The position numbers and the translations under genes are program-made. From Ulva prolifera (Eukaryota > Chlorophyta > Ulvophyceae > Ulvales > Ulvaceae), in the NCBI GenBank assembly GCA_023078555.1, contig CM041197.1, positions 7,968,842 to 8,032,841 on the forward strand: a stretch of 64,000 nt of DNA, read 5' to 3'. A model generated the notes under the pieces. It was given only the letters and a program-made list of their open reading frames with translations. It ran no database searches and had not been told where the DNA came from. Below, piece by piece: positions 1 through 64,000 of this stretch. The number at the start of each line of letters is the position of its first letter. The first letter of the stretch is position 1.

Positions 1-2
1 TC

Positions 3-3000
3 GTGTCGGTGGTCAAGACCATGCAGGAGCTTATACAGGCCCTGGAAGGCAACGCCAACCACATTCAGGTCCAAAGTCACATCGATGCGACTTCTGACGA
101 GCTGATAGCAGCTGATATCAATGGAGCAGAGTTCTTCCACCTCCTGCCTCCGCAGCGGGGCCAGACTCACTCCATCGTGGTGCGCCTTCCAATGCTTGCT
201 CTCCTGGCCATCTGAGCTAGATTAATGAAGAATGAATACAGCAGCGTCCTGAATCCAGCTGATTTCTAGCCTGGCACAACCTCAGGTGCTGTGCTGTTTC
301 AGCTGCACTGCTGATTTACTGCTCTGTCCAGCCGATTGCCTGGGTCATTGTGCTGCACGTCCTTCACCCGACCTTCGTCACAAGACACGTTCCTCACCGC
401 AGCCAGAACCAGACGTTGGCAGACTGTTCAGACTCCGGCCCAACATGTTGAGCCACACTGGCATGAGCTGGCCAGTCAGCCTTGGCTGTCCAGCAACTCA
501 CCAGCACCTGCCCTGATTGAAGTACTCAGGTTCACATAGCCAGCTCCACGAGGTATTTGCCATTTACTCCAGTGTCAGCAGTGATCCGATGCCCCGTGTG
601 ACACCTAGAGGACCCTTGAATCAGATTGCCGCCCTGTTTGTGTAGGCTTGGCCGATGTGTACCATCGTCGGCGAGCAATTGCCGAGTGCCAGGCCAATGC
701 CTCAATCACCTGGCTGCATGGTGCATGTACATCAGGCATTGATAGACGCCCTGCACATGCATGAACAGGGCAGCTGCACGGCGGAGGTCTTGATCGTTTG
801 TCTGTACATGTGTCCTCCTGCGCTCCTGGGATCGATCCTGTTGAATTATTTTTGTCATATCTGATTGTACAGCAGTTGCACTTGCGCAAAAATAATGATG
901 CCTGCAGGGCAACTGCACGGAGCCACCGACAGACGAGTTCCTCCGCGGCATTTCGGGCGCGCCCCTCGCACCGCTGCGGGACGGCCAGTGCCTCATCCTC
1001 GCGAAGGACCCCGTCTTTGCGATGTCAGACAGCAATGTGCTGCTTGCCAACTTCTACGTGCGCTACGCCAGCGCCTCCAGCGGCTTTGCCTTTGAGCCGC
1101 CTGCCGGCGGGGGCGGCACGAAGCTCAGCTGGCTGGTGCATGTGCATGGCGGGAACGTGTGGGGCCGCAACATGACGGTCCAGGGTGACGGCGAGTCAGA
1201 GATCGGCTCTCTCATCATCTTCCCCACGGCACACGCCATGTTCTTCAGTGCGATCCCATGCCTCTGCGCCCGGTGAAATCCGCACGTGTGTTCTTCGCGT
1301 GCGTGCGTCTGGCTGCAGGCAGCACACACCCCCTCCCCCCAAGCAGCACCTTCAATTCGACCTGCCTTGCCTTCGGATTCGCCAGCGGATACACGCATGG
1401 CAGATGTGAGCGGAGACCCCATGCGCAACTCTCGACACGCGCATCAGCAGAGTGACTGCAGGATCTTTGCCTGATTACAGGGGGGAGGCGGTCCAGAACA
1501 GGGAGGCAGTCCAGAAAATCAGAACATTTCGTGAGGCCGCAAGTCACACCTGCTCTGCTGTTTGTGTGCCGTGCACGACCCGTGAAGGGTTGTTCAAGCG
1601 CCACCTGCTGTGGCAGTGCGTGCTGGGAAGGCCATCACGCACACCCACAAGCAGCGGCATGAGCCTGAGTCGCCGGCCTGTGCAATACGTGCGCCATGAA
1701 GCTGACCGTGTTGCCGTGCTGCAGACTCGTCGTTCACGCACGCCGACACCGCGGCCAGCAACGGCGTGCCCATCACCATCCGCTCCTCCCCCACGACCTT
1801 TGTCAAGTGCGCCTTCTCCGACCACGTCAGCGTGGCCGGGGGGCCCGTGATCTATGCGGAGTCCGGCGCGTCCGTCTGGGTGCAAGAGAGCACCTTCACG
1901 AACAACACGTCGGACTACGACTTTGCGTCGCGGGGCGGTGCGCAGTTCTTCAGTGACGTGGATCGGCAGGTGGAGTTGGGGAGCGGCGTGACGGAGGCGG
2001 CGCGCGCGCTCAGCGAGGCCGACGCCGGGGTGAAGCTGCTCGCGTGGACAGAGGACTTCATTGTCGAGCTCGAGCCGGTACGCTGCGCTGCGTTGTTGGG
2101 CTGCATCCGTGCCGGGCTTTCGGAATCCGCTCGGACATAGGACTGGGTACCTCGGGGATCTGATTGTGAGCTGGCAGCCGTGACTGTATGTGGAGGCAGC
2201 CTGACTCTGGCCTGAGCCGTCGTGCGTTGCGTAGTGGGGAGTGTGAATGTGCACTCGGTAGGTGTGCCATGTCTGATGCCCGCGCCGGCGTGGTGTATGC
2301 CGCATGTGAGGCCGTGTGTGGGGGGGTCCGTACAGCTTGTGCGGTCCGGCTCACTCTGCGAGCGCATCTACTGTTGCATTTGCACTCGTCAGGCCACATG
2401 CACCATGAATGGCTGGGATGTTTGTGTGAGCAAAGCTGCATGTGGTTACTGCAGTTATGGGGATTTGCTGGTCGATTCTGATCATGGGGCTGTAGCGCAC
2501 GCATGCTGTGCATGCATGTGTGGTCCGCGCCATACGTCGCCTGAGCCAGCTGTTGGCGACGTGCATGCACCATATGGCAGGATATCACGCCGCTGGCCGT
2601 AGCTGACCGTGATGTGTGCTGCGCGCAGCTGCTCAAGTCGTCGCGTGTGCGCCTGCTGCCGGTGGAGACAGCGCTGAAAACCCCCGGCGGCGTCGGCGAG
2701 TACGAGGCCCCAGAGGTGGCAGCGGTGGTGGAGCCTGGCGATGGCGGCGATGGTAGTGACGATGGTGGCACTTCCGGCGGCCTTATTGCCGGCATCGTGA
2801 TCGCAGTCGTTGTGGCCGCCCTTGTAGCCGCAATTGTGGCCGTGCTGTGCATGCGGCGCCGCAACAACACGAAGCAAGCCGACCCGGCCTCGAATCCCCC
2901 GCCCGAAGGCCCCCCACCGCCCGGGTACAGCTCGCACCCGGCATACTCGTCCGCGCACTACGCCTCTGGCCACCCCGGTAGCGTGTACGTGCCGGGGAGC

Positions 3001-5091
3001 TACGCCCCCGCCCCCGGCCCCGACTCGTACGGCTACGCTGCCCCTCCCGCATCCGGCAAGGGCGGGTACAACGTGGCCACAGGTGCGTTTGGGGATACGA
3101 GGGCGTACGGCGCGCTGCCGCCTCAGCACCCCCTTAACATGCACGGCCCCGGAGTGGGCCCGCCAGACGTGGACACGGTGTTCACCGAGGATCTCACAAC
3201 GAATACCCTGGATGGGCGCACGGCCACGTCGGCGACGTCTGCAACTTCGGCGGCGCGGGGCCGGCGGAGCGCCGCGGTGTCGCGGGGCGTTACGGGGGAC
3301 CCCGGCTCACCTGTCGGCGCGCTGCCCCCCAATGCGTCGCTCGATGATAAGCTGGACCGCATCCACCGGCAGCTGGACGGCATGTATGCGGTCGGAAAGC
3401 CTGCACTCGGCCGGTTTGAGCTCCTCGGCTCCGCACACCGGCGGCAGGGCGGTGCGGCGCGCTTGTACAACATACCATGCATGTGACCTATGTGGCGCTG
3501 TCTTTCTGCAAACCACCGGGTCAACATCCTTGAGGTCAATCCGCATCATTTGATGTGCGCTGTGTGCATACATGAAGCTGCCTTGCACATGAAGGCGGCA
3601 TAGTCAGGCCCGTGTCCCGGCCAGGCCTTGTTTGACGCTAAGATGACGTCGGTTAGGGGTGCGACATGCCTGGCTCTCATGCGTGCAGGTCAAGGCATAG
3701 TGCAGTTTGCGCGCGGCGTGAGCGACGGCCTCGACTACGCGCTCAAGTTCTTCGTCTCCAAGACAGCGTTTGACGCGGAGGGCGAGCTCTACCGTGACGC
3801 CGTGCTAGGGCCACTGCTGCCGAAGATCGAGGGCGTGTCCGGCAACGAGGGCGGAGAGGAGGGCGACGCACACGGCACGCCGCTGCCGCCATTCATCGCG
3901 ATGGAGAAGGGCGAAGCGCTTGACGAGTGGAGCCGCCGCGCGAAGCCCGACCTGTTCCATTCTGTCGCGGTGCGCGCCATGCATGTTTCCAGTCATCTTC
4001 CGCCGCTTTCCGCAGCACAAGCCACACCTGAATCCCCCCTATCCACATGCTTCATGCTGCTTAGCCGGCACGCGGCCGCCGCGGGGCTATCGCAGCGGCA
4101 GTCATGCCATGTGACCGTGAATGAATGCCATTTGATGATGTAGCCAGTCTCCTGTGTCCACGAGCGGGCGAGGTGTAGCCGCGTGCTGGGCCGAGCCGAC
4201 TGTGCTGTGCAGATGCTTGCAAACATCGCGAAGAAGCTGGCGAGCATGCACGGCGCGGGCTACGTGCACCGCGACCTCAAGCCGGGCAACGTCATGTGGC
4301 TGCCCCGCGAGAACCGCTGGACGATCATCGACTTTGGCTGCGTCGCGCGCACCGGCGAGCCGACCGGCATCGCGTACAGCCTCCGCTACGCGGCGCCCGA
4401 GATCGTGCAGGCCCTGGAGGCCGGGGAGCGCAAGATCACACCCCAGCCGTCCCTCGACGCGTGGTCGCTTGGTGTCATGGCGTATGAGCTCCTCACGGGC
4501 CAGCCGGCGTTCCAGGTCATGGTGAACGGGGCCGCTGACGTGCGCATCTCCCCACCTCCCTCCCGCCCGACTCTCCGATTTGCTAGATCTCTGGTGCCAT
4601 GACTGTATATGATCTGAGCGAACGGCCGTACCAAGAAATTCTCAGAAATGGCCTCTCCATCTGTGGGCCAGGCTGCACGGCTTTGAGAGCTGTGACGCTG
4701 TACCTCAGACCGACCACACAGTCACTACGTACCATTGCAATCATGTTGCAACTGCGCCGGTGGGGTGATGCCGGGGCGGCACTCGGCGCACCCCTGGCCA
4801 CCATCGCAGCGCAGGCATGCAGCACCACTGCAACTTCCCTCCTGTCCACATGCTGTGCCGTGCTGTGCTGTGACGCGCTGTGCGGCTGTGCAGATCAGGC
4901 AGCAGCTGCTGGGCGAGAAGGAGCTGCCGTGGGAGGGCGAGCGTGCGGACCCCGCGGTGCTGCGCAAGCTGCGCACGCTGCGGCGGCCGATCATGGCGTG
5001 CCTCGACCGCGACCCCTCCAAGCGGCCGTCGATGCAGGCCGTGTGCGAGATGTGTGACGACATCTTCGGCACCCGCACCGTGAAGGCCTGA
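3..5091 (+). CDS. Receptor-like protein kinase with beta-helix-like ectodomain (5' end possibly outside window)
   Basis: Seven exons join in frame: 3-179, 908-1247, 1725-2077, 2629-3451, 3689-3969, 4213-4515 and 4894-5091. All introns are GT-AG and all phases agree (0, 1, 0, 1, 0, 0), giving about 824 residues. Residues 1-290 are an ectodomain with motifs such as NSSFTHADTAASNG and STFTNNTS, typical of right-handed beta-helix proteins. A Gly/Ala/Val/Ile membrane helix spans about 341-364 and is followed by RRRNN, a cytoplasmic stop-transfer signal. A Pro/Gly/Tyr-rich and then Ala/Thr/Arg-rich linker follows, with a short helix DKLDRIHRQL. A kinase domain fills 552-824, with catalytic Lys584 (DYALKFF), HRDLKPGN at 677-684, DFG at 698-700, APE at 719-721 and the subdomain XI Arg in DPSKRPS. 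It should be an active Ser/Thr kinase coupling an external ligand to phosphorylation. The sixth donor could instead be 4522/4523. The Met at 3 may be internal, since no signal peptide is visible; the ligand is unknown. Confidence 0.9.
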
Positions 5092-7855
5092 ATGTACAGG
5101 CCGCCGCGCCCTGCACGCGCCGCGCCGCCGCGGCGGCACCCCGGGTGTACGTTGCTGCAGCCCACATGGTCACCACACAGTGGCGACGAGGGTCCACAGT
5201 CTGGTGGAGGTTGCCCGATGGCTTGCCTTGCTACGATGCGTACGGCGCCGTCTCGTCCAGCCATGCATGGGCGAGCACGTGTGTGCGTACTGTGTCCGCT
5301 GCCGGCTGCGCATGTGTGCGCACATAGCTGCGGAGCTGGTGGGTGCACCAACGCCACAGCCTGGCCACAGCATGGGGCACGTATCCGCCCAGCTGTGCTG
5401 CTTGTGCTGTGGGGATGTATGGAATGAAGTCCCGTGTGGCGGTGCTGCGGTTGGCCCGCATGTACCAGCAGGGCACTGTTGTGGGACTATGCACAGACGA
5501 TTATTTATTTGCGCTCGCTGTGCGGGCTCCCACGTTGCATGATCGATGTTGACGTGTCGATGCCGATCTCCGTGGCGGGCACGCGGCAGTTGGCGCCACA
5601 TTTGCGGCAATACATTGCAATTCCTCAACTTACTATCCAAGCCTTTACACATGAATTTATGTTCCGCTATGGACGGTTGCGTTGCTATGGCTGTCAGGTG
5701 GAGGGGAAAGAGCAGACCATCACTGGTAGCCGCCTAGTGGCGAAGCAGCCTCGTCTTGCGGGGCAGCGACCTTCCAGTGATGGGTTGCTGAAGTGTGTGG
5801 TGGCCATGGTGGAGATAGGGCAGCTTTGCTACGTCAGCTGGGGCACAACAGGGGTGCATTGTAGGGTGTGGCCGCTGGTGTCAGTTGGCCTTCGGTCATG
5901 CTGCTGTTATCGCATCCGCCTTGTGCCTCTGTGGTTGAGCAGGGGACCAGCCACCGCCGATGGCGGGCATGAGCCTGCGTAGCCGGATTGCCCATCGCTC
6001 TTCAGCAGCATTTCCAGTGACATTTGGATGTGGTATGCTGGCACAATCCAAGTGCGGTTGGAGATTCCCCACGCCGACAGGGGCTTCACTGTGGCCCGCC
6101 AAGCATTCACCGGTGACACCGTTCTGTGATGCCGCTCGAACTGCTTAGGCCATACGTATTTGATATGTAAATTTGCGACACTGGTTGTGATGTCATTCCG
6201 TCCTCGACTGTGTGAGAATAGGACCTATTGAGGTATCAAGATTTTCAGAAGTTGAAGGGGCTGGTATGTTTTTGTGTTTACACCACAGGCATCACTCTGG
6301 AGCCTGTAGATACACATGTACTGTCCAACATCTTCGGACTTCACTTGAAAATGTTTTCTCCTTTTTCGCAGCCCTCTGAATTGTGTCCTCTGAGCCTAAA
6401 TGCTCCACTTCATATATCGATGCTGGGCAATATGTGTGCGCCATGTTCGTTTGAGACCGACAAACAAGAGTTCCGAGGGCAGCAGAAGCTTCACGGCATC
6501 CGCCTGAGAGTCTGTCCACGAGCTCGAGACGTGAGTTTTCCGGAACAGGCATGAGTCGTAGCTTGAATCTGGAGCGCGGTCTTGTGAGGTTGCTGCCTTC
6601 ATGTTGGCAGCTATTACATGTTGCCTGTGCAGCCAAGCTTATTGCCGCACATGGTGTCCATCATTCAGTCATCACTGCCTCTGCTGCAAGGAGGCTCTGC
6701 TTTCGAGCTAAGTGACCAGCTGCAGAAGGGTCAGATCTCCAGCCTTGCCGTGGTCACTGACTTCAAGTTGTCAGATGTCGTTGCACAGCGCTGTACAGCA
6801 GGTGACGTATCGACATGTACGTAGATCTGCAGAGATGAATACAGCTGTCACATACATGACCGTGCGACACAGCATTTAGTTCAAGTTTGAGGCCAAACAG
6901 CTTCCTGAAAATGCACATGGCACTGTCGGACTTACGCATAGCAACTCGTAAATGATCAGACCTTAAGATTTCTGTCCTGGGCTGGCCTATCCATGGATCG
7001 TTTTTTACATCAGAGCCATACTATAGTACATGCTCTAGCAGAAGTGCAACAACTCCCTGTACGATCCTGCCTTGCCTGAGAGTACCGCCACCTGCCGCAT
7101 ACACATTATCGTGTGTTGTGTGAGGGGCGGTGGTGTGGGTCTGCTCTGGTCCGGTCTGTTTGGTGCGGTTGCTGCGGTGCTACCTGCTGGTCAGATTTGA
7201 TCGCCATAACACACATTCCTGTGTATGGTCTCATAGCCACCTATGTGCAGATGCCCATGGGCGTAATACATGTGTGGCCAAGGCAGCTGCAGCATGCCGT
7301 ACACGATCCGATCGCGAGGTATCTCCAAGGCATCTCTTGATCAAGACACTCCGAGGTGTCTCAGAGATCAACTTGATATCATCTGCCAATCTTGACTAGC
7401 TCTAGCCAAGGGCCTGACTGCAGATCAGATTACACTGCGCCGGGCGTGCTGCCCTGCAGCAGTCAGAGACAGGCACTGCGCATTTTGGCAGCCTGCAGCC
7501 AGCAGGCTGTTCATTGTGCACACCATCCACTGGAGTATCAAACAAGCGTCATGCCACCTTACAGCTCACCTTACCTAACAGCTTCTCAACAGAAGCACGG
7601 GCCTTGTGTCTGCAAGTCTATGCATGCAAGGATGTCCACATGCACTCAACATCCACAGGTCTGTTGAGAGGAAATAGACAGCTGCTTGCAGAGAGGCAGA
7701 TAGCACCGCAGGTGCAGATTGAATTGACAAGCAGCAAAGTCCAGGGTCAATCTTCAGCTTTCAAAGGTGAAGTTCACAGCACTTGATGATCGCAAACATG
7801 AATGCTGGTCTGTTACAGAGTGAACAGGCCTGAGCGAACGCAAGCGATACCGTAC
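5092..7855. other. Intergenic stretch without a recognisable gene
   Basis: After the kinase stop codon I see no convincing exon up to the LINE tail. Open frames here (for example near 5434-5982 and 6228-6554) have no recognisable motifs, no consistent splice partners and mixed codon use. The region becomes visibly richer in A and T from about 5.6 kb onward. It contains one possible degenerate retrotransposon 3' tail near 7130-7215. Confidence 0.5.
7130..7215 (+). repeat. Degenerate LINE-family 3' tail (possible)
   Basis: The segment carries the core GCGGTGCTACCTGC followed 30-40 nt later by ATAACACAC. This is the arrangement seen in the better copies near 33.6, 41.7 and 47.5 kb. The spacing and the TTTGTCC block are eroded, so this is a weak call. 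Confidence 0.35.
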
Positions 7856-7883
7856 AATGTTGTATGTATGTATGTATGCATGA

Positions 7884-10800
7884 TTACATAGCCGTATCCA
7901 TTTGGACATTGACAACTCCGAAATCCGGGACCGAAAGAGGCATCCAAGCAACATGCTGCCGCAAACTCTGACTTGCGCCACAGAATGCAACAACACGAGC
8001 CAATTCACCGAGAGGGGACGGGCGATTTGCAACACCCGACACCCCAGCATCACCACCAACACCATCAACACCGACAATAAGCACAACCGCTACATCAGAC
8101 CACGAAACACCAGAGGCACTGTCATAAGGACCTGGCCGTGCGAGCAACTGCCGCACCAAAACCGCAACGGCGGAGACATGCCGATCACGATGTGCCACTG
8201 GGACAGGTGGCAGAACTGCCCCGATGGGTGCACGTGCGATGTAGGATGTGAAGACATCAGCAGCACGTGAATATTCCAAATGCTTTTCACTACGGTGCCT
8301 ACACAAGAAAGGAGACAGACCCGAACGAGCAGACATTAGCACACGCACAAGACCGGGCTCAACGGAGTCCATAAACGGGGCTAGTGACCCTAGTTCGTGT
8401 GTTATCACACCACGCAACCACTCTCCAGTGACCTTATTGTCGCGACCACGCTTCTCAAATCGTTGTTCAAGGTATGCCAACCACATGACAGCCACGACCT
8501 TCTCACGGGTAAGATTTGAGTACGTGATTGTGAGAGGGCTTTGTTTGGACGGCTGATCATGCATGCCGAGACGTTTGGACACCCTGGGTGGCCCACGTCG
8601 GCGGCGATGCTCAGGCTCGGGTGGAGCCTGTAAGGCAAGTCTGATGTGTGCATATCGTTTCAGTTCTGCCGCAATGGCCGTGATGCGGGAATGAAAGTCC
8701 CCGCCCACCCCCGGCCCCCGTTGAGAGTGACCCCGAATCGCGGTGGATTCCACCGCAACCGGGAATCGCTCCGCCCCCATGTGTGTCAGCTTTGCGTACC
8801 AGCAAAGTTTAGCTGCCTTGATCATTGAGCTCACAGGCAGGAGGCCCGTGTCGGAAAAAAGAATCTCCTCCCTGCAATCGAACTGGTGCAGACCAAACAC
8901 CATGCGGATTGCCTTTTTACAGATGGTATCAAGTTTGTCGAGTTCAGTTTTTGGGCCAATCCATACCTCAGCCCCATACAAAGCAGGAGTATATATGAAC
9001 GCATAAACAAGGCGGAGCCGGGCGGTCACCGGGAGGTAGTGGCAACGCAGCACTGGCCGCCACGCGCCAAGTGCCTTGTTCATCTTTGCGCGTACATGAT
9101 GCATATGTTCAGACCAAGAGCCATTTGACTGGAAGAAAACACCCAAGTATTTGTAGGTGTGAACAGTCTCCAACTGCGACCCCCGCAGCTGGAAGACAAC
9201 TGGTGCGCCGCCCTGCGGCTGATTGAACACCATAGTTTTAGACTTCAACACATTTGGTAAGGAGCGCCATTGAAACAACCATTTATCGATTGTATCAATA
9301 TGTCCCTGAAGCCCTGCCGGTGTCAAGGACATTGCATTGACATCATCTGCATAAGTGAGTCCGGAAATTTTATCGGTGTCTGGTGAGTCAAGGGGAATGC
9401 AGTGTTCTTTTGGACGGGTGTGCAGTGTTGCAAGCAGATCATCAATGAACACATCAAAGAGAATGGTTGACAGGGGGTCGCCCTGGCCGACCCCGAGGGT
9501 GATGGGGAAGTATGGTGATTCCTGGTCTTGGAAGCGCACCCTCGATTTCGTGTTGGAGAGCATGTGTGCGATGACCCGACCGAGGCGGCCTGTCACTCCT
9601 TTCTGGAGTAGTTTGTACAACAGACCGTCGCGCCACACAGTATCATATGCTTTCCGGATGTCCAGGAAGAAAGCATAAAGTGGAGTGTCCGCCGCGGCGG
9701 CCGCCCGGACAATGCGTGCAAAGGTGTGGACATGGTCTACACAGCCGCGATCCTCGCGGAATGCGGCTTGGGACTCATGGAGGGTTATATTGTTTTGGAG
9801 GCGGGACCTGAGTAGTGTGCTGAAAAGCTTCCGGAATATTGAAAGCAGTGTGATACCCCGGTAGTTGGAGGGGTCTGTTGCATCCCCGGCTTTGTGGAGG
9901 CTTACAATTGTTCCGAGCGACCACGCATTGGGAATGGTTTCGTGCGTCCAGCAGAAATTGAGGAGCTGCAGGACGACGGTTTGCAATTGCGGCCCCCCGG
10001 CCTTCAGCAGTTCGCAGATGATATCATCGTGGTCTGCGGCTTTCCAGTTGTGCATTGTAGCAAGTGCTTGTTGAAGTTCGTGAAGTGTGAAGGCATCATC
10101 CATCTCTTGGTTGTGTTGAGGCTCATTTTGGCGCCATGCGTGCAATGTGTCTCTGACATATGCATCAGTTTGCTCGCAGAATGCGGCATGTGGGACCGGG
10201 TTCATTTCAGATTGGTAGTGATTCGAGAAAACCTGCATCACTGTGTCTATATTATCAGTGGGGACTCCCCCAGACATAACAGAAGGCACGGGGTGCTCGG
10301 CCGTCGAGCCACCCCTGGTTAGCAGTTTCAACAAACGTTTCGCAGACACCCATGAAACTTTAGACTCAAGTCCTGGCGTGCACGTTTTAGAGACATGGTT
10401 GGCTTGCTGTTTGGTGTATGCACGTTTAAGATCGCGTTTCAGCTGGTTCTTTGCACCTCGGCGTTGCTGGAATGCTAGCTTGTCAGTGTCGCTGCCGGTC
10501 CGGCAATGTGTCTCATGAAGGGTCCAGCATTCGCGTCTGAGGTCTGCATATTCTTTGTTCCACCATTGCACGCGATGAGTCCGTACCTGGTGTTTCCCAA
10601 AGCATTGCTCTCCTGCGGTACGTAGGATGTTTGCCAGGGCAGATGTGAAAGTGTTGGCAGCTTCAGCATGCGGCATGCTACATGAGTCCATGTCGTGCAG
10701 CAACTGCGCAAGGGGCGCTTGCAGGGCTGTCTCAAATTTTGCGACTGTCTCCTCGTTGTGCATTGCTTTCCTATTCCACCGTTTTTTGTGTGATCGGGCG

Positions 10801-12602
10801 CATTTGCGCTTGCTTCTGTGTGTGGCATGTGGCAGTGACAGTGATAGTGTGAGCAGCGCGTGATCAGAGAGACACTGCCCAGCAGAGTGGATTGCAGGTG
10901 CACTGCAACGGTCCCTACATGCAGAGCTCGTCAGACAGTAGTCAACAACAGAGGTGCCGCCGGCATGCATGCATGTCGGCGAAAAGGCAGTGTGGTTGTG
11001 CATGACATGCATGTTGCATTGTTCTACCATGTTTATTAGGCGACAGCCCTGTGAGTTACGGAACGTTTCATTATGTAGTGGAATATGATGTGAGTTTTGT
11101 GCATTCCCAATCCTGGCGTTGAAGTCCCCGCACACAATGATGTGGAATCCCTTGTCAGTACTTGACGTCAAGTAGTGTATGTCGTGTGTGAGAGCTTCCA
11201 GCTCAGCAGCAAACCTGTCGCTGTCTGCAGGACGGGCGTGTGCCACCGGCCGAATGTATACACTTCCGATTGCAGTCTTGGTTGTGTGTCTGCCGGCGCA
11301 CAATTGTACCCAGGTCGTCTGATGATTTTTCTTGGAACCCCAGGATAGTGTGTGTGTAAGGTGTGACAGTGTGTCTTTCACAATGATGCCTGTGCCGCCG
11401 CCGGTCCTTGTTTGAGTTGTGTATCCCGGAGCACCATATGCAGTATACCCGTGCGCGGCAAGCATAGAAGTTTTCTCTGTGTCCGACAAGTCGCACCAGG
11501 TTTCTTGGACTGAACAAATGTCCACATGTTTTGATGACAGAAATGCACAAACATCCACATGTTTAGATGACAAGGATTGTGTAAACATACCATTCACATT
11601 TAAGCTTCCAAGCGTGACACATGTTGGTGCTTTAGATATACCCGCCTGGTTGTCATGTGCAGAGGCGAGAGGTGCAAAGCGGTTGGCCGCGGTTGCAGGT
11701 TCGGTGGTGGTAGGGTGGGGGCGAGCGCGGAGTGGTTTGTTCCGGCCATCGCCTTGTGGATACATCATGTATGTGAGTTCTATTTTGGTAGAGGGAGCCG
11801 TGCGGCAGCCCCGAGGAAGCAGTGCCTCTGAGCATGCTTGGGCAAAAGGAACCACGCCCTGTGCGATAATTTTCGCGATGTCGAGTCTTCTGTAGACGGA
11901 CAACAGGAGGAATGGCTGCCCAGTTGTTTTATTTCTGTGTCGTGTACGGTGGGCGGCCTGAAGCATTGAGAGGGTGGCGCTGTGTGAGGTCACGGAGAGG
12001 AATGCGCCCGTGTGGCAGACAACGTCACAAGGGCCAAAGAAAGAGAACACTACGCGATTTGGTGGCACAACTTGCATCACCTCCTCATGCTCATTGTGCT
12101 GCTGATGCCTTATGCCGGTTTGTTGCATCACAGGCGCGTTCACTGTCTCAGTCATAGAGAGTCGTGTTGGAGGGGAGAGGACCAGGCTGTTGCGGTACGG
12201 ATCGAAAACGAGCATGCGCACATGGACAACTACGCACGTGGCTGTGCGACATTGCACCAGCCACCACATACTAGTCAAGCAGACACCAGAATGGGGGAGG
12301 GGGAGGACACCGCCCGCCCCCCAACATAACCACACCATCAAAACAGACCGCGCAGGAGACTGCAACACGTAGCACCGAGAACACTTGACAGCACTTCCAC
12401 GTACGGATGCCCAACAAGGGCTCCCCAGCCCAGTGTACCCACGCGGAATACAGAGCAGAGACGCCACACACCGGACTGTAGGAGCCGGAACCCAGACCAG
12501 ACACCACACCCCACGACGCACACCGGACTGTAGGAGCCGGAACCCAGACCAGACACCACACTCCACAACACAGCTACTGCCTCGCACCAACAAGCCCGGC
12601 AT
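7884..12602 (-). CDS. LINE polyprotein: APE-type endonuclease and reverse transcriptase
   Basis: The frame has 1572 codons with no stop. The first 130 or so residues are probably untranslated leader, because they are Cys/Val/Trp-rich and encode the 52-bp tandem repeats; Met130 or Met150 are more credible starts. An apurinic-endonuclease-like domain spans about 328-590, with LGSLNVNG, VQETW, the catalytic CGDFNAR, and SDHALL near its end. A reverse transcriptase lies at about 890-1170, with NYRGITLLS, DIRKAYDTV, GVGQGDPLS and the catalytic YADD at 1084-1087, followed by the thumb motif KTMVFN and KYLGVFFQ. The protein should nick genomic DNA and copy its own RNA by target-primed reverse transcription. 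No clear CCHC knuckle is visible at the C terminus, where such elements often carry one. Two near-identical LSSKHVD units lie at 344-363 in the endonuclease. Confidence 0.96.
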   Translation of the reverse strand: MPGLLVRGSSCVVECGVWSGFRLLQSGVRRGVWCLVWVPAPTVRCVASLLCIPRGYTGLGSPCWASVRGSAVKCSRCYVLQSPARSVLMVWLCWGAGGVLPLPHSGVCLTSMWWLVQCRTATCVVVHVRMLVFDPYRNSLVLSPPTRLSMTETVNAPVMQQTGIRHQQHNEHEEVMQVVPPNRVVFSFFGPCDVVCHTGAFLSVTSHSATLSMLQAAHRTRHRNKTTGQPFLLLSVYRRLDIAKIIAQGVVPFAQACSEALLPRGCRTAPSTKIELTYMMYPQGDGRNKPLRARPHPTTTEPATAANRFAPLASAHDNQAGISKAPTCVTLGSLNVNGMFTQSLSSKHVDVCAFLSSKHVDICSVQETWCDLSDTEKTSMLAAHGYTAYGAPGYTTQTRTGGGTGIIVKDTLSHLTHTLSWGSKKNHQTTWVQLCAGRHTTKTAIGSVYIRPVAHARPADSDRFAAELEALTHDIHYLTSSTDKGFHIIVCGDFNARIGNAQNSHHIPLHNETFRNSQGCRLINMVEQCNMHVMHNHTAFSPTCMHAGGTSVVDYCLTSSACRDRCSAPAIHSAGQCLSDHALLTLSLSLPHATHRSKRKCARSHKKRWNRKAMHNEETVAKFETALQAPLAQLLHDMDSCSMPHAEAANTFTSALANILRTAGEQCFGKHQVRTHRVQWWNKEYADLRRECWTLHETHCRTGSDTDKLAFQQRRGAKNQLKRDLKRAYTKQQANHVSKTCTPGLESKVSWVSAKRLLKLLTRGGSTAEHPVPSVMSGGVPTDNIDTVMQVFSNHYQSEMNPVPHAAFCEQTDAYVRDTLHAWRQNEPQHNQEMDDAFTLHELQQALATMHNWKAADHDDIICELLKAGGPQLQTVVLQLLNFCWTHETIPNAWSLGTIVSLHKAGDATDPSNYRGITLLSIFRKLFSTLLRSRLQNNITLHESQAAFREDRGCVDHVHTFARIVRAAAAADTPLYAFFLDIRKAYDTVWRDGLLYKLLQKGVTGRLGRVIAHMLSNTKSRVRFQDQESPYFPITLGVGQGDPLSTILFDVFIDDLLATLHTRPKEHCIPLDSPDTDKISGLTYADDVNAMSLTPAGLQGHIDTIDKWLFQWRSLPNVLKSKTMVFNQPQGGAPVVFQLRGSQLETVHTYKYLGVFFQSNGSWSEHMHHVRAKMNKALGAWRPVLRCHYLPVTARLRLVYAFIYTPALYGAEVWIGPKTELDKLDTICKKAIRMVFGLHQFDCREEILFSDTGLLPVSSMIKAAKLCWYAKLTHMGAERFPVAVESTAIRGHSQRGPGVGGDFHSRITAIAAELKRYAHIRLALQAPPEPEHRRRRGPPRVSKRLGMHDQPSKQSPLTITYSNLTREKVVAVMWLAYLEQRFEKRGRDNKVTGEWLRGVITHELGSLAPFMDSVEPGLVRVLMSARSGLSPFLCRHRSEKHLEYSRAADVFTSYIARAPIGAVLPPVPVAHRDRHVSAVAVLVRQLLARPGPYDSASGVSWSDVAVVLIVGVDGVGGDAGVSGVANRPSPLGELARVVAFCGASQSLRQHVAWMPLSVPDFGVVNVQMDTAM
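12469..12572 (-). repeat. Two tandem 52-bp repeats in the LINE 5' region
   Basis: The block beginning CACCGGACTGTAGGAGCC occurs at 12469 and again at 12521, with only a few differences. Short tandem repeats in the 5' UTR are common in LINEs, where they can act as internal promoter units. Their translation in the long frame repeats as well (VWSGFRLLQS, then VWCLVWVPAP out of phase), which argues that this part is not real coding sequence. Confidence 0.75.
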
Positions 12603-12953
12603 AAGGCCGGGCGCGCGCTACTCGCGCACCGGACCCGGAGATGGAGAAGTCGCCCGGAAGGGCGTTTTGAATCATGCACTGTGCTTTTGTTGTGAACACT
12701 CTGGGCCGGGCAGCTGGCATCGGGACACAGCGGCCGCACGAGTCAGACCCCAAGAGCATTGTGGTGTGCGTGCAAAAAGCAGGACAGGTCATTAACGTGG
12801 TACGCCGTCTTCGGGGGTGGCGGGCTTCCGCCAGCTACGCCCTCAGGCTGTCTACTCGGGAGGGCAGCGAACGAGGCTACTCTTATGAGGCCCTCTCCAC
12901 CCTTAATTCGGAGAGCGCGACATAGCACACAGAACCCCCACCGAACCACCCAC

Positions 12954-13066
12954 TTGACCGTGAGCTGCCAGGGACACCCACGTGGGACAAGCGCTTGGCT
13001 CGTACAGCCCGTTTGACCGTGGGAGTTTGCCAGGCACACTCACGTGGGACAAGCATTGGGCGTGCG
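12954..13066. repeat. Pair of direct repeats of about 59 bp
   Basis: A unit starting TTGACCGTG and containing CACGTGGGACAAGC recurs at 12954 and 13013 with moderate divergence. It lies just upstream of the LINE frame and could be part of that element's 5' region or host sequence. Each unit holds a CACGTG palindrome. Confidence 0.6.
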
Positions 13067-13895
13067 TCAGGGCATCCGCCGGGATCCCCCCCAGACTTTG
13101 CACGTTTCGCGGTCTGCTCGCCACACACACACAGACTGTGATGACTACAAGTGTATGCACTGGCTCGGGCCTGCGGGCCCAACAACATGCGCTACAGTCG
13201 TACATCAGGCGTAGCCGCACAGCAAGAACGCTGACGGCACGGGCTCGCGGAGCCTGAACATCGCGGAGCCCGTAAACAAAAGGAAAAGGCACACAATAAC
13301 TGTCTTTGAGCGGCAACATGCCGCGCAGTTCGGCGTCTTGGCATTGCTAGCACAGCCCGAAACTAAACATCGCGGCGCGAGAAGACACACACTCACGCAG
13401 CTACCGTGTGCTCGTGCAACTGCCCGCCAGAATCGGGAATCAGATGTTATAAGCGAGATGGTATGCATTCTGTGGGTGTGAAACGGGCAAAGCATGTAGA
13501 AACAAGCAGTGCGCAATAGTTCGGCAACCACGCAGCACAGCTACGGCGTCGGCAATGGGTGTTGCCGGACCAAGCTGGCCAGGAACGCACAACATAACAC
13601 AATAAAACATCTAACGTGGGATCTGTGAGTTCTGGCACCTGGGATGACTTCTGGTTGCGATAGTTGCCGAGAGTGCCTCGTCTGGACTCGAGCGCAGCCT
13701 CATCGTCGCATCGTCACTGCCCGCGGGCGAACGCCGAAAGACACAAAAACAGAAACTAAGACTCAACAAGAAAACCTATCGCGTGATCAAGTTCGTGTCC
13801 GTGTCGCGGTAGCCGGTCCGCTCCCCTGCCGAGAGCGTTTAGCACATCATAGCCATGGTAATCATAGATGTGATCACGGTATGTGTATGCGGTAT
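13067..13895. other. No recognisable gene
   Basis: This stretch lies beyond the LINE 5' region. I see short open frames on both strands but no protein motif, credible exon pair or RNA gene. Confidence 0.4.
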
Positions 13896-14003
13896 TTGGT
13901 ACACAAGAAGTTCTTGTTGTACACAAGAACTGGTTGTACACAAGAACTGGTTGTACACAAGAACAACTTGTGTGTACACAAGTTGTACACAAGAAGTTCT
14001 TGG
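13896..14003. repeat. Short tandem repeats built on GTACACAAG
   Basis: GTACACAAG occurs six times, at 13899, 13919, 13936, 13953, 13974 and 13985, with a core period of 17 bp (GTTGTACACAAGAACTG). The array begins and ends with near-palindromes of the form ACAAGAA-G-TTCTTGT, so the single strand could fold into several hairpins. It may be a minisatellite or a protein-binding array. Confidence 0.75.
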
Positions 14004-14143
14004 GCACATGTCGTGCAGGGGCTCCAGTGCTCATCTTATGCCGCTGCCACGAGTTGCCATGCCACTCATCATATGATATCAGGTGCATGCAGGTCTGCCA
14101 GTGCAGCTTCTAGCAGACGCATTTCGAGGAAGTGCCGCAGGCG

Positions 14144-14183
14144 CGATCACTACAAGAACGACTTGACCAGGGACAGGCACCCG
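14144..14183 (-). repeat. One arm of a dispersed inverted repeat (partner at 17178-17217)
   Basis: The sequence CGATCACTACAAGAACGAC followed by TTGACCAGGGACAGG matches the reverse complement of 17178-17217 at about 36 of 40 positions. The two arms are 3 kb apart. They could be ends of an inactive DNA element or two separate insertions of one short repeat. Confidence 0.6.
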
Positions 14184-14295
14184 GAGGGCTGTTTGGTGAG
14201 CTCTCCCGGGTGATCGAGCGCGACTTCAGCGCCACTCGAATAGCTATATTGAGAGTACCGTGGTAGCCGATCGTGAGACATGTTGTTCCTATGTG

Positions 14296-14432
14296 GTACA
14301 AAGGAAAAAGCTGGAGGGGCAGGTAGCACCGCCAGGACCAAAAGGGAGAGCAGAAGAAACGCAATGCGCACGCAGCAGGAGAGCAACAGCCAACGCCAAG
14401 GCACAACGAGCACACACACACCCCCACGCTCC
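14296..14432 (-). mobile_element. 5'-truncated LINE 3' tail with a 15-bp target-site duplication
   Basis: The minus strand reads as the 3' tail of the LINE family that also ends at 42660. It shares TTGTGCCTTGGCGTTGGCTG, then CTCTCCCTTTTGGTCCTGG, CGGTGCTACC and CTTTTTCCTTTGTA. The segment is bounded by exact copies of TGTTGTTCCTATGTG at 14281-14295 and 14433-14447. This is the signature of target-primed reverse transcription followed by 5' truncation. Part of the right copy belongs to the adjacent 52-bp tandem repeat. Confidence 0.8.
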
Positions 14433-14536
14433 TGTTGTTCCTATGTGTATCTGTGGGTGTCCGGTACGGGCCTGCGCGTTCACATGTTGTTCCTATGTGT
14501 ATCTGCGGGTGTCCGGTACGGGCCTGCGCGTTCTTG
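14433..14536. repeat. Tandem duplication, two units of 52 bp
   Basis: Units at 14433 and 14485 both begin TGTTGTTCCTATGTGTATCT and end GGGCCTGCGCGTTC, with a single clear substitution in most of the length. The LINE tail immediately to the left inserted in, or duplicated, the start of this unit. Confidence 0.85.
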
Positions 14537-14539
14537 GAG

Positions 14540-17170
14540 ATGCATGTGGATCGTCAGGAGCGTGTGTTTGTGTGTGCATGCCACCTGCTTCGGTCTCCGA
14601 TGTTCGTGATTAGCATGCGCCGGCGTCGTCCATCGACGTAGAGACAATTTACGTACCCATGTGCGTTCTGTATGCCTGGCACGAGTGCGTTGGCGGCATC
14701 GTGAGACTCTGCTTAGCATGGGGACACGCAGGTGAGCTGGTTCCCAGATCCGTCACCGCCTACGAATCACCAGATCTTTCGTACCCAATGACAGTCAAGT
14801 CTATCCTGCTGTTGGTGTCTGTCGATTTCGCGTGATCAGACGTGGAAGTCGCTGTCTTCGCCGGTTGTAAGTATCGTTCAGTCCATCTCGTGGCTGGTAG
14901 GATGATAAACCTGGGCGTCAATAACGCTCGTACAGACTGCACATAGTCAAATATCTGCATATTTGTGGCTTAGGAGAAGCCAGTGGTGTATCACATGGCG
15001 CTTGGCCCCTCATGCGACGCGCGATTCCAGGCTGAGGTGCTGACTGCCTTCCTTTCGTCACCTTTGATAACGCGTATATCGGTCTACGCTGCGCCCATGG
15101 ACACACGACAGATCGTTGTTGTTCACATGTGTGTCGTCTCGCCGTCGTTGAATGTCGAGTCGGGCGCGTTCTGGCGAGGCCGACTTGGCTCGAGCTTTCC
15201 CATGACGCACATCAGGCATGTCCCTCGCTCGCCGAGTCTCCGCTCGCGCCAGAAACGGCGTACATCTTAATAATGTAACTAAAGTGTGATGTTTGTGCTC
15301 TTCTGCGTCTCTTTATCGTCTTCTGTGGACGGATCGCGTTGCCCGGAAGTCGTTGTCGCGGGTGGGTTTTAACTCTGTCCGTGGTAATTCGGCTTCCGGG
15401 TAATGCCGACGGGGAGCGTACATCATACAGGATGCACCATTTCATCGTTGAGCGTCGCATACATGCATCATTAAGTATTGGTATGATCACAGACAAATTA
15501 CAGCTCGTGTCGCGCCGATCACCCATCGCCGCTGCGCCGTGGCAGTATGCCACCAATCGCCTACCGGGAATCCCCATCAGCTCTACAACTTTGTCACATC
15601 ACATATCACCGCCCTGGCGCAATGGTTGCCGCTCTGCACAAGCTCTGTCATACGAGGGCCGGCATCCGGCAACCAGGCCTGCGCTTTGCAGGCGGATCAG
15701 CATGAAACGTAAATCAGGCAGAGACAACTATGGGCGAAATTCTCTCTTCTTCTGCTTGACTCCTATTACTACCAGCAGACGGTTGCTTGTGTTCAAAGAC
15801 GTTGTTGTCGTGCCGTATCCAGCTGTTGCCTGCAAATGGGATGCTTTCAGAGGCATAGCAGTCACCACGACGTGCCATCGTGCTCATCATAGTGCACAAC
15901 TGCTGAAAATTGCATCACAGGCGGGAGCAATCCTCACCTTCAGCTTGTGGTGGCAGGCCAATGGTGGCTGCATCTGCTACCTCACAGGCTTCTCATTTGC
16001 CAGACTGCTCATGCAGCCGTTGCCCTGCACCAATCCTCATGTCTTGAAGCAGCCGTACACTGTCAGCCTCATGTCAGCGCCAGTGTTGACTGCGTGCAAC
16101 ACATCTTTTGCAGAAGCATACCTAGTATGGCGGGCCAGCTTCAGGTTGTCAGCCAGGCTGTAGTGTACTGAAGCAGAAGCTAATCATTCGTGAAGGCACC
16201 TGTACCCATCAGCACGTGTCCATGCAAGAGCTACACATGGCTTCTGCTTGGTGCTCCTGTCTCGAGGAGACACCTGTCGAAGTTCGGGACATTGCTGAGG
16301 CGTTTGTGACACCTGTTGCTGAGTGAGGCATACCTGCGGTGAAGTGTCAACTTCGTCATGTTGCATTAAGAAGGCAGTACATCTGCATGCTTGACTCCCC
16401 TGCACACTCGAACTCGCTGTCACATGTTTTCTGGTCCATCCGCTAGATTGCACAGGAGCGGTCTCCGCTCCTACATGCAACTTAACACGACCAGACAAAT
16501 GGGCAACTTCGTACCCCCCAAATAGACATCTCCTGAAGATAACATTATGCGACTCGATGTTGAATAGAGACGTCCCATCGATTGCCATATTTCCTGTCGA
16601 GCTTAGGCGTACTTGTCTTGACCAATGATCGCTGCGGCACTGGGGTACGACGACAACGCTCTTGAGTTTACGTCTACAGAGAAAAAGAGACAAGAAGAAA
16701 GCAGCTGTCACTGGTATCAATGGGCATGGTGGTGGCCACACTCTTCGCGGGGCTCGAATATCCAAAGTTGCAGCGTGGAAAACATGTATGTGCACGAATT
16801 CGATACAATTTGCCTGGCCGAGACATGAGACAACTCTCCGTGTGTCGAGATAGCTTCAATGCTCCGCGTGTGCGGCATCTAATGGTAGTGTCAATGGCGT
16901 GCGTAAATGGCGTGCACCACCACGGCCCCGCGAGGTGGCATGTTATGTGAACTTGAACTTATTCCGGCGTTCGGATGCTCGCCGTCGCACATTGAAAGAC
17001 CCGGAGCAGGAAAGCATGCTGTTCCGGGCGATGGCACCCGACCAAACCACGCGCGACTGCCCGGAAGATGAGAAATTCCGACTCCCGGGCACGCAGACGC
17101 GAGCTGCGTGACGCTCAACCCGGAACTCTCAACCAGGAGACCGTAGCCACCAGTGTCCCTGGTCAGCCCG
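14540..17170. other. No recognisable gene
   Basis: One 274-codon open frame (15339-16163) exists but has no motif, no coding-like composition and no splice partners. The remaining open frames are short and overlap on both strands. I see no RNA gene here. Confidence 0.4.
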
Positions 17171-17177
17171 CTCGCCC

Positions 17178-17217
17178 GGGAGCCTGTCCCTGGTCAAGTC
17201 ATTCTTGTAGTGGATCG
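17178..17217 (+). repeat. Partner arm of the dispersed inverted repeat at 14144-14183
   Basis: The segment contains GAGCCTGTCCCTGGTCAAGT and then CATTCTTGTAGTGGATCG, the reverse complement of the segment near 14.15 kb with few changes. A second CCCTGGTCAG lies 25 nt upstream, so the repeat may itself be partly duplicated. Confidence 0.6.
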
Positions 17218-17539
17218 AGGTGGCCATATTCACGAGGCGGACAACATGGCGCCAACTCCGCCTAGCGAGGCGTGCCTGCTTCCGGAGCCGTCAGTGAGCT
17301 GTCACTCCTGCTCAATCTTGCCATTGGGCAAGGCCATGCCGTGCCAGGACTGCAGGGCCATCGGATCCGCGAGGCAGCATAGCAGTGCGCCACGTAATAC
17401 TCGCCGACCTGGCCGCCTGCACCTTCTGCGCATGCGCCGAGTTCATATCCGGTAATGCAATCCATGGTCAAACTGAGATGGTGCTGCTTGGTGGCAGTGC
17501 GAGGTCTCAGTCGTCGCGAGTCGCGACTGCTGCGTATGC

Positions 17540-17640
17540 TTCGACATCGATGTCTCGGAGATACAGGACCGACCATGGGCGGCAAATCCCAGTGGTATAA
17601 AAGCGGCGTGGCACAGCTTGTGAGACAAATCGACCAGAGC
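17540..17640 (+). promoter_or_regulatory. Core promoter of locus A (TATA box plus shared upstream block)
   Basis: TATAAAAG lies at 17596-17603 and is followed by CGG. Upstream, ACCATGGGCGGCA sits at 17572-17584, preceded by TCTCGGAGATACAGG. Downstream, GAGACAAATCGACCA probably spans the start site. The promoter at 35001-35063 carries the same blocks in the same order, so this is a conserved paralogous promoter and not a chance TATA sequence. Confidence 0.75.
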
Positions 17641-18606
17641 TTCTTTACCTTGGGGCCGCCACAGCTGTCACGCCTTTCGCTACATATACGACGTCAACGC
17701 GTACGTTCGACTTCACCACCGCACCTTCCGCGGCACCACCACCACAAGTGCTCCACAAGGTGCCGTTTTCACAAATTAGTTTTCACAAACTAGAGCTCGA
17801 GCACACTTGAGATTGCCGGCAGCGGCGTGCGGTCGCAATTGCAATGGATGTTCACTGCTTGGCGCCACAATTGGCCTTAAGCTTTCGCCGATCGCTCCCG
17901 AGAGTTCTTGTCCACCATGGCTACAGCTGTGTTGTCAGCGTTCACCATGCTTAGCTGTACGTAACAAGGTTCAGCAGCATCGCACTCATGTACTAGAAGA
18001 GGTTGCCGATATGTATGAACAAAAATCCATCGGATCCACTGTAGCTGTGGGTCACCAGGAGTACTCGCCCCCCCAACTCTGCTGAGTTGTGTTCAAACAA
18101 ATTTGTATGACTACCAGTGCCTTTCACTCCTCGAATTATGTCACGTCCTCACGCGAATCAAACCGCCTTCGCCTTTGAAGGGACATGCATTTGGCCCTGA
18201 AGTACTACTTGTGCTGGCTGTGGCGTGGGTGCGTTGTGTTGCAGCTGGGTTGGTGGCTGTGTTCTCAGGGGCTTGCAAACAATGCTCGCTTTAAAATTTT
18301 GTCGCGGTGCATGTGCCTCCAAGTTGCGCGCTTTGTCCATGTAACACATGAAGCCTATGCAGTGCTAAATTCGAGCTGAATATGAACCTTGCAAGCTATC
18401 AGTTGATAGAGACTGCTGCAGGGTATCGTGTCCAGCTCAGCATTCGAACCTGATCAGGCTCATCAACAACTTGAAAGCGAGCCCCCTGTGCTAGCGCGAA
18501 AATTGCAAGCACCGATCCCGCCAAGCCTCCTGCAGCTGCCCGGTATTGCATGCAAGAGTCTCTGCTCTGTTTCTGCTGTAGTGCAATCCACCGCGACACA
18601 GCCAAG
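17625..18606 (+). other. 5' UTR of locus A with a 662-nt intron
   Basis: A donor CACAAG/GTGCCGTTTTCAC at 17760 and an acceptor ACTGCTGCAG ending at 18421 delimit a probable 5'-UTR intron, leaving a second UTR exon 18422-18606 before the ATG. Locus B has the matching sites (CACAGG/GTGCGGTTCTCAC at 35109 and ACTGCTGCAG ending at 35770) and by my count the same intron length. The intron interiors have diverged. Confidence 0.5.
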
Positions 18607-19492
18607 ATGAAGCTTCTCTTCAACATACTTGTCATGGCCCTGGTGCGTCCCTTCACTCATGTGCTCAGGTAGATGCGCATCGGATGCGCGCGCGCATCGG
18701 GTGCACCCGGTGCGCGCTGCTGAAATTGTTTCCCATGTACATGTAGTACATGCACTCGGGGCCTTGGTGTATGTATGCATGATTCACGGTGTGATCCGTG
18801 AAGCCCCAACTTGGGGCTTCATGGTTGAAGGTCACTACTCCTGTTGCTGAATTGACATGCACTGCAAGCGTCTCTGCTGTGCATGCTTCAAGTTGCTGTG
18901 ACCCTGTTGAGTCTGCAACCTGAAGCTAGCAGACTTTCTTGTCACATGACATGCATGATGATGTACATGGCCAACAGTGGCAGCTAGCAGCATACAACGT
19001 ACACCAGGCAGCATCCGTACATTGCAGGTTCAGCAATACATGTATTGTACAATACCAGTCGCAATTGCTATAGTGTAGAATCGATTATATAGATATCTAA
19101 CTGTACAGCGCTGACCCAAATTCGAATTCCTTAAGGCTGACTGCGCATGCACCGTCGCTCATGCAGTCAAGTTGCGCGTATGCATGCAGGCGGTGCTGAC
19201 CCTGAGTTTGAACGCTGCTGGACGTCCGCTGCCGCGTGCGGGCGGTTCTGACCGCCGCGGCGACATCGGCCGCCACCTCCTGGGCGCGGACCTCGGTGCC
19301 ACGAGTGGTGGCACCCGTGGATACACCAATCTGAATGTGCAACATCACAGCAGCCATGATGGCCACACCGCCGCCTACAATCACGCCAATGCGGCCTACG
19401 CCGCCGGCGCCGGGCATGTGCGGGGCCAGGCGCAGCATGCAACCAACATGGCTACAGCGCGCCATGTCGGGATTGCAAGGGCTAGCACCTGA
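18607..19492 (+). CDS. Locus A: small secreted Gly/His-rich protein, two exons
   Basis: Exon 1 (18607-18642) encodes MKLLFNILVMAL, and exon 2 is 19190-19492. The intron is GTGCGT...ATGCAG in phase 0. The product has 112 residues. The exon 1 residues plus AVLTLSLNAAG form a signal peptide, so the protein should enter the secretory pathway. The mature part opens with GRPLPRAGG, then SDRRGDIGRHLLG, and ends in a His/Ala/Gly/Asn-rich tail. An RGD tripeptide lies just before the RHLL motif. Locus B aligns over AGRPLP...RG...RHLL...G, and loci C, D and E share the gene architecture. The upstream TATA promoter supports expression. No known family is recognised. A structural extracellular role or metal binding through histidines is inference. 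Confidence 0.68.
18799..18820. other. Hairpin GAAGCCCCAA-C-TTGGGGCTTC in the locus A intron
   Basis: Perfect 10-bp arms separated by one base lie inside the coding intron of locus A. A related pair, GGGGCTGTT and AACAGCCCC, occurs near 37.68 kb. No function is evident. Confidence 0.5.
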
Positions 19493-20160
19493 AGAGCACT
19501 CTTCAGATTCCGTGCTACGTGATGCCAACTTGATGGAGGGCATCACAAGGATGTAGAGGAGCTTGTCCCTCCGACTCAACTTTGATTGAAGCTGGCAGGG
19601 CTGGGTGCATGCGTATGGTTGCATATGCATCCGCTGGCCGATGCAATAGTTACCAGCTGCCAGTGGACCGTCCATCAAATGTAGGGCTGCACAGGGATGT
19701 GGACAGGTGGCACACCGACACTGGCTGCATCGATGTCATGTACGTGGTGTGCTGTGCTGTGTGACAGGTGCTATGCTGTGCACATGTGGTGCCCGCCGTC
19801 ATTGGCGGTCTGCTGTCTGCAGCGGATATGTCACATGTGACACATGCATGGCACCTGCACGGTGGCGCCACGGTGTCTGGGGGTGTTTGCGGCCGGGCCC
19901 TGGCTGCCAGCCAGAGCTGTACATGTACTTGTGCTACCACATGGCCGGGCCGTCTGCGAACACGTGCACGCTAGCAGACGCCGCATGGCCGCCGGGCATG
20001 TGGCCGCCGGGCATGTGGAGTTCTGGAGGCGACAGCGGCCACCAACCCTGCCGCCCGGCCGCGGTCTGCGTCGGGGATGCCGACTTTCGCGGACAGCTCG
20101 AGTGTGTCTTGGTGGTCCGCAGTGGGAGGCGACGCTTCTGTTGGAGCTGTCAGCAGTGCA
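19493..20160. other. Downstream region of locus A, no gene seen
   Basis: The stretch is rich in TGCATG, ACATGT and TGTACA palindromic hexamers. No coding exon or tail signal could be identified with confidence. Confidence 0.35.
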
Positions 20161-20168
20161 GCAGAGAA

Positions 20169-20192
20169 TGAGCACTATATAAATAGTGCTCA
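20169..20192. other. Palindrome enclosing a TATA-like sequence
   Basis: The arms TGAGCACTAT and ATAGTGCTCA flank ATAA, placing TATATAAAT at the centre of a 24-bp inverted repeat. It could be a promoter inside a dyad or only a chance hairpin, since no gene was found directly downstream. Confidence 0.4.
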
Positions 20193-20439
20193 TATATGCA
20201 TAGGTGTATACATGTGGCAGTAGTGGCGTGCTCGTCCACGTGACCGCTGGGACACCAGCAGCTCTATAGACCAAATGTCACAAACTGTAACATAGTATTG
20301 AATCAGCATACGCATCAACTTGCCGATGATACTATGAAAGAGTCATGGTGGTGTCACGGTGTGTGGATGGCTGGATGGCTGCGTACATGTCGGTCGTTGC
20401 AATTGGAGGCACCGTGGCCACGGGTTACGCTGGTCATGG

Positions 20440-20665
20440 CTGTGGCGTTGGTGCGTCAGGCCAGGTTTGCGGGAACGTCTATGCGATGCTCGCTGGTGCC
20501 GCGGTGCTGACCGCCTCGGTGCCCCTCGATCCTTGTAAAACACATACACACCCACCCACACGCACAAACAGCCACTCACACACGCACACAAACACCTCAT
20601 GTGGCCCTTAAGGAAGCTTCAATCTCAGAAAACCCCAACCGCATGTGTGGCCGGGGCAGCTCAGC
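20440..20665 (+). repeat. Dispersed repeat of the CTTGTAAAACA subfamily, copy 1
   Basis: The copy runs from a GGTGC-containing block through CCTTGTAAAACAC, a CA-rich stretch with CACACAAACACC, then AATCTCAGAAAACCCCAAC and TGGCCGGGGCAGC. The same order of blocks recurs at 29800-29935. The CTTGTAAAACA part resembles the LINE tail CTTGTAACACA, so it is probably a related subfamily. Confidence 0.55.
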
Positions 20666-20739
20666 TTGGTCAGCTTAGTATGTGTTGCAGAGATCAAGGC
20701 AGCGAGGGTGCGTCTCCAGCTACGTCTGTACCTACCCCC

Positions 20740-20935
20740 GCCCTTATTTTGCCCTTGGAAAGTGACATGTCGCCCTTACTGTCGCCCTTAGATTTCGCCC
20801 TTATTTGGGGTGGCACTTTTTGAAGCCTAATTAAGGGCGGCATGATTTAACGAATGGCAAAAGTAAGGGCGACATGTGAATCATTATTCCGGCAATACTG
20901 TAAGGGCGGAGCCCCCTTAATTGACCATTTTATTT
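20740..20935. repeat. AAGGGCG repeats with inverted arms, MITE-like
   Basis: CGCCCTTA occurs repeatedly on the left side (about 20745-20802) and TAAGGGCG on the right (about 20832-20917). ACATGTCGCCCTTACT near 20767 pairs with AGTAAGGGCGACATGT near 20865. The A/T-rich centre and mirrored arms look like a small non-autonomous DNA transposon or its remnant, but no target-site duplication was identified. Confidence 0.5.
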
Positions 20936-21157
20936 ATTAACATAATCGGGCGCCCGCCCTTCTGAGGCAGGTACGCTGAACCAGATATGCTACGGCGGAT
21001 CCGCTCTACCCACAAGGGCGGGGAGCATCCGCCGTAAAAAAAAAGTGCCCACGCACAGCTGATGCGGATTGGCTGCACGGTCTGCACCATCCGCATCAAC
21101 CAGCAGTGTGGTGCACCTGCGTGTGGCATGATGCTGCAACGAGCGGGATGCAATCGA

Positions 21158-21311
21158 GGCCGTTGGCTTGTGCGTGACGAGGGATGTGCTGCACCACATC
21201 CCACGACACGCACGAGCCTGCGGACATGATTAATGCAATCGAATCCGCTGGCTTCTGCGTGACGAGGGATGTGCTGCAGCACATCCCTCGTCACGCACAA
21301 GCCAACGGCCA
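21158..21311. repeat. Nested tandem and inverted repeats with a perfect 42-bp palindrome
   Basis: A unit with GGCTTGTGCGTGACGAGGGA and TGTGCTGCA occurs at about 21164 and again at 21250. Each unit is followed by an inverted partner. The second forms a perfect 42-bp palindrome at 21256-21297 centred on CTGCAG. An outer arm pair, GGCCGTTGGCTTGTGCGTGA at 21158 and its complement ending at 21310, encloses the whole block. Confidence 0.85.
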
Positions 21312-22576
21312 TGGTTGCTGCACGTCCATGTGACGGTTGATCCGCCTCGTTGAATTGCATGCCGAAACAAGGTCAAGAGTCATCAAGGTCAAGAGTCTGT
21401 CAATAAACACAGGCTTCGCTTCTTGTTGCATCGTTAGGCTCCAGTCCGATGACAGCGTCTTGCAACTCGCTGACGTTGTGTGTCTCAATGGCCATGTCAG
21501 CGCGTTTTGCCACTTGTACCCGTTCTATGAACCTGCAGTACGGATGTATTGTCAGACTGAAGGATAGAATGCAACGAAATCATGGCACGTGACTCAGTTG
21601 TGACAGTGGTGAACCTCGTTCCGCATTCACGACATGACAGGTTACTTGACGTGAGAATATGCGTTGATGGTGGCTCGCACCATCCTTGAATCGTTGAATG
21701 CCTCTTCCTGTCTCACGCTTCGTACAGTTCGTGCCTGTTCTCCTGTCGGTTCTGGTACCTGCGGTCCACCGCGCAATCAAACCAGTCGCCACTGTTACAA
21801 CGCTGCAGCGATCATCCACGGTCTGGTCACGTTGGACGGTGTAGGTTACATATGTGTTTGACTGTCCCAGGCACTATGGTATTGTGGCCTGCGGCAACTA
21901 CAAGCCACCATCAACGAAACTAACACCGTGCAACCTCGCATCCAACGTCGAATTGCCGGCAGTCAGCGCTGGCGAGACTTACAAAAGCCTGCAGGTGCTT
22001 TTGTGCGTGGTCTCAACAGGCAGATCGACTGTGGATGTGGCGTGTCAGGAACAACAACGGGGTCGGCATTGTGTTCCTACCTCGGTCAGACACACCTGCA
22101 CCGGCAGCATGGAAATGTAGGTACTGTACCTTGCTTGTGTGTTGATTGGCCGACGTCTCTCGGGCTAGCATCTGCGCCGTTTTAGTTACCGAACGCGCAG
22201 GTCCGTTGACCGTGGAGACGCTGACGAGAATTGATGCGGTTCGATATACGTGAAACTCAAGAGCCATTACAAGCAGACAAAGTGACAGGCTTGCCGGATA
22301 GGCGTGCATGATGAACCTATAACATGACACTGCGAGCGGGGCCACAACGGTGCAGTACACTGTCGCGCTTTGGAGGTCCAAGCCACCCTCGATACGTCGT
22401 GCGCGTGCACCGAACATCCATCAAGCTGCCGGCGATCGCACGCACACGATCATCGACCTAAAAATCGAGTTGGTTGATGTGTATGAGTGGACATGTCATT
22501 CATTGCTGATTTTGGGGACCTCCGTTACTGCTCAACGCTGATTCCAGTGCCTCGCGCCTGCTTGCTGTTCCTGATT
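21312..22576. other. No recognisable gene
   Basis: Short open frames on both strands lack motifs. The segment probably contains the promoter and leader of the orphan gene that starts at 22577, but I see no clear TATA box. Confidence 0.35.
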
Positions 22577-25500
22577 ATGGCTTCGATAGTGTTCTCCTCA
22601 CCAGGTCGCCCTGGTAGTCGGGGCGATTTTTCAAATGACAGTGGCTCGGACGGAGAAGACGATGTGGCTCCTGCGACTGGCACTGCGGATCAAGGGTTCA
22701 CGGCTGCAGCCATGTACAAGTTGTGGACAGAGGACGTCTGCACGATATTGCTCGAGTTAGGTCTTAACACGGATGATATGCCTATGATGATAGAGGCAGC
22801 TCAATCTGTGTGTCACCGCATGATTCACTGGATTGAAACCTCACCCCAGGTACCTGTACTTGCCTTGTCACTCTCGCCATCCCCCTGTGTGGCCCACTGC
22901 TTTGCAGAAGACAGTTGACAAGTGTCTCAATTAGCTCAGTCATTGCAGTCGATGAGGTGCTAATCTAGGGTGTCTGCCGGCGCAGGGAGTTCCGCGTGAA
23001 GACGTCATGCGCCAAAAGTTCAAGGTAGTGATCAACAGTTGCAGCACTAGGCTGCATATGTATGTGGGTGCCTTTTCGGCGCCAACGCCAGCATCCCTCT
23101 TGGCGGGCTGTGACAAACTGCTGCGTGGGTTGTGCGAGCCTGGTGGATTTTTCGAGGACCTCACAAAACGCCTGTTTGGTGTGTCCGCCACTGATGTTTT
23201 GCGTGTTATTCCAAGCGTTGCTCCCACCGGTGCTTCCACCCATGCGTCCCTACCGCTTTGTGGTGGGGGGGGGGGGGAGGGGGGGGGGGGTGATTCTGCG
23301 GCAACTGCTGGCGACACCTTCACCACTGGAGCTGCTGCCCCTCCACTTGACACATGCCTAGGTCCGATGCGGTCTCTTCCGACTGGGCTGTCCATCGTTC
23401 AAAAGGCAGGTTGTCACGGGCACATTCAGTTTGGATTCAGTGATCCGACTCAGCTCGGGCTTCTCCTTGCATCGGTCGTGAATGTCAACTTGACCTGGGA
23501 AGAGAAGAAGCCCAACACGTCCCCTGTCATACTGAGTGCGATCAATGAGATCAAACGGCACCCGCTGTTCTCGCTGCGCCGGACTTACAATGACAAAGTC
23601 GAACCCGCTGCATGGTGCGGGATTGCAGCTTGTTACGTGACTGGATATTGTTGCTGCCGACTGGAGTATGTCCACTTCCCCTCTAATGAGCTGTCGCCGA
23701 ACATAGTAAACCGTGTTTCCAGGTTCAGGTCATCTGCGCAGATTTCCCTGGCTGTGGTGTACCTTATTGGACAGCGTCAGTTGTTCACACATGGCGTGTG
23801 CTCGCAGCTGCCACCTGTCGTGTGGGCCATATTATTCGGTGCCATGACAGATTCCTCCGGTTTGTGTCCAGAGACGAAGTTCTACCCTCAAATGGTGCGT
23901 CATAGCTTCATGATTAAGATGCACCGGCATCAATGCGTCACCAGCCAACCTTCCTGTACTGAATGTGTAGGTACACCGGCTTTCAGCAGAGGACATTGGT
24001 ATGCTGACTGCATCTACTCTGTCTAAATCATTGCGAGCCGCACAGGGTGTGGTCCCAGATGGTTGTAAGACCCAATTTCCAGATTATTTCAAATACTTGC
24101 TTTTTACGAGTGTCAAGACTACTCCAGTGGAACATTTGTTCGACAGGTTGAAGGAGCAACTCCAGAGTAATATTCTCTTTCCTTGGCTGTGCAATGTTGC
24201 GCTGCTGTGGGTGACATGAACTAGAAACTAACGAAAATGTTGTGCCTGTATAGATCTAACCCACAATTTCAAGGAATATGCTTGCCAACAGGTGATGCGC
24301 CAGGCTCCAATCGCTACGGTTCGCAATGCGCTGAATGAGAAGGGTGCGGGGGGACCAGTCACTATCCCCGAGATGCTGGACGCCATGGAAACCAAGGCTG
24401 TGGCTGATCGCGAGAAGCAAAGCAAGGATCCCATCCTGAAGTTGGCCTCAAGAGTGTACCCTGAGGCCGAGCTTCGAGCAGCTGGTGTGCGGCCATTCTG
24501 GTGTTGGCACTGCCTCATGATTTTGGTCTCAGACTGTACATGCGCTCCAACGGCTCTATACCTGGTCCAGCAGTGTTCGGTTTCATGTAGACCACTGCAT
24601 GCTCGAGGCCGACCTCCTCGCTCAGGCTTTGCACGGGATTTTCTCCAACGGTGACGATGGTATCTTGGCCGGGCCCATGGTCCTGCTCATGCTTGCGTGG
24701 CTGACCAAACAAACTGACAAGATTCAGGTGGTGACTACACTTGATGAAGGCGGTCACCAGCCGGTCCGTGCTATCCTAGCTACTGGTCGTGATGGGTGGT
24801 GCCCACCCACACTATCATTCTCAGTGCTGTGTTGGGGTCTGACGCAGGTGCGGCACTCATGGATGCTGAGTACTGTTTGTGGCGATAAACGTGCAAACTA
24901 CAGCAAACTACATGCAATGGATTTCTTGCAGGTAGTCAAGATTGTGTGTGGGGGGGGGTGCCCAGAATAACTCAGATGTTCCCTTGCAGAACGGGGTGAT
25001 TTGTTATGCCTATGCTGTCCTTCGCGGGGCTGATCCCCGAACGAAGGATTCAATCGTGCAGACGCTGATTCCCGAGTGGGACCCAGATGCTGAGATATTA
25101 TCAGACGTTGGCCGACTGTTATATGCCCATGCTCTGGATGGCAGGCACACAAACGCAATCCAGCTTCTGCCAATGCCAGCGGACTTCTCCTGTTGGTGTG
25201 CAGAGGCGTTGCATCCTGACACTTACACTGGCGTCTTGCAGATCAAGCTGTCAGCCTCATCAAATGACTCCACCGCGCCGGCCAATGACAATTCTACCGA
25301 AGTGACGTGTCCAGCCACGACCTCTCATAGGGATTCTACCAGCCCGTTGGCTCTGGTCAACGCTCCCCCGCCAACCGGAGACTCCGACAACATGGTGGCG
25401 GCTTCCGTTGCTGCCCCTGCCGCACAGTTCGTGAAGATGGCGCTCAGTGGTACGCCCTTGACATCAGCTCAGCACACTGTCCATGTCTCACTCCAGTCAC

Positions 25501-26080
25501 CTGGTGGTGTACGGCAGCTGTTGTCGAATGTGCTTCTTCTTTGAACTTCTGCAGTGCGTTTGACTGCCACGTACATACATCAGTATTGTATTGGCCTGAC
25601 TCGACCTCTGTCATGGCGAGCCTTCCGGGGTATTGATCGCTTCGCACTGTTGCGACAAGAGGCGCTTACTAGCAGTCATATCAAGTTTTGATAGCTTTTG
25701 CAGACATCCTAGACCTTCAACACGGCGATGGTGACAGTGGCGATGAGGCCGACCAAGGTCCTCGCAAGACCAAGACCCTGAAGACAATGGCCTCTGTTCT
25801 GCGTGGCCGCTTTGGACGCAATAGCCGTCATCGCAGTACACGGGCTCTGCATGCTCACACCAATTACCTCAGGAAGTCAGTGAAGAAATTGATGACGCAG
25901 GCGAAAGGAGCTACTGGCCCCGACGAGCGGGAGAGGATCCTGAAAAGAGCTCAAAGCATCACCCAGGGATGTGATGCGATGACAGCCTATCACGCTAGTA
26001 GGGGAGGGGCGTCCATTGCCTTCCTGGAGTGGATCCGGGCAGCCAAGGCCAGTTGGCCGTGGCCAGGATACGGACCGTGA
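22577..26080 (+). CDS. Orphan multi-exon gene, unknown function
   Basis: Proposed exons are 22577-22849, 22986-23966, 24046-24210, 24292-24484, 24591-24763, 24990-25503 and 25704-26080, with compatible phases, for about 891 residues. The start ATG (MASIVFSS) precedes an acidic Ser/Asp stretch (SNDSGSDGEDD). The middle has helix-rich and Cys-rich segments such as AWCGIAACYVTGYCCC, and the last exon is basic (RGRFGRNSRHRSTRALHAH). I recognise no family. Codons end in A or T far more often than in the kinase or clpX exons, so the gene may be transferred, young or carried by a mobile element. Exon 2 contains a G13-A-G12 run encoding Gly5-Glu-Gly4. The ends of exons 3 and 5 are uncertain, with alternatives at 24166 and 24727. 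Confidence 0.65.
23265..23290 (+). repeat. Poly-G tract inside a coding exon
   Basis: Thirteen G, one A and twelve G lie within exon 2 of the orphan gene and encode a Gly-rich linker. Runs of this length slip easily, so the reading frame may vary between alleles or the assembly length may be wrong. Confidence 0.85.
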
Positions 26081-26390
26081 TTTGGCTCAGCGGTTCTGCT
26101 TTAATGTTAGAATGGTGACTGTACTGCCGATGGCTGGTGACTGTTGTACCGCTTTCAAAATGTTTGTAATGCTATTTTGCAGTGTCAATGTCAAAAGAGG
26201 ATGAGCCTTCTCTACTCCATGAACCTGATGATAGTATTATCCAGCGTGCACAGTTAGATTCACGACATATTAGTGCTGTTTATCTGACTCGAGTTTTACA
26301 GTGAGTATTACAAGTGACATCAGCCTGGGGCGTGGCTCCCTCGTAGCCACATGGCGAGTTTTGCGCCTATGCTGCCCATGAAGTGGAAAG

Positions 26391-26502
26391 GACCAAATAT
26401 TAGATCGGTGTCCGGGTATTCGTCAATCCGAGATGACAAAATAATATATTCTGATCACTATGGGATGACGCGATTTCCGGACAGCATTATATTATTTGGT
26501 CA
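26391..26502. repeat. Imperfect fold-back element, about 112 bp
   Basis: GACCAAATA...GGTGTCCGG at 26391 pairs imperfectly with CCGGACAGC...TATTTGGTC ending at 26502. The A/T-rich interior and short arms resemble a small MITE. Target-site duplications were not obvious. Confidence 0.45.
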
Positions 26503-26509
26503 TTTACGT

Positions 26510-28150
26510 GCTTGACAGCACCTTCAGGTAGTGGCTACGAGGGTACATGTCGAGGCAGGCTGCTCTACTGCACGGTCTGCACGATCGTCGAGTATCAGCA
26601 ACGATCAAGCTCTGGCAAGCGGGAGATAATCAGATGATGTCTACTCTTGAATAGGCAATCGTCAGCAGCAGGCGAAGAGCGCCTTGGTGATTGTGGCTGC
26701 CATGTGCTGCATAGCAGCCTGTGGACTCTAGCTCGCATCCCACTGCTATATCCGCCAAAGCCAACCTCACAAAACTTTGCATGGTTAATTTGAGAATTTT
26801 TGGAGTGGTTCTCCCGGCTTTTCATGACTTGAACGAGAATAAACAGAAATGCCAGTGAAAGCCCAGATCTCTGCACAGTGCCCAGAATCCCGAAACAGCC
26901 GCGAATCTCATTCGTCAGGTCACAAATTAAGGGGATGCCGGGGAGTAAGTTTGGCTGTCCCCATTTTCTTTTTCAACTTAGATCAACTCAGACCCGAGGC
27001 CAATGCATCTACAGTCTCTTCCAGACCACAGTTGTTCTGCAAAAATGCACCAGCGATATACACGAGACATGGTGGGGTAGGCGGAGACGTTGTCCTTGAA
27101 GATGCCAGTGTGCGCTATCACGTGTTGGTGCGGCAGCAAGAGTGAATGGTATTGGTCGACACAATGCAAACCCACTTGAGTGTGTGCAGAACGAGATACA
27201 TCAAGTAGCAATCTGCCCGTTCACAAGACCAGACCTCCTCCAATATCACTAGCCTTGGAGGCTGACCCTGTTTACACAAACACTAGCCTACAGCACCAGC
27301 ATCATCATCCTCATCATCGATATCTAGTTGTCCAGGATTCACTAGGAGATTCAATCGAAATTGATGGAAGCCAGACAGTAGATGACCCTGGCTACGAGCG
27401 AATCGTGCCCAAAGGCCCCTGGTCTGGCTTGACCTACTGCTGCTGGCAGGCTCCCAACCTGCCTTTCGCCTGGAGCACGCGAAATCTGGCATGACAGACA
27501 CCGGTGTTGCAGACACCAGAGTCGATAGCACCTCGCAGTATGCCCGCCCAGCATAAGCGTCATCACTTCTGAATCGCCCAGCAGTGAACGCTCGCAAAGC
27601 AGCTCTAGCTCCACTCACGGCACGTGCACGAACAGCACGTTGGTGGGCCTTTCCCTGCTCTTGGGGACCATTGCCACCAGGGCGTGCCGCTCTGAAGGCA
27701 CTGATCTTAGAACGGATTGAACTGTTCAGTGCACCATACCCTTCCGGGTCCCCCCCCTCCCCAACACGGGCCCACGCCAGGCGGTCGCATCCAGCTACAG
27801 CAGCTAGGGGATCAATCCTTTTGGCAGCTTTGGTAGGGGTGGAACCTGTTGCCGGATACAGAGCACTCGGGCATAGGCGATGACACCACCTGATGAAGGA
27901 CACAGTGGATGACTTTACGTAGATTGGAGAGCCTTCCGTTCCAACATTTTCCGGTATGTAGTACGGCTGGAACGCATGATCCTCCTGTTGTTAAGTAATG
28001 ATGCATCCCTGCTAGCACAGCTGCGTATTGCTTGCGAACGATTGTGTTGCGCTGATCTCAAGGCGCCAATGTAGGGGACAATGAACCGATGTCTGTCAAG
28101 GTTATACATCCAAAGCAGTACTGAAAACTGAGACTCATGAACATGCCGTT
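26510..28150. other. Mostly anonymous sequence, one weak open frame
   Basis: The minus strand carries a 206-codon open frame (27903-27283) rich in Ala, Arg and Ser (for example SKISAFRAARPGG) that could be a decayed gene. It has no recognisable domain, and its end is an acidic DIDDEDDD encoded by CATCATCCT repeats. I see nothing else. Confidence 0.3.
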
Positions 28151-28179
28151 TGTATCCTGCGATGTGCTTCTGTTCTTAC

Positions 28180-28812
28180 ACGAGCCTATGGACTCCAGTT
28201 AGCGGAGGCCAGTTAGCGGCTGCATGTGATCACATCACTAACATCCACATGAGGGCTATCTCAGCACACCGACAGGCACGAGCACTGGCATCACCAGCCC
28301 AGCTGTATTCGTGGCCAGTTAGCGTGACAGCCCATTTGCAAAGAGGCTGGTGAATAGTTTGATGTATCTCTGCTGGCCATAATACCAGTGGCTGCATGTG
28401 ATCACATCACTGCCATCCACAGGAGGGCTATCTCAGCACACCGTCAGGCACGAGCACTGGCATCACCAGCCCAGCTGAATTCGTGGCCAGTTAGAGTGAC
28501 AACCCCTTTGCAAAGACACTGGTGAATAGTTTGATGTATCTCTGCTGGCCAGAATACCAGTGGCTGCATGTGATCACATCACTGCCATCCACAGGAGGGC
28601 TGTCTCAGCACACCGTCAGGCACGAGCACTTGCATCACCAGCCCAGCTGTACTCGTGGCCAGTTAGCGTGACAACCCCTTTGCAAAGAGGCTGGTAAATC
28701 GTGTGAAGCATCTCTGCTGGCCAGAATACCAGCGGCTGCATGTGATCACATCACTGACATCCACAGGAGGGCTATCTCAGCACACCGACAAGCACTTGCA
28801 TCATCTGCACAG
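28180..28812. repeat. Tandem array with a 172-bp period, about 3.6 units
   Basis: TGCATGTGATCACATCACT recurs at 28221, 28393, 28565 and 28737, exactly 172 bp apart. Each unit also contains GAGGGCTATCTCAGCACACC, a CAGCCCAGCTG block and CTGGCCAGAATACCAG. The identity between units is high. The fourth unit decays after about 75 bp. Confidence 0.92.
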
Positions 28813-28814
28813 CC

Positions 28815-29790
28815 GTCCTCGTGTCCATCCGGTGTTTCCATAACCACATGGCCAGGGGGACTGATCTCCAAAGCGCCCGCAGTGGCACTCTCATTTAGTA
28901 CGAAGAGCACAGGCATCACTTGCCGCAAGCAGTGTCGTAAGATGTCTGCAACTGTCCGTAGCCGTAGACGCTCGCGCCTGTGGTTCATACAGTTTCCAAA
29001 ATCTCCATTGCAGATTGGTGAAGCATGATGTGCCCGAGCTTCCAAATGGCTATGCCGCAGCGATGGTTTGCCCTGCTCGTCCCTGAACACCGTTGCAGCC
29101 GTATATTGCCGATTTTAACATACATATAATTTGCGCTGTATAATCAGATCGTGGCGCGATCTGTGCGTGTGGGGCCTGTTCATAGACCAGATGCTCCAGT
29201 AGCCCGCTTCGCGATGGCGCATGATGAGCTCCGCTAGAGACAACACGTCATAAAACTTTGAGCAAATTGGTAAACATGTTCATAGTAGGTTTAATTTTGT
29301 ATCACTGACGGATTAGCTTCTAGCGGTGACACGCAGCCGTCCTAAGCTCTGCCCAAGTGTGTCCTCAGGCTGATTGACCTCCAGAAATGCCGCGAGTCTC
29401 CAGAGCCCAAGTTAAGCCTGAATGAAACCAAATATGTTCCCATGAAAGGATATACACGCTTTGATCGCGCTGTTCGTGAGCATCGTAACAGCGCCGGCCG
29501 ACCGAGTCATCCTCGAAGACAGGCACAGTGCAACTGCGTCCGTAGACCACAACGAACCGGATAAAGCATATCATGCGTCAATATCATATTGAACATGGTC
29601 ATTTCGGTTGAAATCACATCAAAAGGCGACTGTTTCTGCTCCGACCTATCCGCCCTTGTCAGGCCCGCCCTTGTAACATGAGCCAGGACGTGTACAGACG
29701 TAGTGGGTTTCTATCACTAGCTATAGTAGGTTGTGTGCGGGCGCGTTGTGCGTGGGTGACACGCGCCTGCCATGCGTACATGGGGCTGTG
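28815..29790. other. No recognisable gene
   Basis: No coding exon, RNA gene or clear repeat was identified between the 172-bp array and the next dispersed repeat. A CTTGTAACA string near 29669 may be a remnant of a LINE tail. Confidence 0.35.
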
Positions 29791-29794
29791 GTGT

Positions 29795-29935
29795 ACTTGC
29801 ACGTTGCCCTGGCGGCGGTTCCGGCCACTCAGGCTTTGACCTTGTAAAACATCCCATGTGCACACAAACACCCCACACGAACGCAAAATCTCAGAACACC
29901 CCCATCGCACGCACGGCCGGGGCGGCCCACCATGA
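29795..29935 (+). repeat. Dispersed repeat of the CTTGTAAAACA subfamily, copy 2
   Basis: The blocks GGCGGTTCCGGCC, GACCTTGTAAAACA, CACACAAACACC, AATCTCAGAA and ACGGCCGGGGCGGCC appear in the same order as in 20440-20665. Two copies on the same strand 9 kb apart show that this is a family. Confidence 0.55.
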
Positions 29936-30344
29936 TACTGCTCGAGCGATCGGCCGACGCCGGGCGCACGAAGTCCAGGGAGCCCTGGCCTACATGTACA
30001 CACTCGCACCCATCCCCTCACTCCCTCAACAGGAGCAAGGCCTCCCCGGCGCAGCGCTCCCTCACCAATGCCACGGGCACATCATACGGGGCCCGGCAGC
30101 AGAGACCTGACCCGAGAGATCTGAGAGGGCCTCCGGAGTCCGGAGGGGCGGCCTGCATGAGGACTGGCCGCTGCCGCTGCTGCTGGGCCACATGGAGCAC
30201 CTGACTCAGTCTCCTCGGAGGGCCTCGGGGTGGTGTGGGGGTGGTGTCGCACCAGGTGTGGCGCCAGGCAATGCCGGTGCCGCCATGGGGGCGGGAACGT
30301 AGGCCCACGCACTGGCAGCATTAGTGGAGGATGCGACAGCGGCA

Positions 30345-30567
30345 GCGTGTGAGTGTTACAAGGACAAAGGTGGCGAGGCGGGCAGCACCGCGAAAGAAGC
30401 AAGCAGAGCAAGCACACATCGAGACTCCCACGCACGCAACACACATGAAACTCACCACGTTCTCAGCAAACGACACAGATCCGCAGACCGCCGAGTACAC
30501 CCCCACATACGCACACACAAACACAATTGTTTACGCCCCAAACACAACGCCCCGCGGCAGCGTGCGT

Positions 30568-30568
<1 letters not shown>
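30345..30568 (-). mobile_element. LINE-family 3' tail (second copy next to a decayed LINE)
   Basis: The minus strand ends CCGCCTCGCCACCTTTGTCC then TTGTAACACTC, with a G/T-rich upstream part. It shares CAGCAAACGACACAGATCCG and AGACCGCC (plus-strand view) with the copy at 31035-31250, so both belong to one subfamily. A long poly-G (plus strand) adjoins it. Confidence 0.65.
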
Positions 30569-30606
<38 letters not shown>

Positions 30607-30615
30607 CGGGGGGGG
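30569..30615. repeat. Homopolymer G38-C-G8
   Basis: Thirty-eight consecutive G residues are followed by one C and eight G. The length is unlikely to be stable or exactly sequenced. On the LINE sense strand it is poly-C. Confidence 0.9.
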
Positions 30616-31034
30616 TCCATGAGACAAAGAGCGGGCGCGGCTGAGCCGGGGGTGGCTATAGCTGGGGAGTTGGGCCGCGCTGCGGCATGGGAGGGTGGCC
30701 GTGGGCCTGCGGTGGGGTACGTGCACCATGTCCATGGTGGGGATACCATATGCATGGCCAGAGGAGTCTGCGTAGCCGCGGCGGCGACACCGAGCGGGGC
30801 AGCGCCCGGGCGCGTGGGGGCAGCCGCAGGGTTGGCAGAGTATGCAGTCTGGGCGCCGAGAAGGGATGCCACAGTGTGGCGTCGGCGGAGGCCTTGGTGG
30901 CTGAGGATGCGGTGGCCTGTGACAGGTGAGCCGGTGTCAGGCCGCGCAGACCCGGGAGGCTGTGGCGGAGGCCGCGCGGCGTGCCTGTTTGCACCATCAT
31001 GATGTGGCGCCGCAGAGCCGTCGACGCAGTGCCT

Positions 31035-33364
31035 GTGTTACAAGGACAAAGGCAGCAAGGCGGGCAGCACCGCGGAAGAAGCAAACAAACGAAGCAAACA
31101 CACAGACACCCACGCGACACCCACCACGCCCAAAAAAGCCCCAGCACCGGCGCAGCAAAAGACACAGATCCGTAGACCGCCAAGCACACACCCACACACC
31201 CACAAACCCAAACCCACACACGCACGCACAAACCCCACGGCCGACACACAACATCACAACCACCAGCACCACAACGCCCGCCGCCGTACGACAGGGCCAA
31301 ACCCAACACACTGCTGCCTGAGGCCGCCCATCATGGCCGCCCGATTGCCGGGGGCCGCCCTGGCCCCAAGACCCACCCCCACCCCACCAAGCCACAGCAT
31401 ACCACGCCAGCCCGGCACACCGCCGCGCAGCCTCGCCGGCCCACGCCGCACCGCACCCAGGACAATGCATCGCCCAAGCCGTCTCCGCAGTCCCCGCACA
31501 TGCCAACGAAGGCATCCCGCACACCTATCGGACCCGGCCTAGCTGGAGTCAGAGGCCACAGGTCGGTGGCGTCAAGCGGACGGGGCGCCCAAGGGGCACC
31601 CCACCGCTCAGGCCGGATGGCCTGTAAGCGGCGAGAGGTCGTCAGACGGGACTGTGAGTCCCGCCAAAACTGCCTTGCCCGCGTGACGTGCCATCAGCGG
31701 AGCTGCGGCGCGCACCTGGCGCGCCACTGCACGACAGAGTGTCGTGGAGAGATCGCGCATTGCGTTCTCCAGGAAACGTCGCCGAGAGGCCGCGCCAGAC
31801 CCTGCAGCCACATCAGCAAGCCTGTTGAGGAATGCAAAGGCGGCCGGGCCAACACGGCCGTACGTCTCATGCGTCAGCGGGACCAGCGTGAACGCGCCCG
31901 TGCCGGCCCGGCCGTACTTTTCGCGTTTGCGCCGGTCGGCGGCCTCTGCCGAGGCACCGTCGCGGAGCGCCGTGGCGCTGACGTTCGAGGAAGCCAGCGG
32001 GTGGGTGACGCACACGTCGCCGATGACCGGCGCGCCCGGGAAGAACGCGAGGATGTCGCCCCGCTGTGCGGGTCTGCGGGACCGGGGCACAACCGGCGAC
32101 GGGGCAGCTGGTGCTTGGACCGACTGCTGCGGTGCTTGCGGCACCGCCTGCGCGGTGTGGGGGGCGGCCGCACCAGCGGGGACGTCGGCACCGGTCGCCG
32201 TTGTGGCAGCACAGGAGGACGCAAGGACAGCCGCGTACGTGAGGGAAGAGGGTGCCTGGGCGCCATGGGAGAGAGCGGGCGCGACCGCGGCGGGGGCGGG
32301 GGAGGTTGCGAGGTGGTCGGCCGTGGGGGACGGCGTCGCGCTGTCGGGGCATGCTGGAGCAGGCTGCGGGATGGTGGGGGACGGGGCCTGGGCGCCATGA
32401 TGAGGAGCAGGCGCGACCGAGGCCTGGTTGGGTGAAGATTTGGTGGTGAGTGACGGGGAAGCTGCGTCCGTGCTGTCCGGGACGTTGCGGGCGAGCCCAA
32501 TGCCGGGGCCGAGGCCGCGGGGGAGCCTGCTCATGTGAGGCTCGACCGCTGACGCGATTCCGCCGCGTGCCATGATGCGGCGCCATGTCTCCACGACGAG
32601 ATTGTGACGGGCCACGACGGTACCCCACAGCGACTTGCAGATCAGCGAGTGCGATCGTCGCCGTTGAGACGGGGCAGGAGGACTTCCCCGAGCCGGAGCC
32701 GCGCGTACACGCCAAACTCTAGGTCGGACAGGCCCGTCACTGGACCCGGGAGCGCTGTGAGCCAAGCCGATGCCATGGCCCCCATGCAGCTGCGTAATCT
32801 GGCTGCCGCCGCCTGGCCGTCATCAGTGAACTGGGACGTCCGGCCACTGCCGGCCATGAAGAGCGCAGCAAACATGGCGGCCTTGCGCCGGTCAGCCTCA
32901 GCGCGCGATATCGCCCGCTGCAGCTGCGCCAGGCGCAGCTTCGCTGTGGTGTCTAGCGCCCAGGCTGCGCCGTCAGCAGGGCCGGCGCCGAGGTCGGCGA
33001 TCGCGTGACCCCACGTCGCGCGCAGCCGGTCAAGGACACCCTGCAGCTCCACGGCTGCGCTGCCGCGGAACGGCCGGCCACGCTCAACACCGTCGACCAG
33101 CGCACACTGCACCAGCGCAGCTGATGAAAGGCGTGCCGCATCGGCCACATCCGCGGTGTAGTGCCGGAGCCCCATGCCACCATGGCGGTGAGGCAGGAGG
33201 GCCTGCTCGGCCTGAGCCTTGGTCAGGTCAGCCACATCCATGATGTTGCACAGGGCACGCAGCGTGGCGTCCTCGACGGTCGGCAGATAGTCCCGGAGCG
33301 CACCCCAGCTCGTGTTGCGGAGGAGGTGTGCCTCCCTGTCGCAGAGCCTGTGTGACAGTGTCAT
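31035..33364 (-). mobile_element. Decayed LINE copy 1 (C-terminal coding part plus 3' UTR)
   Basis: On the minus strand, C-terminal LINE coding sequence (33364-31608) is followed by a 573-nt G/T-rich 3' UTR that ends CCTTTGTCCTTGTAACAC at about 31035. The copy is 5'-truncated, since nothing of the reverse transcriptase core or endonuclease is present. Two further copies of the same coding end occur on the plus strand (38951 and 41953), which ties the dispersed short tails to this family. Confidence 0.8.
31608..33364 (-). pseudogene. LINE polyprotein C-terminal region, frameshifted
   Basis: Two overlapping frames cover it. The upstream part (33364-32642) includes the LPHRHGGMGLRHYTADVADA region that follows the reverse transcriptase in this kind of element. 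The downstream part (32765-31608) includes HNLVVETWRRIM, a Pro/Ala-rich linker, GDILAFFPGAP, GDVCVTHPLASSNVSA, AEAADRRKREKYG and LTHETYGRVGPAAFAFL. It ends SDDLSPLTGHPA and stop. The switch between frames near 32.7 kb implies at least one frameshift. This is a different family from the intact LINE at 7.9-12.6 kb. Confidence 0.78.
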
Positions 33365-33559
33365 GGTTCACAGCTGTGGGCTGGGTGCGACTTTTGAGTG
33401 TACAGTTACGGTCCTGTCCCTGTTCGCTGCGAGCTCGCTGCTCATGCGGCCCTGTCTACCGCCTCACTCGCCTCCTACCCTTCCACCTAGATGGAATTGC
33501 AAGGCCACACGCAGCTTCATAGGAGGATCAAGGTGTACCTTAAAGCATATGCCCGAATG

Positions 33560-33678
33560 CACAGACAGTGGGTGTTTTGGTGTGCGCTTCGTGTGGCTTG
33601 CTGCGTGGTGTGCGTTTCCCCTGCTTCTTGCTTGCGGTGCTACCTGCCTCGCTTGCTTTGTCCTTGTAACACACAGAC
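33560..33678 (+). mobile_element. LINE-family 3' tail, short solo copy
   Basis: The blocks are GTGTGGCTTGCTGCGTGGTG, TTGCGGTGCTACCTGCC and TTGCTTTGTCCTTGTAACAC, with an end near 33675. It is closest to the copy at 47360-47515. It sits head-on to decayed copy 1. Confidence 0.75.
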
Positions 33679-33689
33679 AGCATCATGCC

Positions 33690-34950
33690 CCGCCACTGCC
33701 GCCCGTGGCATTTTGACTCTCAATGACTACAGGCTGCATGTGCATGTGCACAGCCTGATGGGTGTCAGGCAGAGCTCTGCTGGGAGGTAGTAGGCTGCAG
33801 CTACTAGTAGCTACCTGTGCACATGACTATCACTATGCATAGATGTATATCTATATCTATAAATGTCTGAGACACATTCGCACCTTTGGTGCTGCAAGGC
33901 TGTCCTGATTGTGCCTCTGTGCAGTCTGTGCAGTCAACTGGTGCAACACACAACCCCTCCTTGCGTGGCTGCAGGAGTCTTGACCTACACCCACACCGGG
34001 TGGCACTGGGGACAACACCTGTGGATCTCATGTGGCTGTCAGAGCAGGGCCTTATCTGCTGGTTATTCATCACATGAATGAGGCAGACAAGGCCCCCTGT
34101 GTACACTGTTTCACTTGTGAGCATATACAACCATATGCAGACATACCCACAAGTTCCCAGGGGTCCTCTGCAGCTGCTCTGAGAAGGTTGTGGCACTGTC
34201 TGCAGACAGCAATGGTCTCAAGACAGCAGACATCAAACCACTTACTAACAGTACAGCCCAATGCCATGGAAGTTGTGTACAACTTGAAGCAGCTGATAGC
34301 CCATCGTCAACCTGGGGACATACTCGCGGCCCAAAGTTGCTCTGGGTCCATTCTTTCTGGTCAAGATCAAGGCATGCACACACACCTGTAGCCCAGGAGC
34401 CCAGGCATGGGTTGGAGCATTGTTGCTAGAACTATCTGCGGACGAGTGAACAGGCAGTGATCCATCCCGAAACAAAAACGAGTGATGAAGCAGCTCCCGC
34501 ATCAAGTTGAACAGCTGGGCCTGTGTAGAACCTCCAGCACGACACTACTCAACCTACGCCTGTGCCGCTGCCGCGACTCTGCAGGTGCCCTGCCACTCAG
34601 GAGCAGGACCAGTCAGCTTACGCAATATGATCAGCTCAGATCTTAACAATGTCGTGGCCACGAGTATCAGGCGCTCCTGTAAACTCAGCCGGGCGCACCT
34701 GGTCGAGCTTTTACAGCCTGCTTGATCCCTTTGCAACACCGATGCATAAGAAGGACAACGTCGGGGATGCAGCTTGATGAAGGTCCATGCACCACGTGAT
34801 GCTTGTTGACCAGAAGGCCTTTTCAACAGCCCAGCGCGCATGACGTATTCGCACCGGGTAACGCGACCCAGCGGTCGAGTCGCATTCGGGGCGCGCTTCT
34901 AGTAGCATGCAATCGTGCTACTTGCTGTCTGAAGTTGACTTGTCGAGAGT
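33690..34950. other. No recognisable gene
   Basis: Several overlapping short open frames are present on both strands with no motif. A cluster of small hairpins (for example AGGCTGCATGTGCATGTGCA) lies at about 33.72-33.82 kb. Confidence 0.35.
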
Positions 34951-34969
34951 TTGCGTTGAGAGCTGCTAA

Positions 34970-35066
34970 TTGGCATCTCTGAGACACAGGCCTGCAGCTG
35001 ACCATGGGCGGCACAGTGCAGGTATAAAAGCGGGGAGGCGTGCCTGCTGAGACACATCGACCACGT
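34970..35066 (+). promoter_or_regulatory. Core promoter of locus B, paralogous to locus A
   Basis: TCTCTGAGACACAGG (from about 34978), ACCATGGGCGGCA (35001-35013), TATAAAAG (35033-35040, then CGG) and GAGACACATCGACCA (35049-35063) reproduce the locus A promoter in order with small spacing changes. The 35109 to 35770 intron in the leader follows. Confidence 0.75.
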
Positions 35067-35885
35067 CTATACATCTTACGCCGCATCTGTCGATATCACA
35101 AGCACAGGGTGCGGTTCTCACCAACTCATCACACTTGCCATGTTCCCTGCAGGCACATGTTCACTGCTTGAATAGTGTACTGTACACCGTAGACTCGCTT
35201 GGCACCACAACCGTCTGCTGACAAGCAGGCAAGTTCACTGAAGCTATTTGTGGCTGTTCTTGTGTGTAGCAGGCACAGGTCCCCTGCCTGAGATCCCACA
35301 CTGTAGGCTTGTGTGCATCACTGTGCACAGGTACATGTTCTGCTCCTTGCCTCACACGTCATGCAATTGGCCAATCACAGCGTGCTACAGAATCACACTG
35401 CATAGTCAACGTACTCGAAGGTTGCTTGTGAGCATTTGAAAGTCATGTGCAGTTCAGATATTCCGTTTCTCTTGTCTGTATGCCAGTTCCTTGAGCAGGA
35501 CCACACATGGTTCCAAGTTGAATCTGATTGCAACAAGCCACCCCATGGCCACACGGACGTTTCATTCTGTAGCATTAGTCACCCTGTCATCTGGTGCATG
35601 TGGCCAAGGATGGGTCACTGCCCTAGTGAAGGCTGGCAAAACCAACATGTGTTCAATGACCTGTACTCTGTCTGATGCCCATCCATCACAGGCATTGTCT
35701 CAGCTGCATTCACAGGCATGCTGGGTCCCAGCTATAGCTACATCAGACATGTATAGCGTCACTGCTGCAGGAAATTGAGCCCTGGTCAGCACTCAGCACC
35801 GAAGCTGCCTCCTCACCCAGCAGCACTGACAAGCTCCTGCTGCTTCTGTCCACTACACCATCAGTTCACCAGCACCCTTTCGAAG

Positions 35886-36726
35886 ATGAAGGTTCTCTCT
35901 ATCGCACTCTTCGTGGCCATGGTGCGCTCCTGACACCTGCGGATTTGCGATCCGTATCGCAGACCAAGGTCAGCTGATGCATTGGCTCAATCTTGAACAC
36001 TGCTGCCACATGGCCTTCCAAGGTTGTAATTCTGGCTATGGCCACCACATTCTGCATGAGCTCAGCAACTTCGTAGGATATATTGCCACTGTGTCCGATA
36101 TATTGCCACTGTTTCCGCCGGCACTAATTCTATGGAGCCTGGTTTTGGTTCCACTCCACGTAGCCGCCACACACATGCACCCACCTGCCGCAACCCTCTG
36201 GAGGTGCACCACTTGGTAGACCTGCCCGCCTAATGGTAAGAATCGATAGTGTATGTGCCCTCGAGCATTAGTATCTGGAGCCATCTGAAAACAAGTTTTG
36301 AAGCTCCCGAGTGAACGCTACGACTGCGAATGCATTGATTTCATCGATTTGATTTGAGCAGCTGATCCAACGAGGCTAGTCTGCGCAACGATGCATGAAT
36401 GGAGTACATGCACGCAGGCGGCGCTGACCTCAAACGCACCCGTCGCTGCGGGACGGCCGCTGCCGCTCCTGGGCGTGGCCGAACGCGGCGGCGCTGCCGT
36501 CCGTCACCTTCTGGCTGTCGTTGGTGGAGCGGCCAACCCTTGGGGCGGAGGTCACGACACGGACTGGCACGGCGTCGATCCGTCTGCCCAACATCAGCAG
36601 TATGCAGCCCACACGGCCGTCGATGACGCGATCACAGGCATGTGGGTCGAAGAGGGCGTGTATGATGAGTCGAGATGGGGACCGAAGACGGGAAAGGACA
36701 AGGCAGCCACGGTTACAACGCGATGA
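35886..36726 (+). CDS. Locus B: small secreted protein, two exons
   Basis: Exon 1 (35886-35921) encodes MKVLSIALFVAM, and exon 2 is 36418-36726. The intron is GTGCGC...ACGCAG in phase 0. The product has 114 residues. The exon 1 residues plus AALTSNAPVAAG form a signal peptide. The mature protein opens with GRPLPLLGVAERGGAAVRHL, parallel to locus A (GRPLPRAGG...RHLLG), then becomes His/Asp/Trp-containing (GGGHDTDWHGVDPSAQHQQ) and ends in a charged Lys/Thr tail. It shares promoter blocks, UTR intron placement and the first-exon pattern with locus A, so the two genes are duplicates that diverged in the mature part. No known family is recognised. Confidence 0.7.
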
Positions 36727-37245
36727 GCGCTCCACAGATCAATAGGGAGGGGGGGGCTGCGAGCAGGACTCCCTGGAGGGCGGGCGCTGGCCCTGCTGAG
36801 TATGACAGCATCGCTGCTGCATGCAGCGACTGTGCATTCTGCTTGCACCAGCCTGAGGAGCCAGTTCGGTGTCTGCTCGTAGATGGTTGTATAGTACATT
36901 GAATGTGGATTTGTTCGGCCTGCAGCTGCGTGGTTGGCGCTAGAGCATTGAGAGCGCTAGTCAGAGCGCTCGATGTCCGGCAAAACATTGCGGCTGGAAT
37001 GCCGATGCCGATGCGGGCTTGTGAAGGGCTGAGCGCTCAGGCCCTGGTGGTTGTGCTGTGACCGTGCCGGCCGGCTACGTGGCCGACAGAGGGGTGATGC
37101 TGGCCATGATCGTGGCTTCCATGCCGTGGTTTGGACCCACAAAGTACAAAAAGTACCAACAAAAAAAAAGTGCATGCGTCAGCGCTGAACTGCTCCCCAG
37201 TGCCCAGCTTCCCCCGCTGTGCTGGCCGCAGCGCCAGCACGAGAT

Positions 37246-37287
37246 CGTGTTACGAGGATGAAGGAGGCGAGGCCGATAGCACTGCAG
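37246..37287 (-). repeat. Degenerate LINE-family 3' tail fragment
   Basis: The minus strand reads GCAGTGCTATCGGCCTCGCC, then TCCTTCATCCTCGTAACACG, a worn version of the GGTGCTACC...TTGTCCTTGTAACAC end. Only about 42 nt are recognisable. Confidence 0.4.
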
Positions 37288-37970
37288 AACAATGCAAGAG
37301 TTTGTACACCATTTGTGTTCCAACCTTGGCTGAAGGTGGCCAGCTGTAATCAGGTGCAACATTGGCCAGTACCAATCGAAATGTGCAGGGTACTGATGTT
37401 GGCAATGCGAATAAAGGAGAGCGCTGCACTGGGCAGATCACTAGATTTGCCATCCAAGCTGTCCATGAGTCCATGAGCTGTATACTGCTTCCACGTGGTA
37501 CCAAACTCAGGTCTTGCATACATATGAAGGGTTGCCCCAGCTGGGCGCCAACAACTGGCCCGGGTCGGTCCGTCACCTTGCTGTAAACTTCTGCTGTGTA
37601 TTTCAGAACGGATCAGTAATCTAGTCACTACAAGAAACACGGCAGCCCCAAGGTTCAACAAGGTGCCCCATATGGATTAGGGGCTGTTGGGTTGAGAGGT
37701 GAACAGCCCCAGTCTTCATTTGGGGCTGTTTCGCTGGCTGGCGTCCACGGGCGCTTTGATCACATGCCGCACCAAGGCAATAAGGTAGACATTTGGCACA
37801 CCACAGCTAGTACTAGTGCTGTACATGCATGTGTCTGCTCAGACCAGTTCATAAACCCTCGTCTGTAATTACGCCTCGTTCGCAAGCACTGCCACACATT
37901 GACAGGGTCGGGCCGCTACTGCAACTTAGTCCTTTCGTGTTGTCCATCGCGGTAGCACCGTGTTCTTGAC

Positions 37971-38009
37971 AGTATACTGCGTATATAAAAAAAAAAAATA
38001 CGCAGTCGT
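37971..38009. other. Inverted repeat flanking an A-run
   Basis: ACTGCGTAT and ATACGCAGT flank a centre of about twelve A residues. The same left flank, GTGTTCTTGACAGTAT, occurs again at about 47589. The structure could be a hairpin with an A loop or a remnant of an insertion boundary. Confidence 0.4.
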
Positions 38010-38194
38010 CGCCACATTGCACGAAGCAGTGCCATACGGATGCATTGCCACACGATGCCGTGCCACACGGATGCGCCCCCAGGGCCCTGGGCTGCGAAAG
38101 GCATCCGACACCGCACGGCCCCCATTGCGCACCTCAGCCGCGCCCGGCGCCACCGTGCCGCGGAGGACGGCCGACCACCGCGAAAGCCCCCGGG

Positions 38195-38280
38195 CTCTCG
38201 GCAGCAGTGTTGGGTCGCTTTGCAGCATTTCCAGGGCTGCCACCCAGAAAATAGACCTGAGTATTCGGAATTGTTACATA
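38195..38280 (-). repeat. Dispersed 85-bp repeat, copy 1 (partner 42722-42810)
   Basis: On the minus strand it contains AACAATTCCGAATACTCAGG, TCTATTTTCTG, GGCAGC, GCTGCAA and CCAACACTG. The plus strand at 42722-42810 carries the same blocks in the same order. One copy adjoins the left edge of LINE copy 2 and the other lies just past the 3' end of LINE copy 3, so the repeat may mark LINE target sequence or a linked element. Confidence 0.55.
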
Positions 38281-38284
38281 TGAT

Positions 38285-39700
38285 CGGGCTCGACAACCCA
38301 ACGCTGCTCGGCAGCCTCGCGAGGCCAGGCGCAGCGATCGGCCCCTGTGCGACGCAACCCTCAAGCCTGGGCTGAGCTCCCTCCTCCGGTCTCGCCGAGG
38401 CGCCCAGGTTGGGTATATTCTTGTGTGCTTCCCCGGCGCGCCTATGGTCGGCAATTTGTGCGTCTCTCACCCGGTTTCCGGATCGAACGTCCGTGCCGCG
38501 ACGGCCTGCGATGGCGACACGGCGGCGGCTGCAGATTGACGCGAGCAAGCGCAACGAATACAGCTGCGCCGGAACCGGGACGTTCATCTTGGTCCCCCTG
38601 CCTCATGACTCATGAGACATACAGTCGGATCGGCCTTGCTGCACATGTGTTTCTACCCTGGCTTGCTGAGGTGCCACGTGGCCGCTGGGTTGCGACAATT
38701 GGGCGCAGCCTAGGCTGCGCCCAAGGAGCTCCACGCGGCTGTTACTTGAGAACGCAATGCGCGACCTTTTGACGACTCTGTTCCACGCGGCGGCCCGGCA
38801 GCTGCATGCCGCTCAAAGCGGCCCTGCAGGTGCACGCCGCTGCCCCGCTCATGGCACCTTGTGCGAGCAAGGCGGTCTTGTCGGGACTGGCAGTCCCGTC
38901 CAACGACCTCCGAGATTATTGCCGCTGACTGGCCACTGGCACCCAGCATGAGCGGCAGGCCGCCCTGCTTCAGCTGCCGCCCTTTAGGTGATCATCGCTC
39001 TGCGGCCCTGTCTGTTCGGCGACGGGACTGGGTGCTGCGGCTTGCAAGCAGTTGCTGCACCCCTCGCCTGCGCTATCGCGCCTCTGCCTTGGCACGCCGC
39101 GCCGTGGGCGCGGGCCCGGACGAGCGTGTGCATGTAGCCTGTCGCCCATATGGCGCCAGTAGCGGCCGAGTGGTAAGAGCCTCTTACCAGCTGAGCGTGC
39201 TGCATGTCGCCTGGGAGGGTGAGGCGGAAGTGGGGTACGGTCTGTGGGAGGGGGCTAGCTCAGGCTGGGGCCCCCTTGGCACCGCGACTGATGCCTGTTG
39301 GTGTGTTGATTGGTGTGTTAAATGACGCACGAGCCGCGTGCGCCGTGGGGCGATGGCGCTGCGGGGGAGGGTTTGTGTTTGCAGGCGTACGCGTGGTTGC
39401 GTACGTGTGGTTACGTACCGGAACGTTCAACGAGTTGTGTGGCCGTGGGCCTGCGCGTTTGTGGGTGGTGGCGTGCATGGACGGTGCTGAGCATGACGTG
39501 CTAAAGCGCATGGTCAGAGCTCGAGCTGCTGGGCAGCGTCGTCAACATGTTGTTCTGGGTGGAGTGACGGTGACGTCTTGCATGTGTGTGTATGCATGAG
39601 CACATGTGATTTTCCTCTCCACATGCATGTCGCACGCGCGGCCCCTGCGGTGCTACCTGCGCCTCCTGTGCCGTACTTGTGGCAGAATTGCCACACACAC
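38285..39700 (+). mobile_element. Decayed LINE copy 2 (coding end plus 3' UTR)
   Basis: The plus strand carries the LINE C-terminal coding end (38380-38951), then about 740 nt of G/T-rich 3' UTR. The tail has CTGCGGTGCTACCTGCGCCT at about 39647 and a worn end near 39690. A GGTAAGAG-C-CTCTTACC hairpin lies at 39172-39188. Copies 1, 2 and 3 share the stop-proximal peptide and the tail, so the unit is defined by three independent examples. Confidence 0.75.
38380..38951 (+). pseudogene. LINE polyprotein C-terminal fragment with stops
   Basis: Reading across frameshifts and stops gives GYILVCFPGAPMVGNLCVSH followed by PVSGSNVRAATACDGD, ENAMRDLLTTLFHAAARQL, and an end in PLTGHWHPA plus stop. Each block aligns with decayed copy 1 (ILAFFPGAPVIGDVCVTHP, ENAMRDLSTTLCRAVARQV, PLTGHPA). 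The in-frame stop after the AAAAD block and several frame changes show that it is dead. Confidence 0.75.
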
Positions 39701-39721
39701 ACCCACCCAGCAAGTACTGCG

Positions 39722-39745
39722 CCGCCAACTTGACTTCAAGTTGGC
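39722..39745. other. Hairpin GCCAACTTGA-CT-TCAAGTTGGC
   Basis: Perfect 10-bp arms with a 2-nt loop lie immediately after the LINE copy 2 tail. A third near-copy (TGACTTCAGGTGGGCG) follows. It may be part of an insertion scar. Confidence 0.5.
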
Positions 39746-40235
39746 GCTGACTTCAGGTGGGCGACAGCTCGACAGCCGCAGCTGCGGGAGCGATGAGGTT
39801 CAACGCCTGAGCACCATATGAGCGCGATCGAGGCCTTGGTGGATGAGAATGTTCTCCATGAAAGGGCCGCCACGAATGTCCGCAACCCCACAAGACATGC
39901 GTGGGCTTCAGCATCGTGTGAACAAATTCCAGGGACTCTTCTTGGAGCAATTGGTGTGTGTGCGTGTGGCATGCACTGGCAGAGCAACACACAATTGGGC
40001 TGTCCTGCTTGCAAGCAATATAGGCTGACCCTGTAAGGCAGCGGTGCAGGAACTCGCGCCCAAGTATCACCCTCTCCAAAACAGCAAGCATCCCGGGATG
40101 GGCCCAGACCTAGGTCCGTGCTAGCATCATGATGGTGCACCAGCAGCCGCCCCGCGCACTGCCGAGCACCGCATTGCACACGTCGAAAGAGTGGGCCGCT
40201 TTGCCGCGGTTTGTATCGTCACTACACGGCAAAGG

Positions 40236-40959
40236 ATGATCATGAAGCTCTGCAGCGCACTGCTGGTCGCCCTGGTGTGCCTCTACGTCTGGCTCCAATC
40301 TGAGTCAGACTGTCATCGGATGCGGCAATGCATGATCTGCTGCGTTGCGTGGAAGATAGAATCATGATGCAGGCCGTCAGGCTGCATCTTGAAGTATTCA
40401 GTATGTCTCTGCAATTGTCAGTTCGGGTCAGTTGAGGTTGTATACAAGGCTGAACTTTGCGGGACCCTTCCAATCCTGCATTCTTTGCGACGGGCAGGAC
40501 AATCCGCAACAGCTGACAACCTGCAGCAGCTTGTCCGTGACTTATGCCAACCGCTGCCACGGAGCTCTGCCTACAACTTCATCTGCTGTAGCAGCCACAT
40601 ATCAGAACACGGCTGCGTTCAGATGCCATATCTGCCTCAAGGCTGACATCGATTGCACCATCTCTCACGCATGGCGCACATGCATGCAGGCAGCGCTAAC
40701 TCTGACTTCGCCGGTCGCTCAGGGGCGCTCGTTGCCGCACATCTATATCGCTGCACCTCCGCCTCACCCTCCCAATCGATATCGCTGCAAATACACGTGG
40801 GTGGGCTGGACCGGGCGCAATGGCGAGTTATCATGGTGCCGGTCTGTCCGCGTGATGAGTGGCAGCATTTCCGCGGTACGTGTACCGGTGCCGCAGGGGC
40901 GAACGCGCTCGTCACGTGACAAGCTCTCCCCGCCGCAGCGTGTAGGCACCGCATACTAG
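40236..40959 (+). CDS. Locus C: short secreted basic protein, two exons
   Basis: Exon 1 encodes (MI)MKLCSALLVAL, with the ATG at 40236 or 40242 and the exon end at 40274. Exon 2 is 40690-40959. The intron is GTGTGC...ATGCAG in phase 0. The product has 100-102 residues. Exon 2 opens with AALTLTSPVAQGRSLPH, the same layout as loci A and B, but then diverges into a Pro/Arg/Tyr-rich sequence (APPPHPPNRYRCKYTW) with a basic end. A local duplication of ATATCGCTGC beside the divergence point suggests that a slippage or frameshift changed the C terminus. No TATA block like that of A and B is visible; LINE copy 2 lies upstream and may have separated or replaced the promoter. Unknown family. Confidence 0.5.
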
Positions 40960-41720
40960 AGCTACATGGTACAAGCATCATCATCAGCGGAAGGCAGCGT
41001 GGCCACGCGTGGGTGCTGGCCACACGGCGCCTGCCAGCATCTGCGGCCTCACTGCCGGCGCAGGTACTTGCCACATCACAATTGAAGCTAGCATATGCAT
41101 GCTCCGGCCCGGGGCGCGCGTGCATACTATGTAGTATGACATACGTCGGGGGAGTGGCAGCTGCGTTATGATCTGGCCAGGCCGTCTGACACAGTGTGTC
41201 GCCGCGTGGGGACGGGCAGCAGGCAATGGCCTGACAGTGCTATAGTGTGACGGTATTGAACAGCTGCCCAGCCTGGGTGCCAGCTGGTATCTGCAGGCTT
41301 TCAGTAAAACTGTGTACAGCGAGGCCAGACTGCAGTCTGTCGTTGTGCACCTAGCTACTGCTGTAGAAGTTGATCACATCAATTTACATGCCAGCAGGAG
41401 TTGTGTACTATGTGGCACCGGCTACAATTCAGTCTAGAATCGCTATTGAGATTGCTACAAGAAGGTGGGTCAATGCGCCTGCGTGTGTCGTGCGAGCATC
41501 GCACTGGCGGATCTCGTATGACGCATACTCCTTACACCGATGTGCAAACCCGCAGGCGCACACACATGCATTTGGGGAGAGGCGCCACCAGGCTGACCGC
41601 ACAAGGGCCTTCTCGACTCAGCCCCTGGATCGGAAGTCACAATTGAACACAGTGTCAATCGACAGCGCCACCGAACCACAACGCGGCCGGGCCATGTCGC
41701 CCATACGTCTCATGCGAGAA
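40960..41720. other. No recognisable gene
   Basis: The region downstream of locus C holds short, motif-free open frames only. TGCATGC and TAGTATGACATAC-type palindromes occur. Confidence 0.35.
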
Positions 41721-41731
41721 GGGCATGTGTG

Positions 41732-41912
41732 TGTTACAAGGACAAAGCAAGGCAGGTAGCACCGCGAGCAACAACCGGGGGAATCGCACACCATGCAACA
41801 AGCCACACGCAGCACACACCAACACACCCACGCAACGTCAGCACCTGCGCCGGCCACAGCCACACAACCACACAAACAACCACACACACGCACAAACACA
41901 CACTTACGGTCC
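41732..41912 (-). mobile_element. LINE-family 3' tail, inverted against LINE copy 3
   Basis: The minus strand runs from a G/T-rich part through GCGTGTGGCTTGTTGCATGG, then TCGCGGTGCTACCTGCCTTG and CTTTGTCCTTGTAACACAC. It is very close to the copy at 47360-47515. It abuts LINE copy 3 head to head at about 41.91 kb. The strings GGCATGTGTGTG at 41722 and 42685 bracket the pair and may be a target-site duplication, but the sequence is of low complexity. Confidence 0.75.
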
Positions 41913-42660
41913 CATGTGATTATCTCTCGCCGCTCACGGGCCATCCGGCCTGAGCGGCGAGCCGCCCGCGGCGTCCTCGCCGCTCTCTCGCGGGCCGGGC
42001 ACCGTCCGAGGCTCAGACGCACTGATAGGCGGCGTGTGCTGCCTCTGCCGTTTGCCCCGACCCCCGGACACAGCGCGCCTCGGGCGTGCTCCGTTCCGGG
42101 TGGGTCGGCGGATGGGGGCGCCCCCGCGTGTGTGGCAATCCAGTGATATGGCCGCTATACCACTGGATCCTTGCACGTTGCGACGTGCAAGGATCCAGTG
42201 GTATAGCGGTCATATCACTGGATTGCCACAGCGTGTGTTGTTACGGCGCTCGGGGCTGGCCTGGTCGGGGGATTGGGGCGGGGGTCCTGGGGGCCCCCGC
42301 CGGCTTCCGCATGGGGCAGGCGCCGGCCAGGCCACTGCATGGGGCTGCCGCTGCCGCGCGGGCGGCGGGGTCGTGTAGCGTATTGGCGTGTGGGTGTGTG
42401 TGTTGGGGGTTGGGTCTGCGCCGCGTGCGGGTGCGTGGGTCGGGTGTCAGTGTGTCGGTGCGTTTGGGGGTGGGTGCGTGTGGAGGTGCGTGTGGAGGTT
42501 GGTTCGTGTGGTGGTGTGTAGGAGTGTGGGGGTGTGTGGGTGCTTGTTGTGCCTTGGCGTTGGCTGTTGCTCTCCTGTTGCGTGCGCGTCGCATTGTTCG
42601 TGCTCTCCCTTTTGGTCCTGGCGGTGCTACCGGCCCCTCCGGCTTTTTCCTTTGTAACAC
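41913..42660 (+). mobile_element. LINE copy 3: coding end and 3' UTR carrying a palindromic insertion
   Basis: The copy starts with the last codons of the polyprotein (TVPCDYLSPLTGHPA, stop at 41951-41953), matching copies 1 and 2. The 3' UTR runs 707 nt to CTTTTTCCTTTGTAACAC at 42660. Subtracting the 100-bp palindrome and 5-bp duplication at 42126-42230 leaves about 600 nt, close to the 573 nt of copy 1. The tail from about 42540 is the same subfamily as the solo copy at 14296-14432. Confidence 0.8.
42131..42230. mobile_element. 100-bp palindromic MITE-like insertion with 5-bp target duplication
   Basis: Two 50-bp halves are reverse complements except at two positions and have no loop between them. 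The ends are TGTGGCAATCC and GGATTGCCACA. The element is bounded by GCGTG on both sides (42126-42130 and 42231-42235). It lies inside LINE copy 3, and the host 3' UTR is longer than in copy 1 by almost exactly its length. It is most simply a fold-back MITE mobilised by an unknown transposase. Confidence 0.75.
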
Positions 42661-42721
42661 AAGCCTCCCACCCTACACAAGAACGGCATGTGTGTGCAGC
42701 AGTACTGGGTCCTCGTGCCCA

Positions 42722-42810
42722 ATCACATGGAACAATTCCGAATATTCAGGTCTAATTTCTGTACATTTGGCAGCATAAACAGAGCTGCAAGGTAAGCCAA
42801 CACTGGTGTG
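42722..42810 (+). repeat. Dispersed 85-bp repeat, copy 2
   Basis: It holds AACAATTCCGAATATTCAGG, TCTAATTTCTG, GGCAGC, GCTGCAA and CCAACACTG, matching the minus strand at 38195-38280 block by block. It begins about 60 nt after the LINE copy 3 end. Confidence 0.55.
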
Positions 42811-43488
42811 AAGGCGTAGGTGCCAGCATCAGCTGACTGCAGTGACCGACTCCGGGACCAGGGCGTAATGCAACACTTGTGCCATGTTGGCCGCTGGAAG
42901 TCCTGCCGCTCATGAGTACGCTCCAGAGGTGGCTGACTGTGGCATGCAGCGTATCCCACATGCCACATTGCCAGTGCTGTTGCGGTGGGCGATGTCTCAA
43001 CATGACTTATCTCAAGATAGCAATGACCCGCACAACTCTGGAGCTGATGCATGACAGGGTGTAATTACCGGATTTACTTTACTTTACCTTACCAGCAAAA
43101 GAAGGTCAGTCATGGTCAGTCCGCAATTACATAAATAAAATCCAGTTCTCGTGCTGTGACCAGAATATTAAACTAAACTTTAGACTTCAGTGATCAGAAT
43201 TCCAGTGGTCGGTCATGATCAAATGCAAGGAGGCACGTACATCCCTGGACTCGATGTGGTGCAGGTGACTAGACTGGATGAGCATGACCATATCGCACGG
43301 CTTGCCACCCCACAGTTTTGGGAACAGCACTCGGGCAGGGGCGCTGGCAACCATTACTGTTGTGCCAGAGATTGACAATGACCTGTGCAAGAATGATGCC
43401 TGCTGCGCGGCTCAGCATGCCACTTTCCATATGACAATGCACTTGAGAATTCACGTCATGCCATGCTTCCTTGTGCAGCTGTGCTTAG

Positions 43489-43520
<32 letters not shown>

Positions 43521-45420
43521 GAGAATCTGCACAGATCTATAGATCTGTAGATGGACAGGCAGTGCTTGCAGCACAGTGGCTCTCAAAGCGCACTTTCCAA
43601 ACATGGCACTGTAAGGTCATTGCCATCACAGGCGGCGCATCACAGGAAATCGTGGCGTTCTGCGCTGCTGTGGTGCTGTTTGATACTAAGCTTGTGTGCC
43701 AGGTGATGGCTTCAACTGCATCATGGCTGCATAATGCAGCTGTGGTCCGCAGCTTCATGTCACGACACAACAAGTACCGGATATTCCGCTTCCGTGAAAA
43801 ATGTGTGTGCAGAGCGATGAACAGCGGAACATAAGTTGCCACAACGATGAGCTGGTGCACCGACACCACCCATCATGGCTGGTGCACTAGCACGGTGTCC
43901 GGGTCCACGATGTGCCGCAACAGCAGGCATAGAGACTATCCTGCTTCATCACCAGACCGCCACTGGATTGGCGCTGATGCGAATGACTTCAATGTCCATG
44001 ATATGACTGCCGGTCGTGGGTACTCGCGGGCAGGCACGCATTTGTGACTCGACAGCGCTTTCCGCAGCGCAACCCAAATGAGCCACCTACCTCGAGATAC
44101 GGCTTGACAATGCATTACATGTAGATCGGGCAGATCTAAGATAGATGTTGCGTGTGCAAGGCACCGCGTCGTCTGGAACAGGAGAGCTCCTCGTGAGTTT
44201 ATGACGGGATGCACACCGACCTGCCGATGATGCACTCCATCACGCATGACGGCCGGCATGCAATTGAATCTATGCTTTGCGTATGTTGGCTTACACCATG
44301 CTGCACCGAGATGACGGGGACGTTGGGGGAGTGTAGAACACACCGCAGCTACAAACCAAGCCAACGGCCGCTTCCGAAGAGTCGCAGCAAGCTCATTCTA
44401 CACCAGCTTCCACTGCCACCGGCTTACGGAACACGGTCGCCGTCAAAGCAACGGGACTGTTCATGATGGCGTTGTTGGCACCGCATCTGCATGTGTGCTG
44501 TTCACTCTACTGTTGCAGGACAAACTGCACGTATGCTACCGATATAAAGTCTAAGTCACGCAGTGGCCAATCACACAGATGACGCCACGGTGAGACGCTT
44601 GAAGCCTGGATTGACCGTACGCAGGTGCGCCTTACAGTCCGCCCCAGCGTCGAGGTGAACAGTGCATGCACAGCTGATCGAGTTCGATGTGTGCAACTTC
44701 TAGACATGCATCAGCACGTTGTTCTTGACACTGTAAGATCTTGAGAATGGTTCAGTTGTCGCATATCTCGCGATGGCGATGAGCAGCAGAGCCGGTGTTG
44801 CCCTCCGGGTGACCTTGCCTGGGCTGCGCTGCGTGGGCAGCTGCGTGTAGGCCGACGCTTAGAAGAGCAGTCTGGCCTAGCTAGATGTCAATACGAAGCA
44901 TCCACCTTATCACTGGTCATCTTGTGCTCCTGAACATCAGTGTTTCAGTTGACCCGTGCAATTCAGTGATATGGATTCTGCCTGTACATGAGACGTCTGA
45001 TTCACTGCCAGGCCACAGTGGATATTTTGTCTTCTTGGCAGTCACGCGCTAGCATCATTCCAATTGCAACTGCAGCTAGCTGCCGTGCATAGTATGTGGT
45101 TCCACCATGCTATTGCTCAATGCTGTGGCGTCTGCCATGCCATCGAGCTGGCCCCTGCCAACAGAGGACCAGTGCACACTCTTTGCACAAGTGAGCTTTC
45201 TGACCTGACGATGAGGTCGAACATCTGCTTTGACAAAATCCACAGGCTCCCCCCTCTGCATGCTGTGATGCTGTGTCAGAGCATGAGCTTGTGTCAGTTG
45301 GCTGGCACTGGATGACTGCCCAGTGAACTCAGCCATGCCATGCATGACAACACAAGGACTCACTCTGCAATTTGCTTTGCAGCAGAAAACGAAGTTCAAG
45401 TTGCCCTCCAAGCCACGACC
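42811..45420. other. No recognisable gene; short repeats only
   Basis: Open frames near 43278-43550, 43537-43869 and 43562-43834 have no recognisable motifs. A TATAAAG near 44545 lies about 880 bp before the locus D ATG, a distance like that in loci A and B, and could be its promoter, but the shared GGGCGGCA block is absent. Confidence 0.35.
43490..43548. repeat. (CAG)10 and an adjacent 18-bp palindrome
   Basis: Ten CAG units at 43490-43519 are followed at 43531-43548 by the perfect palindrome ACAGATCTATAGATCTGT. Neither is inside a convincing exon. Confidence 0.8.
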
Positions 45421-45425
45421 CCAGG

Positions 45426-46720
45426 ATGCAAGCCACGATTGGAGCGATGATGCTGGCGCTGGTACGCCCTCACCTCTGCTGTCGGGGCCTTAAGGCCCAA
45501 TTGACCTGCCTTGACCTGCAGACACGAGCCACGATGTATTACCACAGGAACAGCCCCCAGTGATTGGAATATCACATGGAACAGCACCATATGTTGTAAC
45601 CCTTTCGGCATGTGCACCGGACTTGTGAATATGGCTAAGCAAATCCAGATAAACTTCAATTCACCATCCTGCACATGTCACTCACAGCCGGCATTGGCAC
45701 GTGAACTGTCATAGGCAACACAGTGTCTCAGACATATGGCGTCACTCAGAATCTTTGCATCCCACCTCGCTGGCATCAGCCTCCCACCCCGCGCTGTTAT
45801 CCGCACAGATACACCCTCGCAGCACCACCTCATGCATGCAGGCCGCCGTCTACTCCCAGCAAGCGGCCGCTGCGACAGTCGCAGTTGACGCGGGTCACGG
45901 CACCGCCGACGACCTCTCGCGCCAGCTGCCGGCACGCGGCCTCCGCAGCGTCCGCCGGCTCAACTTTGAAATCAAGCCAGACGTCGAGTTTCGGGACATC
46001 GATGACAGGCTGAAGGACGTCGACACCTTTGGCGACGAGGGTGATGAGGGGAACGAGGGGGATGAGGGGATCGAGGGCGACGAGGGTGACGAGGGTGAGT
46101 TGTACAATATTGACGTGGATGGCGATGAGGGCGACGAGGGCGACACGAGCCTGCTAAAAGATTTCGGAGAGAAGTTTGGTGACGAGGGCGATGAGGGTGA
46201 CGAGGGGGATGAAGGAATTGAGGGTGATGAGGGCGATGAGGGTGAATTGTACAATATTGATGTCGATGGCGATGAGGGCGACGAGGGCGACACGAGCCTG
46301 CTGAAAGATTTTGGTGAGGAATTTGGTGATGAGGGCGATGAAGGGCAGGAGGGAGATGAGGGAATTGAGGGCGACGAGGGCGATGAGGGCGAATTCTACA
46401 ACATTGACGTCGATGGCGACGAGGGCGATGAGGGCCAGGTCTTTAATGGTGTGAAGGCCGGAGACGTCGGCGGCGATGAAGGCGACGAGGGGAACGAGGG
46501 TGCAGATGACAAGGATGGCGATGATGGTGACGAGGGTGATGATGGGGCTGACGGTGACGACGACACGGATGGCGATGAGGGTGACGAGGGCGATGATGGC
46601 GATGAGGGAGCTGGCCCTGTGGCACCTGTGGACCCTGTGCCACCCGTGGACCCGGTGCCACCACCGGTGCTGCCCAAGTTCCCCACCGAGCCCGTCCTGC
46701 CCAAGAAGCCAAAGCATTAA
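45426..46720 (+). CDS. Locus D: secreted, highly acidic collagen-like Gly-X-X repeat protein
   Basis: Exon 1 (45426-45461) encodes MQATIGAMMLAL, and exon 2 is 45842-46720. The intron is GTACGC...ATGCAG in phase 0. The product has 304 residues. AAVYSQQAAAATVA completes the signal peptide. After an Arg-rich propeptide-like segment (QLPARGLRSVRRL) come three imperfect 45-60-residue repeats. Each consists of Gly-Asp-Glu triplets, an IEGDEGDEGE(L/F)YNIDVD block and, in the first two, a TSLLKDFGE block. The C terminus turns to GDDGDEGDD and then a Pro/Val-rich end (PVDPVPPVDPVPPP, ending KKPKH). The triplets are collagen-like but almost wholly acidic, so Ca2+ binding or mineral or wall association is plausible. 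This is inference. Architecture links it to loci A-C and E. Confidence 0.8.
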
Positions 46721-47161
46721 GCGGCAGAAGAGCTGCAGCAGTGCGCACACGGGACCGGCGAGTGTGGGGTGAGGGCTGCGCCGCCGCTGTGCGGGCTAAT
46801 GCGCCTGCGGCGGCGGCGTGCTGCGGCGCTGTGCTGCCACGGCCACCACGCTGCGCGGTGACTGGCCCCTTCTCTATGGCAGGCAGTTCTGGGAACGTTT
46901 GCACCGCAGAGGGCAGTGTTGAGTAGATTAGAGGCCACATGTGCCGCTGCCAGCGGCGTTAGAGCTGTCTGCTTTCTGTGTTGGCCTGGAATGAGCATAC
47001 ACTGTGTTAATTGTACATTATGCGCGAGTTGCACGTTGTGTTGGAGCCTGTAGGGAGTCTCTGCTGCTGTAACAGCATAGCTATCAGTCAGGACGTGTGC
47101 CCCGAGCAAATTGCCGCTTTGTATGGCACATCATGTGGCCTGTCTGATGCTGTTTGTAGCG

Positions 47162-47516
<355 letters not shown>

Positions 47517-48854
47517 AGGCCGAGATCATGGCATGGCGGTCTGCAGTGTCAACTGTAAGGCAGGAATGCTGAGCTGCTAACCATGCGTGTGTTCTTGACA
47601 GTATCTATGTGCTGTGGACATGCCCTTATTGGATGGGCGGTTGCTTCGAGTTGACACACCGACCCGGTGGCTGGCCCTGTTTGGCAGCCTCACGCGCGAG
47701 TGCATGGTCTGAGCAACTGAAATCAATCTACATAGTTCTGGGTACATCTTCGCGTACAAAGTCGGCAGTCAGTGACTGCTGCAGCTCCTGCACAGCCAGG
47801 CAGCCAGCCAGGCTGGGTGGTGTTTGTACGGATGCATGTGCCCCATGCGTGTCTAGATCTATAAACCAGAATGTTGCAAACGGAGGCTACATCAGTGCAG
47901 TCGTCACCGAAACAGCGCAAGATGCTCACATGGCCTCCTTCGTCACTGAAGGTTGTGTACTAGACAGCCTGTGCGGCAGCTCAGCTGTCCGGTCCGTACC
48001 AATACAGCATGCACATCCACATGAATGCATTGTATAAGGCACTGGTACTCCAGGTGGTGTAGGCGCAGGCCGAGAGAGCGGCCGTGAGCAGTGCTTGTGC
48101 CCACGCTGCGCCTGAATTCACGCAAAGAACACAAATGGTACAGCTTCATGCAGTGGGGATACATAGTAAATCATAGTACACCAGGAACGAAAAGAATCAT
48201 CATCTTGAGCCGCCAGCAGCTGCTGCGCCCGAGCAACGGTGCATGCATGCCCTCTGTGCTGGCGCAGCGCCGCAAATCATGGGCCATGCCAGCCCCGGAA
48301 CCGACGCTGCCGCCCACACACCTGCTGCAAGCAGCCCCTGCCACCGGGGTGGGAGAGGGAGTGCCGCATGCATTACGCTGCGACATCGTCCAGCATCCCC
48401 CGGCATCATGGTCTGCCAGGTCCCCGCCCAGGGCCCCATGGTCATGTGCGTGGCAGCCACTTGCAGAAGTAAGAAGTAGGCAGACGCGCACCGCATGCAC
48501 ATGTTGCTCACGTAAAACTCCGGGTAAAGCATGGCAATGTACCGTGTGCACGGTCAGGTCTCGCCAACACTACCCTCACCATCGATATCGGTTCAACAAG
48601 TACGCCAGCCAAACCCCCGAGGAAGAGCAAATTCATTCATTCAGCCCTGGAGCGCGCCCCCATCAACATATGGCAAAGTCATCATGGCGGCGCCACCGCC
48701 CCGTACCGCATGCATGCCTGGCATGCATGTCTCAGCTCCATGTCCTGCATCTTTCACACCCCAGTTCCACACCCTGCCGACTCAATGGCGCTGGCCTGGT
48801 GCCACCAGTCCCGCCCGACACGGCATCGGCGTGAATCAAAACCTGTGTAATGTC
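47517..48854. other. No confident gene between convergent loci D and E
   Basis: Long open frames occur on both strands (48091-48834 plus; 48551-48171 minus) but overlap each other and lack motifs or splice partners. GTGTTCTTGACAGTAT at about 47589 repeats a string from 37.96 kb. Confidence 0.35.
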
Positions 48855-48874
48855 CTTCCATTTGCAAATGGAAG
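48855..48874. other. 20-bp perfect palindrome downstream of locus E
   Basis: CTTCCATTTGCAAATGGAAG lies 86 nt past the locus E stop codon on its 3' side. It could form a stem-loop in the 3' UTR and so affect 3' end formation, or be chance. Confidence 0.55.
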
Positions 48875-48959
48875 CTTATTTCCTAGCACAACGCCCCGCA
48901 CACTCCCGCGCACACTCGTCAGTCTCGCGCGCGCGTTCCCCGCCCGACTTGAGTGGCTT

Positions 48960-50252
48960 CTAGTGTACCACCGCGAAGCCAAATCCGGCCTTCCCGTCAG
49001 TCCCCCGGCCCTTCACCGTCGACTGGAACTTGTCAAAGCGCGACTCACCACGACCCTTCTTTGCCTTCGGTGCAGGCGCCTTTACCTCCTTCACCGGAGG
49101 GGCCTTGGGCGCCTTCACCTTGCTGCCCCCGCTGCTCGGGGGCTTCACGCCAGTCTCGCGGCCGCGCCGCGGCGCGGCACGGGGCCGCGTGCGTGCGGTT
49201 GGGGGCTTTTTCGGCGCCGGCTGTGGCGCCGGCTCCGGGTGCTCCTCCGGCGGCGGGCTCTTGGCCTTTGTCGCGGGCCGCTTGATCACGATCACCTCCT
49301 CTTCCTCCTCCACCACCGTTTTTTTGTCCTTCTTGCCGCCCTTCGCTTTGTCAAAGTCCTCCGGCACCCTCGGGAAGTCGACCTTGCCGTCCTTCGGCTT
49401 CGTGGCGCCCTTCGGCACGCGTGGCGCAGGCACCACTGCCACCGTCTTGGTCTCCTTGTCCTCTGTTACGCCGTTTTTGTCCGCCTTCTTCACCACCGTC
49501 GTCTCCTCGATGAATGGCGCCGAGAATTCCCCGGCGTCTGGCTCACCCTCCTCGATCGGGATTCGCAGTGTGAACTTGCTCGTGGCGGAGAGCTCGTTCT
49601 TGCTGCTGGAGCCCTTGTCACCAGCCTTGGAGGTGCTGGCCGCGGTGGCCTCGTTGGAGAGCTTGCCGGACGAGCGTTTCACGAAGCTGGTCAGCAGGCG
49701 GCGGCCGCCGATTGCGTGGTCGGCGGCATCCTCGCCGCTGAGCAGGTCTGGGTCCGCGGCGGACGCGATGCCAGAATTGGTCCGGGTGTGCACCGCAGCG
49801 ATGGGTGCGGCGGTGGCGAGGCCGGCGCTGAGCGCGGTCTGCATGAACATGCATGGTGTGAAGGCTGATTCAGGTAGCGGCAGCCGTCCCCTGTCCGGGG
49901 GGGGTGGTTGCTCGGCAACGATCACATGCATATGATGTCAACATGCGAAAGGTCGCTGGACTGTCGGTGTAAGTTTGAGATGATTGCAATTGAAGCTACA
50001 CTGTAGCCACATGGAAGACTGCAGCACGAGAGGGGGACTGCAGCTGGGGCCCCCTATACAGCTACAGGAAGCGCTAGCTGGAGCAGACAATTGGCTCGGT
50101 TATCGCAAAGGTGTGTGGGCTAGCGCTACAGCAAGTGCAGATATTTTCATCTGCTGCAGATCGACCGGTACCACATGCAATGGCAGAGTTGGAGCAGCGG
50201 GCCGCACCGCGGCGAGGGAGGCGAGCAGCAGCTGCACTGACAGCGTCATCAT
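48960..50252 (-). CDS. Locus E: secreted Lys/Pro-rich basic protein, two exons
   Basis: On the minus strand exon 1 (50252-50208) encodes MMTLSVQLLLASLAA, and exon 2 is 49838-48960. The intron is GTGCGG...ATGCAG in phase 0, 369 bp. The product has 307 residues. Exon 2 opens TALSAGLATAAPIAAVHT, completing a signal peptide, and a GGRRLLTSF segment follows at about residue 60, reminiscent of RHLL in loci A and B. The rest is low complexity and rich in Lys, Pro, Ala and Glu, with VVEEEEEVIVIKRPATK, a PPPEEHPEPAPQPAPKKPP stretch and an Arg-rich RPRAAPRRGRE segment. It is strongly basic and probably disordered outside the cell or in a vesicle. It is convergent with locus D, whose product is strongly acidic. 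A TATAAATA on the minus strand at about 50837-50830 may be its promoter. No family is recognised. Confidence 0.75.
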
Positions 50253-53200
50253 GCTGTGGCACGCTGTGGCAGGGATCAGAGTCGAGGTCAGATCAGAGCG
50301 CGCAGCATGGCCCGGCTCAAGTGATCTTCAGCAGTTCCGGGTGACCCTTGATACTTGCGACCGGGGGGGAGGGAGGGTGCCTGCATGCATGACCTCGCAC
50401 TGGCGATCAGAGGTGCCGCTGTGCCTGGGTGCGGCACCGCGCAGTACGCACTACTACGAAGATAGTATCTTCGGTCTCGAAAATGTGATGTTGTGTAACG
50501 CCTGCCTACCAGCATCAAACTTGATCCTCGAGGAAAATATTAATTCTCGGGTTGACATGGAGAAGACTGTTCAGTCAGGCTCAAACGAAGGTGCTTCCGA
50601 ATATGCAGCAGGGACTATCATGCGCAATTATCGGGACAAATGCATGAGATTGACGACCCATGCGGTGGTACAAGGACATGTTGCAAAGGCGGAGAGGCCG
50701 GGAGAGGCGGCGGCGGTTCCGCGGCGGTAGCACCGCCGGGATAATGCAAAAATCTATACAGTGCCCCACCGTGGCACACAATTCATCTGGGACTCATGGT
50801 TCTGGAAGATCTGGCACTACAAAAGAACTATTTATACATGTATACATATACTGCCCGGCACGGTACCAGCCCCACGCACACGTTCATGAGCTCTATAACC
50901 GCGCTGGAGGCCTAGTCCAGTCAACAGAACATGTTCTCGGCAGTACTCTCACACGTCCCGAGCGTGATGCTCGAGCAGATCTCAGAGAATGCAAAGCCCC
51001 GCGCGCAAATTGGCAATGGGACCCGGCCTATGTATCGAGTGACAAGAGCGCAAGTAAGCCTGCAGGCACCTGCGCGCATAACAGTGTAGGACCTCTTTTG
51101 CAACACCGCAGTTAAGTGTTGCACTTGGAGGTCAAGACACAGCGCAGGCGCGTCGAATTGCGCATGCACCTCATGCAGCGCGCTGCAGCAGTACCACCAG
51201 TGCACGTGTTCATATATAGGCATCACTAGACGGACACCAGCCTGCGACACGGTTCCTCGGTGACACCGGGCTGTCAGATATGGATGCAGCGAATCGTCGA
51301 CTACGAGCGACATGACAGACGATCACACGGTCGCGCATGGACATCAGCTTACGCCTAGCGCGCTTGACAAAGGATCGACATTCACCGCGACGGAGGGTCT
51401 ACGCGGACACAAAGCCGACGCCGGTAGAATGCAAACATTGCAGCAGCTGCCTGTAAAATGTCATGTTATTATGCACAGGTATGGCGGGCCAGTGTGTGGG
51501 AATAAGCTGATTCCTGATCACAGGTCGCTTCAGACATGGTCTTTCAGCTTGAACTGCAGCCGCACCGAATGCAGCAGCCTGTCTAAACAATGCACAGCGT
51601 TCCAATAAGCTTCTGTACTATTTCCATGGTGTTGACCAACCTCAGTCACGGCACGCTGGATGCGGAGAATTGGCCCGCGGTCAAAGGCAGCCAAAAAAGC
51701 GCTCAGAAGAAGAAGGCGCACCTGCAGTCAGTCGGAGACCTTCGAGAACAATGATACACGTAATGTCTAGTGGACGTGCTGCTGGATTTGTGTAGTGTCC
51801 GGCATTGTTTCCGGAGCAGCACGCAAGAGTCCATCACAGCACTGACACAGCAATGATATTGCCACACTGCATGCAATACGGCCACCATAACACGCAGCCA
51901 TGCTACATGGTCATGCATATCGGTATCTTCTGCAAGCCTACTCCGCTATTGTTGCCCCAGGGTCCTGCACGGGGTATCACGTTCAGTACATGGGAGTCTT
52001 CGAACACGGTCAGCTTGATGATTCACGATGAGCGGCGTATGTCACGGTGGCCCCACTGTAGCGACAATAGAGCATACAAATATCGGTTACATGCGAACAG
52101 TGTCCGCATGACTGGATGAGCGACACATGCGCACCTCACACAGAGCATGACAAAGAAGTCCCACTGCAGCTGTCTGGCTGGTGCATGCCGACTTCCGGGC
52201 AAGGCTGCTTTCACGAGATCAGACACGCATAGAGATAGAACTGCACGACCATCGCATCGCCCTTCGTGCCTGTTCTGGGGGCAACATTGCACAGCTGCTA
52301 CAGGCCTCCACAAGTGAAGCTTCTGGTTGTCTGGATGCCATCTGTGAGGTTTACAGGCTGCTGCGCTGCAAGCCAATGAATGTATGTCTTCAGGCCCTCG
52401 ATGTTGCGTTGGTCGTAGCACAACAAAGACACCAGTCCACAGAAGTGTCACCACTCTACGTCCCGTATGCATCGGTGCGCCTACCAGTGACACTGAATTC
52501 TGTAACAGCCCTACACACGCTACAGGCATATGTTTGCTCAGATTTCCACTAGATTAGCTGAGCCACTGGCAAGGGCAGACTGCAATGGGGTGCAGCAGAA
52601 TCCAGCTGCCGCATTTACCTGGTGATTTTCCTCATTGTATTGTGCGGGCTTTTGTTTGTAGCACCATAGCAAAGCAACACCGTCCAGCCGGATCCAGTCC
52701 GGTGTAAGCATGTCTGCACTGGTGATGTCAGTCAGACAGACCAGCTGTCCAGTTTCGTGCATAGTGAGATGCATACAATGATATCGAAGTGTCCCACTCG
52801 GGTAGTGTCTGGCAATGGGACTGTGTAATCAATGCTGTACCAGACCCTCCCTCCGCCACGACAAGAACAACCATCTACTCCATTCATAACACAAGGTCAT
52901 GATCGTAACATTGTTCGTACCACAGACACACGTATTCAATACGCGTGTCCAAGTTGCTGTGGGCCAAGGCTCTGGATTGTATGAGTGCCATGCCATCATC
53001 CGTGCTGATCGCGACCACGGCACAGCCGAGCTGATCCCGTGTGAGAAGAGAGCATACACCACACCACAGCAGCCCCAGCACATCACCCCTGCTGATGCGT
53101 GACGTGCCTGCTAGTATTGCCTGCTGCTGTGCCTGGTCTCACACGCAGATTGCTGCTGCAAGGCAGCACTCTGGCCAGTTCACGTAGGCAGTGGACACAA

Positions 53201-53375
53201 AGGCCATCAGATACTGTATCAAATAACACATCAAGCGTACACTGCTGTTTCTGGCTGCCGCGGGTACCTACAACCAGGTCCATCGGGGCAGCATCGCCTA
53301 CAACCCTCAACAAGGAGAGTATGCCACATTCTGCCAACAGATGTACCTCTCATGTGGCCAAAGGCTCGCCCTGTA
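50253..53375. other. No recognisable gene; one weak LINE-tail remnant
   Basis: The first 600 bp are probably the leader and promoter of locus E. Beyond this, open frames such as 52181-52552 (+) and 52529-52023 (-) overlap each other and show no motif. At 50665-50745 the minus strand has GGCGGTGCTACCGCCG, then CCTTTGCAACATGTCCTTGT, resembling a worn LINE tail. Confidence 0.35.
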
Positions 53376-53379
53376 TTGC

Positions 53380-56300
53380 TAGCGCATCGCTCTCTTCCCG
53401 AAATCTCTAGGATGATTCCACGCTTCTGAGGTCACCCGCACTGCTTGCCGAGTGCTTCCGACCCAAAGCAAAATCCGCACAGCGTCGCTCAATGGCGTCA
53501 TTGTCCAAAGATACTCATGGCCTGAATCCAGGAAGAATTCCTCCATCACACAGTGGCCCCCAAAGGCATCAAGAGTCAATCAGCGCAGCCATGGGATGTC
53601 CAGGCGCTGTCACCCTTGGGTGGCTGGAGTGGAGTCGCTCCACAATTACTGCAATGGCCCGGGTTCCACCACCACCTGCATTGTCCGTGACACACGCGGT
53701 CCACGTGGCAGGTAATCCCGGCAATGTCTGGGTTCATCCAGCCCTAAACACGTTCGTGATTGGGGGCCTCCTCCCACGGAGCACGAGTGACCCTCGTGCC
53801 CTCCGCGCGGTGGCCACGGCTCGAGAGGACCGCGAGGTTCGCGGCGCTCCACCGGCGCAGCTCCTGCCCGATTGCGACCGCGGAGCGCACGACAGCCCGT
53901 GCCGCAGCACGCATGCCCAGCATTGTCACGGCGAAGGCAACGGATGAGAATACGAATGACGTCGCCGTCAGCAGCAGAGACGCACTGGGCCTGCAGCACA
54001 CGCGGCCATCGGTCACCGGGCTCCGCATCGCAGTGATGGTGTGGCATCACCAGCGGCGATTCCCGCAGCTGAGCATCGAGGAGGTTGCTGCAGGGCTGTG
54101 GATGGCAAAGATACGTGCAGTATGCGTTTTCGAAAACCAGACCGGGCATCACGCTTCACCCAGACTGGCGGCAGCCTCAGCACCCCGAGCGGCGGACAGA
54201 ACGGCAGTGTACGCTATCGACACTTCGAGACAGGCACACCGCATAGCGCATGGGTCAGTGGCGTTGAGTTGATTCCCACATTTCATGTTTCACATTTCAA
54301 ACACAGCAGTGGACAAAAGGCATGACGGGCAGCGATGGCTACCGTTCCTTGTCATTTGCGACAGCTTAGACCATCCCAGAAAGGCTGCACACCCGAATCA
54401 CCCATGTTTGTGGTACTGCTATGCCTCAAACAGCAGCTCGAGTGCACAGCTGCTCACACGCGAAAGCAGCAGACGTGGTGTTCAGATAAAACAACAATGC
54501 ATGAAGTCAGGCTGACTACCTTAAATTTTACGGCACCACGCTGACTACCACCTAGTCCCTTAGCTGCCCGCGCAGCTTAAGTGTGAGCTCGAGCTACCCC
54601 AAGCAGGACAACATCAGTACAGCGTGGAGGGCGTGAATGGATGGATGCAGCACTGACGGCGAGCGTGGATAGAACGTGTGAGGGTGCTTGGCACACCTGG
54701 TTGTGGCTTGGGGGGCCTGGGTGGAAGGCTCGGCAAGGAGGCTCAGGAGCTTGATCAGTGTGACCGACAGCAGCCCGAGCTCGCAGATGAAAGATGCGAT
54801 GTGGACGCCCAGAAAGACCCTGCATGACACCCACGCACGGTCATGCATACTGGAGCACCATGCAGAGGTGCTGAGCTGTGTCACCCCCGCGAAACATCGT
54901 GCTGGGGGGACATGCATGCGGCCCTTGAGCCAGCATTCTGCCTTCCCATGGCTTGTCTCCAACGGCGCCAGCTGCGAACGACTTCGACATTGTCGGGAGA
55001 GCATGGAAAGTGCTGACAGAGCGACAGGTGCAGAGGTGGGTGCTGCCACGCACTTGTGTTTGCTTCTGCTGACATCGGCACGCCCGAGGCTGCTGCCACT
55101 CATTGCAAGGTATGTGCCCAGGCCCAGGTCCACGGCGGCCAGGAATCCCCCGACGCCCGCCAACGCCTGCCACCGCTGGCAGCCTCCTGGCGCCCCGAAC
55201 CAGAAGCAGGGCTGCTGCGCCTGGACACAATGCATCAGAGGCATAAGGAGTTGTCGCCCTGCGTCTTCTGCGGGGTTGCGACGCAAGGCGGAGATGCGGG
55301 ATGCAGGGCGGAGATGCAGGATGCATGGAGGCCTGAGACGTGGGCATGTGCGGTTATGCGGTGCTGACCCCCAGCTTACTTGGCGGCCACTGGAGTACTG
55401 CTGTAGTGTAAAGTAAAAGGAATTCTGTATTCACTTAGCCCGTTGTGCACCGCCGCCATCTCCATTGCGGCGCTGTCTGCGGCCATCTCGCACACGATGG
55501 GGCAAAGAGAAAGGAATCGCCAGAACAGACCTCGACCATGCAATCATGCATGTCACACATGTATGATATATGTAGCATATACATGATATATGTAGCAGCG
55601 CAGGCATCTCTGTCAGCACTTGGAGGTGCCCTCACACCTTGGTCGACCTCTATAACATGCTTTTGCAGAGGTCCGCTGAGCCGTGAGCAAGCGTGGTCAT
55701 ATGGCGCGACACATGTGTGAACGTCGACACTCGTGCTTGAGCAGGAGAACAAGAGAATTTGGCAAGTGTTCAGAGCAGGAAGCCTGTGTCCCTGGAGTCC
55801 TCTCAGGTTTGGTGTCCACGCCAGGATGCTGCGCCTGCTGGTACAGACGTGGCACAGCAACAATGCCAGAAACGACGCCACCGGATCGTGGGCATGCTGA
55901 GCAGCTCTCGCTGGCAGATCAGACATCCAAGACGCCATTCTAAGGAAACCGGCATGAATGAAGACACCCAGGGCGAACACCCCTTGAAGCAACAGCAGGT
56001 ACCAGGCACACAGCCTGCGCATAGGCATCAGCGACTGCCCCAAGGATGACAGAGTTATGGCAGATATCAGATCTCTCGAGGTAGGCTCGGAGGCAAGGGC
56101 GCCACACCATTTCCAGCATCTCGCGAACGACCATCATGTCCGTGATGGCATCTGTCAGACGCACGACGCGGACTGTTGTGTCTGCCAAGGGTACCACAAG
56201 AGACCTGCAGCACAGAGCCTAGTGCTGTGAGTGCATGCAAGGCAAGCGGCTGTGCTGGCCTGCCCTGCACTGCAGCACTCCTGCAGAACACTACGAGTCG

Positions 56301-57000
56301 CCTGCTCTACATCGCAATGCTTGTGTGAGGTCGAGAGGCTTCAACAACGCCAGCCATGGTCCATAGACGAGAGGGATGCGCACGCGTGCGGATGCGGTGG
56401 AGAATCTGGATCCCATGCACCCAATGTGGCCGCAAAAGCCCAGCACCACATCCGGACAGCACTGGTCAGGACAAAGGTGAGCCTGTGGCCAAATGGGACG
56501 AACTCGATTGGGCCCACCATGAGGCGAGAAGAGAACCCGATTTGGATCAGGATCGCAGGAAGCACAAGGGCATAGTATGCCTTGGACTTGTTGATATCTG
56601 GGCCATGGATCCACAACATCAGCGCCGAGGTCAAGTGACAGACAGCATACACTGCCACAGGGGCATGGTGATCCCATCTCAGCGGCCTACTGGCTATGCT
56701 GAGGAAGCATGTGTTCATGATCAGCGCGCTGAAGTTGGCCAGAGTGCAGCAGCTCGCAGCAACACGAGGCTCCGTGTGGATGTTACTCCAACCTGGCAGA
56801 GCTTCAGATCGCATGCCCAGGCGTCCAGCAAGTTCAAATAAGGGTCTAGCTGCATTTCTTTCGTCAGAGGTCGAAACGTGCGGGTCTGGCTTTGCTTTGG
56901 ACGATACACAAGTGTCCATGCTGTGAGGTGGCAGGGGCACCACTGCACATGCGGCCATTGTTCCTGTGGCACATACATCAAATTCAGATCGAGATTTAAC
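53380..57000 (-). CDS. Probable polytopic membrane protein, multi-exon, incomplete model
   Basis: Several minus-strand open segments look like exons of one membrane protein. About 56800-56420 holds three or four hydrophobic spans (VYAVCHLTSALMLWI, YYALVLPAILIQI, TFVLTSAVRMWCWAFAA). About 56190-56010 reads TDAITDMMVVREMLEMVW. About 56040-55900 has WYLLLLQGVFALGVFIHAGF. About 55220-55060 has GGFLAAVDLGLGTYLAMSG. About 54817-54700 follows an ATGCAG acceptor and has FLGVHIASFICELGLL. From 53990, after CTGCAG, comes SASLLLTATSFVFSSVAF with an Arg-rich tail, and about 53579-53380 holds VMEEFFLDSGHEYLW. Exon limits, order and integrity are not settled; the segments at 56.0 kb overlap in different frames, so an intron or frameshift is missing. 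A receptor- or transporter-like protein is possible, but no family is recognised. Confidence 0.4.
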
Positions 57001-57852
57001 GCCACTGGCGTATATTGTGCACACTACAACGCAGCTGCTGGTACCGGTGCACTTCGCACACACCTGCAAGGCAGGTGATGATTTCAGGCACTTCGCACCG
57101 TCACCTTGCAAAGCCACCTACATCCAGTGGAACCAACCTTGAGCCACATTGGTGAAAGTACGATCGATTGTGGTAGCCTGCAGCACAGCTGGACAGGTAT
57201 ATACTGGTAACAATGGGCGACAGCACCGCTGGGTGCTGTGCAACATCAATCCGACCGCGTGCACGGAAGTTTCACACCCGATTCCTGTGTCGGTATCGGG
57301 TTTGTGGAACGGTGAAACGATAGGAGTAAGATTGCAGCGCGACGGAAAGAGAGCTCATGCATAGCGCTGCGGACATGCCAGCACCAAACACATCACCTCT
57401 GTTTCCTAACGGCGAAAATTTCCTTGCGAGACAAGGCTCGTCAGATCCATAGAATGCAAGTAAGAAGACGATCTGTCCTGTTGATCGTTTCAGCCATCTT
57501 CGTTGTGGTACAGCGCGGTCGTTGCCTTCACCCTGCAAACATGAGAAATTGAGCGGACACAGCGCATGTCAGGCCCTAGAAAGTAACGAGGCGGCCAAGT
57601 CTATACGTGGGCCTTGTGCGTGCGGCATCACTCATGCTGCTGAGCGCTCTTGCAAGGATTCGGTGTCATGTCACTGCTGTAGCGCGCGCTACGCTGTAGA
57701 CGTGAATGTGATCGTTGTTGTTCTGCATCAAAGCGGGAGCATGCACTCTTTCCGTGGCTCACAAAGGCGCGTCTCAAATTTCAAACCATCCTCTGCTCCT
57801 TCGCACGCCAGGCTTGTTCAGGAGACAGAGACTGTGCTGATGCAGGCGCGAC

Positions 57853-60800
57853 ATGGATATCACTGGCGTGCCTGACAATCATGTATGCTCAGCAGGGCGT
57901 GCTGCTCGTTATGCCGCACCCACGATTGGCAGCATGCTGCCTTCCTACTCCAACTACCAGAACGAGTTCATTATCAACGCGTTCTCGCGTGTTGGATTCC
58001 AAAGCATTCATGACCTACCTGCAGACATCGCATCGAACTCAGTCGTTCAGCGTAGGCTGGCTATCCAGGAAGCTGCCAAGACCTTTATGCCTGGTGCGGT
58101 CAGCTTCACAGCAAGGCCACCTGTGATGTCAAAATTTTCGAAGAAAACGTCACAGTCCATGCGACATGCAGGCCTGCAGAAAACGTGCAACTCCATACGT
58201 AATCAGTGTACCTTGTTTTCTACTTTTGATTACATCCCACACGATTACGATGCCGCTCAACAACAAGCAAATGCCGACCGGGCTCAAAGTAAGGCAGCTC
58301 AATCTAAGGTCAGCCTCCACCAACTTGTCGTCAGCAACTTGAATTCAGAGCAGCGGCATGGCCTGTTTTCAATCGGACAAAACAGTAGATTGCAGGAACA
58401 GACTTTATCTCTGCTGCAACAGCCCATACCACACAAGCACCTTGGCTTGATGGGTTCCTCGACGGCGCATGCTATCCATACCTGAGCAGTCCGTTTGAGG
58501 CGGAAGACGTTCAGCGACTGCAAGATTCCTTTGCTGCCAAAATGGCTGAGGTCAGCAGCGAGCCATTTGTCCCTGCTGCCAATGGCTCGCACTTGACCGA
58601 CATCCCAACAAAAGCAGCAAAGGATTCTATGCAACGGATGCTGTTGCACATCATTCGTGAAGATTGGCCTGGGACCGATGTATGCTTTACAACATGCATG
58701 TTGGGACAACGGCATTCTATCTGGAAGAGCATGCGATGAATGCGACTTGGCATGCTGTCTAGGTTGCACGCTTGACGCACGGACCAGCAAGTGGAACACA
58801 TATATCTGATTACCCCGTACAAGAATGCAATCGCGGAGCATGTCAACGTGTTTCATGTGTCCATGCTGCGAATGTAAGCGCTCTTGCTAGCTAGTGGCCA
58901 TCCCGTCAAATCAAAAGCACACCTAGACTGCATAACTAAAAGAGCCATGACATTTGGACCAACTGGATCCCCTTTCCAAGCTCGATAACTGGGAACCTGC
59001 AAGCCACACTTGTTGGATTTATTTTGTTTTGTTTCAGGAATAATCTTCTCCAGAAGCATGCATGGTAACTTGATGCAATTTTGAAGCGAACAGGCAGGCG
59101 GAATACAGAGTGCTGATGCAAGGGCTTCATCTGAGCTTTGCAGGTGAGCCTGTACGACAATGCGTCTGAGTTTTGGATCGTCGTTGTGGGCTTGCGCAAA
59201 GTGGACCGCCCGGCCGGACTAGCGGCATATATGCACCTCTTGCTCCAAGCCAACGATGTTATTCGGGCATTCCGGCTCTCCAAGGTGGTCGAGCATTGGG
59301 ACATCACGCCTGGCAATGGGAATGCTTACTATGCACGTGCGCTCCTGTGCTCCTATGTCTTGCCGCCTCATCTGCAGCTGCAACATGCATGTTTACTGCT
59401 GAGCTCTGGCATTCGGACCTGCCTTCACTGTTGGTATTATGTTCAACTGGCGTATTGATTTAGTCGGCGGTGTGTGCTTGAGATTTGATGCCGCCAAGTT
59501 TTGTTTGGTTTTTTTGTGTTCTACATCGTGCTTTGCATCACGCGCTCCATTGTGTGTTCTATCATGCGTGTACCACCCCTGACTACCTCTACCCCTCCCC
59601 CTATCTCCTGGCAAAGCCAAAGCTACTTGATACAGCGTCCTGATCCTGCACTGCAGCAAACAACGCTTCTGCCACACAGTGAAACCATTTTCGCTCGCGG
59701 GTAGCAAGTCCAAGCTTTGCTAGTTCATGGGTACAGGTTGTGTGACATGCGTGACTTGTTCACTGTTGCTGTTGATTGGTGCAAGTGCGATGTGTATTTC
59801 GCACGCCAGAAGCCTCATGGACACCATGGATGCACGCAGCGGTGTGCGCCAGGTTGTAAGCTGCTCGGCACAGGTCCAAGCCATACCCCAGCTCCATGCC
59901 ACTGCTAACCGCCTGTCATCACATTGGGCATTTAGTTCTTGGATTGGAGAATTCTCCAGGCTCTTCAAGATGACTCTTCTCTGGCTGAATCACTGACAGG
60001 AAGTGTGCCATGTACAGTGCGGCCGCCATGGGTACCGCAGAATGTCAGAGACGCCTTCTTCACACTGCACCCGGAGCAGCGCTCTTACCAGATGCTGGCT
60101 GCCTGTCAGCATATGAGCGGATGAGCCCTAGGGCTACATGCTCAGGATGCAAGTGTACGCACAGCAGCATGCCGCCCTGAATTCACTGACACCTGTCACT
60201 GGTGGCAGGACTATAACCTCCTGCATTGAGCGACGATGCTCAATTGAAGGCCACCTGGTTTGGCAGGGTCTGCAGCAAGGCCGCCAATATGGCGCTCGAA
60301 GGTTGTATGGGAATGGCTGTGAGCATATTCCTTCACATCAACGATTTGGCATGTGAAAGGAGCTGGCGCCAGAGCTCTGTGGTGTCGTGTGTGATGAAAT
60401 GTAAGCGGCAACTGGGGGCATGGTGGTCACGTGGATAAGAAAGACATTGATGATGACTGCCAACTCCGACTGTTTTGCAGCATTCACCACTGTCATTTCA
60501 GAGTGAGCTCGTTTGAAGCATCATGTGGGACGAAGACATGAGCAGATTTGTGGTGTGCAGCACACCAGGATGCAATCAACGGCTTTGGCGCCATGCTGTC
60601 AGATACATGTTAGCATCAGAACAATCTTGCGCACTCGCAAGTGCAATCAGCGGAAAGAACACATACCTGTCATTTGTTGCAATCAGGTGAATGCAGAAGT
60701 GCTGCAGGTCCATATGGAGACATACACTTTAATCAAATACAAATTGAGTACAGCCCAGGCAATTGTGGCTTCGACGTCCCCAGTGTCAACGTGTTACACT

Positions 60801-61640
60801 GGTTGTGCCCGGCCATTAAAACACCCGCAACCACGCTCAAGGAAAACCTGACGTTCCTTGCTGTTGAGGACTTCTCAACTGTCCCCATACACATGCAGCA
60901 AAGAACGAACACAACATTCAGCCACGACGTCACATGCTTAATACAGCCAATGAACAATGGGCCTGAACTGTTGGATACTGTGGCAAGTTGGGATCCCAGC
61001 TGAACGCCGCTAAGACGAGAGGTTTAAACACCCTGGGCCAGAGAGCAGCAACAAAAGACAGCAAGGCAAAATATTCATCTCACCATCTGCCTTGTCCATG
61101 TGCTTGTAAGCACCAGCTTGTTTGCTTCGTTCATGTGCCAGTCTACGAATGCAGTGAGCATCCAGGGTTGTACACTTGAGCCAACTTCCGCGTCGACTAC
61201 AATTGATGTCTTGAGCAGATCAGTTACCGAAAGCTGCTTGCTTGCTTGGCTTGGCCCCGGCGGCACTGTCCATATCATCCTGTGCTACGTCACCGGCCGC
61301 AAGAACCCTTGCCCCGATACCTCCGTCACTCAAACTGCTGTCAACATCTGCATGCACAACAGTTGCTGAGACACAACTGAGATGGGGGCACAGGATGGTG
61401 ACCAATCTACAATTGCACTGTTGGGAAATGTCCAGAGCTGAGTGAGATGTATCCACCACAGCAGGCTATCTTACATGAGCAGGTTGCGATTGGCTCAGAA
61501 TACAGTGTCCTTGTCCGATTTCTACATATGTTTTGCTACATTTCGATTGAAATCATACTTATCCCACAGCGCCGCAATTTACCGGCTGCACGATCTATCA
61601 CATTGCATCACATTCGCACATGCGTAGTCAGAGGACAGTG
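57853..61640 (+). CDS. Orphan multi-exon gene 2, unknown function, partly modelled
   Basis: Three exons join cleanly: about 57853-58288 (SYSNYQNEFIINAFSRVGF, KFSKKTSQSMRHAG), 58423-58679 (PWLDGFLDGACYPYLSSPFE) and 59144-59336 (YDNASEFWIVVVGLRKVDRP). Their introns are GTAAGG...CAACAG and GTATGC...TTGCAG, with matching phases 1 and 0. Further coding-like segments follow without secure joins: 59957-60110 (ESLTGSVPCTVRPPWVPQNV), 60240-60420 (ANMALEGCMGMAVSIFLHIN), 60523-60688 (MWDEDMSRFVVCSTPGCNQR), 60700-61003 (GFDVPSVNVLHWLCPAIKTP) and 61447-61590 (MYPPQQAILHEQVAIGSEYS). I recognise no domain. Codon use is A/T-ending and unlike the kinase or clpX, as in the orphan gene at 22.6 kb. The start is uncertain and upstream exons are possible. 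It may be a transferred or transposon-borne gene. Confidence 0.5.
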
Positions 61641-62289
61641 AGCAGTGTCCTGCTGCAGCAAGGACGCCAGATTCACGACTCGAGGTTGAAAAAGACGCAG
61701 CAGTGAACCTTAATGCCTTGCGACATGACATACGCTGCAAAACGTGGCTTGGGCACCTCAATGGGCACCGTTTGCTAAAGGCGCCACGGTCCATGTGCAC
61801 AAACACACACTCAAGTGCATATATGGGGTACGTGCATGTTGATGGCTGACATGCCGGGCGTTCTGCCGCGGGTAGCCGGCGTTCGTTTGACTCTACCAAT
61901 AAGGAAAGGCTGCAAGGCACCGTGCAGTGTGGGCAGCAAGAGTAACACGCGGTCTCAGCCATTCATGGTGATACGGTACACAAAAACCTGCAGGGCTGTG
62001 CACCGCTCCCCACTGGCCATGTGGCGCGCAGGCAGGTGATATCCAGTCGCATCGGCCCCCTGCTGCACACAGGACTGGGACCGACCCTGACACGCACCGC
62101 CAAATCACGCAGGACTGTCTGGTAAAGGACAGTTTGTGTACATGGGCTCTGGCAGAACACGCCACGAGACCGTGAACCACTGCACCGAAGGCACGCCTAT
62201 ATACCTGCGAAACAAGTACTACAGTGCCATGGTTGTACGTTCGTGCTTCTGTCTGTTTCGAAGATTGCGGAGACACGGATGAACAGCGG

Positions 62290-63652
62290 GTTTTGGCCGG
62301 TTCTGGCCAGACCAGCAGGCACAGGGCGGGCTGGGGCGCACCGTCGGCGTCGAGCACGACGTCGCAGGCGGCGTGCCGCGGCGCCTCGAAGCGGGCGTCG
62401 AGCAGGAGGTCCTCCAGCAGCGAGCGCAGGCCGCGCGCGCCCGTGCCGCGCCGCCGGGCCTCGGCCGCGATGCTGCGCTGCGCGCCGTCCGTCACGGAGA
62501 GGCGCGCCCCGTGCCGTGCGAGCAGCGCCTGGTACTGCCGCAGCACGGCGTTGCGGGGCTCCGTCATCGCCCGCACGAGCTCCTGCAGGCCAGCAGCGGC
62601 TGCAGTGGGCGAGATGAGAGGAGCGATGCGGATGAGAGTAGCGATGCGGGGACGAAACGCGGTGGGCAAGCACAGCAGGCCACCGTCAACTTTCGTCCGC
62701 TCTATCACGGAACCTTTTTGCATCTCCTGGCAAATCGCCACGTGTAGCCCCAACCTCATGTGATTTGTTTCTCACCATCGGTGAACGTCAAGGGCGGGTC
62801 CGAGCCCCCCATGCCACAGCAGCGATACGGACGCGTGCCGCAGCCCACCACCGCTATTCAGGAAATGGCCGTACGCTGGCAATGATTCATCGATTGACTA
62901 GATAGCGGGAGTGCTACCTGCTCGGCCAGAATCAATCCCCGTTCAAGCACCGCAGGCTCAGCCCACAGGCATGTGAGCGAGCCACTCGGCAGACAAGTAC
63001 GCGGGCGATGAGCACATCCAGTCGCCAGGAATGCACACACAGCAGGGCGCACCTCCTCTGTGAGGCTTGCGAGCGGCGCAACAGATGGGAAGCGCCCGAC
63101 AAACTCTGGAATCAGCCCAAAGCTGATCAGGTCCGAGGAATTGGTCTTCATCACCATCTCCGTCATCTCCGCGCCGCCACCTCCGCTACCCCGGGGCCCC
63201 CCTCGCAGGCCCCCCTCCACCTGCTCCGCCGCGCGCAGCGGCCGCGCAAACCCGAGCCCCGGCGCATGCACCCGGTCCGCCACGATGCGGCCAAGCCCAG
63301 TGAACGCCCCGGCCGCGATGAACAGAATGTTGCCGGTGTCTAGGGTGATGTTGCCGTCGCGGCCGCCGCCGGGGCCCCCGCCACCGCCGCCCGGGCCCCC
63401 CCGGCCCGGCACACCCGGCCCGCGCGCCGCGGGCACCGTCACCGACGCGCCCTCGACCAGCTTGAGCAGCGCCTGCTGGACGCCCTCACCACTGACGTCG
63501 CGGCTGGCGGAGCCGAGGGAGGTGGAGCGCCGCGCGATCTTGTCGATCTCGTCGATGAAGACGATGCCGCGCTGTGCGGCGGCGACGTCGTTGCCGGCGG
63601 CGCCGAGCAGCGCGGTGAGGATGCTCTCCACGTCATCGCCGACATACCCCGC
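62290..63652 (-). CDS. clpX: ATP-dependent Clp protease unfoldase subunit ClpX, C-terminal exons (partial)
   Basis: Two minus-strand exons are clear: 63652-63053 (200 codons) and 62582 to about 62290, joined in phase 0 by a GTGCGC...CTGCAG intron. The first holds [12 protein letters not shown], the Walker [26 protein letters not shown], sensor 1 ([10 protein letters not shown]) and the arginine-finger segment [10 protein letters not shown]. The second holds [13 protein letters not shown] and the sensor 2 motif [14 protein letters not shown]. ClpX unfolds tagged proteins for ClpP in mitochondria or plastids. The zinc-finger domain, Walker A and targeting peptide must lie beyond 64 kb. A Gly/Arg/Pro-rich segment ([16 protein letters not shown]) sits between the pore region and sensor 1, where bacterial proteins have a shorter loop. 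The true 3' end is uncertain: the frame stays open to 61893 but loses ClpX character after about 62330, so a further intron is likely. Codons are strongly G/C-ending. Confidence 0.95.
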
Positions 63653-63820
63653 CTGCAGTTGTAGGTATATGCATATGTACACTGGGATATCAATCAAGAT
63701 CCGCACGGATATGGGTGCAGGCATACGACATGTCAATTGGTGTGGGCACAGGCGGGGGGGGGGGAGGGGCACATAAATTCTGAACAGCGCGGATGTGCGA
63801 CACAGACGAACGGCTGCATG

Positions 63821-63926
63821 CCTCATTGCGGACCGGTGTCAGACCAACATGTTTCGCTTTGCGCATTTGCAGGCCTCATTGCGGACCGGTGTCAGACCAA
63901 CATGTTTCGCTTTGCGCATTTGCAGG
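63821..63926. repeat. Perfect tandem duplication, 2 x 53 bp, in a clpX intron
   Basis: The 53-bp unit beginning CCTCATTGCGGACCGGTGTC and ending GCATTTGCAGG occurs at 63821 and 63874 with no difference. It lies upstream of the first clpX exon in the window, on the intron side. A perfect repeat implies a recent event or an assembly artefact. Confidence 0.9.
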
Positions 63927-64000
63927 CACGGCTGCGCCATGCGCTCCGAAGCTTATGGCTGTAGGTGGCGATCGAGGAATTCGCTCGCTTCCGCATGTGA

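Follow-up and report, generated by a model that had tools for sequence, protein, structure and literature searches.

Clustered genes of Ulva prolifera with an intron inside the predicted signal peptide: probable secreted, lineage-specific structural proteins

The window, that is, the whole analyzed stretch of 64,000 nucleotides from Ulva prolifera, carries five genes, A to E, each with a short first coding exon, one intron and a second exon (Table 1). A sequence-only reading had proposed these genes, and its coordinates, translations, GT donors, phase-0 introns and single-exon remainders proved correct at all five loci. It described the genes as dispersed, but A to E fall within 32 kb and are thus clustered. 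The acceptors, given there as (T/A)GCAG, are instead TGCAG in A, C, D and E, and CGCAG in B. The word ATGCATGCAG is present at A, C and D as reported, but it is frequent genome-wide and is not a gene-specific mark. ATGCATGCAGGC occurred 648 times in the genome versus 5 times for the reversed word, and of 29 sites retrieved outside the window, which was all of them, 2 (L051 and L052) showed a clear layout.

Table 1. Features of the five loci in the window
Feature	Position	Strand	Remarks
Promoter-like block of A	17553..17669	+	TATAAAAG at 17596; common to B
A exon 1	18607..18642	+	MKLLFNILVMAL, first half of predicted signal peptide
A intron	18643..19189	+	phase 0, 547 nt, GTGCGT...ATGCATGCAG
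A exon 2	19190..19492	+	predicted signal-peptide remainder, GRPLP...RHLL, His/Gly/Ala-rich mature part
Promoter-like block of B	34976..35091	+	TATAAAAG at 35023
B exon 1	35886..35921	+	MKVLSIALFVAM
B intron	35922..36417	+	phase 0, 496 nt, acceptor CATGCACGCAG; without ATG two codons before exon 2
B exon 2	36418..36726	+	predicted signal-peptide remainder, GRPLP...RHLL, mature part
C exon 1	40236..40274	+	M(IM)KLCSALLVAL; start 40236 or 40242
C intron	40275..40689	+	phase 0, 415 nt
C exon 2	40690..40959	+	predicted signal-peptide end and GRSLP, A/B-like for 16 codons, then unrelated
D exon 1	45426..45461	+	MQATIGAMMLAL; assigned by layout
D intron	45462..45841	+	phase 0, 380 nt
D exon 2	45842..46720	+	RRLNFEIK, acidic Gly-Asp-Glu triplets, Pro-rich end, KKPKH
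D exon 2, three 147-nt repeats	46028-46468	+	in acidic triplet part
E exon 1	50208..50252	-	MMTLSVQLLLASLAA; assigned by layout
E intron	49839..50207	-	phase 0, 369 nt
E exon 2	48960..49838	-	predicted signal-peptide end, GGRRLL, Lys/Pro/Ala-rich mature part

Judged by sequence comparison, A, B and C are paralogues. Using blastn against a database of the five regions, the exon-2 starts matched among the three genes at E values of 3e-10, 2e-9 and 7e-7, and exon 1 of A matched that of B over 18604-18652 (75.5%, E 1e-4). The observed exon-1 score was equalled in none of 500 codon shuffles for A-B and B-C and in one of 500 for A-C. A exon 2 resembles B over 19180-19283 and C as far as 19235, and the similarity stops inside exon 2, after 94-97 nt for A-B and 46-49 nt for A-C. 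A TATA-type promoter block is common to A and B (68% over 123 nt, E 7e-10, blastn); as a DNA query against the genome, the A block returned only itself, in a search that was insensitive since it also missed the B copy. The exact exon-2 start pattern of A-C occurs nowhere else in the 88.9-Mb genome, and protein searches of the genome with exon 2 of A and B gave no further copies, six A matches at E 0.44-1.06 being too weak to count as paralogues. The A-B comparison showed no purifying selection and no third-position excess: amino-acid changes affected 7 of 12 exon-1 codons and 14 of the 31 codons compared in exon 2. An antisense frame of A has about the same codon score.

The same layout was observed in an independent cluster of six genes (L059 to L064) on contig C7, which form a family in their own right, supported separately from A-B-C. 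Their first exons measure 36-42 nt and end in phase 0, with GT(G/A)(C/T)GC donors in all six. Exon 1 and a pre-pro header are conserved, whereas the low-complexity tails that follow are dissimilar. Across the six pairs among L059-L062, identity was 81-95% in exon 1, 76-92% in the header and 60-74% in the introns, with three shuffled controls at 59-63%; exon 1 matched at 34-40 of 42 bases versus at most 28 for the interior intron stretches sampled (13-21 per pair). Since identity in exon 1 greatly exceeds that in the intron, the splice model appears sound, and comparative conservation shows the joined exon 1-exon 2 layout in C7 at the sequence level. For L059 and L062, the scorer alone favored other exon-1 candidates, and the conserved ones were taken. 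The dN/dS values among L059-L061 (0.061/0.585, 0.043/0.187 and 0.047/0.667, that is, 0.07-0.23) show purifying selection on the predicted exon 1 and header. L063 and L064 stand further apart, with identities of 62-78% in exon 1 and 64-77% in the header against 62-71% in the introns. The introns are partly alignable for L059-L060 and L059-L061, and L060-L061 gave 62% over 1097 nt. Most headers carry AEP...EEAHRRRLN, and the similarity drops after about 50 codons, within exon 2. The tails contain SPPP runs, poly-Pro and Lys-Lys-aromatic C-termini, the last in three of the six proteins (L059, L062 and L064).

Exon 2 of D is coding, since 17 of the 19 differences between its first two 147-nt repeats sit at third positions; an antisense frame has about the same codon score. 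Gly at each third residue over a long stretch, together with a Pfam Collagen (PF01391) match above the cut-off (47 bits, cut-off 27.2), was found in D only, and a triple helix is doubtful because the Gly-Asp-Glu triplets are without Pro. E exon 2 is the best of its six frames by codon score and gave no Pfam match. In exon 1, the observed score was reached in 4 of 500 codon shuffles for C-E, 11 for C-D and 21 for A-D, and in 145-348 of 500 for the other pairs involving D or E (ten pairs, uncorrected). The proposal of a single family of five hence divides: common descent stands for A, B and C but not for D and E, which offer weak exon-1 hints. A-B-C and the C7 genes could be real secreted families, with D and E as unrelated secreted genes that are neighbors by chance. 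In line with this, genome searches with the N-terminal parts of D and E exon 2 gave self matches only, with no paralogue and no clear homology to other genes; their layout scores of 10.1 and 9.5 lie within the background range (best background 11.69); and the only D-E blastn match (79 nt, E 1e-4) is likely low complexity because it is located in the acidic repeats of D. However, D and E agree with the other genes in intron position and phase, donor type and location in the 32-kb stretch, RRLN or RRLL occurs in their headers, and D resembles L059 in its Gly triplets, Pro-rich part and KK end, in addition to the exon-1 hints. Chance neighborhood is a serious possibility, although not the one we favor; judged by layout, D and E probably belong to the same gene type as A-C and C7, and kinship with A-C is at most hinted at by their sequences.

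The codon score of C exon 2 (-0.627) is intron-like, the eleven introns ranging from -0.28 to -0.91, and similarity to A and B is gone after 16 codons. The mature part of C may be decayed and non-functional, and some mature parts, C above all, might be decaying pseudogenes whose conserved start is a duplication remnant. Nevertheless, C has kept its donor, acceptor and open frame, and of the 12 changed codons at its exon-2 start, 7 are synonymous whether the comparison is with A (15 codons compared) or with B (16 codons compared). We regard such decay as rather unlikely.

The first exon had been read as encoding the signal peptide only; in all 11 gene models, however, the cleavage site is predicted in exon 2. 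Exon 1 (11-15 codons, 33-45 nt) encodes the n-region and the beginning of the hydrophobic core, and exon 2 supplies the remainder of the core and the predicted cleavage site, so the phase-0 intron splits the predicted signal peptide in five of five window loci and six of six C7 genes as modelled. These predictions were made with a home-made scorer based on hydropathy and the -3,-1 rule, and not SignalP; signal function and an extracellular destination would follow for the spliced products.

By itself, the layout weakly exceeds chance. The final scan gave the five claimed loci and two unclaimed ones in the window, and four loci (five rows) elsewhere in the same genome, over 150,013 bases, a background that excluded the known members L051 and L052. 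The first scan gave 8 rows on the forward and 22 on the reverse strand, and E was present in two later scans; a single CA repeat made up all 14 minus rows among those listed and was later filtered out. Reversed-sequence controls yielded 0 and 0 rows in the first scan, 6 in a looser scan of the window, and, across 183,728 bases of retrieved loci, 14 against 28 for the real sequence. The A-B-C paralogy and the independent C7 cluster are, by sequence comparison, beyond chance. A background of this size leaves some room for genes without any intron, which would start at an in-frame ATG CAG two codons before the "exon 2" (MQAVLT..., MQAALS...), the upstream hydrophobic ATG stretches being fortuitous. 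Such an ATG is found in six of the 11 models (A, C, D, E, L059 and L061), but it is absent in B, L060, L062, L063 and L064, and conservation of exon 1 and its donor far exceeds that of the intron both in L059-L062 and in A-B, making intronless genes improbable.

We conclude, with a probability of about 0.6, that these nuclear genes of a green alga encode secreted, lineage-specific structural proteins that have a split signal peptide and most likely belong to the wall or matrix. Chlorophyll a/b antenna proteins are encoded in the genome. Under this reading, the short exon 1 would give the n-region plus half the hydrophobic core, and removal of a 0.37-0.63 kb phase-0 intron would join it to exon 2. 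The latter would complete the signal and cleavage site and contribute a short pro-like stretch carrying basic motifs (GRPLP...RHLL for A/B and AEP...EEAHRRRLN for most C7 genes), followed by the mature tail, of low complexity in D, E and C7. New copies would arise via local duplication, and the tails would diverge inside exon 2 through repeat turnover and point change rather than by exon swapping at the intron. Secretion and rapid diversification of the mature part, as originally suggested, are supported as predictions. The suggested wall or matrix role likewise gains support, mainly from the composition of the C7 proteins (SPPP runs, poly-Pro and Lys-Lys-aromatic C-termini) and the collagen-type triplets of D. 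The pro-segment may have a cleavage or sorting role. True exon shuffling, with new mature exons being recruited to a single secretion exon, had been offered as the mechanism and would suit the eleven similarly placed phase-0 introns, the strongly unlike mature compositions and the weak exon-1 hints between C and D/E, but is very improbable, since exon 1 holds only half a signal, similarity in A-C and C7 crosses the acceptor with the conserved/variable border inside exon 2 and not at the intron, and no clear relationship links the first exons of D and E to those of A-C.

In homology searches, B and E each matched one protein (97% and 99%, respectively), both with source 'lgn' and presumably from the same species; function rests on composition because no homologue was found beyond these two near-identical proteins. 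The C7 header gave no homologue at E up to 10, and Rfam gave nothing at gathering scores. Volvocine pherophorins are secreted matrix proteins of green algae; in contrast to these, the six sequences scanned against Pfam gave no match except Collagen in D and, below the cut-off, in L059. Among these matches, the chitin-binding R&R domain of insect CPR proteins was absent. CPR genes (PMC2259329, PMC1626468) form tandem clusters and have an intron in the signal-peptide region, often in phase 0, with a first coding exon of 3-36 nt in Anopheles. The algal genes are similar in their short first coding exon, intron inside the signal peptide, clustering and (here predicted) extracellular structural products, and differ in their 33-45 nt exon 1 and low-complexity tails. 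Similarly, Drosophila Sgs1/3/7/8 are described (PMC10835880) with a first exon of usually 28 bp, an intron within the signal peptide at residue 10, a conserved N-terminus, disordered Pro/Ser/Thr repeats varying between copies, and clustered duplication. The algal genes share the intron in the signal peptide, conserved N-terminus, variable repeat region and clustered duplication; however, the Sgs intron is in phase 1 rather than phase 0, and Sgs proteins have a conserved C-terminal Cys motif, none being seen in the algal genes. Extensins and algal long chimeric extensins (PMC4769139) combine a signal peptide, Ser-Pro3+ repeats and Y-X-Y. L064, with five SPPP runs, one Y-X-Y and a predicted signal peptide, is alike, whereas no other C7 gene has more than one SPPP; L062 has one Y-X-Y. 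SPPP counts in A to E are 0, 0, 0, 0 and 1, short of the at least two that mark an extensin together with a signal peptide and, commonly, Y-X-Y. IGY small secreted proteins resemble the algal genes in that a conserved N-terminal motif is divided between exons 1 and 2, overall similarity is low and gene structure is uniform, but they are fungal, with three exons and conserved Cys, and the part of PMC4367982 used here reports no repeat tails.

These likenesses raise the question of why introns in signal peptides accompany extracellular structural proteins in insect cuticle, fly glue and algal genes. Tentatively, and with considerable doubt, we propose a hitherto unrecognised green-algal wall or matrix gene class with a conserved split pre-pro header and freely evolving low-complexity tails, convergent with insect cuticle and glue loci. 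If so, the basic HRRRL or RHLL motif would be a sorting or processing signal, the tails would span collagen-like acidic, Lys-rich and extensin-like types, and linked genes would yield acidic, basic and Pro-rich partners that bind one another. The proteins described here almost entirely escape domain and homology searches, although they look like structural components of an algal wall or matrix. The C7 cluster, with its conserved header and disposable tails under different constraint, offers a direct place to study the evolution of repeat-rich structural proteins.

Further members were also sought. The C7 header profile did not separate A-E from shuffles, ranking E 114, A 119, D 142, B 360 and C 1213 among the 3907 entries reported out of 4005, of which 4000 were shuffles; hhalign between the C7 and A-C alignments gave a probability of 5% (E 0.008, 12 columns). 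By neither comparison was header homology of A-E with C7 found. Scans of four 10-kb stretches, two next to the window and two from the C7 region, turned up no member; one low-scoring row, in L069, came from the final scan. The exon-2 start pattern with one mismatch matched 17 extra genome sites, among which only L025 on C7, a gene also labelled L052 and L061, combines the layout with a long exon 2; at L017 and L024, a weak exon-1 candidate precedes an exon 2 that is 27 and 20 codons long, respectively. Six other scorer candidates among the 29 sites outside the window were not counted: L036 and L056 lack an intron altogether, L038 has an intron of 77 nt and an exon 2 of 13 codons, L045 scored low, L053 resembles an interior exon of a conserved protein, and L057 (score 12.66, intron 735) is a doubtful candidate. 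The layout was unconvincing for a C5 match, L065 (E 0.005), as was the matched frame, the sole part inspected, for L077 and L078.

All five gene models of the sequence-only reading (A to D on the plus strand, E on the minus strand) could be read in the DNA, each with an open exon 2 in phase 0; these are real genes, and the eye for their layout was sound. Exon 1 of A-E opens with ATG and measures 36-45 nt (33 nt in C if an inner start is used); a phase-0 intron of 369-547 nt with a GT donor and a GCAG acceptor comes next, and then a single open exon. The spliced proteins have 112 (A), 114 (B), 102 (C; 100 with the inner start), 304 (D) and 307 (E) residues. The hydrophobic core starts in exon 1 and carries on into exon 2, as at the junction of A, MKLLFNILVMAL/AVLTLSLNAAG^RPLP (slash, exon border; caret, predicted cleavage). 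Therefore, exon 1 encodes half of the signal peptide and not, as had been claimed, the signal peptide only. Using a home-made scorer, cleavage was predicted after residue 23-25 in A-E and after residue 18-24 in six genes of the same layout on another contig, C7, in every case within exon 2.

The C7 cluster was the most useful outcome, as it backs the layout and combines a conserved header (the signal-peptide end and a pro-like segment at the start of exon 2) with diverse structural tails (the rest of exon 2). It was reached from an acceptor site outside the window (L025), then a C7 gene pair, and then a protein search with the header of this pair, which returned six genes (L059-L064) in C7:5.315-5.470 Mb with E values of 6e-34 to 2e-6; a second query re-found five of them. 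In all six models, exon 1 measures 36-42 nt and the phase-0 intron 392-630 nt, although exon 1 of L059 and L062 was picked by conservation, where the scorer alone favored other candidates. Exon 2 starts with the header (...AEP...AHRR.L...), followed by unlike tails of six kinds: Gly/Ser/Glu- plus Pro-rich; Ser/Lys; Gly/Arg; Gly/Ser/Glu with poly-Pro; Glu/Gly/Lys; and Pro-rich with SPPP runs plus Gly/Glu. Three of the six proteins carry C-terminal KK and aromatic residues.

Among pairs of L059-L062, identity was 81-95% in exon 1 and 76-92% in the header, compared to 60-74% in introns, 60-76% in exon 2 past codon 50, 60-69% in the upstream 300 nt and 61-65% downstream, with 59-63% in a shuffled control. 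Pairs involving L063 or L064 were lower (exon 1, 62-78%; header, 64-77%). Exon 1 matched at 34-40 of 42 bases and sampled interior intron stretches at 28 or fewer; pairwise dN/dS within L059-L061 (three pairs) was 0.07-0.23. The introns have diverged yet are still recognizable (62% over 1097 nt in the alignment of L060 with L061). With exon 1 far better conserved than the intron, the comparison gives good evidence that C7 exon 1 encodes protein and is joined to exon 2 by splicing.

When the five window regions were compared by local blastn, A and B showed collinear similarity at a promoter block (17553-17669 versus 34976-35091, with TATAAAAG in both), 5' of the start codon (18412-18465 versus 35761-35815), at exon 1 (18604-18652 versus 35883-35931) and over the acceptor into exon 2 (19180-19283 versus 36408-36514). 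A-C and B-C were likewise similar over the acceptor. Of 500 codon shuffles, 0, 1 and 0 scored at least as high as the observed exon-1 alignments A-B, A-C and B-C, respectively, and the exact pattern ATGCAYGCAGGCNGYNYTNAC occurred in the genome only in A, B and C (control sites, 0; one mismatch gave 17 more sites). A, B and C are paralogues. Changed codons between A and B mostly alter the amino acid (7/8 in exon 1, 14/18 in the first part of exon 2), and the evidence that these two are genes therefore does not come from coding conservation. Their TATA boxes lie ~1.0 kb (A) and 0.86 kb (B) upstream of the ATG; therefore, a long leader or leader intron is likely.

Support for the proposal of one family A-E was confined to A, B and C. 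For D and E, a genome search found no paralogues of either exon 2, and the exon-1 comparisons give at most weak hints of kinship. Over the ten pairs tested, the observed score was reached by 4 (C-E), 11 (C-D) and 21 (A-D) of 500 shuffles, and by 145-348 in the remaining D/E pairs. The single D-E blastn match (79 nt, E 1e-4), within the acidic repeats of D, is probably compositional. D exon 2 is a real coding exon: 17 of the 19 base differences between its repeats 1 and 2 are at third positions (synonymous codons, 16 versus 2), with a weaker bias for repeats 2-3 (13 versus 12) and 1-3 (15 versus 12). D reached Pfam Collagen, but its triplets are Gly-Asp-Glu without Pro. Of the six frames at E, its own had the best codon score, computed from a small training set (826 codons). 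A long antisense frame (48964-49935, plus, 323 aa) covers E exon 2 and scores below E's own, and a long CA repeat (47157-47360) lies between D and E.

Similarly, A-E and C7 were not shown to be one family. Of 4005 entries, 3907 were reported in a search with the C7 header profile, in which E, A, D, B and C took ranks 114, 119, 142, 360 and 1213; profile-profile comparison with the A-C alignment gave a probability of 5% (E 0.008, 12 columns). RRLNFEIK in D resembles RRLNWYIK in L062, which alone is not decisive.

The sequence-only reading had new mature domains joined at the intron. In A-C and C7, however, conservation extends from the start codon across the exon border and ends at an intron-free place within exon 2, so tails change inside the exon, through turnover of repeats, recombination or point change. 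The L059-L060 alignment starts at the acceptor and reaches far into the tail (415 nt, 77.6%), with GSE/GSK versus SSK triplets. The intron is an inherited common mark rather than a seam for adding domains. The earlier account needs correction on three points: an exon 1 with half a signal, a narrower kinship and this border.

On layout alone, the case against chance is weak. The final scan, requiring a donor, an acceptor, an open exon 2 of at least 80 residues and a hydrophobic core over the junction, returned the five claimed and two unclaimed loci in the window, five of the six C7 genes (L059 was missed), and four loci (five rows) in 150,013 bases from elsewhere in the genome, known members excluded. 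Reversed window sequence gave 0 in the first scan and 6 rows in a looser one; the fetched loci (183,728 bases) gave 28 real versus 14 reversed rows (best reversed score, 7.52). A two-residue-repeat filter was added after the first scan, whose listed minus-strand rows all traced to a single CA repeat. The 88.9-Mb genome has many copies of the acceptor word ATGCATGCAGGC (648 versus 5 for the reversed word), and the window has 16 TGCATGCA sites. L057 on contig C9 (MVIALFSFFAVVV, score 12.66, 735-nt intron) is a possible further candidate for the layout.

No report of a split-signal layout in algae was found among top-ranked open-licence literature; green algae are reported to lack classical extensins and to have long chimeric ones (PMC4769139). 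The chlorophyll a/b-binding family had 38 matches in the genome. One translated antenna exon best matched chain LHCI-2 (9vfj) among solved structures, then mostly chlorophyll a-b binding protein chains, so the alga has a green-type antenna. This points most strongly to a green alga, with a euglenid or chlorarachniophyte as less likely options. No large RuBisCO gene was found in the assembly; thus, the plastid genome is probably missing from it.

Other features of the window
Feature	Position	Strand
LINE-type retrotransposon open frame, 1577 aa, endonuclease and reverse transcriptase domains	7884-12617	minus
Hairpin, 82-nt arms (85%)	21150-21318	
172-nt unit, three to four tandem copies	28215-28827	
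Poly-G run of >30 bases	about 30570-30615	
Hairpin, 48-nt arms (98%)	42131-42230	
Open frame with ClpB D2-small domain, part of conserved neighbouring gene	61893-62771	minus

An interspersed element with the core GTTACAAGGACAAAG was observed at 30355, 31037 and 41733 (plus) and at 33656 and 47492 (minus), and twice in L063 on C7. Lying near both gene clusters, it is possibly a small transposon.
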